Shown: in pieces, positions 1 to 38,744 of the stretch
Layout: every line of letters starts with the position of its first letter
Numbering within the stretch: position 1 is the stretch's first letter
NCBI GenBank assembly: GCA_903948045.1
Contig: CAJAXU010000571.1
Location: 1 to 38,744, forward strand
Origin: an uncultured beta proteobacterium
Lineage (GTDB): Bacteria > Pseudomonadota > Gammaproteobacteria > Burkholderiales > Burkholderiaceae_C
Length of the DNA: 38,744 bases
Direction of reading: 5' to 3'
The notes under the pieces: model-generated
What the model was told of the DNA's origin: nothing
The model's database searches: none
What the model saw: the letters and a program-made list of their open reading frames with translations, nothing else
Translations under genes and position numbers: made by a program

Positions 1-2824
1 GGCCTTGGGCTAGAGTGGCCTGCGGGCTGGATGTTGGCTTGGGCAGCCGGGCGTCGAGGGCCGTCAGTGCCGCGGCCAGACCCGCCAAAACCGGCTGCAG
101 GGCCTGCAGCGTGGCGGTTAGCCGGGCGTCGACTGCGGCCGGCTCGGCCTTGCAGGCCACCTCCAGAAGGCCTGTGGCATCGCGGACGGCCGGGGCCTCA
201 ATGCTGGCCGCCGCGCCTTTGAGCGTGTGGGCCAGCCGCTGCGCGCTGACGGCATCGCCGGCTGCCAAAGCGGCTCGGAACTGCCCCTCAAACTGCTGCC
301 CGTTGTCAAAAAACAGGCGCAGCAGGCGCAGGTAAAGCTCGGGGCGCCCAAGTGCGCGAGCCCGTCCTGCAGCCATATGGATGCCGGGTAAATGCGGCAG
401 TTCAGGCGACACGTCCGGACTGTCGGCAACGGCCGCGACTGCTGGGCGACCAGCCCCAGGCGACACCCAACGGCCGATCACCTTGAACATCTCGTCAATG
501 TCCAGGGGTTTGGCAATGTGGTCGTTCATGCCGACCGACAGCACCCTCTCACGGTCACCGACCATGGTGTTGGCGGTCATGGCCAGTACCGGCAGTGCCG
601 CCCAGTCCGGGTTGGTGCGGATGCGCGCGGTTGCGGCGTAGCCGTCCATCACCGGCATCTCGCAGTCCATCAGCACGCCGTCAAAGGGGCCATCGCTGGC
701 CAGCCGGTCGAGCGCCTGCTGCCCATCACCCGCCAGAACGACCTCGATGCCCGCCTGGCGCAAAATTTCCAGGGCCAGTTCCTGGTTCAGGGCGTTGTCC
801 TCGACCAGCAGCAGCCGGGCCCCGACCAGCTTGCGCCGGGCCTCAGCCGACTGGTCCTCTCGCCGGTGCTGCGACAACTCTACCAGCGGGTTTTGCCCCA
901 GCGCCTGCCCGATCGCGGACAACAGGCCCGAAGGCGTGACCGGCTTGGTCAGCACCGCCCGCACTTGCACGCCACGTTCGCGCGCTGAAGCCAGGACGTT
1001 GTCGCGTCCGTAAGCGGTGACCATGATGACCGCCGGTTGCTGCACAGACACCGCCAGCAAGCCACGTACCGTTTCGATCCCGTCCATTCCCTGCATCTTC
1101 CAGTCGGTCAAGACCACGTCGAAGGGCTGTCCGAGCGCTGCCGCCCTTTGGGCAGCCTGAATTCCCTGTGCGCCGCTGTTGGCCAATTCAGGCACCAGGC
1201 CGAAGCTTTTGACCATGGCGCCAATGATGTCGCGCGCATTGGCGCTGTCGTCTACCACCAGCACGCGGCGTCCCGCCAGTTGCTCCGCCTGGACCATGCG
1301 CCGGACCATCGGAGCGGCCTGCACACCCAGCCGAGCCGTGAACTGAAAGGTCGAGCCCTGCCCTGGCACCGATTCCACCCAAATGCGGCCACCCATCAGC
1401 GTCACCAGGTTGCGGCAGATCGCCAGCCCCAGGCCGGTGCCGCCATAGCGGCGCGTGGTGGAGCTGTCAACCTGGCTGAAGCTCTGGAACAGCCGCTCTT
1501 GTTGTGCCGGACTCATACCGATGCCGGTGTCGCGCACCTGCACATGCAACTCGACACCGCCGTCGTCACTGCCGGTGCAGCGGATGCTGATCACCACCTC
1601 GCCGGCCTCGGTGAACTTGCAGGCGTTGCTGCCCAGGTTGAGCAGCACCTGCTGCAGGCGCAGCGGGTCGCCGATCAGCGCCGTCGGCACGTCGGGCGCC
1701 AAGTCAATCAGCAGCTCGAGCCCCTGGTCCTCCACCTTGACCGACAGCACGTTGACCAGCGACTCCAGCACGTCCTCCAACCGAAAGTCGATGTGTTCGA
1801 TGTCGAGTTTGCCCGCTTCAATTTTGGAGAAATCCAGAATGTCGTTGATCAGGCCCAGCAGCCCATGCGCCGAACGGTGCGCCTTCTCCACATAGTTGCG
1901 CTGCCGCGCGTCCAGGTCGGTCTGCAACGCCAGCTGCGACATGCCGATGATGGCGTTCATCGGGGTGCGGATCTCGTGGCTCATGTGGGCCAGGAAGTCC
2001 GACTTGGCCTGCGTCGCCTGCTCCGCCACGCGCTTTTCTTGCTCCAGCCGCAGTTCGTTGCCAATGGTGGTGGCCAGCTGTTCGCGCTGACTGTGCAATC
2101 GCAATGAGGCCGCGCTCAGGGCGCGTTGCAGGTCTTGAATCTCCAGTGGCGCAGCCTCCAGCGGCAGAGTCCGGCCTTCCGAGCTGTCGAGCGCCATGGC
2201 AAAACGGCGTGCATGGTTCAGCGCGCGCATGGTGCGGCGCAAAAAAATGTACAGCAGCAGCCCGGTGCCGCCCACCGCCAGCACCACGGCCAGCACGGTG
2301 GTGGTCAGGATGCGGCGCCCCAGCGCGTCAATGGCACTGGCGTCGTAGTCAACCCGTACCCAGCCCAGCACGCCGCCAGCCTCAATCGGGTGCCAGGCCA
2401 CCAGCATTTGGTCACTGCCGTCCGACGCTGCTTGCAGCGCCGCGCCAGCCGGGGCCGGTGGGGTCAGGCGTTGTGGGCTCGCGGCGAACACGCTGCGGGG
2501 CGGCTTGCCAGCCTCGCGCGTCACGTGGATGAGGACCAGTCCCTGGGGGGTGCAGATGCGCAGCTGGCGCACATCCGGAAAATCGGCCGACCGCACCAAC
2601 AGATCGTCCAGTGCGTCCAGGCTGCCCAACACCAGCGGCCCGGCACTGGCAATGGCGAGGTTGCGTGCCAGCGCCGCGGCCTGGCGCTCAATGCTGGAGC
2701 GCGCTGCTGCCGTCTGCTCTTGAAGTACAAAGGTCGCGTGCGCAACGATGGCCAGCAGCAGGGCGACGGCCGTGATCAGCATCAGCTGCGGCAGCATCCG
2801 CTGCGGACCAAAACGCCCGATCAC
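1..2824 (-). CDS. Hybrid sensor histidine kinase / response regulator with Hpt domain (3' end cut by window edge)
   Basis: A membrane-bound phosphorelay kinase, partial: 941 codons are visible and no stop is reached. My translation shows membrane segments at about residues 13-33 and 172-195 flanking a small periplasmic region. A HisKA domain follows with [14 protein letters not shown] (His near 282). The ATPase domain shows an N box (NLGSNACKF), DTGIGM and GGTGLGLAI. Receiver 1 (about 520-640) has VVDDS, LTDWKM and LTKPVT. Receiver 2 (about 670-790) has [16 protein letters not shown] and AKPLD. An Hpt domain has [10 protein letters not shown] (His near 865). The full His-Asp-His-Asp relay is therefore present. 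The start is a GTG whose bases overlap the stop of the upstream binding-protein gene (GTGA), so translation is probably coupled; an ATG nine codons in is an alternative. The coupled binding protein is the likely ligand sensor. The target regulator is not visible here. Confidence 0.93.
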
Positions 2825-3672
2825 GGCGGCGCTCGCACCACGTAGTCATCCAGACCGAATTTCTCCAGCGGTTTGTAGTCGCGCGCGTAGTCGGCCCGCA
2901 CGACGCTGGTCCAGGGGATGTCGCCGAACAAGGCCTTCAGGGTCGGGTCTGCGGCCATGCGCAGCAGAGCATCGCTGACGGCGCGCTGCGTGGCGGCTGG
3001 CACGCGCGGGTGGGCGCTCAGTGGGTGGGGCGGAACACCGGGGGTCTCCAGCAGCACGCGCAGCGCCGATTGCATCTCTGCGGGCTCTTCGCCCAGGGTG
3101 CTCTCGATGCCGCCGGCCGCTGCTGACAGGCCGGTCGCGGCATGCCGGTAGGCATTGGAGTGCGTTTTCACGTAGATCGGTTTGATCTTGATGCCTTCAC
3201 GCTTTTCCAGCAGGGCGCGAATCCACAGCGACGCGCCGAAGGCGTTCGGCGCCGGGAAGGCGACTTGCCGGCCGTCGAGCTCTTTCACCGACTTGATCGG
3301 ATCATCCTTGCGCACCACCAGGATGCCGTTGAGCGGCTTGCTGTCACGCAACAGCGGCACATAGGCCTGGGCCCGCATCCCCATCACCTGGTGGTAAGGG
3401 TTCATGTAGGCAAAATCAGGGCGCCCGGCGAGCATGCCCTCCTCAAACGCGGGGATGCTGGGCGACACGCTCAAGACAAAAGTCAGGCCGGTCTCCTTGC
3501 CCAGCCGCTCCAGCAGGGGGGCCCAGACCCGGTGGATCTCCTCCGCGCGAAACTGAGGCACCACCGACACGGTGAATGGTGCCCGCTGGGCCAGGGCCGC
3601 GAAAGACAGCGCTGCCGCAGCTAGAGCCACCAAGGTCCTTAGCACAACTCGAACCGGTCGATATTGATTCAT
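2821..3672 (-). CDS. PhnD-type periplasmic substrate-binding protein
   Basis: A 283-residue protein of the phosphate/phosphite/phosphonate binding family (PF12974 type). It begins with a signal peptide ([18 protein letters not shown]..., probable cleavage after ALAQ or nearby). Family-like segments are [35 protein letters not shown] and a C-terminal helix with [12 protein letters not shown]. The ATG at 3672 is chosen because the signal peptide starts there; an open frame extends about 120 codons further upstream but lies antisense-like over thiE. No ABC permease or ATPase accompanies it. Instead its stop overlaps the start of a hybrid histidine kinase, so I infer it presents a ligand to that kinase, as TorT does for TorS. 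The ligand may be a phosphonate, phosphate or another small anion, and cannot be read from sequence. Confidence 0.88.
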
Positions 3673-3685
3673 GTTGCCTCGCCAA

Positions 3686-3715
3686 AATTTACTCGTGTAC
3701 GATTTTTGCACACAA
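3686..3715 (-). promoter_or_regulatory. Candidate sigma-70 promoter for the binding protein / kinase operon
   Basis: In the 79 bp between thiE and the binding-protein gene the minus strand reads TTGTGT (3715-3710), an 18-base spacer, then TAAATT (3691-3686), 13 bases before the ATG. The local sequence is much more AT-rich than its surroundings. The match is imperfect and untested. Confidence 0.35.
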
Positions 3716-3751
3716 TAGGGTGGAGGCTGCGCGCGCTGTGTAACCAGCCGC

Positions 3752-4702
3752 TTACTGGGCAGCAGGCTGCTCGATCCCCCGCATGAGATCGCTCGCCGCC
3801 GCTTCCGGGCTGGCGGCCGCCGTGATGGCCCGTACCACCGCCACTGAGCCCACGCCACTGGCCAGCACCGCGGGCAGCCGGGTTTCGTCAATGCCGCCAA
3901 TCGCCACCAAGGGGTAGTTGCGCAGCAGCCGGGCATAGGCGGCCAGCCGGCCTGTTCCTTGCGGTGCGGTGGCCATGCGCTTGAGCGTGGTGGCAAACAC
4001 GGCGCCCATGGCGATGTAACTGGGGCTGGCCGCATCGGCGCGCAGCATTTCGGCGTAGCCGTGGGTGCTCAGGCCCAAGCGCAGGCCGGTGGCCTGAATG
4101 TCGCTCAGTCGGGTGGCGTCCAGGTCTTCTTGCCCCAGGTGAGCGCCATAGGCACCGCAGTCAGCGGCAATTTGCCAGTGGTCGTTGATGAACAGCAGCG
4201 CGCCCGTGCCACGCACGGCCTGCACGGCGGCAGCCACCTCGTGCCTGATCGCCGCCGGGTCGTCTGACTTGAAGCGCAGCTGCAGCGTGGGCACACCGGC
4301 CCGGGCCATGCGCCCAACCCAGTGCGCATCGGGCAACACCGCGTACAGGCCCAAGCGCTGTGGGCAGTCCTGGAAGCCCTGGGCGCGCGGGAACGGCGCC
4401 ATGCCGAAATCCGCGGGCTCGTTCGGCCACAGAGCCGGGTTCATGGTGCCCAGCCTGCGGGTCTGTGCGGCCCAGCCCAGGGCGACGGTCTGTGCGTCGT
4501 GTTCGACAAAGCCCAGGCGCCGGCAAGCACTCAGCACCGCCTGCGTGTCTGCATCCAGCGCAGCATCTGGCGGCAGCAACGTGCCCGCCCAGGGCGTCGG
4601 CTCACCCAGCTGCAGGTTGGCGTGCTGTTGGGCGATGTGCGCTGCCAGTTCGGCAGGCCCATTGGCGAGGTGGGTGGTGAGGTGGGTGGGCGTGGTGTTC
4701 AT
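3752..4702 (-). CDS. thiE: Thiamine-phosphate synthase with long N-terminal extension
   Basis: Joins hydroxymethylpyrimidine pyrophosphate to thiazole phosphate to make thiamine phosphate. The protein is 316 residues, about 100 more than the usual ThiE of about 210. The C-terminal two thirds carry the ThiE barrel motifs LLFINDHWQIAADCGAYGAHLGQEDL (split here as FINDHWQIA and YGAHLGQEDL), GLSTHGYAE, YIAMGAVFATTLK and VAIGGI. The usual LREK pyrophosphate loop reads LRFK. The N-terminal 105 residues are not recognised; similar extended forms occur in Burkholderiales as far as I recall. The ATG overlaps the thiG stop by 4 bp (ATGA), so it is the last gene of thiOSGE. An extended open frame upstream is a shadow over thiG. 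Confidence 0.93.
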   Translation of the reverse strand: MNTTPTHLTTHLANGPAELAAHIAQQHANLQLGEPTPWAGTLLPPDAALDADTQAVLSACRRLGFVEHDAQTVALGWAAQTRRLGTMNPALWPNEPADFGMAPFPRAQGFQDCPQRLGLYAVLPDAHWVGRMARAGVPTLQLRFKSDDPAAIRHEVAAAVQAVRGTGALLFINDHWQIAADCGAYGAHLGQEDLDATRLSDIQATGLRLGLSTHGYAEMLRADAASPSYIAMGAVFATTLKRMATAPQGTGRLAAYARLLRNYPLVAIGGIDETRLPAVLASGVGSVAVVRAITAAASPEAAASDLMRGIEQPAAQ

Positions 4703-5493
4703 GTCTGATGCCAAAAAGGGGTTCCCAGCACGGGGGTGCTGGCCTGCGCCGCGTCCTGCGCCTGCATGGCGCCGGCCCGCCAGGCCATGCGGCCTGCGCT
4801 CACGGCCTGGGCAAAGGCGAGTGCCATCGCCACCGGGTCTTGCGCCAGCGCCACGGCGGTATTGAGCAGCACCGCGTCGTAGCCCCACTCCAACACCTGG
4901 CAGGCATGCGACGGCAGGCCCAGGCCAGCGTCCACGATCAGTGGCACCTGCAACCGGTCGCGCAAGCTGCGCAGGGCATAGGGGTTGATAGGGCCCCGGC
5001 CAGTGCCAATCGGCGCGGCCCAGGGCATCACGGCCTGGCAGCCCACGTCGACCAGCTTCTGGCACAGCACCAAATCGTCGGTGCAGTAGGGCAGCACCTT
5101 GAAGCCGGCCCGGATCAGCTGGCTGGCAGCGCTCGGCAGGTTGAGCGTGTCAGGCTGCAGCGTGTAGTCGTCGCCGATCAGCTCGAGTTTGATCCAGTCG
5201 GTCTCAAACACCTCGCGCGCCATCTCGGCGGTGGTGACCGCCTCTTGAATGCTGTGGCAACCGGTGGTGTTGGGCAGCACCGGAACCGCCATGGCCTTGA
5301 GCAGCTGCCAGAACGCCTGCGAGGCCTGGCCCTGGGCCGTCTGCCGGCGCAGCGAGGCGGTGACCATGGCCGGGCGGGCGCCAGCCACGGCGTCGGCCAT
5401 GACCTTGGGCGAAGGGTAGCGTGAGGTGCCCAGCAGCAGCCGGCTAGCGAAGCGCTCGCCGTAGAGCATCAGGTCGTCGTTGTCGGGGGTCAT
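4699..5493 (-). CDS. thiG: Thiazole synthase
   Basis: Forms the thiazole ring of thiamine from deoxyxylulose phosphate, dehydroglycine (made by ThiO) and the sulfur carried on ThiS. It has 264 residues, the usual family length. Visible family features are LLGTSRYPSP near the N-terminus, the Schiff-base lysine in WIKLELIGDD (Lys102), the phosphate-binding APIGTGRGP segment and VDAGLGLPSHA near 190. The start follows thiS by 4 bases, and a GGAGG sequence within the end of thiS is well placed as its ribosome binding site. Its stop overlaps the thiE start. Confidence 0.97.
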   Translation of the reverse strand: MTPDNDDLMLYGERFASRLLLGTSRYPSPKVMADAVAGARPAMVTASLRRQTAQGQASQAFWQLLKAMAVPVLPNTTGCHSIQEAVTTAEMAREVFETDWIKLELIGDDYTLQPDTLNLPSAASQLIRAGFKVLPYCTDDLVLCQKLVDVGCQAVMPWAAPIGTGRGPINPYALRSLRDRLQVPLIVDAGLGLPSHACQVLEWGYDAVLLNTAVALAQDPVAMALAFAQAVSAGRMAWRAGAMQAQDAAQASTPVLGTPFWHQT

Positions 5494-5497
5494 GGGG

Positions 5498-5704
5498 TCA
5501 GCCTCCAGTCAAAGGTGCAATCAGTTCAACCCGGTCCTGCTCGTGCAGCAGGTGTTGCGCATACTGGCTGCGCGGCACAAACTGCAGGTTCACAGCCGCA
5601 GCAAACGGTGCTCGCACCCCCGCCACCGACACCGCGTCGGCCAAGGTGGCCCCGGCCGGCAGCTGATAGAGTTTTTGGTTGATGAGCAGGTTCAAGGGGG
5701 TCAT
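5498..5704 (-). CDS. thiS: Sulfur carrier protein ThiS
   Basis: A small ubiquitin-like carrier whose C-terminal glycine is adenylated and thiocarboxylated to deliver sulfur to ThiG. It has 68 residues and ends in LIAPLTGG, with the required terminal Gly-Gly. The N-terminus reads MTPLNLLINQKLYQLPAG, matching the family's first strand pair. I take the ATG at 5704; an in-frame TTG at 5713 overlaps the thiO stop and would add three residues. No clear ribosome binding site precedes either, so coupling to thiO translation is likely. The ThiF activating enzyme is not in this window. Confidence 0.93.
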   Translation of the reverse strand: MTPLNLLINQKLYQLPAGATLADAVSVAGVRAPFAAAVNLQFVPRSQYAQHLLHEQDRVELIAPLTGG

Positions 5705-5709
5705 GTGGG

Positions 5710-6783
5710 TCAATCAGCGTGGATAGGCAGGCCCCAGCCAAGGGCCAGCTGCGGTGGCTCGTCGTGCAGCAGGGCCAACGCGGCGTCCAGCAGCGCAGGG
5801 GCAATCAAGAAACCGTGGCGGTACAGGCCATTCACCTGCAGTGTCCGCGGCCCCAGCCGGCGCAGGGCCGGCAGGTTGTCGGGCAAGGTCGGGCGTGCCT
5901 GCGCCGTCACCTCCAGCAGGCGCGCCTCGCCAAAGCCCGCATGCACCGAATAGGCTGCGCTCAGCAGCTCCAGCGTCGAGCGCACGCTGGCCGGCGACAG
6001 GTCGTCGGTCTCGATCTCGGTCGCGCCCACCACAAACACCTGGTCCGGTTTGGGCGCGATGTAGATCGGGTAGCGCGGGTGCACAAGCCGCACTGGGCGG
6101 CTCAGCGTCACATCGGGCGCGTGCAAGCGCAGCACCTCGCCGCGCACGCCGCGCAGGCCAGCCCATTGCGGGCGCGCGCCCAAGCCACGGCAGTCCAGCA
6201 GCCAGTCCGGTTGACCGGCCTGGCCTGGCTGAAAATCTGCTGGCGTGCGGTGGCTGTGCCAGTGCAGCGCCACGCGCTGTGCCTGCAGGCTGTGGCGCAA
6301 GGCATCGAGCAGCTGGCGGTTGTCGAGTTGGCCCTCACCCGGCAGCAGCAGCCCTTGGTGAAAGCGCCCGGCCAGCCCGGCCTCTTGCAAGGCCAGCGCG
6401 GCCACATCCAGCGCCAGTGGCGCCGCCAGCGTTGGCAGCTGCTGCTGGTTGCGAAGCAGCAGCTGGCCAAAACGCCGCGCCTCAGCGGCGTCCTGCCGGT
6501 GCCAGACCACCAGCGTGCCGTTTTGCTGAAAAAACACCGGCTGCGTCAGCGTGGCCAAAATCTCAGGCCAGCGGCGCAGGCTGTACTGGCCCATGCGCAC
6601 CACCGGCAACTCGGTGATGGCGGACTCAGCCAGCGGCGCCAGCATGGCGGCGGCCACCCGGGCGGCGGCACCGGTGGCGTCTGGCCCCTGCGCCTCGTGC
6701 ACCTCAACCCGGTGCCCCTGCTGCGCCAGCGCATGCGCCAACAAGCGGCCCATCAGCCCGGCGCCCAGAATCACCGCGTGCAT
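5710..6783 (-). CDS. thiO: FAD-dependent glycine oxidase ThiO
   Basis: Oxidises glycine to the imine used by ThiG for the thiazole ring. It is a 357-residue D-amino-acid-oxidase-fold protein. The N-terminus has the dinucleotide-binding motif MHAVILGAGLMGRLLA followed by an acidic strand end (VEVHEAQG). Later family segments include LLDCRGLGA, RGEVLRL, YIAPKPDQVFVVGATE and the C-terminal LYRHGFLIAPALLDA. It is first in the thiOSGE operon. It diverges from thiD across 71 bp, and no riboswitch is visible between them. Confidence 0.94.
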   Translation of the reverse strand: MHAVILGAGLMGRLLAHALAQQGHRVEVHEAQGPDATGAAARVAAAMLAPLAESAITELPVVRMGQYSLRRWPEILATLTQPVFFQQNGTLVVWHRQDAAEARRFGQLLLRNQQQLPTLAAPLALDVAALALQEAGLAGRFHQGLLLPGEGQLDNRQLLDALRHSLQAQRVALHWHSHRTPADFQPGQAGQPDWLLDCRGLGARPQWAGLRGVRGEVLRLHAPDVTLSRPVRLVHPRYPIYIAPKPDQVFVVGATEIETDDLSPASVRSTLELLSAAYSVHAGFGEARLLEVTAQARPTLPDNLPALRRLGPRTLQVNGLYRHGFLIAPALLDAALALLHDEPPQLALGWGLPIHAD

Positions 6784-6854
6784 GGCAGCCCCATCGGTCG
6801 GTCCATGGCCATGCAGGCCGCCCGGCGGCCAAACCTTTGCGCATAATCCCGGCC
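6784..6854. promoter_or_regulatory. Divergent thiO / thiD intergenic region
   Basis: Only 71 bp separate the two divergent starts. CATAAT at 6842-6847 is a good -10 hexamer for thiD, but no matching -35 is evident. Initiation from it would fall almost on the thiD ATG, implying a leaderless or very short leader. A GC-rich inverted repeat lies near 6818-6832. No TPP riboswitch motif (CUGAGA or CCUUUGAACCUGAU) occurs on either strand here. Confidence 0.35.
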
Positions 6855-7715
6855 ATGAACGACACCGCCTCGACCAGCTTGACCACGCCTACCACCCGCT
6901 ACGCCCGCGTCCTGAGCATTGCCGGCTCCGACAGTGGCGGTGGCGCTGGCATTCAGGCGGACCTGAAAACCTTTGCAGCACTGGGCTGCTACGGTATGAC
7001 CGCTATCACCGCGCTGACGGCGCAGAACACCGTGGGCGTCCAAGGCATTCACCCGGTGCCGGCCGCCTTTTTGAAGGCGCAACTGCAGTCCGTGATCGAA
7101 GATATTGGCGTTGATGCGGTCAAGATCGGCATGCTGCATGCCCCGGAGATCGTCGAGGTGGTGGCCTGGGCGATTGACCATTACCAGCTCAAAAACGTGG
7201 TGCTCGACCCGGTCATGGTGGCCACCAGCGGCGACCGTCTGATCGCCAGCGACACGGTGCAGGTGCTGGTGCGTGAGCTGTTTCCCCGTGCCGCCCTGAT
7301 CACACCCAACCTGGACGAGGCAGCCCTGTTGTTGCAGCAGCCCATCACCGACGCGCAGGAGCTGGATGCCGCCGCGCAGGCGCTGCTGGCCATGGGCGCG
7401 CAGGCGGTGTTGCTCAAGGGTGGCCATTTGCCCGGCGACGCGTTGGTGGATGTGCTGCTGCAACCCGGCCAGCCCTTGCTTCGCATGGGCAGTGCCCGCA
7501 TCCCCAGCCGCAATGTGCATGGCACCGGCTGCAGCCTGTCGTCGGCCATCGCCGCCCACTTGGCGCTGGGCCAGGGGCTGGCTGACGCAGTGAAGGCCGC
7601 GCGGCACTTCATCCGCGCCGCCATTGCGGCGGGCGCTGCGGTAAAAACCGGCCAGGGGCATGGGCCGCTCAACCATGGTCATGCGCCGCAGCCAAACCAT
7701 AAATTGCCGCTGTGA
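6855..7715 (+). CDS. thiD: Hydroxymethylpyrimidine / phosphomethylpyrimidine kinase
   Basis: Phosphorylates hydroxymethylpyrimidine twice to give the pyrimidine precursor used by ThiE. It is a 286-residue ribokinase-fold protein with GSDSGGGAGIQADLKTF at the substrate site, VLDPVMVATSGDRL in the middle, TPNLDEA, and the C-terminal anion hole and catalytic Cys region VHGTGCSLSSAIAA. The ATG at 6855 is preferred over an in-frame TTG at 6837, because the latter only adds six poorly conserved residues. Its TGA is immediately followed by the stop of convergent cytX. Together with cytX this covers salvage and activation of the pyrimidine half. Confidence 0.95.
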   Translation: MNDTASTSLTTPTTRYARVLSIAGSDSGGGAGIQADLKTFAALGCYGMTAITALTAQNTVGVQGIHPVPAAFLKAQLQSVIEDIGVDAVKIGMLHAPEIVEVVAWAIDHYQLKNVVLDPVMVATSGDRLIASDTVQVLVRELFPRAALITPNLDEAALLLQQPITDAQELDAAAQALLAMGAQAVLLKGGHLPGDALVDVLLQPGQPLLRMGSARIPSRNVHGTGCSLSSAIAAHLALGQGLADAVKAARHFIRAAIAAGAAVKTGQGHGPLNHGHAPQPNHKLPL

Positions 7716-8981
7716 TCATGCCTTGGTCCGGCTCAGCCGGGCCAGTGCAAAAGTGAGGGCCAATACCGGCAGGCTGGCACCCCATTGCGGCGCCCAGGCG
7801 TTCAACGCTTGAAACAGCACCACGCCCAGCAGCCAGATGGCCGCAGCCGCCCAGTCGACCCGGCGTTCGCGCGCCGGCAGCGCCAAGCCACCCAGCGCAA
7901 GCCGGCCCAGGATCACGCCGTACAGCGGCACGAAGATTGAGCTGAGCTTGAGCAAGAAGGGCTCCAGGTCATGCATGGGCAGCACCAGCGCCAGGCCGGT
8001 GCAAACCAAGGCGAGGGTCAGGCCCCAGGTGCGCACCGACGCCCGCGCCAGCAAACTGTTGCCCGAGACCGCTGCCGAGTACACGTCGCCGTAGGCGTTG
8101 TCCAGCTCGTCCAGCAGGATCAGCCCGAGCGCCAGCAGGCCACCCTGGGCCACCAGCAGTGCGGTTACCAGACTCGCATCGGGCGCCGAGACGCTGACCA
8201 CCAGCACCCCCAGCGCGTAGCACCAGGTGTTGGCCAGTGCGTAGCCCAACCAGGTGCCGCGCAGCGTGCTGCGGCCGTTGATGCCATGGCGGGCATAGTC
8301 GGCCACCAGCGGCAGCCAGGACACGGGCATGGCGATCACCAGGTCAATCGCAGCCCAAAAACCCATGCCGCCGTTACCCGGGCGCTGCCAGAAGGCGTCA
8401 AAGCCTTTGTCGATGGCCAGGCTGCCGAATTGCCAGGTGAGCCACAGCAGCGACAGCACCACCAGCGGCAGGCCAAAGCGGCGCACGAACTGGCGCACCA
8501 ATGTCAGCATGGAGCCCATCATCAGCAGCGTCAGCACGCCGCCCCACAGCAGCGTGGCCCAGACCAGGCCGGCCTGGCTGGGCGCCCAGCCCAGGGCCTT
8601 GGCGACGATGGCCTGGGTACCTTCGCGCATGATCACCAGCTCAAACGTGGTCCAGCTCAGCAGTTGAACGATGTTGAGCAGAACCGGAAGCCGAGCAAAG
8701 GCCGTGCCGAACACCCGGTGCATCAGCCCGGCGCTCGACAGGCCGCTGTCGCAGCCCAGCTTGGCCGCCCAGGCCAGCAAGCCCGCCCCCAGAATGGAGC
8801 CGAGCACGATGGCCAGCAGGGCGTCCTGCGTGCCCACTGCGGGCACCAAGTAGGCGCCAACCTGCATCACCAGCAGGCCAACACCTAGGCTGAACCAAAG
8901 TGACCGGTGGGCACTGGCGTCAAACACCCGTGCGTCAGGGCTGACCGGGGTCAGGGCGGAAAAATTGTCATGCTGTGCCAT
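7716..8981 (-). CDS. cytX: Predicted hydroxymethylpyrimidine permease (NCS1 family)
   Basis: A 421-residue integral membrane transporter of the cytosine/purine NCS1 family with about 12 hydrophobic segments. The first begins at SLWFSLGVGLLVMQVGAYL. Conserved-looking features are the loop GCDSGLSSAGLMHRVFG and the segments MPVSWLPLVADYARHG and LDELDNAYGDVYSAAVS. A TPP riboswitch in its leader and the adjacent thiD make a thiamine-pyrimidine substrate much more likely than cytosine. The ATG at 8981 (MAQHDNFSAL) is chosen; 15 codons of open frame upstream run into the leader. The stop abuts the thiD stop as TGATCA, leaving no room for a terminator between the genes. Confidence 0.92.
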   Translation of the reverse strand: MAQHDNFSALTPVSPDARVFDASAHRSLWFSLGVGLLVMQVGAYLVPAVGTQDALLAIVLGSILGAGLLAWAAKLGCDSGLSSAGLMHRVFGTAFARLPVLLNIVQLLSWTTFELVIMREGTQAIVAKALGWAPSQAGLVWATLLWGGVLTLLMMGSMLTLVRQFVRRFGLPLVVLSLLWLTWQFGSLAIDKGFDAFWQRPGNGGMGFWAAIDLVIAMPVSWLPLVADYARHGINGRSTLRGTWLGYALANTWCYALGVLVVSVSAPDASLVTALLVAQGGLLALGLILLDELDNAYGDVYSAAVSGNSLLARASVRTWGLTLALVCTGLALVLPMHDLEPFLLKLSSIFVPLYGVILGRLALGGLALPARERRVDWAAAAIWLLGVVLFQALNAWAPQWGASLPVLALTFALARLSRTKA

Positions 8982-9059
8982 TGCGTGTTTCCAGCAAAAA
9001 TGGCAGTTCGGCTTGGCCCGGTGCACTAAACGATGGAGGTATCCCCACAGCGGTCTTGG

Positions 9060-9153
9060 GCCGGCTTCCCTGCGCGAGGATTACCTCAATCAGGTTCAAA
9101 GGGACTTTCTCAGCTGGGCCCGGCATAACACCGGACACGGCACCCCTAGCGGC
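9060..9153 (-). ncRNA. TPP riboswitch (THI element) upstream of cytX
   Basis: On the minus strand the core motifs are in the right order: AGGGGTGCC (9148-9140), CTGAGA (9113-9108), CCCTTTGAACCTGAT (9103-9089), a variable P3-like arm, and AGGGAA (9071-9066). The closing P1 stem can pair GCCG (9153-9150) with CGGC (9063-9060). It ends about 80 bases before the cytX ATG. By family knowledge, thiamine pyrophosphate binding lowers expression of the downstream gene. No clear intrinsic terminator follows, so control is probably by access to the ribosome binding site, as is usual in proteobacteria. Confidence 0.95.
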
Positions 9154-9215
9154 TTGCACTTGACGTGCAATTGGACGCGATTATGGCAGCAAGTGCAGCT
9201 GTATCAGCGGCCGTA
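9154..9215 (-). promoter_or_regulatory. Candidate cytX promoter and leader hairpin
   Basis: Reading the minus strand, CATAAT at 9185-9180 is a plausible -10 about 27 bases before the riboswitch, with only a weak -35. Just downstream, GTGCAA and TTGCAC arms (9154-9159 and 9165-9170, loop of five) can form a small hairpin immediately 5' of riboswitch P1. Confidence 0.3.
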
Positions 9216-9620
9216 TCAGCGCCCCAGCCCCCACAGCAGGCCCAAGCCCAGCCCAAGCAGGGCCACGGCCAGCGTCAGCCAGCGTACCCGCACCCGGTTG
9301 GCCTCCACCCGCTGCACCAGTTGGGCGTTCTGCTCGGCCAGGGACTGGATCAGGGCCGTGGAGCTCAGCAATTGCTGATGCAGGTCCGACAGACTCGCCT
9401 CCTGGCGGGCAAGCTGCTCCTGCAGCAGCGCCAGCAGTTCGGCGGCGGGTAGGTCCTGCGGTGCGGCGGGCGCTTCGGCCGGGGCGCTCTCACCCGCCAC
9501 ACCGGTTTTTTTGGCCACCGTGCTCCACAGTTTTTTGGCGCCATCGGCCACCTTGGGCGCGTTGCTGATGACATCGCTCCAGGGCACCATTTTCAGTACC
9601 GACATCCAGCCAACAGCCAT
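9216..9620 (-). CDS. Uncharacterised small protein, coiled coil plus C-terminal membrane helix
   Basis: A 134-residue protein of unknown function. The N-terminus (MAVGWMSVLKMVPWSDVISN) is followed by an Ala/Pro-rich linker at about 38-58. A helical, heptad-like stretch rich in Leu, Gln and Glu covers roughly 59-108 (LLALLQEQLARQEASL). A single hydrophobic segment (LTLAVALLGLGLGLLWGLG) ends the chain, so it is probably tail-anchored in the inner membrane. I recall similar conserved hypotheticals in Comamonadaceae but no function. It lies upstream of cytX on the same strand, with the riboswitch and its promoter between, so co-transcription is doubtful. Codon use matches the neighbours. Confidence 0.8.
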   Translation of the reverse strand: MAVGWMSVLKMVPWSDVISNAPKVADGAKKLWSTVAKKTGVAGESAPAEAPAAPQDLPAAELLALLQEQLARQEASLSDLHQQLLSSTALIQSLAEQNAQLVQRVEANRVRVRWLTLAVALLGLGLGLLWGLGR

Positions 9621-9735
9621 ACTTGTTCCTATTCTTGCGTCAATATGCTTGTTTCAAGCCTGAGCGCAGTCTAACGCCGCCGATCGGTGTGGCAGTGTTG
9701 TGAGGGAAACTCAAGGGCACAGGCAAAATTGTCGT

Positions 9736-9764
9736 TTGACCCTGGCACCACTTCGCCAAATACT
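9736..9764 (+). promoter_or_regulatory. Candidate promoter of the main catabolic operon
   Basis: In the 202 bp between the divergent genes at 9620 and 9823, the plus strand has TTGACC (9736-9741), a 17-base spacer and AATACT (9759-9764). CAGGAGAC at 9811-9818 provides the ribosome binding site for the GTG start at 9823. The rest of this gap shows no gene and no strong repeat. Confidence 0.45.
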
Positions 9765-9822
9765 CGCGCCATAACCAAAACCGCTACCGCTGCCGCTGGC
9801 GCGGCGGTAACAGGAGACTGAA

Positions 9823-10599
9823 GTGAGCGTGCTTTTTTCCGTGGCGGACTCGGTCGCAACGGTCACACTGAATCGGCCGGAGGCGATGAACGCCATTGAC
9901 GCGGCGACCATGCAGGAAATGGTCGCGCTGTGGGACACCCTGCGCCGTGACGATGCGATTCGGGTGATCATCCTGACGGGCGCGGGCAACCGGGCATTTT
10001 GCACCGGGATGGACCTCAAAAACACCATGCCGCCTGACGCCAGTTACGCGCAGGCCGCATTCGCCGGCCAGGGCGACCGGTCGTTTGTCAGTGCACTGGC
10101 GATTGACAAGCCCGTCGTCTGTGCCATCAACGGCTATGCGCTGGCCGGCGGGCTGGAGCTGGCCTTGGCCTGCGACATCCGGATCGCGGTGGAATCGGCC
10201 AGCTTTGGCCTGCCAGAAGTCAAGATCGGCAGCATACCGGGCGCCGGTGGCACCCAAAGACTGCCACGGATTGTCGGCATGTCCAACGCCATGCACATGC
10301 TGCTGACGGCCGAGCGCATCGACAGCGCCGAAGCTCTGCGCATCGGGTTGGTAAGCAAGGTGCTGCCGGCTGACGATTTATTGGACGCTGCCAGGGCAAT
10401 TGCCGCCAAAATTGCGGCCAATGGCCCACTGGCGGTCCGCGCGGTCAAGCAACTGGTGGTTAGCGGCGCGGACCTGCCCTTGTCGGCGGCTATCGATGCG
10501 GAGCGCATGGCCTGGGGCATTTTGCGCAACACCAAGGATCGCATTGAGGGGCGCCTGGCTTTCCAGCAGAAGCGCACGCCAGTGTTTCAGGGCAATTGA
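9823..10599 (+). CDS. Enoyl-CoA hydratase / crotonase-family protein
   Basis: A 258-residue cytoplasmic crotonase, the usual length for a monofunctional hydratase. The oxyanion-hole segments are AFCTGMDLK and GYALAGGLELALACDIR. Both glutamates needed for hydration of an enoyl-CoA are present (Glu112 in GGLELAL, Glu132 in GLPEVKIGSIPGAGGTQRL), which favours a true hydratase over an isomerase or dehalogenase. The GTG start is supported by CAGGAGAC eight bases upstream. It is the first gene of the operon running to 20983, and the following binding-protein gene starts 32 bases after its stop. The acyl chain it acts on is unknown. In this locus it would supply a 3-hydroxyacyl-CoA to the thiolase-fold/DUF35 proteins. 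Confidence 0.92.
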   Translation: MSVLFSVADSVATVTLNRPEAMNAIDAATMQEMVALWDTLRRDDAIRVIILTGAGNRAFCTGMDLKNTMPPDASYAQAAFAGQGDRSFVSALAIDKPVVCAINGYALAGGLELALACDIRIAVESASFGLPEVKIGSIPGAGGTQRLPRIVGMSNAMHMLLTAERIDSAEALRIGLVSKVLPADDLLDAARAIAAKIAANGPLAVRAVKQLVVSGADLPLSAAIDAERMAWGILRNTKDRIEGRLAFQQKRTPVFQGN

Positions 10600-10631
10600 C
10601 AAGCGCGAAGGCGCACACACAGGAGACAACA

Positions 10632-11672
10632 ATGGACGGACGTCGACGGATTTTGCGAAGTGCCATGGCAATGCTGAGCCTGGCCTGCCTGGCAGACTAC
10701 AGCCTGGCGATTGACCAGGCGCTGGTGGAGGCCGCCAAGAAAGAGGGCGAGGTCAACTGGTACACCTCATTGGTCGTCAATCAGGCCTCGCGGCCAATTG
10801 CGGCGGCCTTCGAGAAAGAGTACCCGGGCATCAAGGTTCGCGTGACCAGCGGCACCGCCAATGACCTGCTGCTCAAACTGATGGCTGAAGGCCAGGCCAA
10901 CTCGATGCGTGGCGACGTGTCACACGGGGGCTCGGCCTTTGGCTCGTTGTTGAAGTCCGGCCAGGTGGCGCAATACGTGCCAGTCGAGTCCAAGCGCTAC
11001 CCTGAACAGTACAAAGATCCCAGCGGTTTTGGCACCGGGCACTACATCAGCTTTTTGGTGCCCGCGATCAACACCGACCTGGTGAAAGAAAAAGACGAGC
11101 CGCGCAGCTGGAACGACCTGCTCGACCCTAAATGGGCCGGCAAAATGGCCTGGACCCAGCAGATGACCCAGGGCGGACCACCCGGCTTCATCGGCGCCAC
11201 GCTCTCGGCCCAGGGGGCAGACCAGGGCATGGCCTACCTGAAAAAGCTGTCCCAGCAAAAAATCGTCAACGTGCCCGCCAACCAACGCGTGGTGCTGGAC
11301 CAGGTGATTGCGGGGCAATACCCGCTGGCGCTGTCGACCTTCAGCCACCATTCGGAGCTGAGCCTAAAGAAGGGCGCGCCGGTGAAATGGCTCAAGTTTG
11401 AATACGTCACTGGCACGGTGGACCCGATCTTCATGATGAAAGGCGCGCCGCACCCCAATGCGGCTAAGCTGTTCATTGAGTATGTGCTGTCCAAAAAAGG
11501 GCAGGAAATCATTCAGGCGGCCGACTACATTCCTGCTGACCCCCAGGTGCCGGCGGCCATTCCCCGGCTCAAACCCGAGACGGGTGGCTTCAAGGCGGTG
11601 TTTCTGCCGCTGCAACAGGTCGAAGCTGATCTGCCTAAATGGGTCAAGATCTACGGTGAGTTGTTCAAGTGA
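10632..11672 (+). CDS. ABC transporter periplasmic binding protein (Fe3+/spermidine-type family)
   Basis: A 346-residue family 1 extracellular solute-binding protein. The N-terminus MDGRRRILRSAMAMLSLAC... is a signal peptide, with likely cleavage after YSLA. The mature start (VEAAKKEGEVNWYTSL) and the segments ITSGTANDLLLKLMAEGQ-like (here VTSGTANDLLLKLMAEGQ), PRSWNDLLDPKWAGKMAW and YPLALSTFSHHSE are typical of the family that includes FbpA and AfuA. The paired tyrosines that bind ferric iron in FbpA are not evident. Its position among catabolic genes makes an organic acid a better guess than iron. The start at 10632 has ACAGGAGACAAC just upstream. Its stop overlaps the permease GTG (GTGA). 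Confidence 0.88.
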   Translation: MDGRRRILRSAMAMLSLACLADYSLAIDQALVEAAKKEGEVNWYTSLVVNQASRPIAAAFEKEYPGIKVRVTSGTANDLLLKLMAEGQANSMRGDVSHGGSAFGSLLKSGQVAQYVPVESKRYPEQYKDPSGFGTGHYISFLVPAINTDLVKEKDEPRSWNDLLDPKWAGKMAWTQQMTQGGPPGFIGATLSAQGADQGMAYLKKLSQQKIVNVPANQRVVLDQVIAGQYPLALSTFSHHSELSLKKGAPVKWLKFEYVTGTVDPIFMMKGAPHPNAAKLFIEYVLSKKGQEIIQAADYIPADPQVPAAIPRLKPETGGFKAVFLPLQQVEADLPKWVKIYGELFK

Positions 11673-13429
11673 CCCAAACGCCAGTCTCTAGCCCCCAGGC
11701 TGCCTTGGCGCCGCGGCGCGCCAGTGGCAACTGGCGTGCTTCCGGCTGGTCGAGCTGGCTGCCGTCCAGCCTGCTGTCCCTGATTCTGGCGTGTCTGGTC
11801 TTGCCACCCATTGGCATACTGATCTTTCGCAGTCTCAAGGGCGAGCGGGGTAGCCCGACCGAAGGGCTGCTGACCCTTGAGAACTATGTGCGGCTGTTCG
11901 GCAACCCCAAGCTGTATGAAAGCACGGCCAACTCCCTGGTGTTTGCGGCCTGCGCTACCGTCATCTCGCTGCTGATTGGCGGCATCCTGGCCTGGGTGGT
12001 CGAGCGCAGCGACGCCCCGCTCAAAAAACTCGCCTTCTTCACCGCCATCGTGTCGCTGGGCACGCCCTACATTCTTTATGTGGGCGCCTGGCTGTTCTTG
12101 CTGGGCAGAGCCGGCCCGATCAACGACATCTACCGTGCGCTGAGTGGCACCAACGATTTGCTGATCAACGTCTATTCCCTGGGCGGGATGATTCTGGTGG
12201 AAGGGTTTTTGTGGACGCCGCTGGTGTTTCTGCTGCTGTCCACCACCTTTCGTCGGGCCAACGCTGAAATGGAAGAGGCCGCCCGTATGGCGGGGGCCTC
12301 GGTGGCCCAAACGGTGTGGCACATCTCGATGCGACTGGCGTGGCCGGCCATCCTGGGGCTGGGCATGTTTGTGTTCATCCGAAACGTAGAGGCGTTCGAT
12401 GTACCGGTGTTGATCGGCACGCCTAGCCGCATCAGCCTGTTGACGACCGACGTGTATGTGAGTTTGACGCACAACCCGCCGCAGCTGGGCTATGCCAGCG
12501 CTTTCTCGGCCGTGATGCTGCTGTTGGTGGCGGTGCTGCTGTACTTTTATGGCCGACTGTCGCGCCATGCCGACCGCTACGCCAGCGTGACTGGCAAGGG
12601 CTTCCGGCCCCGGCCGTTCCGGCTGGGCAAAGGGCGTTGGGTGGGCGGCGCCATCATCGTGCTGAACTTCGCCCTGGTGCTGGTGATTCCGCTGAGCGCC
12701 ATTCTCTGGAACTCGCTCACCCCCTATGTGCGGTCCTTCAGCCTGGCTGGGCTGGGCGCGCTGTCGCTTGAGCATTACCGGGCGGTGTTTCAGGAGGGCC
12801 ACTACCTCTCGCTGGCCTTGAATACCGTGATCGCCTCGGCGGGTGCGGCCACTGCCGCCCTGTTGCTGACGGTGGCGGCGGGCTGGCTGTCAGTGCGCCG
12901 CTGGCCGGGCAGCCAGTTGCTGGACCAGTTGACCAGCGTGCCCTTGGTGTTTCCTGGCATCGTGTTGGGTACGGCCCTGATTCAGGTGGCCCTCAACGCG
13001 CCTGTGCCGCTGTACGGGTCACTGTGGCTGATCATGATCGCGTTCCTGATCCGCTACATGCCCTACGGCATGCGGTATGCCTATGCCGGCGTGATGCAGA
13101 TTCACCGTGAGCTGGAAGAAGCGGCTGGCGTTGCGGGCGCCACCCAGCCGGGCTTGCTCCGCCGCATCGTGTTGCCCCTGCTGTCGCCGGCCATCATCTC
13201 AGGCTGGCTGTTCATCTTTTTGCTGGGTGCCAAAGAGCTGTCGCTGGCCATTTTGCTGGCGGGACCCGATTCACAAACCATGGCGGTGGCCATGTTTGAC
13301 CAGTGGTCAAACGGCCAAAGCGGCGAGGCATCGGCGCTCGGCATGGTCTGGACCTGTGTCATGACGCTGTTCGCGAGCCTGTTTTATTACGTGAGCGAGC
13401 ATCAGTCCAACCCGGAAAAATCAACATGA
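11669..13429 (+). CDS. ABC transporter permease, two fused MetI domains
   Basis: A 586-residue inner-membrane permease with about 12 transmembrane segments, built as two tandem binding-protein-dependent permease domains as in FbpB/AfuB-type importers. Each half has a cytoplasmic EAA loop that docks the ATPase: EMEEAARMAGASVAQTVWHI near 200 and ELEEAAGVAGATQPGLLRRI near 485. One protein therefore supplies both membrane halves. The N-terminal 35 residues are Ser/Arg-rich and cytoplasmic. The GTG start overlaps the binding-protein stop and the end overlaps the ATPase start (ATGA), so the three importer genes are translationally coupled. Confidence 0.94.
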   Translation: MTQTPVSSPQAALAPRRASGNWRASGWSSWLPSSLLSLILACLVLPPIGILIFRSLKGERGSPTEGLLTLENYVRLFGNPKLYESTANSLVFAACATVISLLIGGILAWVVERSDAPLKKLAFFTAIVSLGTPYILYVGAWLFLLGRAGPINDIYRALSGTNDLLINVYSLGGMILVEGFLWTPLVFLLLSTTFRRANAEMEEAARMAGASVAQTVWHISMRLAWPAILGLGMFVFIRNVEAFDVPVLIGTPSRISLLTTDVYVSLTHNPPQLGYASAFSAVMLLLVAVLLYFYGRLSRHADRYASVTGKGFRPRPFRLGKGRWVGGAIIVLNFALVLVIPLSAILWNSLTPYVRSFSLAGLGALSLEHYRAVFQEGHYLSLALNTVIASAGAATAALLLTVAAGWLSVRRWPGSQLLDQLTSVPLVFPGIVLGTALIQVALNAPVPLYGSLWLIMIAFLIRYMPYGMRYAYAGVMQIHRELEEAAGVAGATQPGLLRRIVLPLLSPAIISGWLFIFLLGAKELSLAILLAGPDSQTMAVAMFDQWSNGQSGEASALGMVWTCVMTLFASLFYYVSEHQSNPEKST

Positions 13430-14592
13430 AATCAGGTGACACGCTGGTCGTCCAGGGGCTGTCCAAGCAGTACGCCAGCACCAAACACGGTGTTGGTGCA
13501 GGCATCGACCAAATTTCCTTTCGGCTTGAAGGCGGGACCTTTTTCACCCTGTTGGGGCCTAGCGGTTGTGGCAAGACGACCACGCTGCGCTGCATTGCGG
13601 GGCTGGAACAGCCCGACCGGGGTGTTATCGAGCTTGGGAGCTTGGCGTTTTTCAATGCCGACACGGGCATCAACCGACCCTTGAATGAGCGCGACATTGG
13701 CATGGTGTTTCAGTCCTATGCCATCTGGCCGCACATGTCGGTGTTTGAAAACGTGGCGTTTCCGCTGAAGGTCGCCAAGGACCAGGCCTACTCACGTGAC
13801 GACATCAAACGCTTGGTGGGCGAGGCGCTCGACACCGTCAACCTGGGCGCTTACGGGGGGCGCTCACCGACCCAGATGTCCGGCGGCCAGCAGCAACGCG
13901 TGGCTTTGGCGCGTGCGATCGTCCGTCGCCCCCGCTTGCTGCTGCTCGATGAGCCGCTGAGCAACCTGGACGCCCTGCTGCGTGAGGACATGCGGCGAGA
14001 GCTAAAACGCCTGCAGCAGCAACTGGGCGTGACCACGGTATATGTGACCCATGACCAGGCCGAAGCGCTGGAGATGTCGGACACGATTGCAGTCTTGAAC
14101 CGCGGACGCCTGGTGCAGCTGGGCTCCGCGCAAGCCATCTACCACCGCCCACGCGACGCGTTTGTCGCCGGCTTCATCGGCTCCCCCAATCTGCTCAAGG
14201 GCGCACTGGCACACAGCGTCCAGGCCGACGCTCTGGCCGAAGTCCGGCTGGCGGACGGCCGCCTGCTGACGGTGCTGTTCCCCTATGCCGTCGATGGCCC
14301 CCAGCCGGTCATGGTCTCGGTGCGACCGGAGATCGTGGCGCTCAACAGCTTGGCCACGCCCTGTCAGCCCGGCATGAACCGCCTCCAGGTGGTGGTTACC
14401 GACTGTGCCTTTTTAGGGCACGCCTACCGCTACACCCTGCAAGTGGGGGCCCTGCGCCTGCAGGCCAGCGCTGCCGGCCAGGCACCTCTCGAAGTGGGCG
14501 CCGAGGTAGCGGCCGATTTTTCCTTTGAACACAGCTGTGGCCTAGTGGCCGACAGCACAGGTGCCGCCATCGCGAAGGTCGGCCATGATTGA
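13426..14592 (+). CDS. ABC transporter ATP-binding protein
   Basis: A 388-residue ATPase powering the importer. It has Walker A GPSGCGKTT, Q-loop VFQSYAIWPHMSVFENVAFP, signature MSGGQQQRVALARA, Walker B LLLLDEPLSNLD and H-loop YVTHDQAEALEMSD. A C-terminal TOBE-like region of about 130 residues (VSVRPEIVALN, LGHAYRYTLQVG) is typical of the Fe3+/spermidine/polyamine group. The ATG at 13426 overlaps the permease stop. The 3' end overlaps the CoA-transferase A start by 8 bp, which ties the importer to the catabolic genes in one transcript. Confidence 0.95.
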   Translation: MKSGDTLVVQGLSKQYASTKHGVGAGIDQISFRLEGGTFFTLLGPSGCGKTTTLRCIAGLEQPDRGVIELGSLAFFNADTGINRPLNERDIGMVFQSYAIWPHMSVFENVAFPLKVAKDQAYSRDDIKRLVGEALDTVNLGAYGGRSPTQMSGGQQQRVALARAIVRRPRLLLLDEPLSNLDALLREDMRRELKRLQQQLGVTTVYVTHDQAEALEMSDTIAVLNRGRLVQLGSAQAIYHRPRDAFVAGFIGSPNLLKGALAHSVQADALAEVRLADGRLLTVLFPYAVDGPQPVMVSVRPEIVALNSLATPCQPGMNRLQVVVTDCAFLGHAYRYTLQVGALRLQASAAGQAPLEVGAEVAADFSFEHSCGLVADSTGAAIAKVGHD

Positions 14593-15280
14593 CAAACGCG
14601 TCGCCGACGTGGCCGAGGCGCTGGCCGACGTCAAAGACGGCTCGGTCATCATGATCGGGGGCTTTGGCGCCGTGGGTCAACCCGATTATTTGATCAATGC
14701 CTTGGCCCAGCAGGGCGCTCGCGACCTGACGATCATTGCCAACAACGCCGGTTGGAGCCGGGACACCGGTATTCCACGGCTGATGGACCTGGGCCGCGTT
14801 CGCAAAATTGTCTGCAGCTTCCCCAAGGGCTCGCCGGCTTTTGACGAGCTGATGCGGGCCGGGAAAATTGAGCTCGAAATCGTGCCGCAGGGGACCCTGG
14901 CCGAGCGAATTCGGGCCGCAGGCGCCGGCATCCCGGCTTTTTTTACGCCAACCGGTGTCGGCACCCAAATGGCAGCCGGCAAGGAAGTCCGCACCTTCAA
15001 GGGGCGCGAGTACCTGATGGAAGAGGCCTTGCCAGCCGACGTCGCCTTGGTTGAGGCGTGGCGCGCTGACCGCTGGGCCAATTTAAGCTACCGCGGCAGC
15101 GGCCGCAACTTCAACCCGATCATGGCGATGGCCGCCAAACTGACGATTGCACAGGTACACGGCTTTGTGCCATTGGGTGAGATCGCCCCGGATGACGTGG
15201 TCACGCCTGGCATTTTTGTCCAGCGGGTGGTGCTGGTCAAACCCGCGCCGGCGGCTGTGGCCGCTGCCGGGGTGGCCTGA
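14585..15280 (+). CDS. Class I CoA-transferase, subunit A (3-oxoacid/3-oxoadipate CoA-transferase type)
   Basis: A 231-residue alpha subunit of a heteromeric class I CoA-transferase (SCOT/PcaI type). Typical segments are MIGGFGAVGQPDYLINAL, the glycine loop FTPTGVGTQMAAGKE, and the YRGSGRNFNPIMAMAAK region near the end. By family, it moves CoA from succinyl-CoA or acetyl-CoA onto a carboxylic or 3-oxo acid, together with the next gene. The ATG at 14585 lies inside the end of the ATPase gene and gives the family-standard N-terminus MIDKRVADVAEAL. The natural acid is not known, so I give no pcaI symbol. Confidence 0.92.
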   Translation: MIDKRVADVAEALADVKDGSVIMIGGFGAVGQPDYLINALAQQGARDLTIIANNAGWSRDTGIPRLMDLGRVRKIVCSFPKGSPAFDELMRAGKIELEIVPQGTLAERIRAAGAGIPAFFTPTGVGTQMAAGKEVRTFKGREYLMEEALPADVALVEAWRADRWANLSYRGSGRNFNPIMAMAAKLTIAQVHGFVPLGEIAPDDVVTPGIFVQRVVLVKPAPAAVAAAGVA

Positions 15281-15319
15281 GCGTCCCGCCCGTTTCCCAC
15301 CCAACCAAGGATTCACCGC

Positions 15320-15985
15320 ATGTCAGCCCCTGTTCCGCTCGACCGTATCGCCATGGCCACGCGGCTGGCCCAGGACATTCCCGAAGGCTGGTACGTGAAT
15401 CTGGGCTTGGGCTTGCCGACCGCGGTCGCCGACAAGGTGCCGCCCTCTCACGAGGTCGTGTTTCATTCCGAAAACGGCATCCTGGGCATGGGGCCTGCGC
15501 CCTTGCCTGATGCGGTGGACCCGTGGCTGGTCAACGCCAGCAAGAAGCCGGTGACCCTGCGCAGTGGCGCAGCCCTGTTCCATCAGGCAGACAGCTTTGC
15601 CATGATTCGGGGTGGCCACATCGACCTGTGCGTGCTGGGCGCGTTCGAAGTAGCCGGCAACGGCGACCTCGCCAACTGGACCATCAGCTCGGGGGATCGC
15701 ACCCCGGCGGTTGGTGGGGCGATGGATCTGGCTGCCGGCGCCAAACGCTTGTGGGTGCTGATGGAGCACACCACCAAAGAAGGCGTACCCAGGCTGGTCA
15801 AGCAATGTCGCTACCCGCTCACGGCGCAGCGCTGCGTGTCGCGGGTTTATACCAACTGGGCCGTGCTGGACGTGACGCCGAGCGGCTTTCTAGTGCGTGA
15901 CATGGTGCCCGGCATGACGCTGGCGGCCTTGCAGGCGCTGACCGAAGCGCCGCTGTATCAAGATGCCAGCCCAACCAAGGATTGA
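15320..15985 (+). CDS. Class I CoA-transferase, subunit B
   Basis: A 221-residue beta subunit, partner of the preceding gene. It holds the catalytic glutamate that forms the glutamyl-CoA thioester: Glu51 in VVFHSENGILGMG. Other family segments are YVNLGLGLPTAVADKVP, MIRGGHIDLCVLGAFEV, DLANWTISSG and VGGAMDLAAGAKRLWVLMEH. Length is normal for PcaJ/ScoB-type subunits. It starts 39 bases after subunit A, and the following hydrolase gene begins 2 bases after its stop. Confidence 0.93.
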   Translation: MSAPVPLDRIAMATRLAQDIPEGWYVNLGLGLPTAVADKVPPSHEVVFHSENGILGMGPAPLPDAVDPWLVNASKKPVTLRSGAALFHQADSFAMIRGGHIDLCVLGAFEVAGNGDLANWTISSGDRTPAVGGAMDLAAGAKRLWVLMEHTTKEGVPRLVKQCRYPLTAQRCVSRVYTNWAVLDVTPSGFLVRDMVPGMTLAALQALTEAPLYQDASPTKD

Positions 15986-15987
15986 TC

Positions 15988-16851
15988 ATGAAATTGGCCA
16001 GTTATCTTCTCGACGGCAAGCCCGTGTTTGGCGCACTCGCAGGCGATGGCCTGGTGACCCTGAGCGGCCGCCTGCCAACGCCCTGCCTGACCTTGCGTGA
16101 GGCGCTCAGTGCGGACCTGCTGGGTGAGATTCGGCAGTACATGGCCAACCGCACCGCTGACGTGGCGGTGGCCGACGTCGTTTTTCTGCCGGTGATCCCA
16201 GACCCGACCCAGGTTTTTGCCGCGGGCGTCAACTACCGGGACCATGTGGAAGAAACTGGCCGCAAGGTCCGTACCCTGGACGATGGCCCTTCATTTTTCT
16301 TGCGCCTGCGCAGCTCACTGGTGGGTCATCAGCAGCCCGTCATCCGTCCCAAAGTGTCGAACCGGCTCGATTACGAAGGCGAACTTGCGCTGGTGGTTGG
16401 GCGCGGCGGGCGTCACATCCCCGAAGACCAGGCGCTGTCCTGCTTAGCCGGCTACACCTGCTTCATGGACGGCAGCGTGCGTGACTACCAAAAGCATTCG
16501 GTGTCGATCGGCAAAAACTTTATCTCCTCAGGGCCCTTGGGCCCTTGGCTTGTCACCACCGACGACATCCCTGACCCGGAGCAGCTCTCGCTCACGACCC
16601 GCCTCAACGGCGAGACCATGCAGCAGGGGCGGCTGAATCAGCTGATTTTTTCCATCCCTTACCTGGTCTCGTACCTGTCCAGAATAACCCCGCTGCTGCC
16701 GGGCGACATCATTGCAACCGGTACCCCGGCGGGAGTCGGGCGGGACCGCAGCCCCGCCGTCTGGATGAAGCCCGGCGACCGCATCGAGGTGGAGATCAGC
16801 GGCATTGGCGTGCTCTCCAACCCCATCGTTGCCGAAGACCACGAGGCTTGA
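15988..16851 (+). CDS. Fumarylacetoacetate hydrolase family protein
   Basis: A 287-residue protein of the FAH superfamily, which includes fumarylpyruvate hydrolases, 2-keto-4-pentenoate hydratases and acylpyruvases. Visible motifs are AAGVNYRDHVEETG, the metal-ligand glutamates in DYEGELALVVG, an Asp in CFMDGSVRDYQK (aligned with the family's NDVSARD), SSGPLGPWLVT and ATGTPAGVG. These support a Mg-dependent C-C hydrolase, hydratase or decarboxylase of a 2-oxo or 1,3-dioxo acid. The ATG at 15988 is taken; a TTG two codons upstream overlaps the previous stop. Sequence alone does not separate the possible reactions. Confidence 0.9.
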   Translation: MKLASYLLDGKPVFGALAGDGLVTLSGRLPTPCLTLREALSADLLGEIRQYMANRTADVAVADVVFLPVIPDPTQVFAAGVNYRDHVEETGRKVRTLDDGPSFFLRLRSSLVGHQQPVIRPKVSNRLDYEGELALVVGRGGRHIPEDQALSCLAGYTCFMDGSVRDYQKHSVSIGKNFISSGPLGPWLVTTDDIPDPEQLSLTTRLNGETMQQGRLNQLIFSIPYLVSYLSRITPLLPGDIIATGTPAGVGRDRSPAVWMKPGDRIEVEISGIGVLSNPIVAEDHEA

Positions 16852-16902
16852 TTTAAGCCGTCCGTTCAGGGCATAGCCGCCCCATCATCAGGAGTTGTCA
16901 TC

Positions 16903-18063
16903 GTGAATCAAGGTCTTTCTCAGGTTGCCGCCGTCGTGGGCGTTGGGCACACCGATTGGCGTGGTGACCATGCCCGCGTGCGCGCCGGGGGCAAACCCCG
17001 TGACTCGGTGGGCTATGGCGCTCTGGCTTTCAAGGACGCACTCGCAGACGCCGGGCTCAAGGTGGCCGACATCGACGGCCTGATCGTCGGCCCGACCACC
17101 CCTTATGAGCGGGTTGGTGAAGTACTCGGCATTGACGCGCGTTGGGGTGGCCAGGCCGACGCCATGATGGGCGTGATTCAGGCCTGCATGGCCATCAAGT
17201 CGGGACTGGCCGAGGTGGTGGCGCTGGTCTACGGCAATGACCAGCGTTCCGGCGCGGTCAACTATGGCGGCGACAACGCCGCCGGCGGCGCCAATTACCT
17301 GGCTTACCGCTACCACGCCCCCTGGGGCCTGACCTCTCAAGGTGCGCTCTACGCCTTGATGCTGCGGCGTTATATGGACCAGACCGGATTGACGTCTGCT
17401 GAGCTGGCCGAGGTGGCGGTGGCGCAACGCTTGGGCGCCAGCCTCAACCCAAACGCCCTGATGCAAGAGCGGATCACAGTGGCCGACTACCTGGCGTCGC
17501 CCTTTGTCTGCGAACCCCTGCACCTGTTTGATTACTGCCTGATCAATGACGGCGGTGTTGCCCTGATCATCACCGAGGCGAGTCGCGCCCGGCAGATCCG
17601 CAAAGACCCGGTCGTGATCCATGGGGTCGGTCGTTATGACCTCAACAAGGGTGCCACCAGCCTGACACCACGCCTGACCAATTTCTATCTTCCGGCGCAG
17701 CAAAAGGTGGCTGAACAGGTGTTCAACATGGCCGGCGTTGGCCCGGCCGACATGAGCTCGCTGCAGGTCTATGACAGCTTTTCGCCCCACATCCCGCTGG
17801 TGCTGGAAGGCTACGGGTACTGCCGGCCCGGCGAGGCGGGTCGCTTCATGACGGAAAGCGGCATTTCACTTGAAAAAGGCTTGCCGATCAACACCAGTGG
17901 CGGGCATTTGTCGGAGTCTTATATGCAGGGCTGGAATCACCAGGTCGAAGCGGTGCGACAACTGCGCGGCAACTGCGGTGCGCGACAGGTGCCGAACTGC
18001 AACTTCGTCCATTACAGCTCAGATGTCGCCGGCAAGGCTATTTCAATCATCTACGGACACTAG
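16903..18063 (+). CDS. Thiolase-fold protein 1 (SCP-x/Ltp2-like), apparently without catalytic Cys
   Basis: A 386-residue member of the non-condensing thiolase-like group that pairs with DUF35 proteins. Family landmarks include VAAVVGVGHTDW, DSVGYGALAFKDALADAGL, LLND-like LINDGGVALIIT, the YDSF motif (LQVYDSFSPHIPL) and NTSGGHLSESYMQGW. Where degradative thiolases have a nucleophilic Cys (CASG-type motif), this protein reads GGQADAMMGV, with no Cys. The C-terminal His of NTSGGHLSE is present. By analogy with Ltp2 of steroid side-chain degradation, a retro-aldol cleavage of a 3-hydroxyacyl-CoA is one possible role. The GTG start has CAGGAG nine bases upstream. A DUF35 partner begins 9 bases after the stop. 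Confidence 0.87.
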   Translation: MNQGLSQVAAVVGVGHTDWRGDHARVRAGGKPRDSVGYGALAFKDALADAGLKVADIDGLIVGPTTPYERVGEVLGIDARWGGQADAMMGVIQACMAIKSGLAEVVALVYGNDQRSGAVNYGGDNAAGGANYLAYRYHAPWGLTSQGALYALMLRRYMDQTGLTSAELAEVAVAQRLGASLNPNALMQERITVADYLASPFVCEPLHLFDYCLINDGGVALIITEASRARQIRKDPVVIHGVGRYDLNKGATSLTPRLTNFYLPAQQKVAEQVFNMAGVGPADMSSLQVYDSFSPHIPLVLEGYGYCRPGEAGRFMTESGISLEKGLPINTSGGHLSESYMQGWNHQVEAVRQLRGNCGARQVPNCNFVHYSSDVAGKAISIIYGH

Positions 18064-18072
18064 GAGGCGCAC

Positions 18073-18519
18073 ATGGCCAATTCAAAAATTGTCATGGGGA
18101 TTGATGACCTGCCGATGTGGCAAAGCATTGACCGGCAAGGGTTGGAATTGCAGTGCTGCGACGACTGCGCCACGTTCCGCTACCCGCCTGCGCCCCTGTG
18201 CCCGACTTGCCTGTCGCTCGCGGCCACCTGGACGCCAGTGGCTGGCACCGGCACGGTCTTGTCCTGGGTTGTGTTCCACAAGAAGTATTTTGACGACCAC
18301 CTTCCGCCGTACAACTCAGTGGCGGTGCAGTTGCCAGAGGGGCCAATTTTGATCTCACAGTTGCAGGGCCCGCAGCCCGAGGGCAACTGGATTGGCCGTG
18401 AGGTGGCGCTCGCTTATGCCGAGCATGCCGGGCGTATGCAACACCATGTGCGCCTGGCGGATACGCCGCTGGGCAGCCAGGGTGCAGATGCCGACCTTAA
18501 GAAATCCCATGACGCGTGA
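18073..18519 (+). CDS. DUF35 zinc-ribbon / OB-fold protein 1, partner of thiolase-fold protein 1
   Basis: A 148-residue protein of the ChsH2/DUF35 type. An N-terminal helix is followed by a zinc ribbon with cysteines C29-x2-C32 and C43-x2-C46, then an OB-fold (GTVLSWVVFHKKYF, YNSVAVQLPEGPILISQL). Such proteins bind acyl-CoA enzymes and are needed for the activity or stability of neighbouring thiolase-fold or hydratase subunits. The start is 9 bases after thiolase-fold gene 1, preceded by TAGGAGG. Its last 11 bp overlap thiolase-fold gene 2, so the four thiolase/DUF35 genes are coupled. Confidence 0.9.
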   Translation: MANSKIVMGIDDLPMWQSIDRQGLELQCCDDCATFRYPPAPLCPTCLSLAATWTPVAGTGTVLSWVVFHKKYFDDHLPPYNSVAVQLPEGPILISQLQGPQPEGNWIGREVALAYAEHAGRMQHHVRLADTPLGSQGADADLKKSHDA

Positions 18520-19678
18520 GGTGCAGGCTTGCATCGTCGGCGCCTACGAGCACCCGACCCGTGACGCGCCCGACAAATCCCTGGCGCAACTGCAGGCCGA
18601 AGTGGCCCTGGGCGCCCTGAACGACGCCGGCCTGAGCAAAGACGATGTCGACGGGTTTTTCTGCGGACCGGACGCACCCGGCACCGGCCCCTTGTCGATC
18701 GCCGACTACCTGAATCTACAGCTTCGGCACGTCGATACCACCAACACCAGTGGCTCGTCCTATGTGATCCACGTGGCCCATGCGGCCCAGGCCATCGCGG
18801 CGGGCAAGTGCAATGTGGCGCTGATCACGCTGGCGGGGCGGCCCCGCAGCGAAGGCCGCGGCAAGGGTGCCTTGGCCCGCATTGACAACCCGCTACAGCC
18901 TGACTTTGCCTGGGAGCATCCCTATGGCATGGCGGTGGTCAATGTCTACGCCATGACCGCCATGCGGCACATGTTTGAATTTGGCACCACCAGTGAGCAG
19001 CTAGCCTGGATCAAGGTGGCGGCCTCGCAGCACGCCCAGCACAACCCGCTGGCCATGCTGCGCACACCGGTGACGGTCGAGGAGGTGGTCAATTCACCCC
19101 TGGTGGCGGATCCGCTGCACCGGCTCGATTGCTGCGTGGTGACCGATGGCGGTGGCGCCCTGATCGTGACCCGACCCGAGATTGCCCGTAGTCTGAAACG
19201 ACCCATCGTCAATGTGATCGGTTGCGGCGAGGCCACCCAGGGCCAGGCCGGCGGTTATTTTGACATCACCCAATCAGCCGCCATCCGGTCGGGGCGTAGT
19301 GCCTTCACGCAAGCGGGCCTGACACCGGCCGATATTCAGTATGTGTCCTTGTACGACAGCTTCACCATCACGGTCCTGATGCAGCTGGAGGACCTGGGCT
19401 TTTGTGCCAAAGGCGCGGGTGGACGTTTTGTGGCAGATGGCAATCTCATTTCTGGCGTTGGGCGGCTGCCGTTCAACACCGACGGCGGCGGCCTGTGCAA
19501 CAACCACCCTGGCAATCGCGGTGGCATGACCAAAGTAATCGAGGCCGTGCGTCAAGTTCGCGGCGAAGCCCACCCTAAAGTGCAGGTGCCCAACTGCCAG
19601 CTGGCCCTGGCCAATGCCATCGGCGGTCAACTGGGCGTGCGGCACGCCAGTGCCACCCTGATTTTGGAGCGAGGTTGA
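18509..19678 (+). CDS. Thiolase-fold protein 2, apparently without catalytic Cys
   Basis: A 389-residue thiolase-like protein, only distantly similar to the first. Landmarks are VQACIVGAYEHPTRDAP, AALGALNDAGL-like VALGALNDAGLSKDDVDGF, LDCCVVTDGGGALIVT, the YDSF motif (YVSLYDSFTITVLM), and the C-terminal NTDGGGLCNNHPGNRGG with the family His. The position of the thiolase nucleophile reads NTSGSSYVIH, with Ser instead of Cys. The ATG at 18509 gives a normal N-terminus; in-frame codons upstream overlap the DUF35 gene. A second DUF35 partner follows after 4 bases. It could be a second aldolase or thiolase-like complex with different chain specificity, or a subunit acting with protein 1. Confidence 0.86.
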   Translation: MTREVQACIVGAYEHPTRDAPDKSLAQLQAEVALGALNDAGLSKDDVDGFFCGPDAPGTGPLSIADYLNLQLRHVDTTNTSGSSYVIHVAHAAQAIAAGKCNVALITLAGRPRSEGRGKGALARIDNPLQPDFAWEHPYGMAVVNVYAMTAMRHMFEFGTTSEQLAWIKVAASQHAQHNPLAMLRTPVTVEEVVNSPLVADPLHRLDCCVVTDGGGALIVTRPEIARSLKRPIVNVIGCGEATQGQAGGYFDITQSAAIRSGRSAFTQAGLTPADIQYVSLYDSFTITVLMQLEDLGFCAKGAGGRFVADGNLISGVGRLPFNTDGGGLCNNHPGNRGGMTKVIEAVRQVRGEAHPKVQVPNCQLALANAIGGQLGVRHASATLILERG

Positions 19679-19682
19679 CACC

Positions 19683-20090
19683 ATGGCAGAACGCAAGCCC
19701 CCCGACCCGGTCAGCGCGCCAGAAACCCAGGCCTTTTGGGATGCCGCTGCTCAAGGCCGTTTTCTGGTTAAAGCGTGCCAGGCCTGCGGCAAGGTGCACT
19801 GGTACCCGCGCACGATGTGCCCTTTTTGTGCCAGCCTCGATACCGTTTGGCGTGAGGGGTCCGGGCTGGGCACGATTTACACCTTCAGCATCATGCGTCG
19901 CGCGGGCGACCCCTTCGTGATGGCCTATGTCCGGCTGGATGAAGGCCCGCTGATGATGACGAATATTGTCGATGGCGACCCATCGCAGCTCAGGATCGGC
20001 GACCCGGTCCGGCTGGTCTGGCGCACCAGTGACAATGGGTTTGCCATACCGTTTTTTCGCCCTATTGGGCCCTCTGATCCGGAGCAGTGA
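19683..20090 (+). CDS. DUF35 zinc-ribbon / OB-fold protein 2, partner of thiolase-fold protein 2
   Basis: A 135-residue DUF35 protein with the same layout as the first: an N-terminal helix (SAPETQAFWDAAAQGRFLVK), a zinc ribbon with C32, C35, C46 and C49, and an OB-fold (GTIYTFSIMRRAGDPFVMAYV, RIGDPVRLVW). It is little alike the first copy outside the cysteines, so the two pairs are probably old duplicates and not a recent one. It starts 4 bases after thiolase-fold gene 2, and its stop overlaps the amidohydrolase start by one base (TGATG). Confidence 0.9.
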   Translation: MAERKPPDPVSAPETQAFWDAAAQGRFLVKACQACGKVHWYPRTMCPFCASLDTVWREGSGLGTIYTFSIMRRAGDPFVMAYVRLDEGPLMMTNIVDGDPSQLRIGDPVRLVWRTSDNGFAIPFFRPIGPSDPEQ

Positions 20091-20983
20091 TGAGCGCAAT
20101 GACCCCCATCCCCATGTCGAGCCGGCGCCCGGTCTCGGCACCCCGCAAGCCTTTGCCCGCAGGGGCATGGGATTCGCATGCCCATGTCTTCGGTCCGTTT
20201 GAGCAGTTTCCGATTCTGGAGCCCCGGCGCTACAACCCGCCTTTGGCGCCGGTCGCTGATTACCTGACGATGCTCGATACCGTGGGCTTTGCGCGCGGTG
20301 TGTTGGTGCACTCCTCGGCCAGCGGGTATGACAATTCGGTCACGATGGACGCCGTCACACAGGCTGCAGGCCGGGTGGTCGGGGTGGCGGTGGTGCAGCC
20401 CAGCATCGACGACCAAACACTGGAAAAAATGCACCTTCAGGGTTTCCGTGGCGTGCGCTTCACCATCAACGGCCCACGGTCACAACAGTTCACCGGGTCC
20501 TTGGACTTCAATGATCTGCGCGCCTTTGCGCCCAGGCTCAAAGCCTTGGGCTGGCATGCCCAGATCTGGGCCAAGTGTGACTACCTGGTGGAGCAGGCGC
20601 GGGAGCTCGCAGGGTATGACCTGCCGGTCATCATCGACCACATGGGCTATTTCGACCCCGAGCGCGGCTTGCAGGACAGCACCTTTCAGTCTTTCTTGAG
20701 CATGCTGGGCGATGGTGATTTTTGGGTCAAGAGCACGCCGGTCCGCTTGACCAAGACCGACCCGACCTTTGAATCGATTCGGCCATTTCACGATGCCTTG
20801 CTGGCGCGGGCGCCAGATCGGATCCTCTTCGGCAGCGATTGGCCTTACATCAGCCTGGATGCCCAGCCGCCCAACCCCGGCGGGTTGATTGACCTGTTTG
20901 ACGCCTGGACCCCGGATGAGGCGATTCGGCAGCGGGTGTTTGTCGACAACCCTGCGCACTGCTACTTGCGCCAGAGGGCCTGA
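20090..20983 (+). CDS. Amidohydrolase-2 family metal-dependent hydrolase
   Basis: A 297-residue TIM-barrel protein of the amidohydrolase-related group that includes 2-pyrone-4,6-dicarboxylate lactonase (LigI) and several decarboxylases. The HxH metal motif is WDSHAHVFG (His30, His32), a later His is in VIIDHMGYFDP, and the conserved Asp is in LFGSDWPY. This fits lactone hydrolysis or decarboxylation of a carboxylated intermediate. The ATG at 20090 overlaps the previous stop and has GGAG just upstream; a GTG one codon earlier is possible. It is the last gene of the main operon and converges with the LysR gene across 35 bp, with no obvious terminator hairpin. Confidence 0.9.
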   Translation: MSAMTPIPMSSRRPVSAPRKPLPAGAWDSHAHVFGPFEQFPILEPRRYNPPLAPVADYLTMLDTVGFARGVLVHSSASGYDNSVTMDAVTQAAGRVVGVAVVQPSIDDQTLEKMHLQGFRGVRFTINGPRSQQFTGSLDFNDLRAFAPRLKALGWHAQIWAKCDYLVEQARELAGYDLPVIIDHMGYFDPERGLQDSTFQSFLSMLGDGDFWVKSTPVRLTKTDPTFESIRPFHDALLARAPDRILFGSDWPYISLDAQPPNPGGLIDLFDAWTPDEAIRQRVFVDNPAHCYLRQRA

Positions 20984-21018
20984 ACCGCGAGCGCCAGACG
21001 GGGCGGATCAACGTCGCC

Positions 21019-21924
21019 TCAATGTTCCTGGGCGGGCAGGCTGTGCCCAGCCTCCTGGACGATCCAATCGCGGAACCTTGCCACTTGCGGGCTGGTCTCG
21101 GCTTTTCGTGCATAGACGATACAAAAGGCACTGCCGTCGGCATAGGCCAGATCAAACGGCATGACCAATCGGCCGGAGGCCAGATGGTCGCCCACTAGGC
21201 CTTTCATGGCCAGGGCCACGCCCATGCCCTCAAGCGCGCCTTCATAGGCTACCGACGATGACTCAAACTGCACACCGCTGCCGGGGTCGATATCGGTCAG
21301 GCCGGCAGCTGACAGCCAGAGTGGCCAGTCCTTGGGCCTGGCCGAGGAGTGCAGCAAGACATGGTGCCGCAGATCAGACGGCTCACTCAGCGGCGGTCCC
21401 TGCGCCAACAGACGTGGGCTACAGACGGGGACTAACTCGACATCAAACAGGCGGTGTGCCACCACGTCAGCCGAGCTCCGCAAGATCCGGATGCCGACAT
21501 CGAACTCGGTGGTCAGCTTCAGCGGGATGGGCACCACGGTCGTCAGGCGGTAGTCGTCCTGGGGATGCTGGCTCTTGAACGACGCCAGCCGTGGAATCAG
21601 CCACCGCAGGGCGAAGGTGAGTGGTGCAGAAATACGCAGCGGCGCCTGCTGCCTGGAGGCCAGCAAATGCCGCGTGGCATCCTGAATGGCTGAAAATGCC
21701 CCAGAGATGGAGTTGGCGTACTCAACCCCGGCCACCGTGAGCTTGACCTCGCGGTTGGTGCGCTCAAACAAGGGGAAACCGATAAATTCCTCCAGCGTCG
21801 CAATCTGCCTGCTGATGGCGCCCGGTGTCACGAACAGTTCCGTGGCCGCGCGGGTAAAGCTGGTGTGACGAGCGGCCGCTTCAAATGCACGCAGGGCTCC
21901 CAGCGGAGGAAGTCTAAGGGGCAT
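21019..21924 (-). CDS. LysR-family transcriptional regulator (GcvA-like)
   Basis: A 301-residue LysR regulator. The N-terminal winged helix-turn-helix is clear (LGALRAFEAAARHTSFTRAA, VTPGAISRQIATLEEFIGFP, LFERTNREVKLT). The effector domain follows from about residue 95 (LRISAPLTFALRWLIPRL, FDVGIRI, GMGVALAMKGLV, IVYARKAETSP). The GcvA-like start MPLRLPPLGALRAFEAA supports the ATG at 21924. It sits between the two plus-strand catabolic operons, divergent from the TPP-enzyme operon, and probably regulates one or both with a pathway intermediate as inducer. Confidence 0.94.
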   Translation of the reverse strand: MPLRLPPLGALRAFEAAARHTSFTRAATELFVTPGAISRQIATLEEFIGFPLFERTNREVKLTVAGVEYANSISGAFSAIQDATRHLLASRQQAPLRISAPLTFALRWLIPRLASFKSQHPQDDYRLTTVVPIPLKLTTEFDVGIRILRSSADVVAHRLFDVELVPVCSPRLLAQGPPLSEPSDLRHHVLLHSSARPKDWPLWLSAAGLTDIDPGSGVQFESSSVAYEGALEGMGVALAMKGLVGDHLASGRLVMPFDLAYADGSAFCIVYARKAETSPQVARFRDWIVQEAGHSLPAQEH

Positions 21925-22043
21925 TGGTTGACAGGTCTCGCTAAGAAGAAGGAGGTTGCAGACGACTCAACAGCCCATGAGAAAAGGTGGCTTGACCGCA
22001 GGGCGTTGGTGCCCGAGCATCTTACCCCTAACGGAGACAAATT
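21925..22043. promoter_or_regulatory. LysR / TPP-enzyme divergent control region
   Basis: A 119-bp divergent spacer where LysR sites are expected. On the plus strand TTGACC (21992-21997) could be a -35, followed by a small inverted repeat GGGC...GCCC (22001-22014), but no good -10 is seen at 17 bases. ACGGAGACAAATT just before 22044 serves as ribosome binding site. I see no convincing long LysR palindrome by eye. Confidence 0.4.
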
Positions 22044-23585
22044 ATGAATGGCGCGGAGAGCTTGGTGAAGACGCTGGTGGCGGGCGGCGTGGAGGTGTGC
22101 TTTGCCAACCCAGGCACCTCCGAAATGCATTTTGTGGCCGCCCTCGACAAAGTGCCCGGCATTCGCTGCGTGCTGTGTTTGTTTGAAGGGGTGGCCACGG
22201 GCGCAGCCGATGGCTACGCTCGCATGGCCGACAAACCCGCCGCCACCCTGCTGCACCTGGGCCCTGGCCTGGCCAACGGCCTGGCCAATTTGCACAATGC
22301 GCGGCGTGCCCGTACCCCCATCGTCAACATTGTGGGTGATCACGCCACCTACCATCTGCAATACGACTCGCCGTTGACGTCCGACATCGAGGCCCTGGCG
22401 CGGCCCATGTCGTCATGGGTCAGAACTTCCAAAGACGCCCGTATGGTGGGCGCGGATGCGGCTGACGCTATCAGCGTGGCCAAATCGGCTAAAGGCGAGA
22501 TTGCTACCCTGATTTTGCCTGCCAATACCGCCTGGACCGAGGGAGGCGTGGTGGCGGTGGTCCCGCCACCGATGGCGGCCAAGCCGGTGCCTGATGAAGT
22601 CATCCGCGAGGTGGCCGAGGCATTGCAGGCGGGCAGCGCCATGCTGCTGGTCGGGGGTAAGGCCTTGCGCCACCGGGCCTTGCAACTGGCGGCGGCGATT
22701 GGCCTCAAGACGGGTCAACAGGTGATGGCGATTAGCCGCAACCCCCGCATTGAACGTGGCGCCGGCCGGGTGACGATCGACCGGATTCCCAACCCGGTTG
22801 AAAAATCAATCGATAGGTTCAATGCGCTGCGCACCCTGATCCTGGTCGATGAAGATGCCCCGGTGGCATTTTTCGCGCATCCTGGCAAGCCGGGCAAGCT
22901 CACTTCGGCCACCTGCAACATCCTGACCTTGGCGGCCGCGAGCGATGACATCGTAGGTGCGCTGGAAGCGCTGGCCGAGCGCTTGGGCGCCCGGGTCAGC
23001 GATGTACCCCGGCAGGCGTTGACTCGACCGGACATCCCCACCGGCGCCCTGAATCTGGAGAATATTGGCCGGGCGCTGGGTGCGCTGCTGCCAGAGCATG
23101 CCATCGTGTGCGACGAGTCCATCACCAGCGGGCGCACCTTTTTTGCCTCGACCCAGGGTGCGCCCCCGCACGATTGGCTGCAATTGACCGGTGGTGCCAT
23201 TGGTCTCGGCATGCCGATGGCGGTTGGCGCCGCGGTCGCCTGCCCGACGCGCAAGGTGATCAATTTGCAGGCGGACGGCAGCGGCATGTACACCTTGCAG
23301 GCACTTTGGACCCAGGCGCGCGAAAAGCTGAATGTCTTGACTGTGATCTGGGCCAACCGCTCCTACAAAATCCTGCACAATGAATTTTCCAATGTCGGTG
23401 CTGGCCAGCCGGGGGACAAGGCCAGCAGCATGCTGAGCCTGGACAATCCGGCGCTGGACTGGGTCAGCCTGGCCAAGGGCATGGGCGTCGAGGGCGTGCG
23501 TGTGACCACGATGGCCGAACTGACAAGTGCCTTGCAGGCGGGCGTGCAACAGACCGGCCCTTTCTTGATCGAGGTCAGTCTGTAG
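22044..23585 (+). CDS. TPP-dependent enzyme, acetolactate-synthase / benzoylformate-decarboxylase-like
   Basis: A 513-residue thiamine-diphosphate enzyme with the usual PYR, middle and PP domains. The activating glutamate is Glu48 in LCLFEGVATGAADGYARM. The cofactor Mg/pyrophosphate motif is QADGSGMYTLQALWTQ followed by WANRSYKIL, with ADG in place of the usual GDG. It matches a group often annotated as acetolactate synthase large subunit but found outside branched-chain synthesis operons. No small subunit is present, and neighbours are catabolic, so a 2-oxoacid decarboxylase or carboligase role is more likely. The ATG has ACGGAGACAA upstream. The GST-like gene begins directly after its TAG with no gap. 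Confidence 0.9.
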   Translation: MNGAESLVKTLVAGGVEVCFANPGTSEMHFVAALDKVPGIRCVLCLFEGVATGAADGYARMADKPAATLLHLGPGLANGLANLHNARRARTPIVNIVGDHATYHLQYDSPLTSDIEALARPMSSWVRTSKDARMVGADAADAISVAKSAKGEIATLILPANTAWTEGGVVAVVPPPMAAKPVPDEVIREVAEALQAGSAMLLVGGKALRHRALQLAAAIGLKTGQQVMAISRNPRIERGAGRVTIDRIPNPVEKSIDRFNALRTLILVDEDAPVAFFAHPGKPGKLTSATCNILTLAAASDDIVGALEALAERLGARVSDVPRQALTRPDIPTGALNLENIGRALGALLPEHAIVCDESITSGRTFFASTQGAPPHDWLQLTGGAIGLGMPMAVGAAVACPTRKVINLQADGSGMYTLQALWTQAREKLNVLTVIWANRSYKILHNEFSNVGAGQPGDKASSMLSLDNPALDWVSLAKGMGVEGVRVTTMAELTSALQAGVQQTGPFLIEVSL

Positions 23586-24203
23586 ATGAAGCTCTATTGG
23601 TCGAGCCGCTCTCCTTTTGCACGCAAGGTGATGCTGGCGGCCCATGAGCTGGGCCTGGCGCAGCAGATCGCGTTGGTTCCCACCACCGTGAGTGTGCTGC
23701 AAGCCAATCCGGTGCTGGCCCAACTCAACCCGCTGGGGCAAGTGCCCACCCTGGTCCTTGACAGCGGCCTGGTCATACCCGACTCGCTGTTGATCTGTGA
23801 GTATCTGGACAGCATTGCGTCGAAGCCGGGCCTGATTCCGCCGGGCCCCGTGCGGCGCTATGAAGCGCTGGCCCGCCATGCGATGGGGCAGGGCATGATG
23901 GAAACCCTGGTTAAGTTGTTCGGTGAACGAAAACGGTTGGATGACCCCTTGCAGCCCACTTATGTGGCCGCCTTCGGGCAAAAATTTCATCGGGCGGTCA
24001 CGGCGATGAACGCCGTCTGTGGCGACCGAGCCGGCCAGGCGGTCGACATCGGCGACCTGGCGTTGGCCTGTGCGCTGGCTTATGCAGATTTCCGCTTTCC
24101 AGAGCTCAGTTGGCGCACCGGCCAGCCCGCCTTGAACGACTGGTACGCGTCCTTCGCGCAGCGTGCATCCATGCGCGCGACAGAGTTTGTCGTGCCTGTC
24201 TAA
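23586..24203 (+). CDS. Glutathione S-transferase family protein
   Basis: A 205-residue GST-fold protein. The N-terminal thioredoxin-like domain starts MKLYWSSRSPFARKVMLAAH, has the cis-Pro segment NPLGQVPTLVLD and the glutathione-binding IPDSLLICEYLD. A helical C-terminal domain follows (YEALARHAMGQGMMETLVKL). The start is immediately adjacent to the stop of the TPP-enzyme gene, so the two are co-translated. In a catabolic setting it may act as a glutathione-dependent isomerase (maleylacetoacetate isomerase type), lyase or dehalogenase, but no subgroup can be fixed by eye. Confidence 0.88.
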   Translation: MKLYWSSRSPFARKVMLAAHELGLAQQIALVPTTVSVLQANPVLAQLNPLGQVPTLVLDSGLVIPDSLLICEYLDSIASKPGLIPPGPVRRYEALARHAMGQGMMETLVKLFGERKRLDDPLQPTYVAAFGQKFHRAVTAMNAVCGDRAGQAVDIGDLALACALAYADFRFPELSWRTGQPALNDWYASFAQRASMRATEFVVPV

Positions 24204-24215
24204 CCCGTCGCCGCC

Positions 24216-25070
24216 ATGCCCTGGATCGATGTCAATGGGGTGTCCCTGCGCTACGAGGTGTCGGGACGCGGTCAGCAAGACCTGGTGCTGCTGCACGAAA
24301 TGGGCGGTTGTTTGGAGAGCTGGGACCGGGTGGTCCCGCACCTGACCCAGCAGTTCCGGGTGATTCGTTTTGACATGCGCGGCGCCGGCATGTCTGAAAA
24401 GAAGCCGACGCCGTTGGCCATGGCGGACCTGGCCGACGATGTGTCTGGTCTGCTGACGCACTTGGGGGTCAGTGGTCCGGTGGCGCTGGCGGGTTGTGCC
24501 GTTGGTGCTGCATTAGCCCTGTATGTGGCGGCGCGCCTGCCGCAGCGGGTGAGCGGTGTTGTGGCCATGGCGCCGGCCACCGGGCTGGCGCCAGACAAAA
24601 AACCCGAGGTGCTGGCGCTGGCGGCGCGCTTTGAAAACGAAGGCCTGCGCGATCGCATCGTGCAGCGGTTCCCGCAGTCTTACCCGCCCCATTATTTTGA
24701 AGACTCGGCCGAACGCCTGCAGGTGCTGGGGCGGCTACTCAGCAGCGACCCGCGTGCCTATGCCGCGATGTACCGCATGCTGTGTGCCTTGGACATGCAG
24801 GCCGATTTGCCGCGTATCGGCTGCCCGGTGCTGGTGCTGGCCGGGCAGCACGACACCACCCGGCCGCCCGCGAGCGTGGTCAAAGTGGCAGAGCTCATTC
24901 CAAACGCCCGGTTTCAGGTGATTGACAGCGGCCACGTGATGCCGATCCTGACGCCGGTAGCGGTGGCGCAGGCGATTCTGGGTTTCCTGTCAGGGCCGCT
25001 GCCTAGCGGTCGCGCCACAGCGCACTGCCCGGCACAAACAGCGCATCAATATCGGGTGCGCGGCGGATAA
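24216..25070 (+). CDS. Alpha/beta-hydrolase-fold protein with Ala at the nucleophile position
   Basis: A 284-residue protein that looks like 3-oxoadipate enol-lactonase (PcaD) and related hydrolases: VNGVSLRYEVSGRG, VLLHEMGG (oxyanion region), RFDMRGAGMS. The nucleophile elbow, normally G-x-S-x-G, reads G93-C-A-V-G97, so Ala95 stands where Ser should be and Cys94 is next to it. The acid (Asp213 in LAGQHDTTRPP) and His240 (IDSGHVMPI) are kept. The codons GGT TGT GCC GTT GGT leave no doubt about the residues. It may be inactive, use another nucleophile, or catalyse a non-hydrolytic reaction. The last 68 bp overlap the 3' end of the convergent gene. Confidence 0.88.
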   Translation: MPWIDVNGVSLRYEVSGRGQQDLVLLHEMGGCLESWDRVVPHLTQQFRVIRFDMRGAGMSEKKPTPLAMADLADDVSGLLTHLGVSGPVALAGCAVGAALALYVAARLPQRVSGVVAMAPATGLAPDKKPEVLALAARFENEGLRDRIVQRFPQSYPPHYFEDSAERLQVLGRLLSSDPRAYAAMYRMLCALDMQADLPRIGCPVLVLAGQHDTTRPPASVVKVAELIPNARFQVIDSGHVMPILTPVAVAQAILGFLSGPLPSGRATAHCPAQTAHQYRVRGG

Positions 25071-25947
25071 AGCCCTGCTCCAGAAGATAGCGCGACAGCG
25101 TCGTGATGTTGCGGCGGTTCAGCTCGGTCAGGCCGTGCTGGTAGGGGTCAGGTCCGCCCGGGGACGAGAAGTGATCCCACGCCCGATCGGAAAACGGCAG
25201 CAGGCTGGTGCTCAGGCGCCGCTTCAAAGCCGTCTGCTTGGTCTGGACGTAATGCTCAAACACCCGCTGGCTGGTCTGCGGATCACCGGCGATGCGGGCA
25301 TGCAGCACCACTGTGTGCATGATGGGGAACAAGCCGGTGGTGCTGAAATACCGCCGCTCGATGGCCTCCGTGTCCGGGGCCAGAAAGCGCAGCCGGCGCT
25401 GGTCGGGTGGCAGTTGCTGGTCTCGCGGTCGGCCGGCCATGAGCGCATCGATCTTGCCATCCAGCAGCAGGGTCTCCAGGTCGTCGGTGGTGGCGGTGGC
25501 GCGTACGCCTCCTGGTGCCGCAAACCTGGGGTTGCCCCCGGTGACCCAATCGATGCTTTTGCAGTCCAGGCCGACGTCATCCGACAAGTGGCCGCGCGTC
25601 CACACCGCCGTGGTCATGGCGAAATCGGACACGCCGACCCGGCAGCCGGCCAAATCGCGCAGATCGTGCAGCGCGCTGCCCACAGGCACAAATACCGAGG
25701 CGTTGCGGAAGGCGCGGCTCGGAAACACGGGGATCGCGGTCAGGCGATCATCACCGCGGTCTTTGAGCATGATGTAGTTGGCCAGCGAGTACTCTGCCAC
25801 GTCAAAGGCGTCGCCGCTGAGCACGCGCCGGCTGAGTTCGCCCAGGGCTGTGATTGTGTAACGCAAACGCGGCGTCGCCTCGTGAGGGGTGCCAAAGCCC
25901 AAGGTGTGTTCGTAGTCGCCGCCGCAGACCTCAATGTCCTGTGTCAT
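25003..25947 (-). CDS. 4,5-dihydroxyphthalate decarboxylase-like protein
   Basis: A 314-residue protein related to 4,5-dihydroxyphthalate decarboxylase (Pht5 type), whose fold resembles periplasmic binding proteins. Family-like segments are DAFDVAEYSLANYIMLKDRG, IPVFPSRAFRNASVFV, LAGCRVGVSDFAMTTAVWTRGHL and LFPIMHTVVLH. No signal peptide is present (MTQDIEVCGGDYEH), which fits a cytoplasmic enzyme and not a transport receptor. It is the last gene of the minus-strand operon, 13 bases after an aldehyde-dehydrogenase remnant, and overlaps the convergent hydrolase gene by 68 bp. The substrate could be a phthalate-type or other dicarboxylate; the name is by family only. Confidence 0.85.
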   Translation of the reverse strand: MTQDIEVCGGDYEHTLGFGTPHEATPRLRYTITALGELSRRVLSGDAFDVAEYSLANYIMLKDRGDDRLTAIPVFPSRAFRNASVFVPVGSALHDLRDLAGCRVGVSDFAMTTAVWTRGHLSDDVGLDCKSIDWVTGGNPRFAAPGGVRATATTDDLETLLLDGKIDALMAGRPRDQQLPPDQRRLRFLAPDTEAIERRYFSTTGLFPIMHTVVLHARIAGDPQTSQRVFEHYVQTKQTALKRRLSTSLLPFSDRAWDHFSSPGGPDPYQHGLTELNRRNITTLSRYLLEQGFIRRAPDIDALFVPGSALWRDR

Positions 25948-25960
25948 GGTGTGTACTGCT

Positions 25961-26047
25961 TCAAACTTGGGTTCGGCTGATCAGCGTCTGGCCGTCGTTG
26001 GCGTCGCGCCATTGGCCGGCGATCAACAGTTGAACTTTGGGGTACAT
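25961..26047 (-). pseudogene. Remnant: first ~23 codons of an aldehyde dehydrogenase
   Basis: On the minus strand an ATG preceded by CACAGGAACACCG opens a 28-codon frame, MYPKVQLLIAGQWRDANDGQ followed by TLISRTQV and TGA. The first 23 residues look like the N-terminus of succinate-semialdehyde-type aldehyde dehydrogenases (xLFIDGQWxxxxxGxTxxVxNP), which are about 480 residues long. The match stops after GQTL, where INPATGE-type sequence is expected, and nothing else of the enzyme is present. A start signal plus truncated reading frame suggests a large deletion that removed the gene between the CoA-transferase and decarboxylase-like genes. Confidence 0.6.
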
Positions 26048-26077
26048 CGGTGTTCCTGTGTGCTGCATTGGGCTGCG

Positions 26078-27232
26078 TTAGATCACGCCATGGTCGCGCA
26101 GGGTGTCAATCTCGTCCTGGGTCAGCCGCCCGACGCGCCGCAGCACCTCGTCAGAATCCGCGCCGACCGAGGGCGCTTCGCGCGAGATGGTCATCGGCTG
26201 CCGCTCGAACTGCTGGGGAAAGCCTTTGACGACGGCGCCCTGGGGCGACGTTTGCAAAGCCTGGTCCCAGACCCGTCCCTGTTGCTGCCACACCTGGGCA
26301 CCGCTCAGAACAGCGGCTGCCGCAATGTCGTGCGCCAGCAAGTCCTCGACAGCGGCGCCGGCCGGTCGGGAGGTGATCCAATCGCGCAGCCCCGCCTCCA
26401 GCGCTGCGACTGCAACCGCCGGCGCTCGGGCATCGACCAGTTGGGCCAAGGCGACGCGTTGGCCCGCTTCGACCGTCACGGCCACCCACGTGCCGTCTTG
26501 GGCGGGAAAGCAGGCCTGAATCAGGTTGGGCGCCTGGGCGTTGCCCTCACGCCCGGGCGCCACTCCGTCGCTGGCGGCAACAAAGGCCTCGCCAGATAGA
26601 AAGCTGGTGAGCTCGCGCTGTGACATATCCAGGTGCGCGCCACCCTGACCGTTCTGGCGCGCGTGCCAGGCCGTGACCACCATCGACGAGGCAAACAGCC
26701 CAACCACCTGGTCGGGGTAGTTGAGATCCACGCCGGTGATGGCGGGCACATCGCCCGCATAACCGGTGGTCCAGGCCAGCCCTGCCACGGCTTCCAGGGT
26801 CGAACCGTAGGAGACATACAGTGCGTCCGGACCGGTCTCTCCCTGGCTCGAGATCGACGCCAGAATGATGTTGGGGTTGACAGCCTTGAGTGCGGGGTAG
26901 TCCAGCCCGAGCTTTTGCATGACACCGCGCCGGAAGTTCTCCACCACCACGTCGCTGTTGGCGACCAGGCGCAAAAAAGTGGCTCTGCCCAAGGCTTGTT
27001 TCAGATCCAGGCTCAGGCCCAATTTGTTCCGGTTTGTCGCCTTGAAAAAGGGCGGCAGGTCGTCCGGGGCATCTGCGGGTTTGTCGGACAGCCAGCGGCG
27101 AAACGGATCTCGGTACGAGGCAGACTCGATCTTGATGACCTCGGCGCCAAAATCTGCCAGGCAGGCTGCCGTTGCGGCGCCCGCGGTGATGATGCCCAGG
27201 TCGAGCACCCGGCAACCCGCCAGCGCGTTCAT
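26078..27232 (-). CDS. Class III CoA-transferase (CaiB/BaiF family), likely catalytic subunit
   Basis: A 384-residue class III CoA-transferase. It opens with LAGCRVLDLGIITAGAATAACLADFGAEVIKIE and has NRNKLGLSLDLK, DVVVENFRRGVMQKLGLDY and ASISSQGETGP. The catalytic Asp expected at about 169 in formyl-CoA transferase corresponds to Asp174 in NYPDQVVGLFAS. C-terminal segments include LLAHDIAAAAVLSGAQVW and RVGRLTQDEIDTLRDHGVI. The ATG at 27232 overlaps the stop of the upstream paralogue (ATGA), so the two are coupled and probably form a heteromer like BbsEF. The open frame extending 61 codons upstream is a shadow of that paralogue. Confidence 0.92.
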   Translation of the reverse strand: MNALAGCRVLDLGIITAGAATAACLADFGAEVIKIESASYRDPFRRWLSDKPADAPDDLPPFFKATNRNKLGLSLDLKQALGRATFLRLVANSDVVVENFRRGVMQKLGLDYPALKAVNPNIILASISSQGETGPDALYVSYGSTLEAVAGLAWTTGYAGDVPAITGVDLNYPDQVVGLFASSMVVTAWHARQNGQGGAHLDMSQRELTSFLSGEAFVAASDGVAPGREGNAQAPNLIQACFPAQDGTWVAVTVEAGQRVALAQLVDARAPAVAVAALEAGLRDWITSRPAGAAVEDLLAHDIAAAAVLSGAQVWQQQGRVWDQALQTSPQGAVVKGFPQQFERQPMTISREAPSVGADSDEVLRRVGRLTQDEIDTLRDHGVI

Positions 27233-28329
27233 GCCCGTGGCTCCGGCGCAGGGCTCGACGCAGGGGCGCCTGCGCTGGCGGCTGGGAAGGCCTGTCCGCT
27301 CCAGAGGACGGGCAGGCGTGGCATCAGCAGTGGCGCTTGCGGCGCGTTGGCCTGCCGGGAAAAGAAAGACCGTGCCCGGTTTTGGGGGTCGTCCTCCAGC
27401 TCGATCGGGCTCCATACCGGCCCCAGCGGCAAGCGTTTGGCCAACGCCAAGGCTTTCAACTCTTGCCGTGTGTAGCGCAAGAAGACGCCCTCGACAATGC
27501 TCGCCACCGTGCGGGCGTCCCGCCGCCGTTCGGCCCGGTCGTTGAAGCGTACCTCCGACAGCCGGGGGTCATTGACGAAGTCGCGCAAGACTGGCCAATC
27601 CGCTTCCAGAAAAACCAGCGCAATCCACCCGTCGGCGCAGCGCACGACTTGCCATTCGGCGTCGCGGCCCAACCGTGCCCGACCGGCGGCGGACCAGGAT
27701 GCCATGGCCACGACCTTCCAGTTCAGCCAGACCGCCACATCGGCCAGCGTCACCCGGACCACCTCGGCAGCAGCCCCCGGCTGGCGTGCGCACAGGGCGG
27801 CTACCGAGCCAGAGTAGGCGGCGAGCCCGCAGGCGTAAGCCAGTTGGTGGCCGCCCATGCGCAAGGGTTCGCGGTCCGGGTCGCCCACCAGGTCGAGCAG
27901 GCCACTCAGCGCCATCACGGTGAACTCCGTGGCAGCGCAGGCACTGGCGTCGCTGGTGACTGGAAACATGGACAGGACAGTGCGGATGCTGGTCTGGGCC
28001 AAGCCCTCCAACTGAACGAGCGCCTGGGCGTCACACAGCACGACATCGGGTGCTGCGCCCAAGGCCATGAGTGCTGAGACGGCGTTGCGGTCAGGCCCGA
28101 ACGCCTGGTAAGTCTTGCCCTGATCGAGAAAAGTGGACAAAGCGTTCGACGAGCCGATACGCGGCTCGACCGCTTGCACCGGATCGTCGTCGCGCGAGCC
28201 CAGTTTGACGACGCTGGCGCCCAGGCCCGCCGCGATGCGCCCGGCGAATGAAATGGCCAGTCGCAGTGACAGGGGGCAAGTGGCCGAGGGATACTCCGCA
28301 ATTCGAATGCCGTGTAGGGGACCGCTCAT
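27229..28329 (-). CDS. Class III CoA-transferase paralogue lacking the catalytic Asp
   Basis: A 366-residue CaiB/BaiF-family protein, shorter and more divergent than its neighbour. The family N-terminus begins MSGPLHGIRIAEYPSATCPL and continues with GRIAAGLGASVVKLGSRDDD. By eye alignment, the stretch holding the catalytic Asp reads GGHQLAYACGLAAYSG, with Ala164 in place of Asp. It is therefore likely a non-catalytic or structural subunit. The ATG at 28329 is chosen because it matches the family start, although no ribosome binding site is evident; an in-frame ATG at 28404 would add 25 unlike residues. It is the first gene of the minus-strand operon. Confidence 0.85.
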   Translation of the reverse strand: MSGPLHGIRIAEYPSATCPLSLRLAISFAGRIAAGLGASVVKLGSRDDDPVQAVEPRIGSSNALSTFLDQGKTYQAFGPDRNAVSALMALGAAPDVVLCDAQALVQLEGLAQTSIRTVLSMFPVTSDASACAATEFTVMALSGLLDLVGDPDREPLRMGGHQLAYACGLAAYSGSVAALCARQPGAAAEVVRVTLADVAVWLNWKVVAMASWSAAGRARLGRDAEWQVVRCADGWIALVFLEADWPVLRDFVNDPRLSEVRFNDRAERRRDARTVASIVEGVFLRYTRQELKALALAKRLPLGPVWSPIELEDDPQNRARSFFSRQANAPQAPLLMPRLPVLWSGQAFPAASAGAPASSPAPEPRA

Positions 28330-28485
28330 GTCACGTGGTGTGGTCGAATAAGGGCTGTTGGGCGTCGGCGTGAGGACGGACTTGCATGGCAACGGATGTT
28401 CCATGACCACCACGGCCTTGGCAAACCATCATTTCTCATCCTCTATTGAGATGGAGGCAAGGCGCCCTTGAAAGACCGGTTGGCC
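28330..28485. other. Divergent spacer between CoA-transferase operon and metallophosphoesterase
   Basis: This 156-bp spacer must hold promoters for both directions. The AT-rich stretch 28424-28452 is the most promoter-like part, but I cannot assign -35 and -10 pairs with confidence. Part of it is in frame with the CoA-transferase paralogue and would be coding if the upstream ATG at 28404 is used. Confidence 0.35.
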
Positions 28486-29445
28486 ATGACAAAGTTTTTG
28501 AAATCGATTGCACTGCTGTTGTTCTGGCCGATGCTGGCCACATCACAGCCGCTTCGCTTTGGCCTGTTCGGCGACACACCCTACAGCGCCTGGGAACGCG
28601 CGCAGTTGCCGGGGCTGATGGCCGACATGGCCGCGGCAGACCCGGCCTTTGTGGTCCATGCGGGTGATTTCAAGAGCGGGGCGGACGCTTGCAGCGACGC
28701 CCTGTTCCAGGATCGGCTGGCCTTGTTCCAGGCCTCGCGTGTGCCGCTGGTCTACGTACCCGGTGACAACGACTGGACCGATTGCCACCGCCGCAGCAAT
28801 GGCGCCCATGACCCGTTGGAGCGGCTCGACCGGCTGCGGGCGCTGTTCTTTGCTGGCGACCAGGCACTGGGGCAAACGCCTATGGCCCTGTTGCGCCAAA
28901 GCGCCGAGCCGGCTTTTGCCGTGTATCGCGAGAACGTGCGCTGGGAGGCGGGTGGCGCGCTCTTCGTGACGCTGAACCTGCCCGGCAGCGACAACAACTT
29001 TCACGGCGTGCCCGGGCAGACCGGCCCGGTGCCCGAGTTTGTGGCGCGCAGCGCGGCCAACCAGGCCTGGCTGGCGCAGGCCTTTGCCCACGCCCGGGAC
29101 AAGCGACTGGCGGGCGTGCTGATCGTGATCCAGGCCAACCCGGGCTTCGAGGCGGCCCGCGCTGGCCGGCCCCAGCCCGGTTACGACGCCTTTTTGGCCC
29201 AATTGCGGCAAGAAACCCGGCTGTTTGCCAAACCGGTGGTGCTGGTGCACGGCGACACCCACCGCCAGCACATCGACCAGCCCCTGACAGACCCGGCCAG
29301 CGGCGAGCGCTTAGCCAACTTCACCCGTGTTGAGACCTTTGGCTGGCCGTTTTTTGGCTGGGTGCTGGGGACTGCGGATGCGAGCGACCCGCAGGTTTTC
29401 CGTTTTGCTGCCAAGCCCTGGCAGGCGGCTGCCCCCGAGCGCTAG
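28486..29445 (+). CDS. Secreted metallophosphoesterase
   Basis: A 319-residue calcineurin-like phosphoesterase with an N-terminal signal peptide (MTKFLKSIALLLFWPMLATS). The dinuclear metal motifs are in order: FGLFGDTPYS, VVHAGDFKSG, VYVPGDNDW and VLVHGDTHRQH. The conserved GDNDW plus HGDTH pair supports an active enzyme in the periplasm or outside the cell. The ATG at 28486 begins the signal peptide; a TTG six codons upstream is less likely. Its stop and the stop of the convergent transporter gene share the palindrome CTAG. The phosphate substrate is unknown and there is no obvious link to the catabolic locus. Confidence 0.9.
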   Translation: MTKFLKSIALLLFWPMLATSQPLRFGLFGDTPYSAWERAQLPGLMADMAAADPAFVVHAGDFKSGADACSDALFQDRLALFQASRVPLVYVPGDNDWTDCHRRSNGAHDPLERLDRLRALFFAGDQALGQTPMALLRQSAEPAFAVYRENVRWEAGGALFVTLNLPGSDNNFHGVPGQTGPVPEFVARSAANQAWLAQAFAHARDKRLAGVLIVIQANPGFEAARAGRPQPGYDAFLAQLRQETRLFAKPVVLVHGDTHRQHIDQPLTDPASGERLANFTRVETFGWPFFGWVLGTADASDPQVFRFAAKPWQAAAPER

Positions 29446-30341
29446 GCGCCGGGGCGCCGGTTCACCAGCAGGATGCCGCCGGCCACCATCGCCAGCGCGG
29501 CCAACAGGTTCAGCGTGACGGGCTCACCCAGCCACCAGGCACCGAACAACAGGGCGAACAGAGGCGTCAAAAAGACGAATGACGAGATGCGTGTGGCCGG
29601 GTAACGGCCCAGCATCCACATCCAGGCCAGGTAGCTGGCAAACGCACCGATGGCGGTTTGCACCGTCATGGACACCCATACAAAGCCGCTCCAGGACCAG
29701 ACCCAGGCCTCGCTCAGGGCCAGTGAGAGCAGCGGCAAAACCAGTGCGCTCACGCTGACCTGGTAAAACAGCAGTCGCTCGGCCGATATGTGCGTCAGCC
29801 GTGAGCTGCGGATCACCACCGTGGTCAGGCCCCAGAACATGCCGCCTGCCAAGGCCAGCAGGTCGCCCTGCCACTGCTTGGGCGGGCTGTTGCCACCCAG
29901 GCCATCGCTGAACGCCAGCAGCACCGCCGCAAAAGCCAGCACCAGCCCCAGCCATTGGCTGCGATTCAGGTGCTCGCTCTTGACGCGCAGCGGCAGCAGC
30001 AGCGAGACCCAGAAGGGCGCGGTGTAGGCAAAAATGGTGGCACGCGAGGCGCTGGTGTAGAGCAGGCTGGCAAAGATGCTGGCAAATTCCAGCGAAAACA
30101 GCACACCGGCCAGCAGGCCGACCGCCAGTGTGCCGTCGCGCGTGAACAGCGCAATGCCGCGCCAGCGGCACCACAGCCACAGCAGCCCTGTGGCGCCGAC
30201 AAAGCGCAGGCTGGCCTGAAAAATGGGTGCTAGCTCGGGGATGGTGGCCTTCACCAGCACTTGCTGAAAGCCCCAGAACACGCAACAGGCCAGCAGCAGG
30301 CCCAGGGCCAAGCCGTCCAGGCGGGTCTTGCGCTCAGGCAT
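29442..30341 (-). CDS. EamA-family (DMT superfamily) transporter
   Basis: A 299-residue inner-membrane protein with ten hydrophobic segments forming two EamA repeats. The first starts LGLLLACCVFWGFQQVLVKATI, and the second near 160 begins GDLLALAGGMFWGLTTVVIR. Each repeat ends in the usual TAPFW and LTPLFALLFG segments. Members export metabolites or amino acids; the substrate here cannot be told. It starts 14 bases after the flavin reductase stop, so the two are likely one transcript. Confidence 0.93.
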   Translation of the reverse strand: MPERKTRLDGLALGLLLACCVFWGFQQVLVKATIPELAPIFQASLRFVGATGLLWLWCRWRGIALFTRDGTLAVGLLAGVLFSLEFASIFASLLYTSASRATIFAYTAPFWVSLLLPLRVKSEHLNRSQWLGLVLAFAAVLLAFSDGLGGNSPPKQWQGDLLALAGGMFWGLTTVVIRSSRLTHISAERLLFYQVSVSALVLPLLSLALSEAWVWSWSGFVWVSMTVQTAIGAFASYLAWMWMLGRYPATRISSFVFLTPLFALLFGAWWLGEPVTLNLLAALAMVAGGILLVNRRPGA

Positions 30342-30355
30342 AGCCTCAGGCCCGC

Positions 30356-30874
30356 TCAGAGCGGGTGTTCGGTGTAGAACTTGCCGCCGTGAAACAGCAG
30401 AGGCGAGGCACCCGTGCGCTGGGTGCAGCGCTCTACCTCGCCGACAAAGATCACGTGGTCACCCTCTTCGTAGCGGCTGCGGTTGAAGCACTCAAAAGTA
30501 GCCGCCGCACCGGCCAACAGCGGCGCACCGGCCACGCCGTCAACAAAGTCCACGCCGGCAAAACGGTCGGCGTCTCGGCTGGCAAAACGCAAGGCCAAGG
30601 CCTGTTGGTCGGCACCCAGGATGTTGATGGCGTAATGCGAGCCGGTGCTGAAGGCGTGCATGGACGTGGCAGAACGCGCCAGGCTCCACAGCACCAGAGG
30701 TGGCGCCAGCGACACCGAATTGAAGGAATTGGCGGTAAGACCGACCAGCTCGCCCGTGCTGCTGCGCGCCGTGACGATGGTGACGCCGGTGGCAAACATG
30801 CCCAAGGCAGCCCGGAACTCGGCCTTGGAAAAATTGGGTTCGCGGGCCTTGAGGCTGGCATCTGGCAAATACAT
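30356..30874 (-). CDS. Flavin reductase-like, FMN-binding protein
   Basis: A 172-residue flavin reductase domain protein (PF01613 type). Family segments are ALGMFATGVTIVTARSS, GLTANSFNSVSLAPPLVLWSL, HYAINILGADQQALALRFAS and DHVIFVGEVERC. Such proteins bind FMN and reduce it with NAD(P)H, often for a separate oxygenase, but no oxygenase gene is nearby. The ATG at 30872-30874 gives the N-terminus MYLPDASLKAREPNFSKAEF, normal for the family. It precedes the EamA transporter in a two-gene unit. Confidence 0.92.
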   Translation of the reverse strand: MYLPDASLKAREPNFSKAEFRAALGMFATGVTIVTARSSTGELVGLTANSFNSVSLAPPLVLWSLARSATSMHAFSTGSHYAINILGADQQALALRFASRDADRFAGVDFVDGVAGAPLLAGAAATFECFNRSRYEEGDHVIFVGEVERCTQRTGASPLLFHGGKFYTEHPL

Positions 30875-30981
30875 GGGCTGAATTTACCTGAGTTTGACCA
30901 AAGCCGCAGTCGCCGGGGCTACTGCAGCCCCCACACCGCGTGTGCTACCGTGAGGCCTTTCCCACTCTGACCCTGCCCGCC

Positions 30982-31638
30982 ATGTCTGCCCATCTGACCA
31001 TCGACTTTGTGTCCGACATTTCTTGCCCCTGGTGCGCCATCGGCTTGAGCGCGCTGGAGCAGGCCCTGGACCGCCTGAGCCCTGAGCTCAGTGCCGAGTT
31101 GCATGTGCAGCCTTTTGAGCTCAACCCGGCCATGCCAGCTGGCGGCCAGGACATCACCGAGCATCTGACGCAAAAATACGGCTCCACGGCGCAGCAGCAG
31201 ACCGCGATTCGCGACACTATTCGCCAGCGCGGCGCCGAGGTGGGCTTTACCTTTCGCCAGCAGGGGCGAGACCGCATTTACAACACCTTTGACGCGCATC
31301 GCCTGCTGCATTGGGCCGACCTCGAGGGCGAACCTGGTCAGCAGCTGGCGCTGAAAAAAGCCTTGCTGCAAGCCTATTTCACCGATGGCCAGAGCCCGGA
31401 GGCGCATGCCGTGCTGGTAGCAGCGGCGGCTGGGGTGGGGCTGGATGCGCGCCGCGCCCAGGCGGTGTTGGCCGGTGATGAGTATGCCGACGAGGTGCGC
31501 GAGCGCGAACAAATGTTTGCCCGGGCTGGCATCCAGTCGGTGCCGGCCATCATCATCAACCGGCAGCATCTGATCTCGGGCGGGCAGCCGGTGGCGGTGT
31601 TTGAGCAGGCGCTGCGCCAGATTGCCGCGGGCGCCTGA
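30982..31638 (+). CDS. FrnE-like DsbA-family oxidoreductase
   Basis: A 218-residue cytoplasmic DsbA-fold protein with the redox motif SCPWCAIG (Cys15, Cys18), an inserted helical domain (AEVGFTFRQQGRDRIYNTFD, AHRLLHWADLEG) and the cis-Pro segment IQSVPAIIINRQHLISGGQP near the end. This is the layout of FrnE/polyketide-type thiol-disulfide oxidoreductases related to 2-hydroxychromene-2-carboxylate isomerase. No signal peptide is present. The ATG at 30982 is preferred to an earlier in-frame codon, as MSAHLTIDFVSDISC is the family start. A small hairpin GGGGCT...AGCCCC (30916-30932) lies in the divergent spacer upstream. Its stop is 4 bp from that of the convergent GST gene. Confidence 0.92.
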   Translation: MSAHLTIDFVSDISCPWCAIGLSALEQALDRLSPELSAELHVQPFELNPAMPAGGQDITEHLTQKYGSTAQQQTAIRDTIRQRGAEVGFTFRQQGRDRIYNTFDAHRLLHWADLEGEPGQQLALKKALLQAYFTDGQSPEAHAVLVAAAAGVGLDARRAQAVLAGDEYADEVREREQMFARAGIQSVPAIIINRQHLISGGQPVAVFEQALRQIAAGA

Positions 31639-31642
31639 GGCA

Positions 31643-32275
31643 TCAAGCCGGGGGTGATTCAGGCGGTGACGGCTTGGCCATCACCGCCACAAATGCCGGG
31701 CTGTCCAGCTGGGTCTGCAGCCAACGTTGCAAGGCTGGCATCGGCTGGGCCTGAAACCACTCGGGCTGCACCAGGGCAAATTGCCGCACAAAGGGCAGCA
31801 GCGCCGCGTCGGCCAGGCCCGGGCGCGCACCCGCCAGCCAGGGCTGGTGGCTTAGCGTTTGCGCCAGCGGTTCAATCAAGGCGTCCATCGCTTGGGCGCG
31901 GTGCGCTGCCTGCGACAGCATGGGGTGACGTTGCGCGTACTTGTAGCGGTCGAGCAGGGGCTTGAAGTCCTCGTCATTGCGCTGCACCCACCGCTCGCCC
32001 TGTCGGTCATGCCGGCCCAGCCAGTCCTGCGGGTCATGTTGCGCCAGGGCCCAAAGCATGATGTCCAGGCTGTGCAGCAGCAGCTGGCCGCCCGGCAATT
32101 GCAGCACCGGCACCGTGGCGGCAGGTGAAATGGTCAGCAGCTCTGCCGGCTTGTTGCGCAAGGCCACCTCCCGCAGCGCCACCGCCACGCCGGCGTAGTG
32201 CAGCGCCAGGCGCGCCCGAATCGCGTAAGGGCAACGCCGGAACGAGAACAGCAGGGGTAGAGGTGGGGCTGTCAC
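31643..32275 (-). CDS. Glutathione S-transferase family protein (CPYA motif)
   Basis: A 210-residue GST. The N-terminal domain has a glutaredoxin-like motif FSFRRCPYAIRARLALHYAG, a cis-Pro segment ISPAATVPVLQLPGG and SLDIMLWAL. The C-terminal helical domain contains RPGLADAALLPFVRQFALV, a common GST signature around an N-capping Asp. The start is a GTG at 32275; an ATG seven bases upstream is out of frame, and no better in-frame start precedes the first strand. It lies downstream of mipA on the same strand, separated by a hairpin. Confidence 0.9.
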   Translation of the reverse strand: MTAPPLPLLFSFRRCPYAIRARLALHYAGVAVALREVALRNKPAELLTISPAATVPVLQLPGGQLLLHSLDIMLWALAQHDPQDWLGRHDRQGERWVQRNDEDFKPLLDRYKYAQRHPMLSQAAHRAQAMDALIEPLAQTLSHQPWLAGARPGLADAALLPFVRQFALVQPEWFQAQPMPALQRWLQTQLDSPAFVAVMAKPSPPESPPA

Positions 32276-32282
32276 GCGCCAT

Positions 32283-32302
32283 CAGCGGGGCCAAACCCGC
32301 TG
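32283..32302 (-). terminator. Hairpin between mipA-like gene and GST gene
   Basis: A perfect 7-bp stem CAGCGGG / CCCGCTG with a six-base loop begins 8 bases after the stop of the outer-membrane protein gene. No T-run follows on either strand, so it may be a weak or Rho-assisted terminator or an mRNA-stabilising structure and not a classical intrinsic terminator. Confidence 0.35.
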
Positions 32303-32310
32303 CACACTGA

Positions 32311-33147
32311 TTAGTCGGCGGCCCGGCTTTCGGACTGTTTCCAGGTGTAGGCCAGCACCAAGCCCACATTCAAGCCGCTGTTGCGCTGGACCAGTGGGCT
32401 GCTCTGGTTGGCGGCGCCGGCCAGGCTGTCAGCGCGGCCGAAGGCAATCAGCCGCAGATCTGGCCCAAGACGGCGTGACACCGTGCCCGACAGGCGCCAG
32501 GCAATCAGCCCACCCTGCGCGGCATAAACGGGCCGGCTGGCCGTGGCCTCGCTCGCGCTGACCCCGTAAAAGGTGTCGGCCAGGCGCTGATCCCCCAACA
32601 AGGCACTGATGCTGGTGCTGTAAGACCAGCCCTGGGGCTCGCGGTGTGAAAAGCTTATTTCTGGCTCAAGGGTGAGGCCACGTTGAGTCAGGTTGTTGCT
32701 GAGGTCAAACGCGCCGCGCAGGGGCAGCTCTACCTGCCAGCGGCTCGGGCCCGCGTCCGGGGTGAGGTTCCACTTCAGGCGCGGCCCGAACTCCACCAGG
32801 GTGCCCAGGTCGGCCATGCCGCGGCGGACCTCAGTCTCGCTGGCCTTGGAGCCCAGTGAGCCTGAAAAACCGATGTCCACTTCGAAAGTAGGCGTTTTCA
32901 TGGCCCGGATGCCGGCACTGCCCCGATCCACCCGCAGGAATTCACCGCGGTAGACCAGATAGGGCAGCACCAGCGCCTGCTGGGTTCGCTCCGCCGCGCC
33001 GGGGTAGGCGGGTTGCGACACGCCCACGCCCACAGCGCCCAATTCCCAGAGCGGCAGACCGCCGCTTTGTTGGGCTTGCGCAGGCACGGCCAGGCAAGCC
33101 GATGCCGCGGCACTTGCCAGCCAGCGGGTGAGAGGGGGACGACGCAT
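32311..33147 (-). CDS. MipA/OmpV-family outer-membrane protein
   Basis: A 278-residue predicted beta-barrel protein. A signal peptide (MRRPPLTRWLASAAASACLA, cleaved after AQA) leads into alternating amphipathic strands, with LWELGAVGVGVSQPAYPGA at the start and a C-terminal LNVGLVLAYTWKQSE segment. Segments YLVYRGEFLRVDRG and ISFSHREPQGWSYSTSISAL are family-like. MipA was described as a scaffold for murein enzymes; other members are simply outer-membrane proteins, so the role is uncertain. The ATG at 33147 has AGGAG seven bases upstream. Confidence 0.88.
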   Translation of the reverse strand: MRRPPLTRWLASAAASACLAVPAQAQQSGGLPLWELGAVGVGVSQPAYPGAAERTQQALVLPYLVYRGEFLRVDRGSAGIRAMKTPTFEVDIGFSGSLGSKASETEVRRGMADLGTLVEFGPRLKWNLTPDAGPSRWQVELPLRGAFDLSNNLTQRGLTLEPEISFSHREPQGWSYSTSISALLGDQRLADTFYGVSASEATASRPVYAAQGGLIAWRLSGTVSRRLGPDLRLIAFGRADSLAGAANQSSPLVQRNSGLNVGLVLAYTWKQSESRAAD

Positions 33148-33258
33148 CAACGAACTCCTAGCTTGTTAGATGGCGCTGATTATGCGGTGGGCGTGGCCTG
33201 CATGCCAGACCTGCGAAATGTCAATGCCATGACGCGCTGCCAACTTACAGTTCCGGTC

Positions 33259-33759
33259 ATGCTGAACACATTGAAACAAACAGGACACACGGTTGGACGC
33301 GAGCTCAGCCGGGCATGGGACAACTTGGCGGAGGGCTGGCGCGAGCTGCTGAGCCGCAGCGGCCACGCATTGACCCAGTTTCGCCACCATCAGGACGACA
33401 GCACGGTGCAACTGGCGCCAGGCGCCTTTCCACGCTGGAGCCTGTTGGCGGGCGAGCTGGAGGAGACGCCAAAGCATGTGGTGGTGCGGCTTGAGCTGCC
33501 CGGCATGGATCTGGATGACTGCAGGGTGACGGTCGAGGGCAATACCTTGCGGGTGAGTGGCGAGAAACGGTTTGAGCGGGATACCGACCACAGCACTTAC
33601 CACGTCATGGAGCGGGCTTATGGCGCCTTTGAGCGCGTCATCCCGTTGCCACGCCATGTCAATCCGGATCAGGCCGAGGCCAGCTACAAAAACGGGGTTC
33701 TGACCGTGCGCCTGGCCAAACTTGGCGGCGAACGGGGCCGTTTGATCCAGGTGTCCTGA
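33259..33759 (+). CDS. Small heat-shock protein (Hsp20 / alpha-crystallin family)
   Basis: A 166-residue small heat-shock protein that holds unfolded proteins. The N-terminal amphipathic region is MLNTLKQTGHTVGRELSRAW. The alpha-crystallin domain covers about 55-158 with VVVRLELPGMDLDDCRVTVE, TLRVSGEKRF and the closing A-x-x-x-N-G-V-L segment ASYKNGVLTVRLAKLGG. The I-x-I/V tail motif is only weakly represented (LIQVS). The ATG at 33259 is chosen by similarity to related N-termini; in-frame codons at 33229 and 33202 exist, and no start has a strong ribosome binding site. Its stop overlaps the start of the Lon-like gene (TGATG). I see no clear sigma-32 promoter upstream. Confidence 0.9.
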   Translation: MLNTLKQTGHTVGRELSRAWDNLAEGWRELLSRSGHALTQFRHHQDDSTVQLAPGAFPRWSLLAGELEETPKHVVVRLELPGMDLDDCRVTVEGNTLRVSGEKRFERDTDHSTYHVMERAYGAFERVIPLPRHVNPDQAEASYKNGVLTVRLAKLGGERGRLIQVS

Positions 33760-36200
33760 TGCCGCAGGTGCCCGTGGCGGGCTGGCCCGGGCTGGCGCCG
33801 TCGCAGCTGTTGCAGGCCTGTGACTTGGCGCAATTCGAGTTTCAAACCACGGCCGAGCTGCAGGGCCTGGACGCGCTGATCGGGCAGGCGCGCGCCACCG
33901 AGGCGGTGCGCTTTGGCGTGGGGATCCGGCAGGAGGGCTTCAACCTGTTTGTGCTGGGCCCGGCCGGCATGGGCAAGCGCAGCCTGGTGCGCCAGCTGCT
34001 AGCCCAGCACGCGCCAGACGAGCGCGGCTTGGCGGACTGGTGCTACCTGAACAATTTCAGCCAGCCGCACAAGCCCCAGGCGGTGCGGCTGCCCTCGGGC
34101 CGCGGCGTGGCGCTGCGACACGAGCTGGCGCAGCTGGTGGACTACCTGCGCGGCGCGATTCCGGCCCTGTTCGAGGGCGATGAGTACCGCGCCAAGACCG
34201 ATGCCATTCAGGATGAGTTCAACCAACGGCAGGAAGCCGCGTTCACGGCGCTGGGCCACGAGGCCGAGCAGCGCCAGGTGCTGCTGCTGCGCACCCCCAG
34301 CGGCTTTGTCTTTGCACCGGCGCGGGGTCCGGACGCGCTGTCCCCCGAGGACTACGCGCGGCTGCCGCAGGCTGAGAAGGACCGGCTTGCCGCCAGTATT
34401 GCTGAGTTGCAACAACGGCTGGAGGCGCTGCTGAACCAGGTACCGCAGTGGTGGAAGCAGCGCAGCGAGCGCATCCGGCAAGTCAACCAAGACACCACGC
34501 TGCAGGCGGTGCGCCATGTGCTGGACGAGTTACGCAGCCGCTTCAGTGACCTGCCGGAGGTCCTGGCCTACTTAGAGGTGGTGCAGCAGGACATGATCGA
34601 CCACGCCGATGATTTCCGCAAACCCGAAGACAGTGCCAGCTTCGCCGGCCTCAAGCTGGTGGCGCGGGAGAGCTTTCACCGCTACCAGGTCAATGTGCTG
34701 GTCAGCAACGGCAAGCCCACCGGCGCCCCGATCGTAACCGAGGACAACCCCACCTACAGCAATCTGGTCGGGCGTGTTGAGCATGTGGCGCAGCTCGGTG
34801 CACTGGTGACGGATTTCACCCTGATCAAACCCGGCGCCCTGCACCGCGCCAATGGTGGCTACTTGCTGCTGGACGCGCGCAAGGTGCTGATGCAGCCCTT
34901 TGCCTGGGACGGCTTGAAGCGGGCGCTGCAGGCGCGCGAGATTCGCATCGAGTCCGTGGGCCAGCTGGTGAGCCTGGTCAGCACCGTGTCGCTGGAGCCG
35001 GAGCCGATACCGCTGGACGTCAAGATCATTCTGTTTGGTGACCGCTTTCTGTACTACCTGCTGCAGCACCACGACCCCGAGTTTGGCGAGCTGTTCAAGG
35101 TGGCAGCTGATTTTGAAGACCGCATCGAGCGCAACCCGCAAAACCACCTGCTGTATGCGCGCTTGCTGGCCACGCTGGCCAGCCGCGACCAGCTGCTGCC
35201 GCTGGACCGCAGTGCGGTGGGCCGGGTGATCGACCACAGCGCTCGCCTGACCGGCGACGGCCAGCGCCTGTCCACCCACATGCGCAGCGTGGCCGACCTG
35301 CTGCGCGAGGCCGACTACTGGGGCCGGCAGGCTGGCCGCAGCGCCCTGAGTGCGGCCGATGTGCAGCAGGCGATCGACACCCGCATCCGGCGCCATGACC
35401 GGCTGCGCGACCGGCTGCAGGAGGCGGTGCTGCGCGGCACGCTGATGATTGCCACACAGGGCGCGGTGGTGGGGCAGATCAACGGCCTGTCGGTGCTGGA
35501 CCTGGGTGATTTCGCCTTTGCCCAGCCCACCCGCATCACCGCCACCAGCCGGCTGGGCGAGGGCGAGCTGCTCAATATCGAGCGCGAGGTCAAGCTGTCG
35601 GGCCCGATCCACTCCAAGGGGGTGTTGATCTTGGCCGGCTTCCTGGCCGAACGCTACGCCCGCAACCAGCCACTGGCACTGTCGGTGAGCCTGGTGTTTG
35701 AGCAATCTTATGGTCTGGTTGAGGGCGACAGCGCGTCGCTGGCCGAGCTGTGCGCGCTGCTGTCCAACTTGGCGCAGGCGCCCATTGCCCAGGGGTTGGC
35801 GGTGACCGGCTCGGTCAACCAGCTCGGCCAGGTGCAGCCGATTGGTGCCGTCAACGAGAAGATCGAGGGCTTTTTTGACATCTGCCGCGCGCGCGGGCTC
35901 GACGGGCACCAGGCGGTGCTGATCCCGGCCGCCAACATCGATCACCTGATGCTGCGCGCCGATGTGGTGGCGGCGGTCGCGGCTGGCCAGTTTGCCATTC
36001 ATGCGGTGCCCCACGTGGACGAAGCCATGGCGCTGCTGACCGGCCTGCCCGCGGGTGCGGCCCAGCCGGACGGCAGCTTTGCCGAACCTGGCATCAACCA
36101 GCGGGTGGCGGCGCGGCTGGCCGAACTGACCGCGCTGCGGCAAAGCTTTGCCCGCCCGGCGGCTAACAAGGCGGCGGCCGAGCCGGACGTCACATCTTGA
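33759..36200 (+). CDS. Lon-like ATP-dependent protease (AAA_32 / Lon_C family)
   Basis: An 813-residue cytoplasmic AAA+ protease. Walker A is LGPAGMGKRSL (about 67-75). A long helical insertion with coiled-coil character spans about 130-290 (DEFNQRQEAAFTALGHEAEQ, LLNQVPQWWKQRSERI). Core AAA segments continue with GALHRANGGYLLLDARK and VKIILFGDRFLYYLL. The C-terminal Lon protease domain has the catalytic Ser658 in VEGDSASLAEL and Lys701 in GAVNEKIEGFFD. It lacks the N-terminal substrate domain of classical LonA. Overlap with hsp20 by one base suggests the chaperone and protease are made together; pncB follows after 13 bases. Confidence 0.94.
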   Translation: MPQVPVAGWPGLAPSQLLQACDLAQFEFQTTAELQGLDALIGQARATEAVRFGVGIRQEGFNLFVLGPAGMGKRSLVRQLLAQHAPDERGLADWCYLNNFSQPHKPQAVRLPSGRGVALRHELAQLVDYLRGAIPALFEGDEYRAKTDAIQDEFNQRQEAAFTALGHEAEQRQVLLLRTPSGFVFAPARGPDALSPEDYARLPQAEKDRLAASIAELQQRLEALLNQVPQWWKQRSERIRQVNQDTTLQAVRHVLDELRSRFSDLPEVLAYLEVVQQDMIDHADDFRKPEDSASFAGLKLVARESFHRYQVNVLVSNGKPTGAPIVTEDNPTYSNLVGRVEHVAQLGALVTDFTLIKPGALHRANGGYLLLDARKVLMQPFAWDGLKRALQAREIRIESVGQLVSLVSTVSLEPEPIPLDVKIILFGDRFLYYLLQHHDPEFGELFKVAADFEDRIERNPQNHLLYARLLATLASRDQLLPLDRSAVGRVIDHSARLTGDGQRLSTHMRSVADLLREADYWGRQAGRSALSAADVQQAIDTRIRRHDRLRDRLQEAVLRGTLMIATQGAVVGQINGLSVLDLGDFAFAQPTRITATSRLGEGELLNIEREVKLSGPIHSKGVLILAGFLAERYARNQPLALSVSLVFEQSYGLVEGDSASLAELCALLSNLAQAPIAQGLAVTGSVNQLGQVQPIGAVNEKIEGFFDICRARGLDGHQAVLIPAANIDHLMLRADVVAAVAAGQFAIHAVPHVDEAMALLTGLPAGAAQPDGSFAEPGINQRVAARLAELTALRQSFARPAANKAAAEPDVTS

Positions 36201-36213
36201 GGACGCGCCGCCC

Positions 36214-37647
36214 ATGAGCCTGCCGCCGCCGGTGTCGGCCAGCCTGCTGCTGACCGACCTGTACCAGCTGACGATGCTGCAGGCCTACCTGGACCAGGGC
36301 CAGGCGGAGTTGGCGGTGTTTGAGTTTTTTGTGCGCCGGCTACCCGAGCAGCGCCAGTTCTTGATGGCGGCCGGGCTGGAGCAGGTGCTGGATTTTCTGG
36401 AAGGCGCCTGCCTGAGCGAGGCCGAGCTGGCCTGGCTGGCGGGCACCGGGCGCTTCCATGGCCGCTTCATCGAGTCGCTGCGCCTGCTGCGCTTCGAGGG
36501 CGCGGTGGACGCCCTGCCCGAGGGCACGGTGTTTTTTGCCGATGAATCGGTGCTGCGCGTGGTGGCGCCCTTGCCGCAGGCGCAGCTGGTGGAGACCCGC
36601 ATCATCAACCTGCTGCAGTACCAGACGCTGGTGGCATCGAAGGCGGCGCGCGCCCGGCTGGTGGCACCGGTGCTGCAGCTGGTGGATTTCGGGCTGCGCC
36701 GTGCCCATGGCGCCGAGGCCGGCCTGCTGTCGGCGCGGGCCAGCTACCTGGCCGGCTTTGACGGCACCGCCACCGTGCTGGCCGGCCTGCACTGGGGCAT
36801 CCCGCTGTTTGGCACCATGGCCCACGCCTTCATTGAGGTACATGCGCGCGAGACCGAGGCCTTTGAGCACTTTGCCCGCTCGCACCCGCAGGCGGTCACG
36901 CTGCTGATCGACACCTACGACACCGAGGCAGCCGCCCGGCAGCTGGTACCGCTGGCGCATCGGCTGGCGGCCGAGGGCATCACGGTGCAGGCGGTGCGCA
37001 TTGACAGCGGCGACCTGGCCGACCATGCGCGACGGGTGCGCGCCATCCTTGACGTCGGCGGCCTGGGCGGCATCCGCATCTTTGCCAGCGGCAACCTCGA
37101 CGAATACCGGCTGGCCGAGCTGCTGGGCCAGGGCGCGCCGATCGACGGCTTTGGCGTGGGCACGCGCATGAACACCTCGGCCGACCTGCCGTTTCTGGAC
37201 TGCGCCTACAAGCTGCAGGAGTACGCCGGCCTGGCGCGGCGCAAGCGCTCGGAGGGCAAGGCCACCTGGCCGGGCCGCAAGCAGGTGTACCGCCACTATG
37301 ACGCCGCCGGGGTCATGGCCGGCGATGTGATCACCCTGTTGGATGCTGACGGTGACGGTGACGGTGACGGTGACGCTGATGCGCCGCCCGCTGGCCAGCC
37401 GCTGCTGCAGCCGGTGATGCGCGCCGGCCGGCGGCTGGCGGCCTCGCCCGGCCTGACCGAAGTACGCCAGCATGCCCGGGCCGAGCTGGCCCGGCTGCCA
37501 CCGGCCCTGCGCGGGCTGACGCCGGCGCCAACGCCCTACCCGGTGCGGGTATCGGCCGCGCTGGCTGCGCTGCGTGCCGAGGTGGATGCCCGCCTGGATC
37601 GGCAGGGTGCGCTTGACGCGGCCGTTGCCACAGCTCATTTGCTATGA
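36214..37647 (+). CDS. pncB: Nicotinate phosphoribosyltransferase
   Basis: Makes nicotinate mononucleotide from nicotinate and PRPP in NAD salvage. The protein has 477 residues. It opens with LLLTDLYQLTMLQAYLDQG and has FFVRRLPEQRQF, the active-site His region LFGTMAHAFIEVH, LLIDTYDTEAAARQLV, VRIDSGDLADHARRVR, ASGNLDEYRLAELL and IDGFGVGTRM. About 390-405 is a low-complexity acidic run (ADGDGDGDGDADA) encoded by a (GGTGAC) tandem repeat. The last residues are encoded inside an intergenic-type repeat. The ATG at 36214 is preferred to an upstream in-frame codon that overlaps the protease gene. It is the final gene of the hsp20 operon. Confidence 0.94.
   Translation: MSLPPPVSASLLLTDLYQLTMLQAYLDQGQAELAVFEFFVRRLPEQRQFLMAAGLEQVLDFLEGACLSEAELAWLAGTGRFHGRFIESLRLLRFEGAVDALPEGTVFFADESVLRVVAPLPQAQLVETRIINLLQYQTLVASKAARARLVAPVLQLVDFGLRRAHGAEAGLLSARASYLAGFDGTATVLAGLHWGIPLFGTMAHAFIEVHARETEAFEHFARSHPQAVTLLIDTYDTEAAARQLVPLAHRLAAEGITVQAVRIDSGDLADHARRVRAILDVGGLGGIRIFASGNLDEYRLAELLGQGAPIDGFGVGTRMNTSADLPFLDCAYKLQEYAGLARRKRSEGKATWPGRKQVYRHYDAAGVMAGDVITLLDADGDGDGDGDADAPPAGQPLLQPVMRAGRRLAASPGLTEVRQHARAELARLPPALRGLTPAPTPYPVRVSAALAALRAEVDARLDRQGALDAAVATAHLL
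37345..37380 (+). repeat. (GGTGAC)n tandem repeat inside pncB
   Basis: Four perfect GGTGAC units (37351-37374) are flanked by near copies GCTGAC and GCTGAT. In frame they encode alternating Gly-Asp. As the unit is six bases, gain or loss of copies keeps the frame, so the length may vary between strains. Confidence 0.85.
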
Positions 37648-37702
37648 ATAACATAGCTATAAACCTATATCCAGCAAGGGCTGGAGGCCGATTTCTTCTA
37701 AA
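37636..37702 (+). repeat. Comamonadaceae-type intergenic repeat overlapping the pncB stop
   Basis: The stretch starts ATTTGCTATGAATAACATAG and contains a perfect 6-bp hairpin GCTATG / CATAGC (37641-37646 and 37652-37657), then a second hairpin CCAGC / GCTGG (37671-37675 and 37680-37684) and GGAGGCCGATTT. This resembles, from memory, a very common intergenic repeat of Acidovorax, Polaromonas and Rhodoferax genomes (TTTGCTAT...ATAGC...GCTGGAGGCC). The pncB stop lies in the first stem. No T-run follows, so it is not a classic terminator. Confidence 0.55.
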
Positions 37703-37766
37703 GATTGTCGAGAATCCCTGCAGTCTGGCGGTGTAACAAGGGCGGGCGCCCGAGCGCTTGCGCTAG

Positions 37767-37877
37767 GCCACCTTGGCCGAGGGCGTGACGGCCTTCACCA
37801 CCGACAACAACAAGCTGATGCCAGCCAGCTTTGGCCAGACCGTGACCGGCACCCTGGTGGCTCTGCCTTTTATCTGA
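37767..37877 (+). pseudogene. Possible 3' remnant of an unidentified gene
   Basis: In the 250-bp gap after pncB, a 36-codon frame immediately after an in-frame TAG reads ATLAEGVTAFTTDNNKLMPA and then SFGQTVTGTLVALPFI to a TGA. It has protein-like composition and local codon use but no start codon, and I do not recognise it. It could be the decayed tail of a lost gene or chance. The rest of 37703-37897 shows no gene or strong signal. Confidence 0.3.
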
Positions 37878-37897
37878 GCACGCCAGCCGTGGCTGTG

Positions 37898-38698
37898 CTA
37901 CAGGGTCTCGGTATGGCCGTCCACCGTCAGGTCCTGGCCCGAAATGCGGGCGCCGGCGGCCGAGGTCACGAACAGGATGGTGCTGGCAATGTCCTCCGGC
38001 GAGATCAGCGTGCGCAGCGACGAGATGGCGGTCAGCCCCTCACGCACCTCGGCCTGGCTTTGGCCGGTCTTGGCCGCCTCGGCGGCAATCACGCGGTCAA
38101 TGCGCTCGCCGCTGACCGAGCCCGGGCTGACGCAGTTCACCCGCACATTCGCCGGGCCCAGCTCTTGCGCCAGCGTGCGGGTCAGGCCGCGGATGGCCCA
38201 CTTGGCCGCCGCATAGGGGGCCCGCCGGGCAAAGCCATACTGGCCGGCGGTGGACGACATGTTGACGATGGAGCCGCCGCCCTGCCGGCGCAGGATGGGC
38301 GCCGCCGCCCGGGCGCACAAAAAGCAGCTGTCCAGATTGACCGCCAGGCAACGCCGCCAGTCGGCAAACTGCATGTCCTCCAGCAGCGCGGTGGGGCCGG
38401 CTACACCGGCGTTGTTGACCAGAATGTCCCGCCCGCCCAGGTGATTCAGCGCGGCCTGGAACAGCGCCGCCACCTGGGCCTCATCGGCCACATCGCACAC
38501 CTGGCCCGCAAGCGACGGGTGGAGCAGCAGCGTGTCAGCCAGCGCGGCGGCATCAATGTCGCAGATGTACACACGTGCACCGGCGGCGATAAAGGCCTGC
38601 GCCGTCACCAGGCCAATGCCGCTGGCAGCGGCGGTGATCAGCACGCGTTGGCCGGCGTGGCTGGGCGTGGCAGTGGCGGTGGGGGTAACTTGGGGCAT
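37898..38698 (-). CDS. Short-chain dehydrogenase/reductase
   Basis: A 266-residue classical SDR using NAD(P). The cofactor motif is ITAAASGIG (residues 21-29), followed by CDVAD and NNAG (95-98). The catalytic residues are Asn121 (AVNLDSCF), Ser148/149 (VNMSSTAGQYG), Tyr162 and Lys166 (YAAAK). The acidic CDID at the end of the second strand (Asp47) favours NAD over NADP. The C-terminus ISGQDLTVDGHTETL is standard. The ATG at 38698 gives a Thr-rich N-terminal stretch before the core. Its promoter would lie in 38699-38744, where nothing clear is seen. The alcohol or ketone substrate is unknown. Confidence 0.93.
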   Translation of the reverse strand: MPQVTPTATATPSHAGQRVLITAAASGIGLVTAQAFIAAGARVYICDIDAAALADTLLLHPSLAGQVCDVADEAQVAALFQAALNHLGGRDILVNNAGVAGPTALLEDMQFADWRRCLAVNLDSCFLCARAAAPILRRQGGGSIVNMSSTAGQYGFARRAPYAAAKWAIRGLTRTLAQELGPANVRVNCVSPGSVSGERIDRVIAAEAAKTGQSQAEVREGLTAISSLRTLISPEDIASTILFVTSAAGARISGQDLTVDGHTETL

Positions 38699-38744
38699 GA
38701 TGGCGGCTCGCTGGCAAACTGGTGGGATTAAACCCGTGAATTTA

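Follow-up and report, generated by a model that had tools for sequence, protein, structure and literature searches.

A set of about 20 genes at 9.8-28.4 kb of the window (the whole 38,744-nucleotide stretch of DNA analysed here, from an uncultured beta proteobacterium) is, on balance, likely to be a catabolic module spread by horizontal transfer, in which a polar carboxylic acid taken up by the cell would be converted to CoA esters, split by retro-aldol cleavage by the thiolase-fold protein THL1 with its partner DUF35a, and cut a second time by THL2 with DUF35b. Such a gene set would probably let scattered proteobacteria use an organic acid by attaching it to CoA and splitting its chain with thiolase-fold aldolases. 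The genes, 19 of which were scanned with Pfam and NCBIfam, are the following.

9823-10599, + strand: ECH, crotonase-fold enoyl-CoA hydratase (PF00378, 3.8e-74)
10635-11672, + strand: solute-binding protein of an Fe3+/2-aminoethylphosphonate-type ABC importer (PF13343, 1.4e-22)
11669-13429, + strand: two-domain ABC permease (PF00528, two stretches)
13420-14592, + strand: ABC ATP-binding protein (PF00005 and PF08402)
14585-15280, + strand: CTA, class I CoA-transferase subunit A (TIGR02429, 321 bits; cut-off 128.5)
15320-15985, + strand: CTB, class I CoA-transferase subunit B (TIGR02428, 276.5 bits; cut-off 243.6; SENG motif)
15988-16851, + strand: FAH-family hydrolase/decarboxylase (PF01557, 4.4e-66)
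16903-18063, + strand: THL1, thiolase-fold protein, candidate Ltp2-type retro-aldolase (PF22691)
18073-18519, + strand: DUF35a, Zn-ribbon/OB partner of THL1 (PF01796 and PF12172; C-x2-C-x10-C-x2-C)
18503-19678, + strand: THL2, second thiolase-fold protein (PRK08142 family, 699.8 bits; cut-off 462)
19683-20090, + strand: DUF35b, partner of THL2 (PF01796 and PF12172; C-x2-C-x10-C-x2-C)
20090-20983, + strand: AMH, lactonase-like hydrolase of the amidohydrolase superfamily (PF04909, 3.2e-43)
21019-21924, - strand: LysR-family regulator, GcvA-like (PF03466 and PF00126)
22044-23585, + strand: TPP enzyme, benzoylformate-decarboxylase-like (PRK07586, 772.9 bits; cut-off 363)
23586-24203, + strand: GST, YibF-like (PF13409; YibF chain, 1.6e-30)
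24216-25070, + strand: ABH, PcaD-like alpha/beta hydrolase (PF00561)
25003-25947, - strand: 4,5-dihydroxyphthalate-decarboxylase/binding-protein-like protein (distant plasmid matches)
25982-26047, - strand: remnant of an aldehyde dehydrogenase (ALDH) N-terminus (22 aa)
26078-27235, - strand: CT3a, class III CoA-transferase with the conserved Asp (PF02515, 2.3e-70)
27229-28413, - strand: CT3b, class III CoA-transferase homologue without that Asp (PF02515, 1.4e-31)

All of the gene types named in an earlier note on this DNA were present where it had placed them: the ABC importer (here of the Fe3+ type), class I and class III CoA-transferases, the enoyl-CoA hydratase (a crotonase), two thiolase-fold/DUF35 pairs, the FAH-type and amidohydrolase enzymes (the latter LigI-like), the TPP enzyme and the LysR regulator. 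The place of the locus was right as well, with the last gene ending at 28413 and not at 28329; the class III CoA-transferase turned out to be two genes, and the YibF-like GST and the PcaD-like hydrolase have to be added to the list. The scan also bore out the reported absence of oxygenases, acyl-CoA dehydrogenases and 3-hydroxyacyl-CoA dehydrogenases, since none of these Pfam and NCBIfam families matched a cluster gene of the window. The class I (SCOT/PcaIJ) assignment is backed by both NCBIfam subfamily cut-offs and the SENG motif. The solute-binding protein has iron-binding proteins as its nearest solved chains (E 6e-13 at best), ABH scores 154 bits with the PcaDC model (under the cut-off of 390), and AMH has 2-pyrone-4,6-dicarboxylate hydrolase as its nearest solved chain (E 6e-45) and reaches 204.6 bits with the 4-sulfomuconolactone hydrolase model, whose cut-off is 500. 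The description "decarboxylase-like" held in part for the protein at 25003-25947, which matches no Pfam or NCBIfam family: among the best 12 of its 193 plasmid matches, one is annotated as a 4,5-dihydroxyphthalate decarboxylase (30% identity), six as ABC or PhnD-type substrate-binding proteins and one as hypothetical, while four carry no annotation.

This gene set recurs, with a reshuffled order, in 17 other loci of scattered proteobacteria, and hence the cluster is not a chance assembly; a search for such conserved clusters had been suggested earlier. Among the carriers are Chelatococcus asaccharovorans DSM 6462, Rhizobium sp. CF080 and Primorskyibacter flagellatus CGMCC 1.12664, and the window THL1 groups with those of Caulobacter, Rhizobium and Primorskyibacter (100/97). 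A search of the 199 other genomes of the family at E 1e-60 found no counterpart. Seeds for acyl-CoA dehydrogenase (ACAD) and hydroxyacyl-CoA dehydrogenase (HACD) found no match in the maps of any of the 17 relatives; in five of the seven extended maps all kept ORFs of at least 120 aa inside the cluster are labelled. AMH and a dienelactone hydrolase (DLH) stand in for each other (six relatives with AMH, ten with DLH, none with both and one with neither). Some relatives have accessory genes as well: one has LhgO, four have GlcD-like oxidases and seven have PrpB-like proteins. The window cluster lacks the PrpB-like gene that 7/7 extended relatives carry, and the best match in its genome (34%) lies on another contig, which counts against the explanation that we prefer.

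Retro-aldol cleavage had been proposed for both thiolase-fold proteins; as a prediction from aligned residues and a modelled fold it is well supported for THL1, and the residues of THL2 give it weaker support. Tyr290 and Tyr340 of the window THL1 align with Tyr294 and Tyr344 of Ltp2, and the thiolase nucleophile Cys is absent. Both catalytic tyrosines (the base Tyr of YDxF and the equivalent of Tyr344 of TcLtp2) are kept in the window and in 81/81 THL1 relatives, which come from 79 of 80 loci (one edge-cut locus was dropped) and two plasmid loci; in the same 81 the column of the nucleophile Cys is a gap and YDSF has Ser instead of the oxyanion-hole His of YDHF. The roles of the active-site residues in these aldolases are those given in the available text of PMC12329534, where replacing the YDHF His of TcLtp2 is stated to lower catalytic efficiency 14-fold. 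In a Foldseek ranking the THL1 model (pLDDT 88.5) falls closest to 4u4e, titled a putative thiolase, and then to the Ltp2 (6ok1) and Sal (9myr) aldolases, above characterised thiolases. Within 6 kb of THL1, each of the 81 loci shows a DUF35 match, and in 72 it is no more than 700 bases away. Aldolases with a thiolase fold are familiar from steroid degradation. THL1 resembles TcLtp2-ChsH2(DUF35) in that it has the same fold and both tyrosines, lacks the nucleophile and has a DUF35 partner that is encoded by its own gene and bears the C4 zinc motif. It is only 31% identical in the Foldseek alignment, however, has the Ser for His exchange, belongs to a genome in which KshA_C has no match, and lies near class III CoA-transferases and a crotonase. 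With the bile-acid aldolase CtSal-CtShy(DUF35), as described in the available text of PMC12329534, the fold and base Tyr are shared, and so is, in THL2, a Gly where thiolases carry their nucleophile; both THL1 and THL2 have Ser in place of the essential YDCY Cys, however, and DUF35 is a separate gene in the window and not fused to a MaoC hydratase. The Ser that replaces the Ltp2 His and the Sal Cys speaks against the explanation that we prefer.

The active-site pattern of THL2 is Tyr, Ser, His, Gly. Its relatives (18/18) have the base Tyr, the YDSF Ser and a His in the second position and have lost the nucleophile Cys; neither the second Ltp2 Tyr nor the Cys of the Sal YDC motif occurs in any of them. 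The combination of YDSF with a second-position His is shared with 4u4e from Sphaerobacter thermophilus, a structure that THL2 matches with 298 bits and for which we know of no function. In two other genomes of about 2 Mb from the same taxonomic order (L118 and L119), THL2 homologues (66%) stand in runs of CTA, CTB, THL2 and DUF35b, on one strand with the class I subunits; unlike in the window cluster, no gene of the 20 kb or so examined is labelled THL1, CT3, TPP or GST, and the run instead includes what we read as an isocitrate-lyase-like gene. The lack of the second Ltp2 Tyr and these runs with class I CoA-transferase genes make a retro-aldol role of THL2 doubtful. Thiolysis would be the textbook next step in such a run, a point that counts against the explanation we prefer.

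The conserved aspartate of class III CoA-transferases is present in CT3a of 16/17 relatives (Glu in one) and in CT3b of 0/17; in the window CT3b an Arg aligns with the Asp of three solved chains. CT3b is a probable partner subunit of CT3a in a putative heteromer. The two benzylsuccinate CoA-transferase subunits are among the best solved matches of CT3a and CT3b. The crotonase assignment as a hydratase stood up: both Glu residues that we take to be catalytic, aligned with E. coli PaaF, are kept in the window and in 12/12 cluster orthologues. ECH was detected in those 12 of the 17 relatives and not seen in the sequence stretches examined for L022, L024, L030, L032 and L038, a point against the preferred explanation. 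So is the finding that, of the 64 THL1 loci outside the cluster group, 44 (some of them truncated at a contig end) show no crotonase match within 6 kb; hydration may therefore not generally accompany THL1.

Sequence and fold show the gene content, its conservation, the active-site residues and the lack of a dehydrogenase match in the cluster maps; from these we infer every reaction of the following route, the order of its steps and its substrate. The ABC importer would take up an acid, which we can only infer to be of a non-aromatic or ring-opened class, and lactonase- or esterase-like hydrolases (AMH here, DLH in others, plus ABH) would open it. A 2-oxo acid arising on the way could be decarboxylated to an aldehyde by the TPP enzyme, and an ALDH of the SSADH/KGSADH type would oxidise this aldehyde to a carboxylate. 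CoA esters would be formed without ATP by the heteromeric class III CoA-transferase and the class I enzyme; the crotonase would hydrate an enoyl-CoA to a 3-hydroxyacyl-CoA, which THL1-DUF35a would cleave, releasing a carbonyl compound together with a shortened acyl-CoA; the route could then do without a hydroxyacyl-CoA dehydrogenase. THL2-DUF35b may then make a second, non-thiolytic C-C cut. A literature search gave no description of a pathway with this gene set, in line with the earlier failure to match the locus to a known one. A broader proposal, which we advance tentatively and hold a little less probable than not, is a widespread, so far undescribed non-steroid pathway for small hydroxylated acids, perhaps polycarboxylic and derived from lactones, whose CoA esters would be cut by two DUF35-dependent lyases in series, THL1 with its Tyr/Tyr set and THL2 with a new Tyr/His (YDSF and NHP) set, fed by a catalytic/non-catalytic class III CoA-transferase. 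If so, DUF35 aldolases would be a general tool of bacterial acid catabolism and not a steroid speciality.

The supposed loss of an ALDH is real: Caulobacter sp. S45 (L014) has a full-length ALDH in the corresponding position, and the 22-residue remnant matches its N-terminus with 59% identity (E 4e-4). The idea that retro-aldol cleavage supplied its aldehyde fared less well. The TPP enzyme, whose nearest solved chains are benzoylformate decarboxylases, is present in 7/7 extended relatives, and in the six of these that have a full-length ALDH both genes lie on the same strand with starts within about 3 kb; the aldehyde may therefore stem from decarboxylation of a 2-oxo acid. Retro-aldol cleavage of a tertiary alcohol would yield a ketone. 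As the window genome is an 82% complete assembly in 741 contigs, the loss could be a peculiarity of the assembly or strain.

The strongest alternative, though an unlikely one in our estimate, is that THL1 acts on a tertiary 3-hydroxy acid (citramalate-, homocitrate- or HMG-like), with CT3 making the ester, THL1 releasing a 2-oxo or keto acid plus acetyl- or propionyl-CoA, and the crotonase serving elsewhere. The substrate of Ltp2 is a tertiary alcohol, which speaks for this, as do the accessory genes for 2-hydroxy/2-oxo dicarboxylates in the relatives (LhgO, GlcD-like, PrpB-like). In 67/81 loci THL1 has a class III CoA-transferase no more than 6 kb away (same strand and within 2 kb in 52); among the 64 loci that do not belong to the cluster group, 34 have this gene but no match to ECH, ACAD or HACD over the same distance. 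However, a control stretch 6-10 kb away also has the CoA-transferase in 9/27 loci (20/27 within 4 kb), and the link may thus be partly a catabolic-island effect; moreover, in 28/81 loci the contig ends less than 6 kb from THL1, and most cluster relatives keep ECH.

It is rather improbable that the locus encodes a CoA-dependent beta-oxidation of the bbs type, with a hydroxyacyl-CoA dehydrogenase elsewhere and the thiolase-fold/DUF35 pairs as true thiolases or acyltransferases like BbsAB or PhlABC. A paired class III CoA-transferase, a hydratase and a thiolase-fold/Zn-finger complex follow the gene logic of the bbs operon of anaerobic toluene/benzylsuccinate degradation (BbsEF, BbsG, BbsH, BbsCD, BbsAB), as far as the available text of PMC10818641 gives it; BbsB and PhlC are structural relatives, and the CTA-CTB-THL2-DUF35b runs resemble a 3-oxoacid route. 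Against this, the residues of SCP2-type and BbsAB thiolases are absent from THL1, THL2 and all 81 and 18 relatives, the nucleophile Cys being lost and the HDxF His replaced by Tyr in every one (the BbsB fragment in the alignment stops short of the Cys). The cluster also lacks a counterpart of BbsG or BbsCD, here and in the maps of the relatives, and the window adds a TPP enzyme, GST, hydrolases and an ABC importer.

Just as improbable to us is a lower aromatic pathway (phthalate, protocatechuate 4,5-cleavage or 2-pyrone-4,6-dicarboxylate) with its oxygenases elsewhere. The decarboxylase-like gene, the 2-pyrone-4,6-dicarboxylate-hydrolase-like AMH, the PcaD-like hydrolase and the FAH enzyme would fit it; yet no oxygenase appears among the window cluster genes or the labelled genes of the relatives (for which no oxygenase seed was used), the ten relatives with DLH do without AMH, and the decarboxylase-like gene has orthologues in just 4/7 extended relatives. 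We know of no DUF35 aldolase in the lower pathways of these three compounds. Steroid or bile-acid side-chain degradation is very improbable, for although 4u4e, Ltp2 and Sal are the solved structures closest to THL1 and THL2, no steroid-degradation gene was recognised in the window cluster by Pfam or NCBIfam, and KshA_C (3-ketosteroid 9-alpha-hydroxylase) has no match in the 82% complete window genome and matches at E 0.001 or better in 3/18 genomes, two of them barely over the cut-off.

The cluster places THL-type proteins in a context outside steroid metabolism that is conserved and has a defined set of genes, and their reaction is consequently open to growth, deletion and assay experiments in the named carrier strains. 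Among the plasmid matches listed, annotated THL relatives bear the names thiolase family protein, acetyl-CoA acetyltransferase or lipid-transfer protein. Should the retro-aldol reading be true, the "thiolase" naming is systematically wrong, and bacteria have an additional way to shorten CoA esters that needs no hydroxyacyl dehydrogenase.

Base composition also counts in favour of the proposed module: in steps of 2 kb, the G+C content is 62-65% from 10 to 24 kb, compared with 66-69% over the first 1-9 kb and 65-69% to the right of 28 kb. A flavin reductase (30359-30874) and an SDR (37901-38698) lie outside the cluster.

Window 9823-28413 is best read as encoding chemistry of a known kind (DUF35 aldolase, CoA-transferases) with a gene combination that is conserved, non-steroid and undescribed; its function and substrate are both putative. 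The earlier note could match the set to no known pathway, and the literature searched, mostly titles and the openings of abstracts, likewise gave no description of it. Steroid degradation was rejected by a test with KshA_C, the steroid-hydroxylase family, which has no match in the window's genome (82% complete). The nineteen intact genes are arranged as four runs:

Run 1, (+): crotonase-fold enoyl-CoA hydratase (ECH), ABC importer solute-binding protein (SBP), permease, ATPase, class I CoA-transferase subunits CTA and CTB, FAH, thiolase-fold protein THL1, its Zn-ribbon/OB partner DUF35a, a second such pair (THL2, DUF35b), LigI-like amidohydrolase (AMH)
Run 2, (-): LysR
Run 3, (+): TPP enzyme, GST, PcaD-like alpha/beta hydrolase (ABH)
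Run 4, (-): class III CoA-transferases CT3b and CT3a, 4,5-dihydroxyphthalate-decarboxylase/binding-protein-like gene

The last of these cannot be interpreted by fold, because its structure model, built from four sequences, has a mean pLDDT of 51.7.

The cluster is flanked by thiamine genes, a cytosine/thiamine-type permease, an EamA transporter, Hsp20 and a LonB-like protein. Its G+C is 62-65% in most 2-kb steps between 10 and 24 kb; at 1-9 kb the value is 66-69%, and to the right of 28 kb it is 65-69%. Scans of the window for tRNAs and direct repeat families found none, and the only inverted repeat is one weak pair; there are 15 terminator-like sites (15.2 in shuffles) and 7 promoter-like sites (3.4, sd 1.8, in shuffles). 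The thiamine genes (one of the thiamine monophosphate synthase family, ThiG and one for a DAO-family oxidoreductase) lie at 2824-9026 (-) together with a gene for a phosphonate-type binding protein and that for the cytosine/thiamine-type permease, and this stretch adjoins a cluster that contains a TPP enzyme. Beside the EamA transporter lies a flavin reductase (30359-30874, -) with matches to HpaC-, HsaB- and FerA-type models, all below cut-off; no oxygenase partner for it was identified among the scanned genes of the window.

The search for conserved clusters proposed by the earlier note was made by scanning GTDB genomes with THL1, and 17 of the best 80 loci, from 152 stretches encoding a relative, carry most of the gene set. 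By our own classification these are 16 Alphaproteobacteria and one unplaced proteobacterium. Seven of their loci were extended to 40-53 kb and the remaining ten were counted from shorter stretches, so that absences in the latter carry little weight. THL1, DUF35a, CT3a, CT3b, LysR and THL2 are each present in all 17, and DUF35b in 16 under a 21-kb distance limit, with the remaining one just beyond it. Less constant are GST (16/17), ABH (14/17), SBP (13/17), ECH, CTA, CTB and the permease (12/17 each) and the ATPase (8/17). All seven extended loci encode the TPP enzyme and a PrpB-like member of the PEP-mutase family; aldehyde dehydrogenase (ALDH) is found in 6/7, FAH in 5/7 and the decarboxylase-like gene in 4/7. 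The PrpB-like proteins are mutually distant: that of Rhizobium was matched in only 4 of 18 genomes at E 1e-60 (itself counted), one of the four on a different contig from that genome's TPP hits, and the best match in the window's genome (34%) is on a contig other than the window's. The earlier note had remarked that the locus has no acyl-CoA or 3-hydroxyacyl-CoA dehydrogenase; in the 17 relatives, seeds for these enzymes (three and one, respectively) and one for SDRs found no match, although the single SDR seed could miss some members of so diverse a family. The labelled genes of the relatives' maps, judged by label rather than by seed search, include no oxygenase, and five of the seven extended maps have no unlabelled ORF (at least 120 aa, as kept by the ORF caller) inside the cluster.

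In the THL1 tree, which has one very long outgroup and a bootstrap that has not settled, the window groups with Caulobacter, Rhizobium and Primorskyibacter (support 100/97), and the window and the 17 cluster carriers together make up 18 of the 22 rows in the surrounding clade (81/82). The carrier label requires three changes on this tree, against 16.6 in shuffles. Among the 200 genomes searched in its family, only the window's own has THL1 at E 1e-60; THL2-type proteins are commoner: of 399 genomes from the order, 37 (own genome counted) have one at E 1e-130. We read the cluster as having spread horizontally.

According to PMC12329534, the base of the steroid side-chain aldolase TcLtp2 is Tyr294 (in YDHF) and the acid is Tyr344; CtSal uses Tyr302 and Cys304 and has Gly at the position of the thiolase nucleophile Cys. 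The earlier note proposed that the thiolase-fold/DUF35 pairs of the window would act as Ltp2-like retro-aldolases. This holds up for THL1, where such a mechanism is likely: the window's protein and 81/81 aligned relatives have both Ltp2 tyrosines, with Ser at the His/Cys position of YDxF and a gap at the nucleophile column. (These relatives, at least 48% identical over at least 85% coverage, come from 79 of the best 80 GTDB loci and 2 plasmid loci, the edge-cut L086 being dropped.) The case is weaker for THL2, whose pattern of Tyr, Ser, His and Gly, with His at the second position, is found in 18/18 sequences (those of the 17 cluster relatives plus a single paralogue encoded in the window's genome). 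The active-site columns also led us to reject the reading of THL1 and THL2 as classical thiolases; with these residues, a classical thiolase mechanism is unlikely for either. Among PDB entries, the THL1 model (pLDDT 88.5, built from 39 sequences) comes closest to 4u4e, which bears the title putative thiolase, to Ltp2-ChsH2(DUF35) and to Sal-Shy(DUF35), with thiolases after, a ranking that alone is no proof of function because all share the superfamily fold. Both DUF35a and DUF35b have a C4 zinc motif, and ECH, aligned with E. coli PaaF, has the second catalytic Glu.

A second THL2/DUF35 pair in the window's genome (L002, L130; G000:C24:23325-24527, 67-69% identity) has a more ordinary CoA context: seeds place two acyl-CoA dehydrogenase-like genes in its vicinity, along with one gene resembling ALDH and one resembling a class III CoA-transferase. 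In two genomes of roughly 2 Mb from the same order (L118, L119), CTA-CTB-THL2-DUF35b lie on one strand after a gene that we read as isocitrate-lyase-like, which makes these runs a compact natural setting in which THL2 could be tested.

Within 6 kb of THL1, the 81 loci (28 of which end at a contig edge within that distance) include a class III CoA-transferase in 67, ECH in 22, acyl-CoA dehydrogenase in 8 and hydroxyacyl-CoA dehydrogenase in 1. The proximity of THL1 to the transferase is a modest excess (20/27 loci within 4 kb, 9/27 at 6-10 kb) and is weighed lightly because the distal control in the same loci is also high. Loci that lack a crotonase match suggest that directly activated 3-hydroxy acids may also be substrates of THL1.

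A conserved Asp has a catalytic role in class III CoA-transferases. CT3a has Asp in 16 of the 17 relatives and Glu in one; CT3b has no Asp at that position in any of the 17, and the solved chains aligned with it do. Both benzylsuccinate CoA-transferase subunits are among the best solved matches of CT3a and CT3b, which, from sequence, we infer to form a heteromer in which only one subunit is catalytic. The class I pair CTA/CTB passes its subfamily models.

The earlier note supposed that an aldehyde released by retro-aldol cleavage would suit a lost ALDH. An apparent remnant of that gene lies at 25982-26047 (-), with only the first 22 residues recognisable; CT3a is on one side of it and the decarboxylase-like gene on the other, and Caulobacter sp. 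S45 carries the full-length gene at this place. The origin of the aldehyde is another matter: wherever a relative has both the TPP enzyme and ALDH (6 relatives), the two share strand and neighbourhood, and the ALDH of Caulobacter resembles alpha-ketoglutaric and succinic semialdehyde dehydrogenases, albeit below every curated cut-off shown. Together these could convert a 2-oxo acid to an aldehyde and then to a carboxylate, and because of this adjacency and similarity such a step explains the aldehyde no less well than retro-aldol cleavage does. An ALDH homologue in the window's genome, 63% identical to that of Caulobacter and, by our own ORF reading, beside a GMC-type oxidoreductase and a sulfatase on a different contig, could stand in for the lost one.

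AMH and a dienelactone-hydrolase-family protein (DLH) are mutually exclusive among the 17 relatives: 6 have AMH, 10 have DLH, no locus has both and one lacks the two. Because of the kinship between the loci, these do not count as 16 independent events. We infer that the two perform the same ester or lactone hydrolysis. Other accessory genes are GlcD-like FAD oxidases (4/17), IlvD-like proteins (4/17), MmgE/PrpD proteins (5/17) and, in one relative, an L-2-hydroxyglutarate oxidase (567 bits, cut-off 299). Members of these families would produce or consume 2-oxo, 2-hydroxy or di/tricarboxylic acids and, though different, point the same way, to such acids. By our own sequence reading, 3 of the relatives (G201, G206, G211) have a D-2-hydroxyacid-dehydrogenase-like gene in their extended stretches. 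On Paracoccus denitrificans PD1222 plasmid 1 (L131), a TPP-enzyme homologue is found among ABC transporter genes, three CoA-transferase genes, a 2-hydroxyacid dehydrogenase, an aldolase and an FGGY kinase, another putative acid or sugar-acid cluster.
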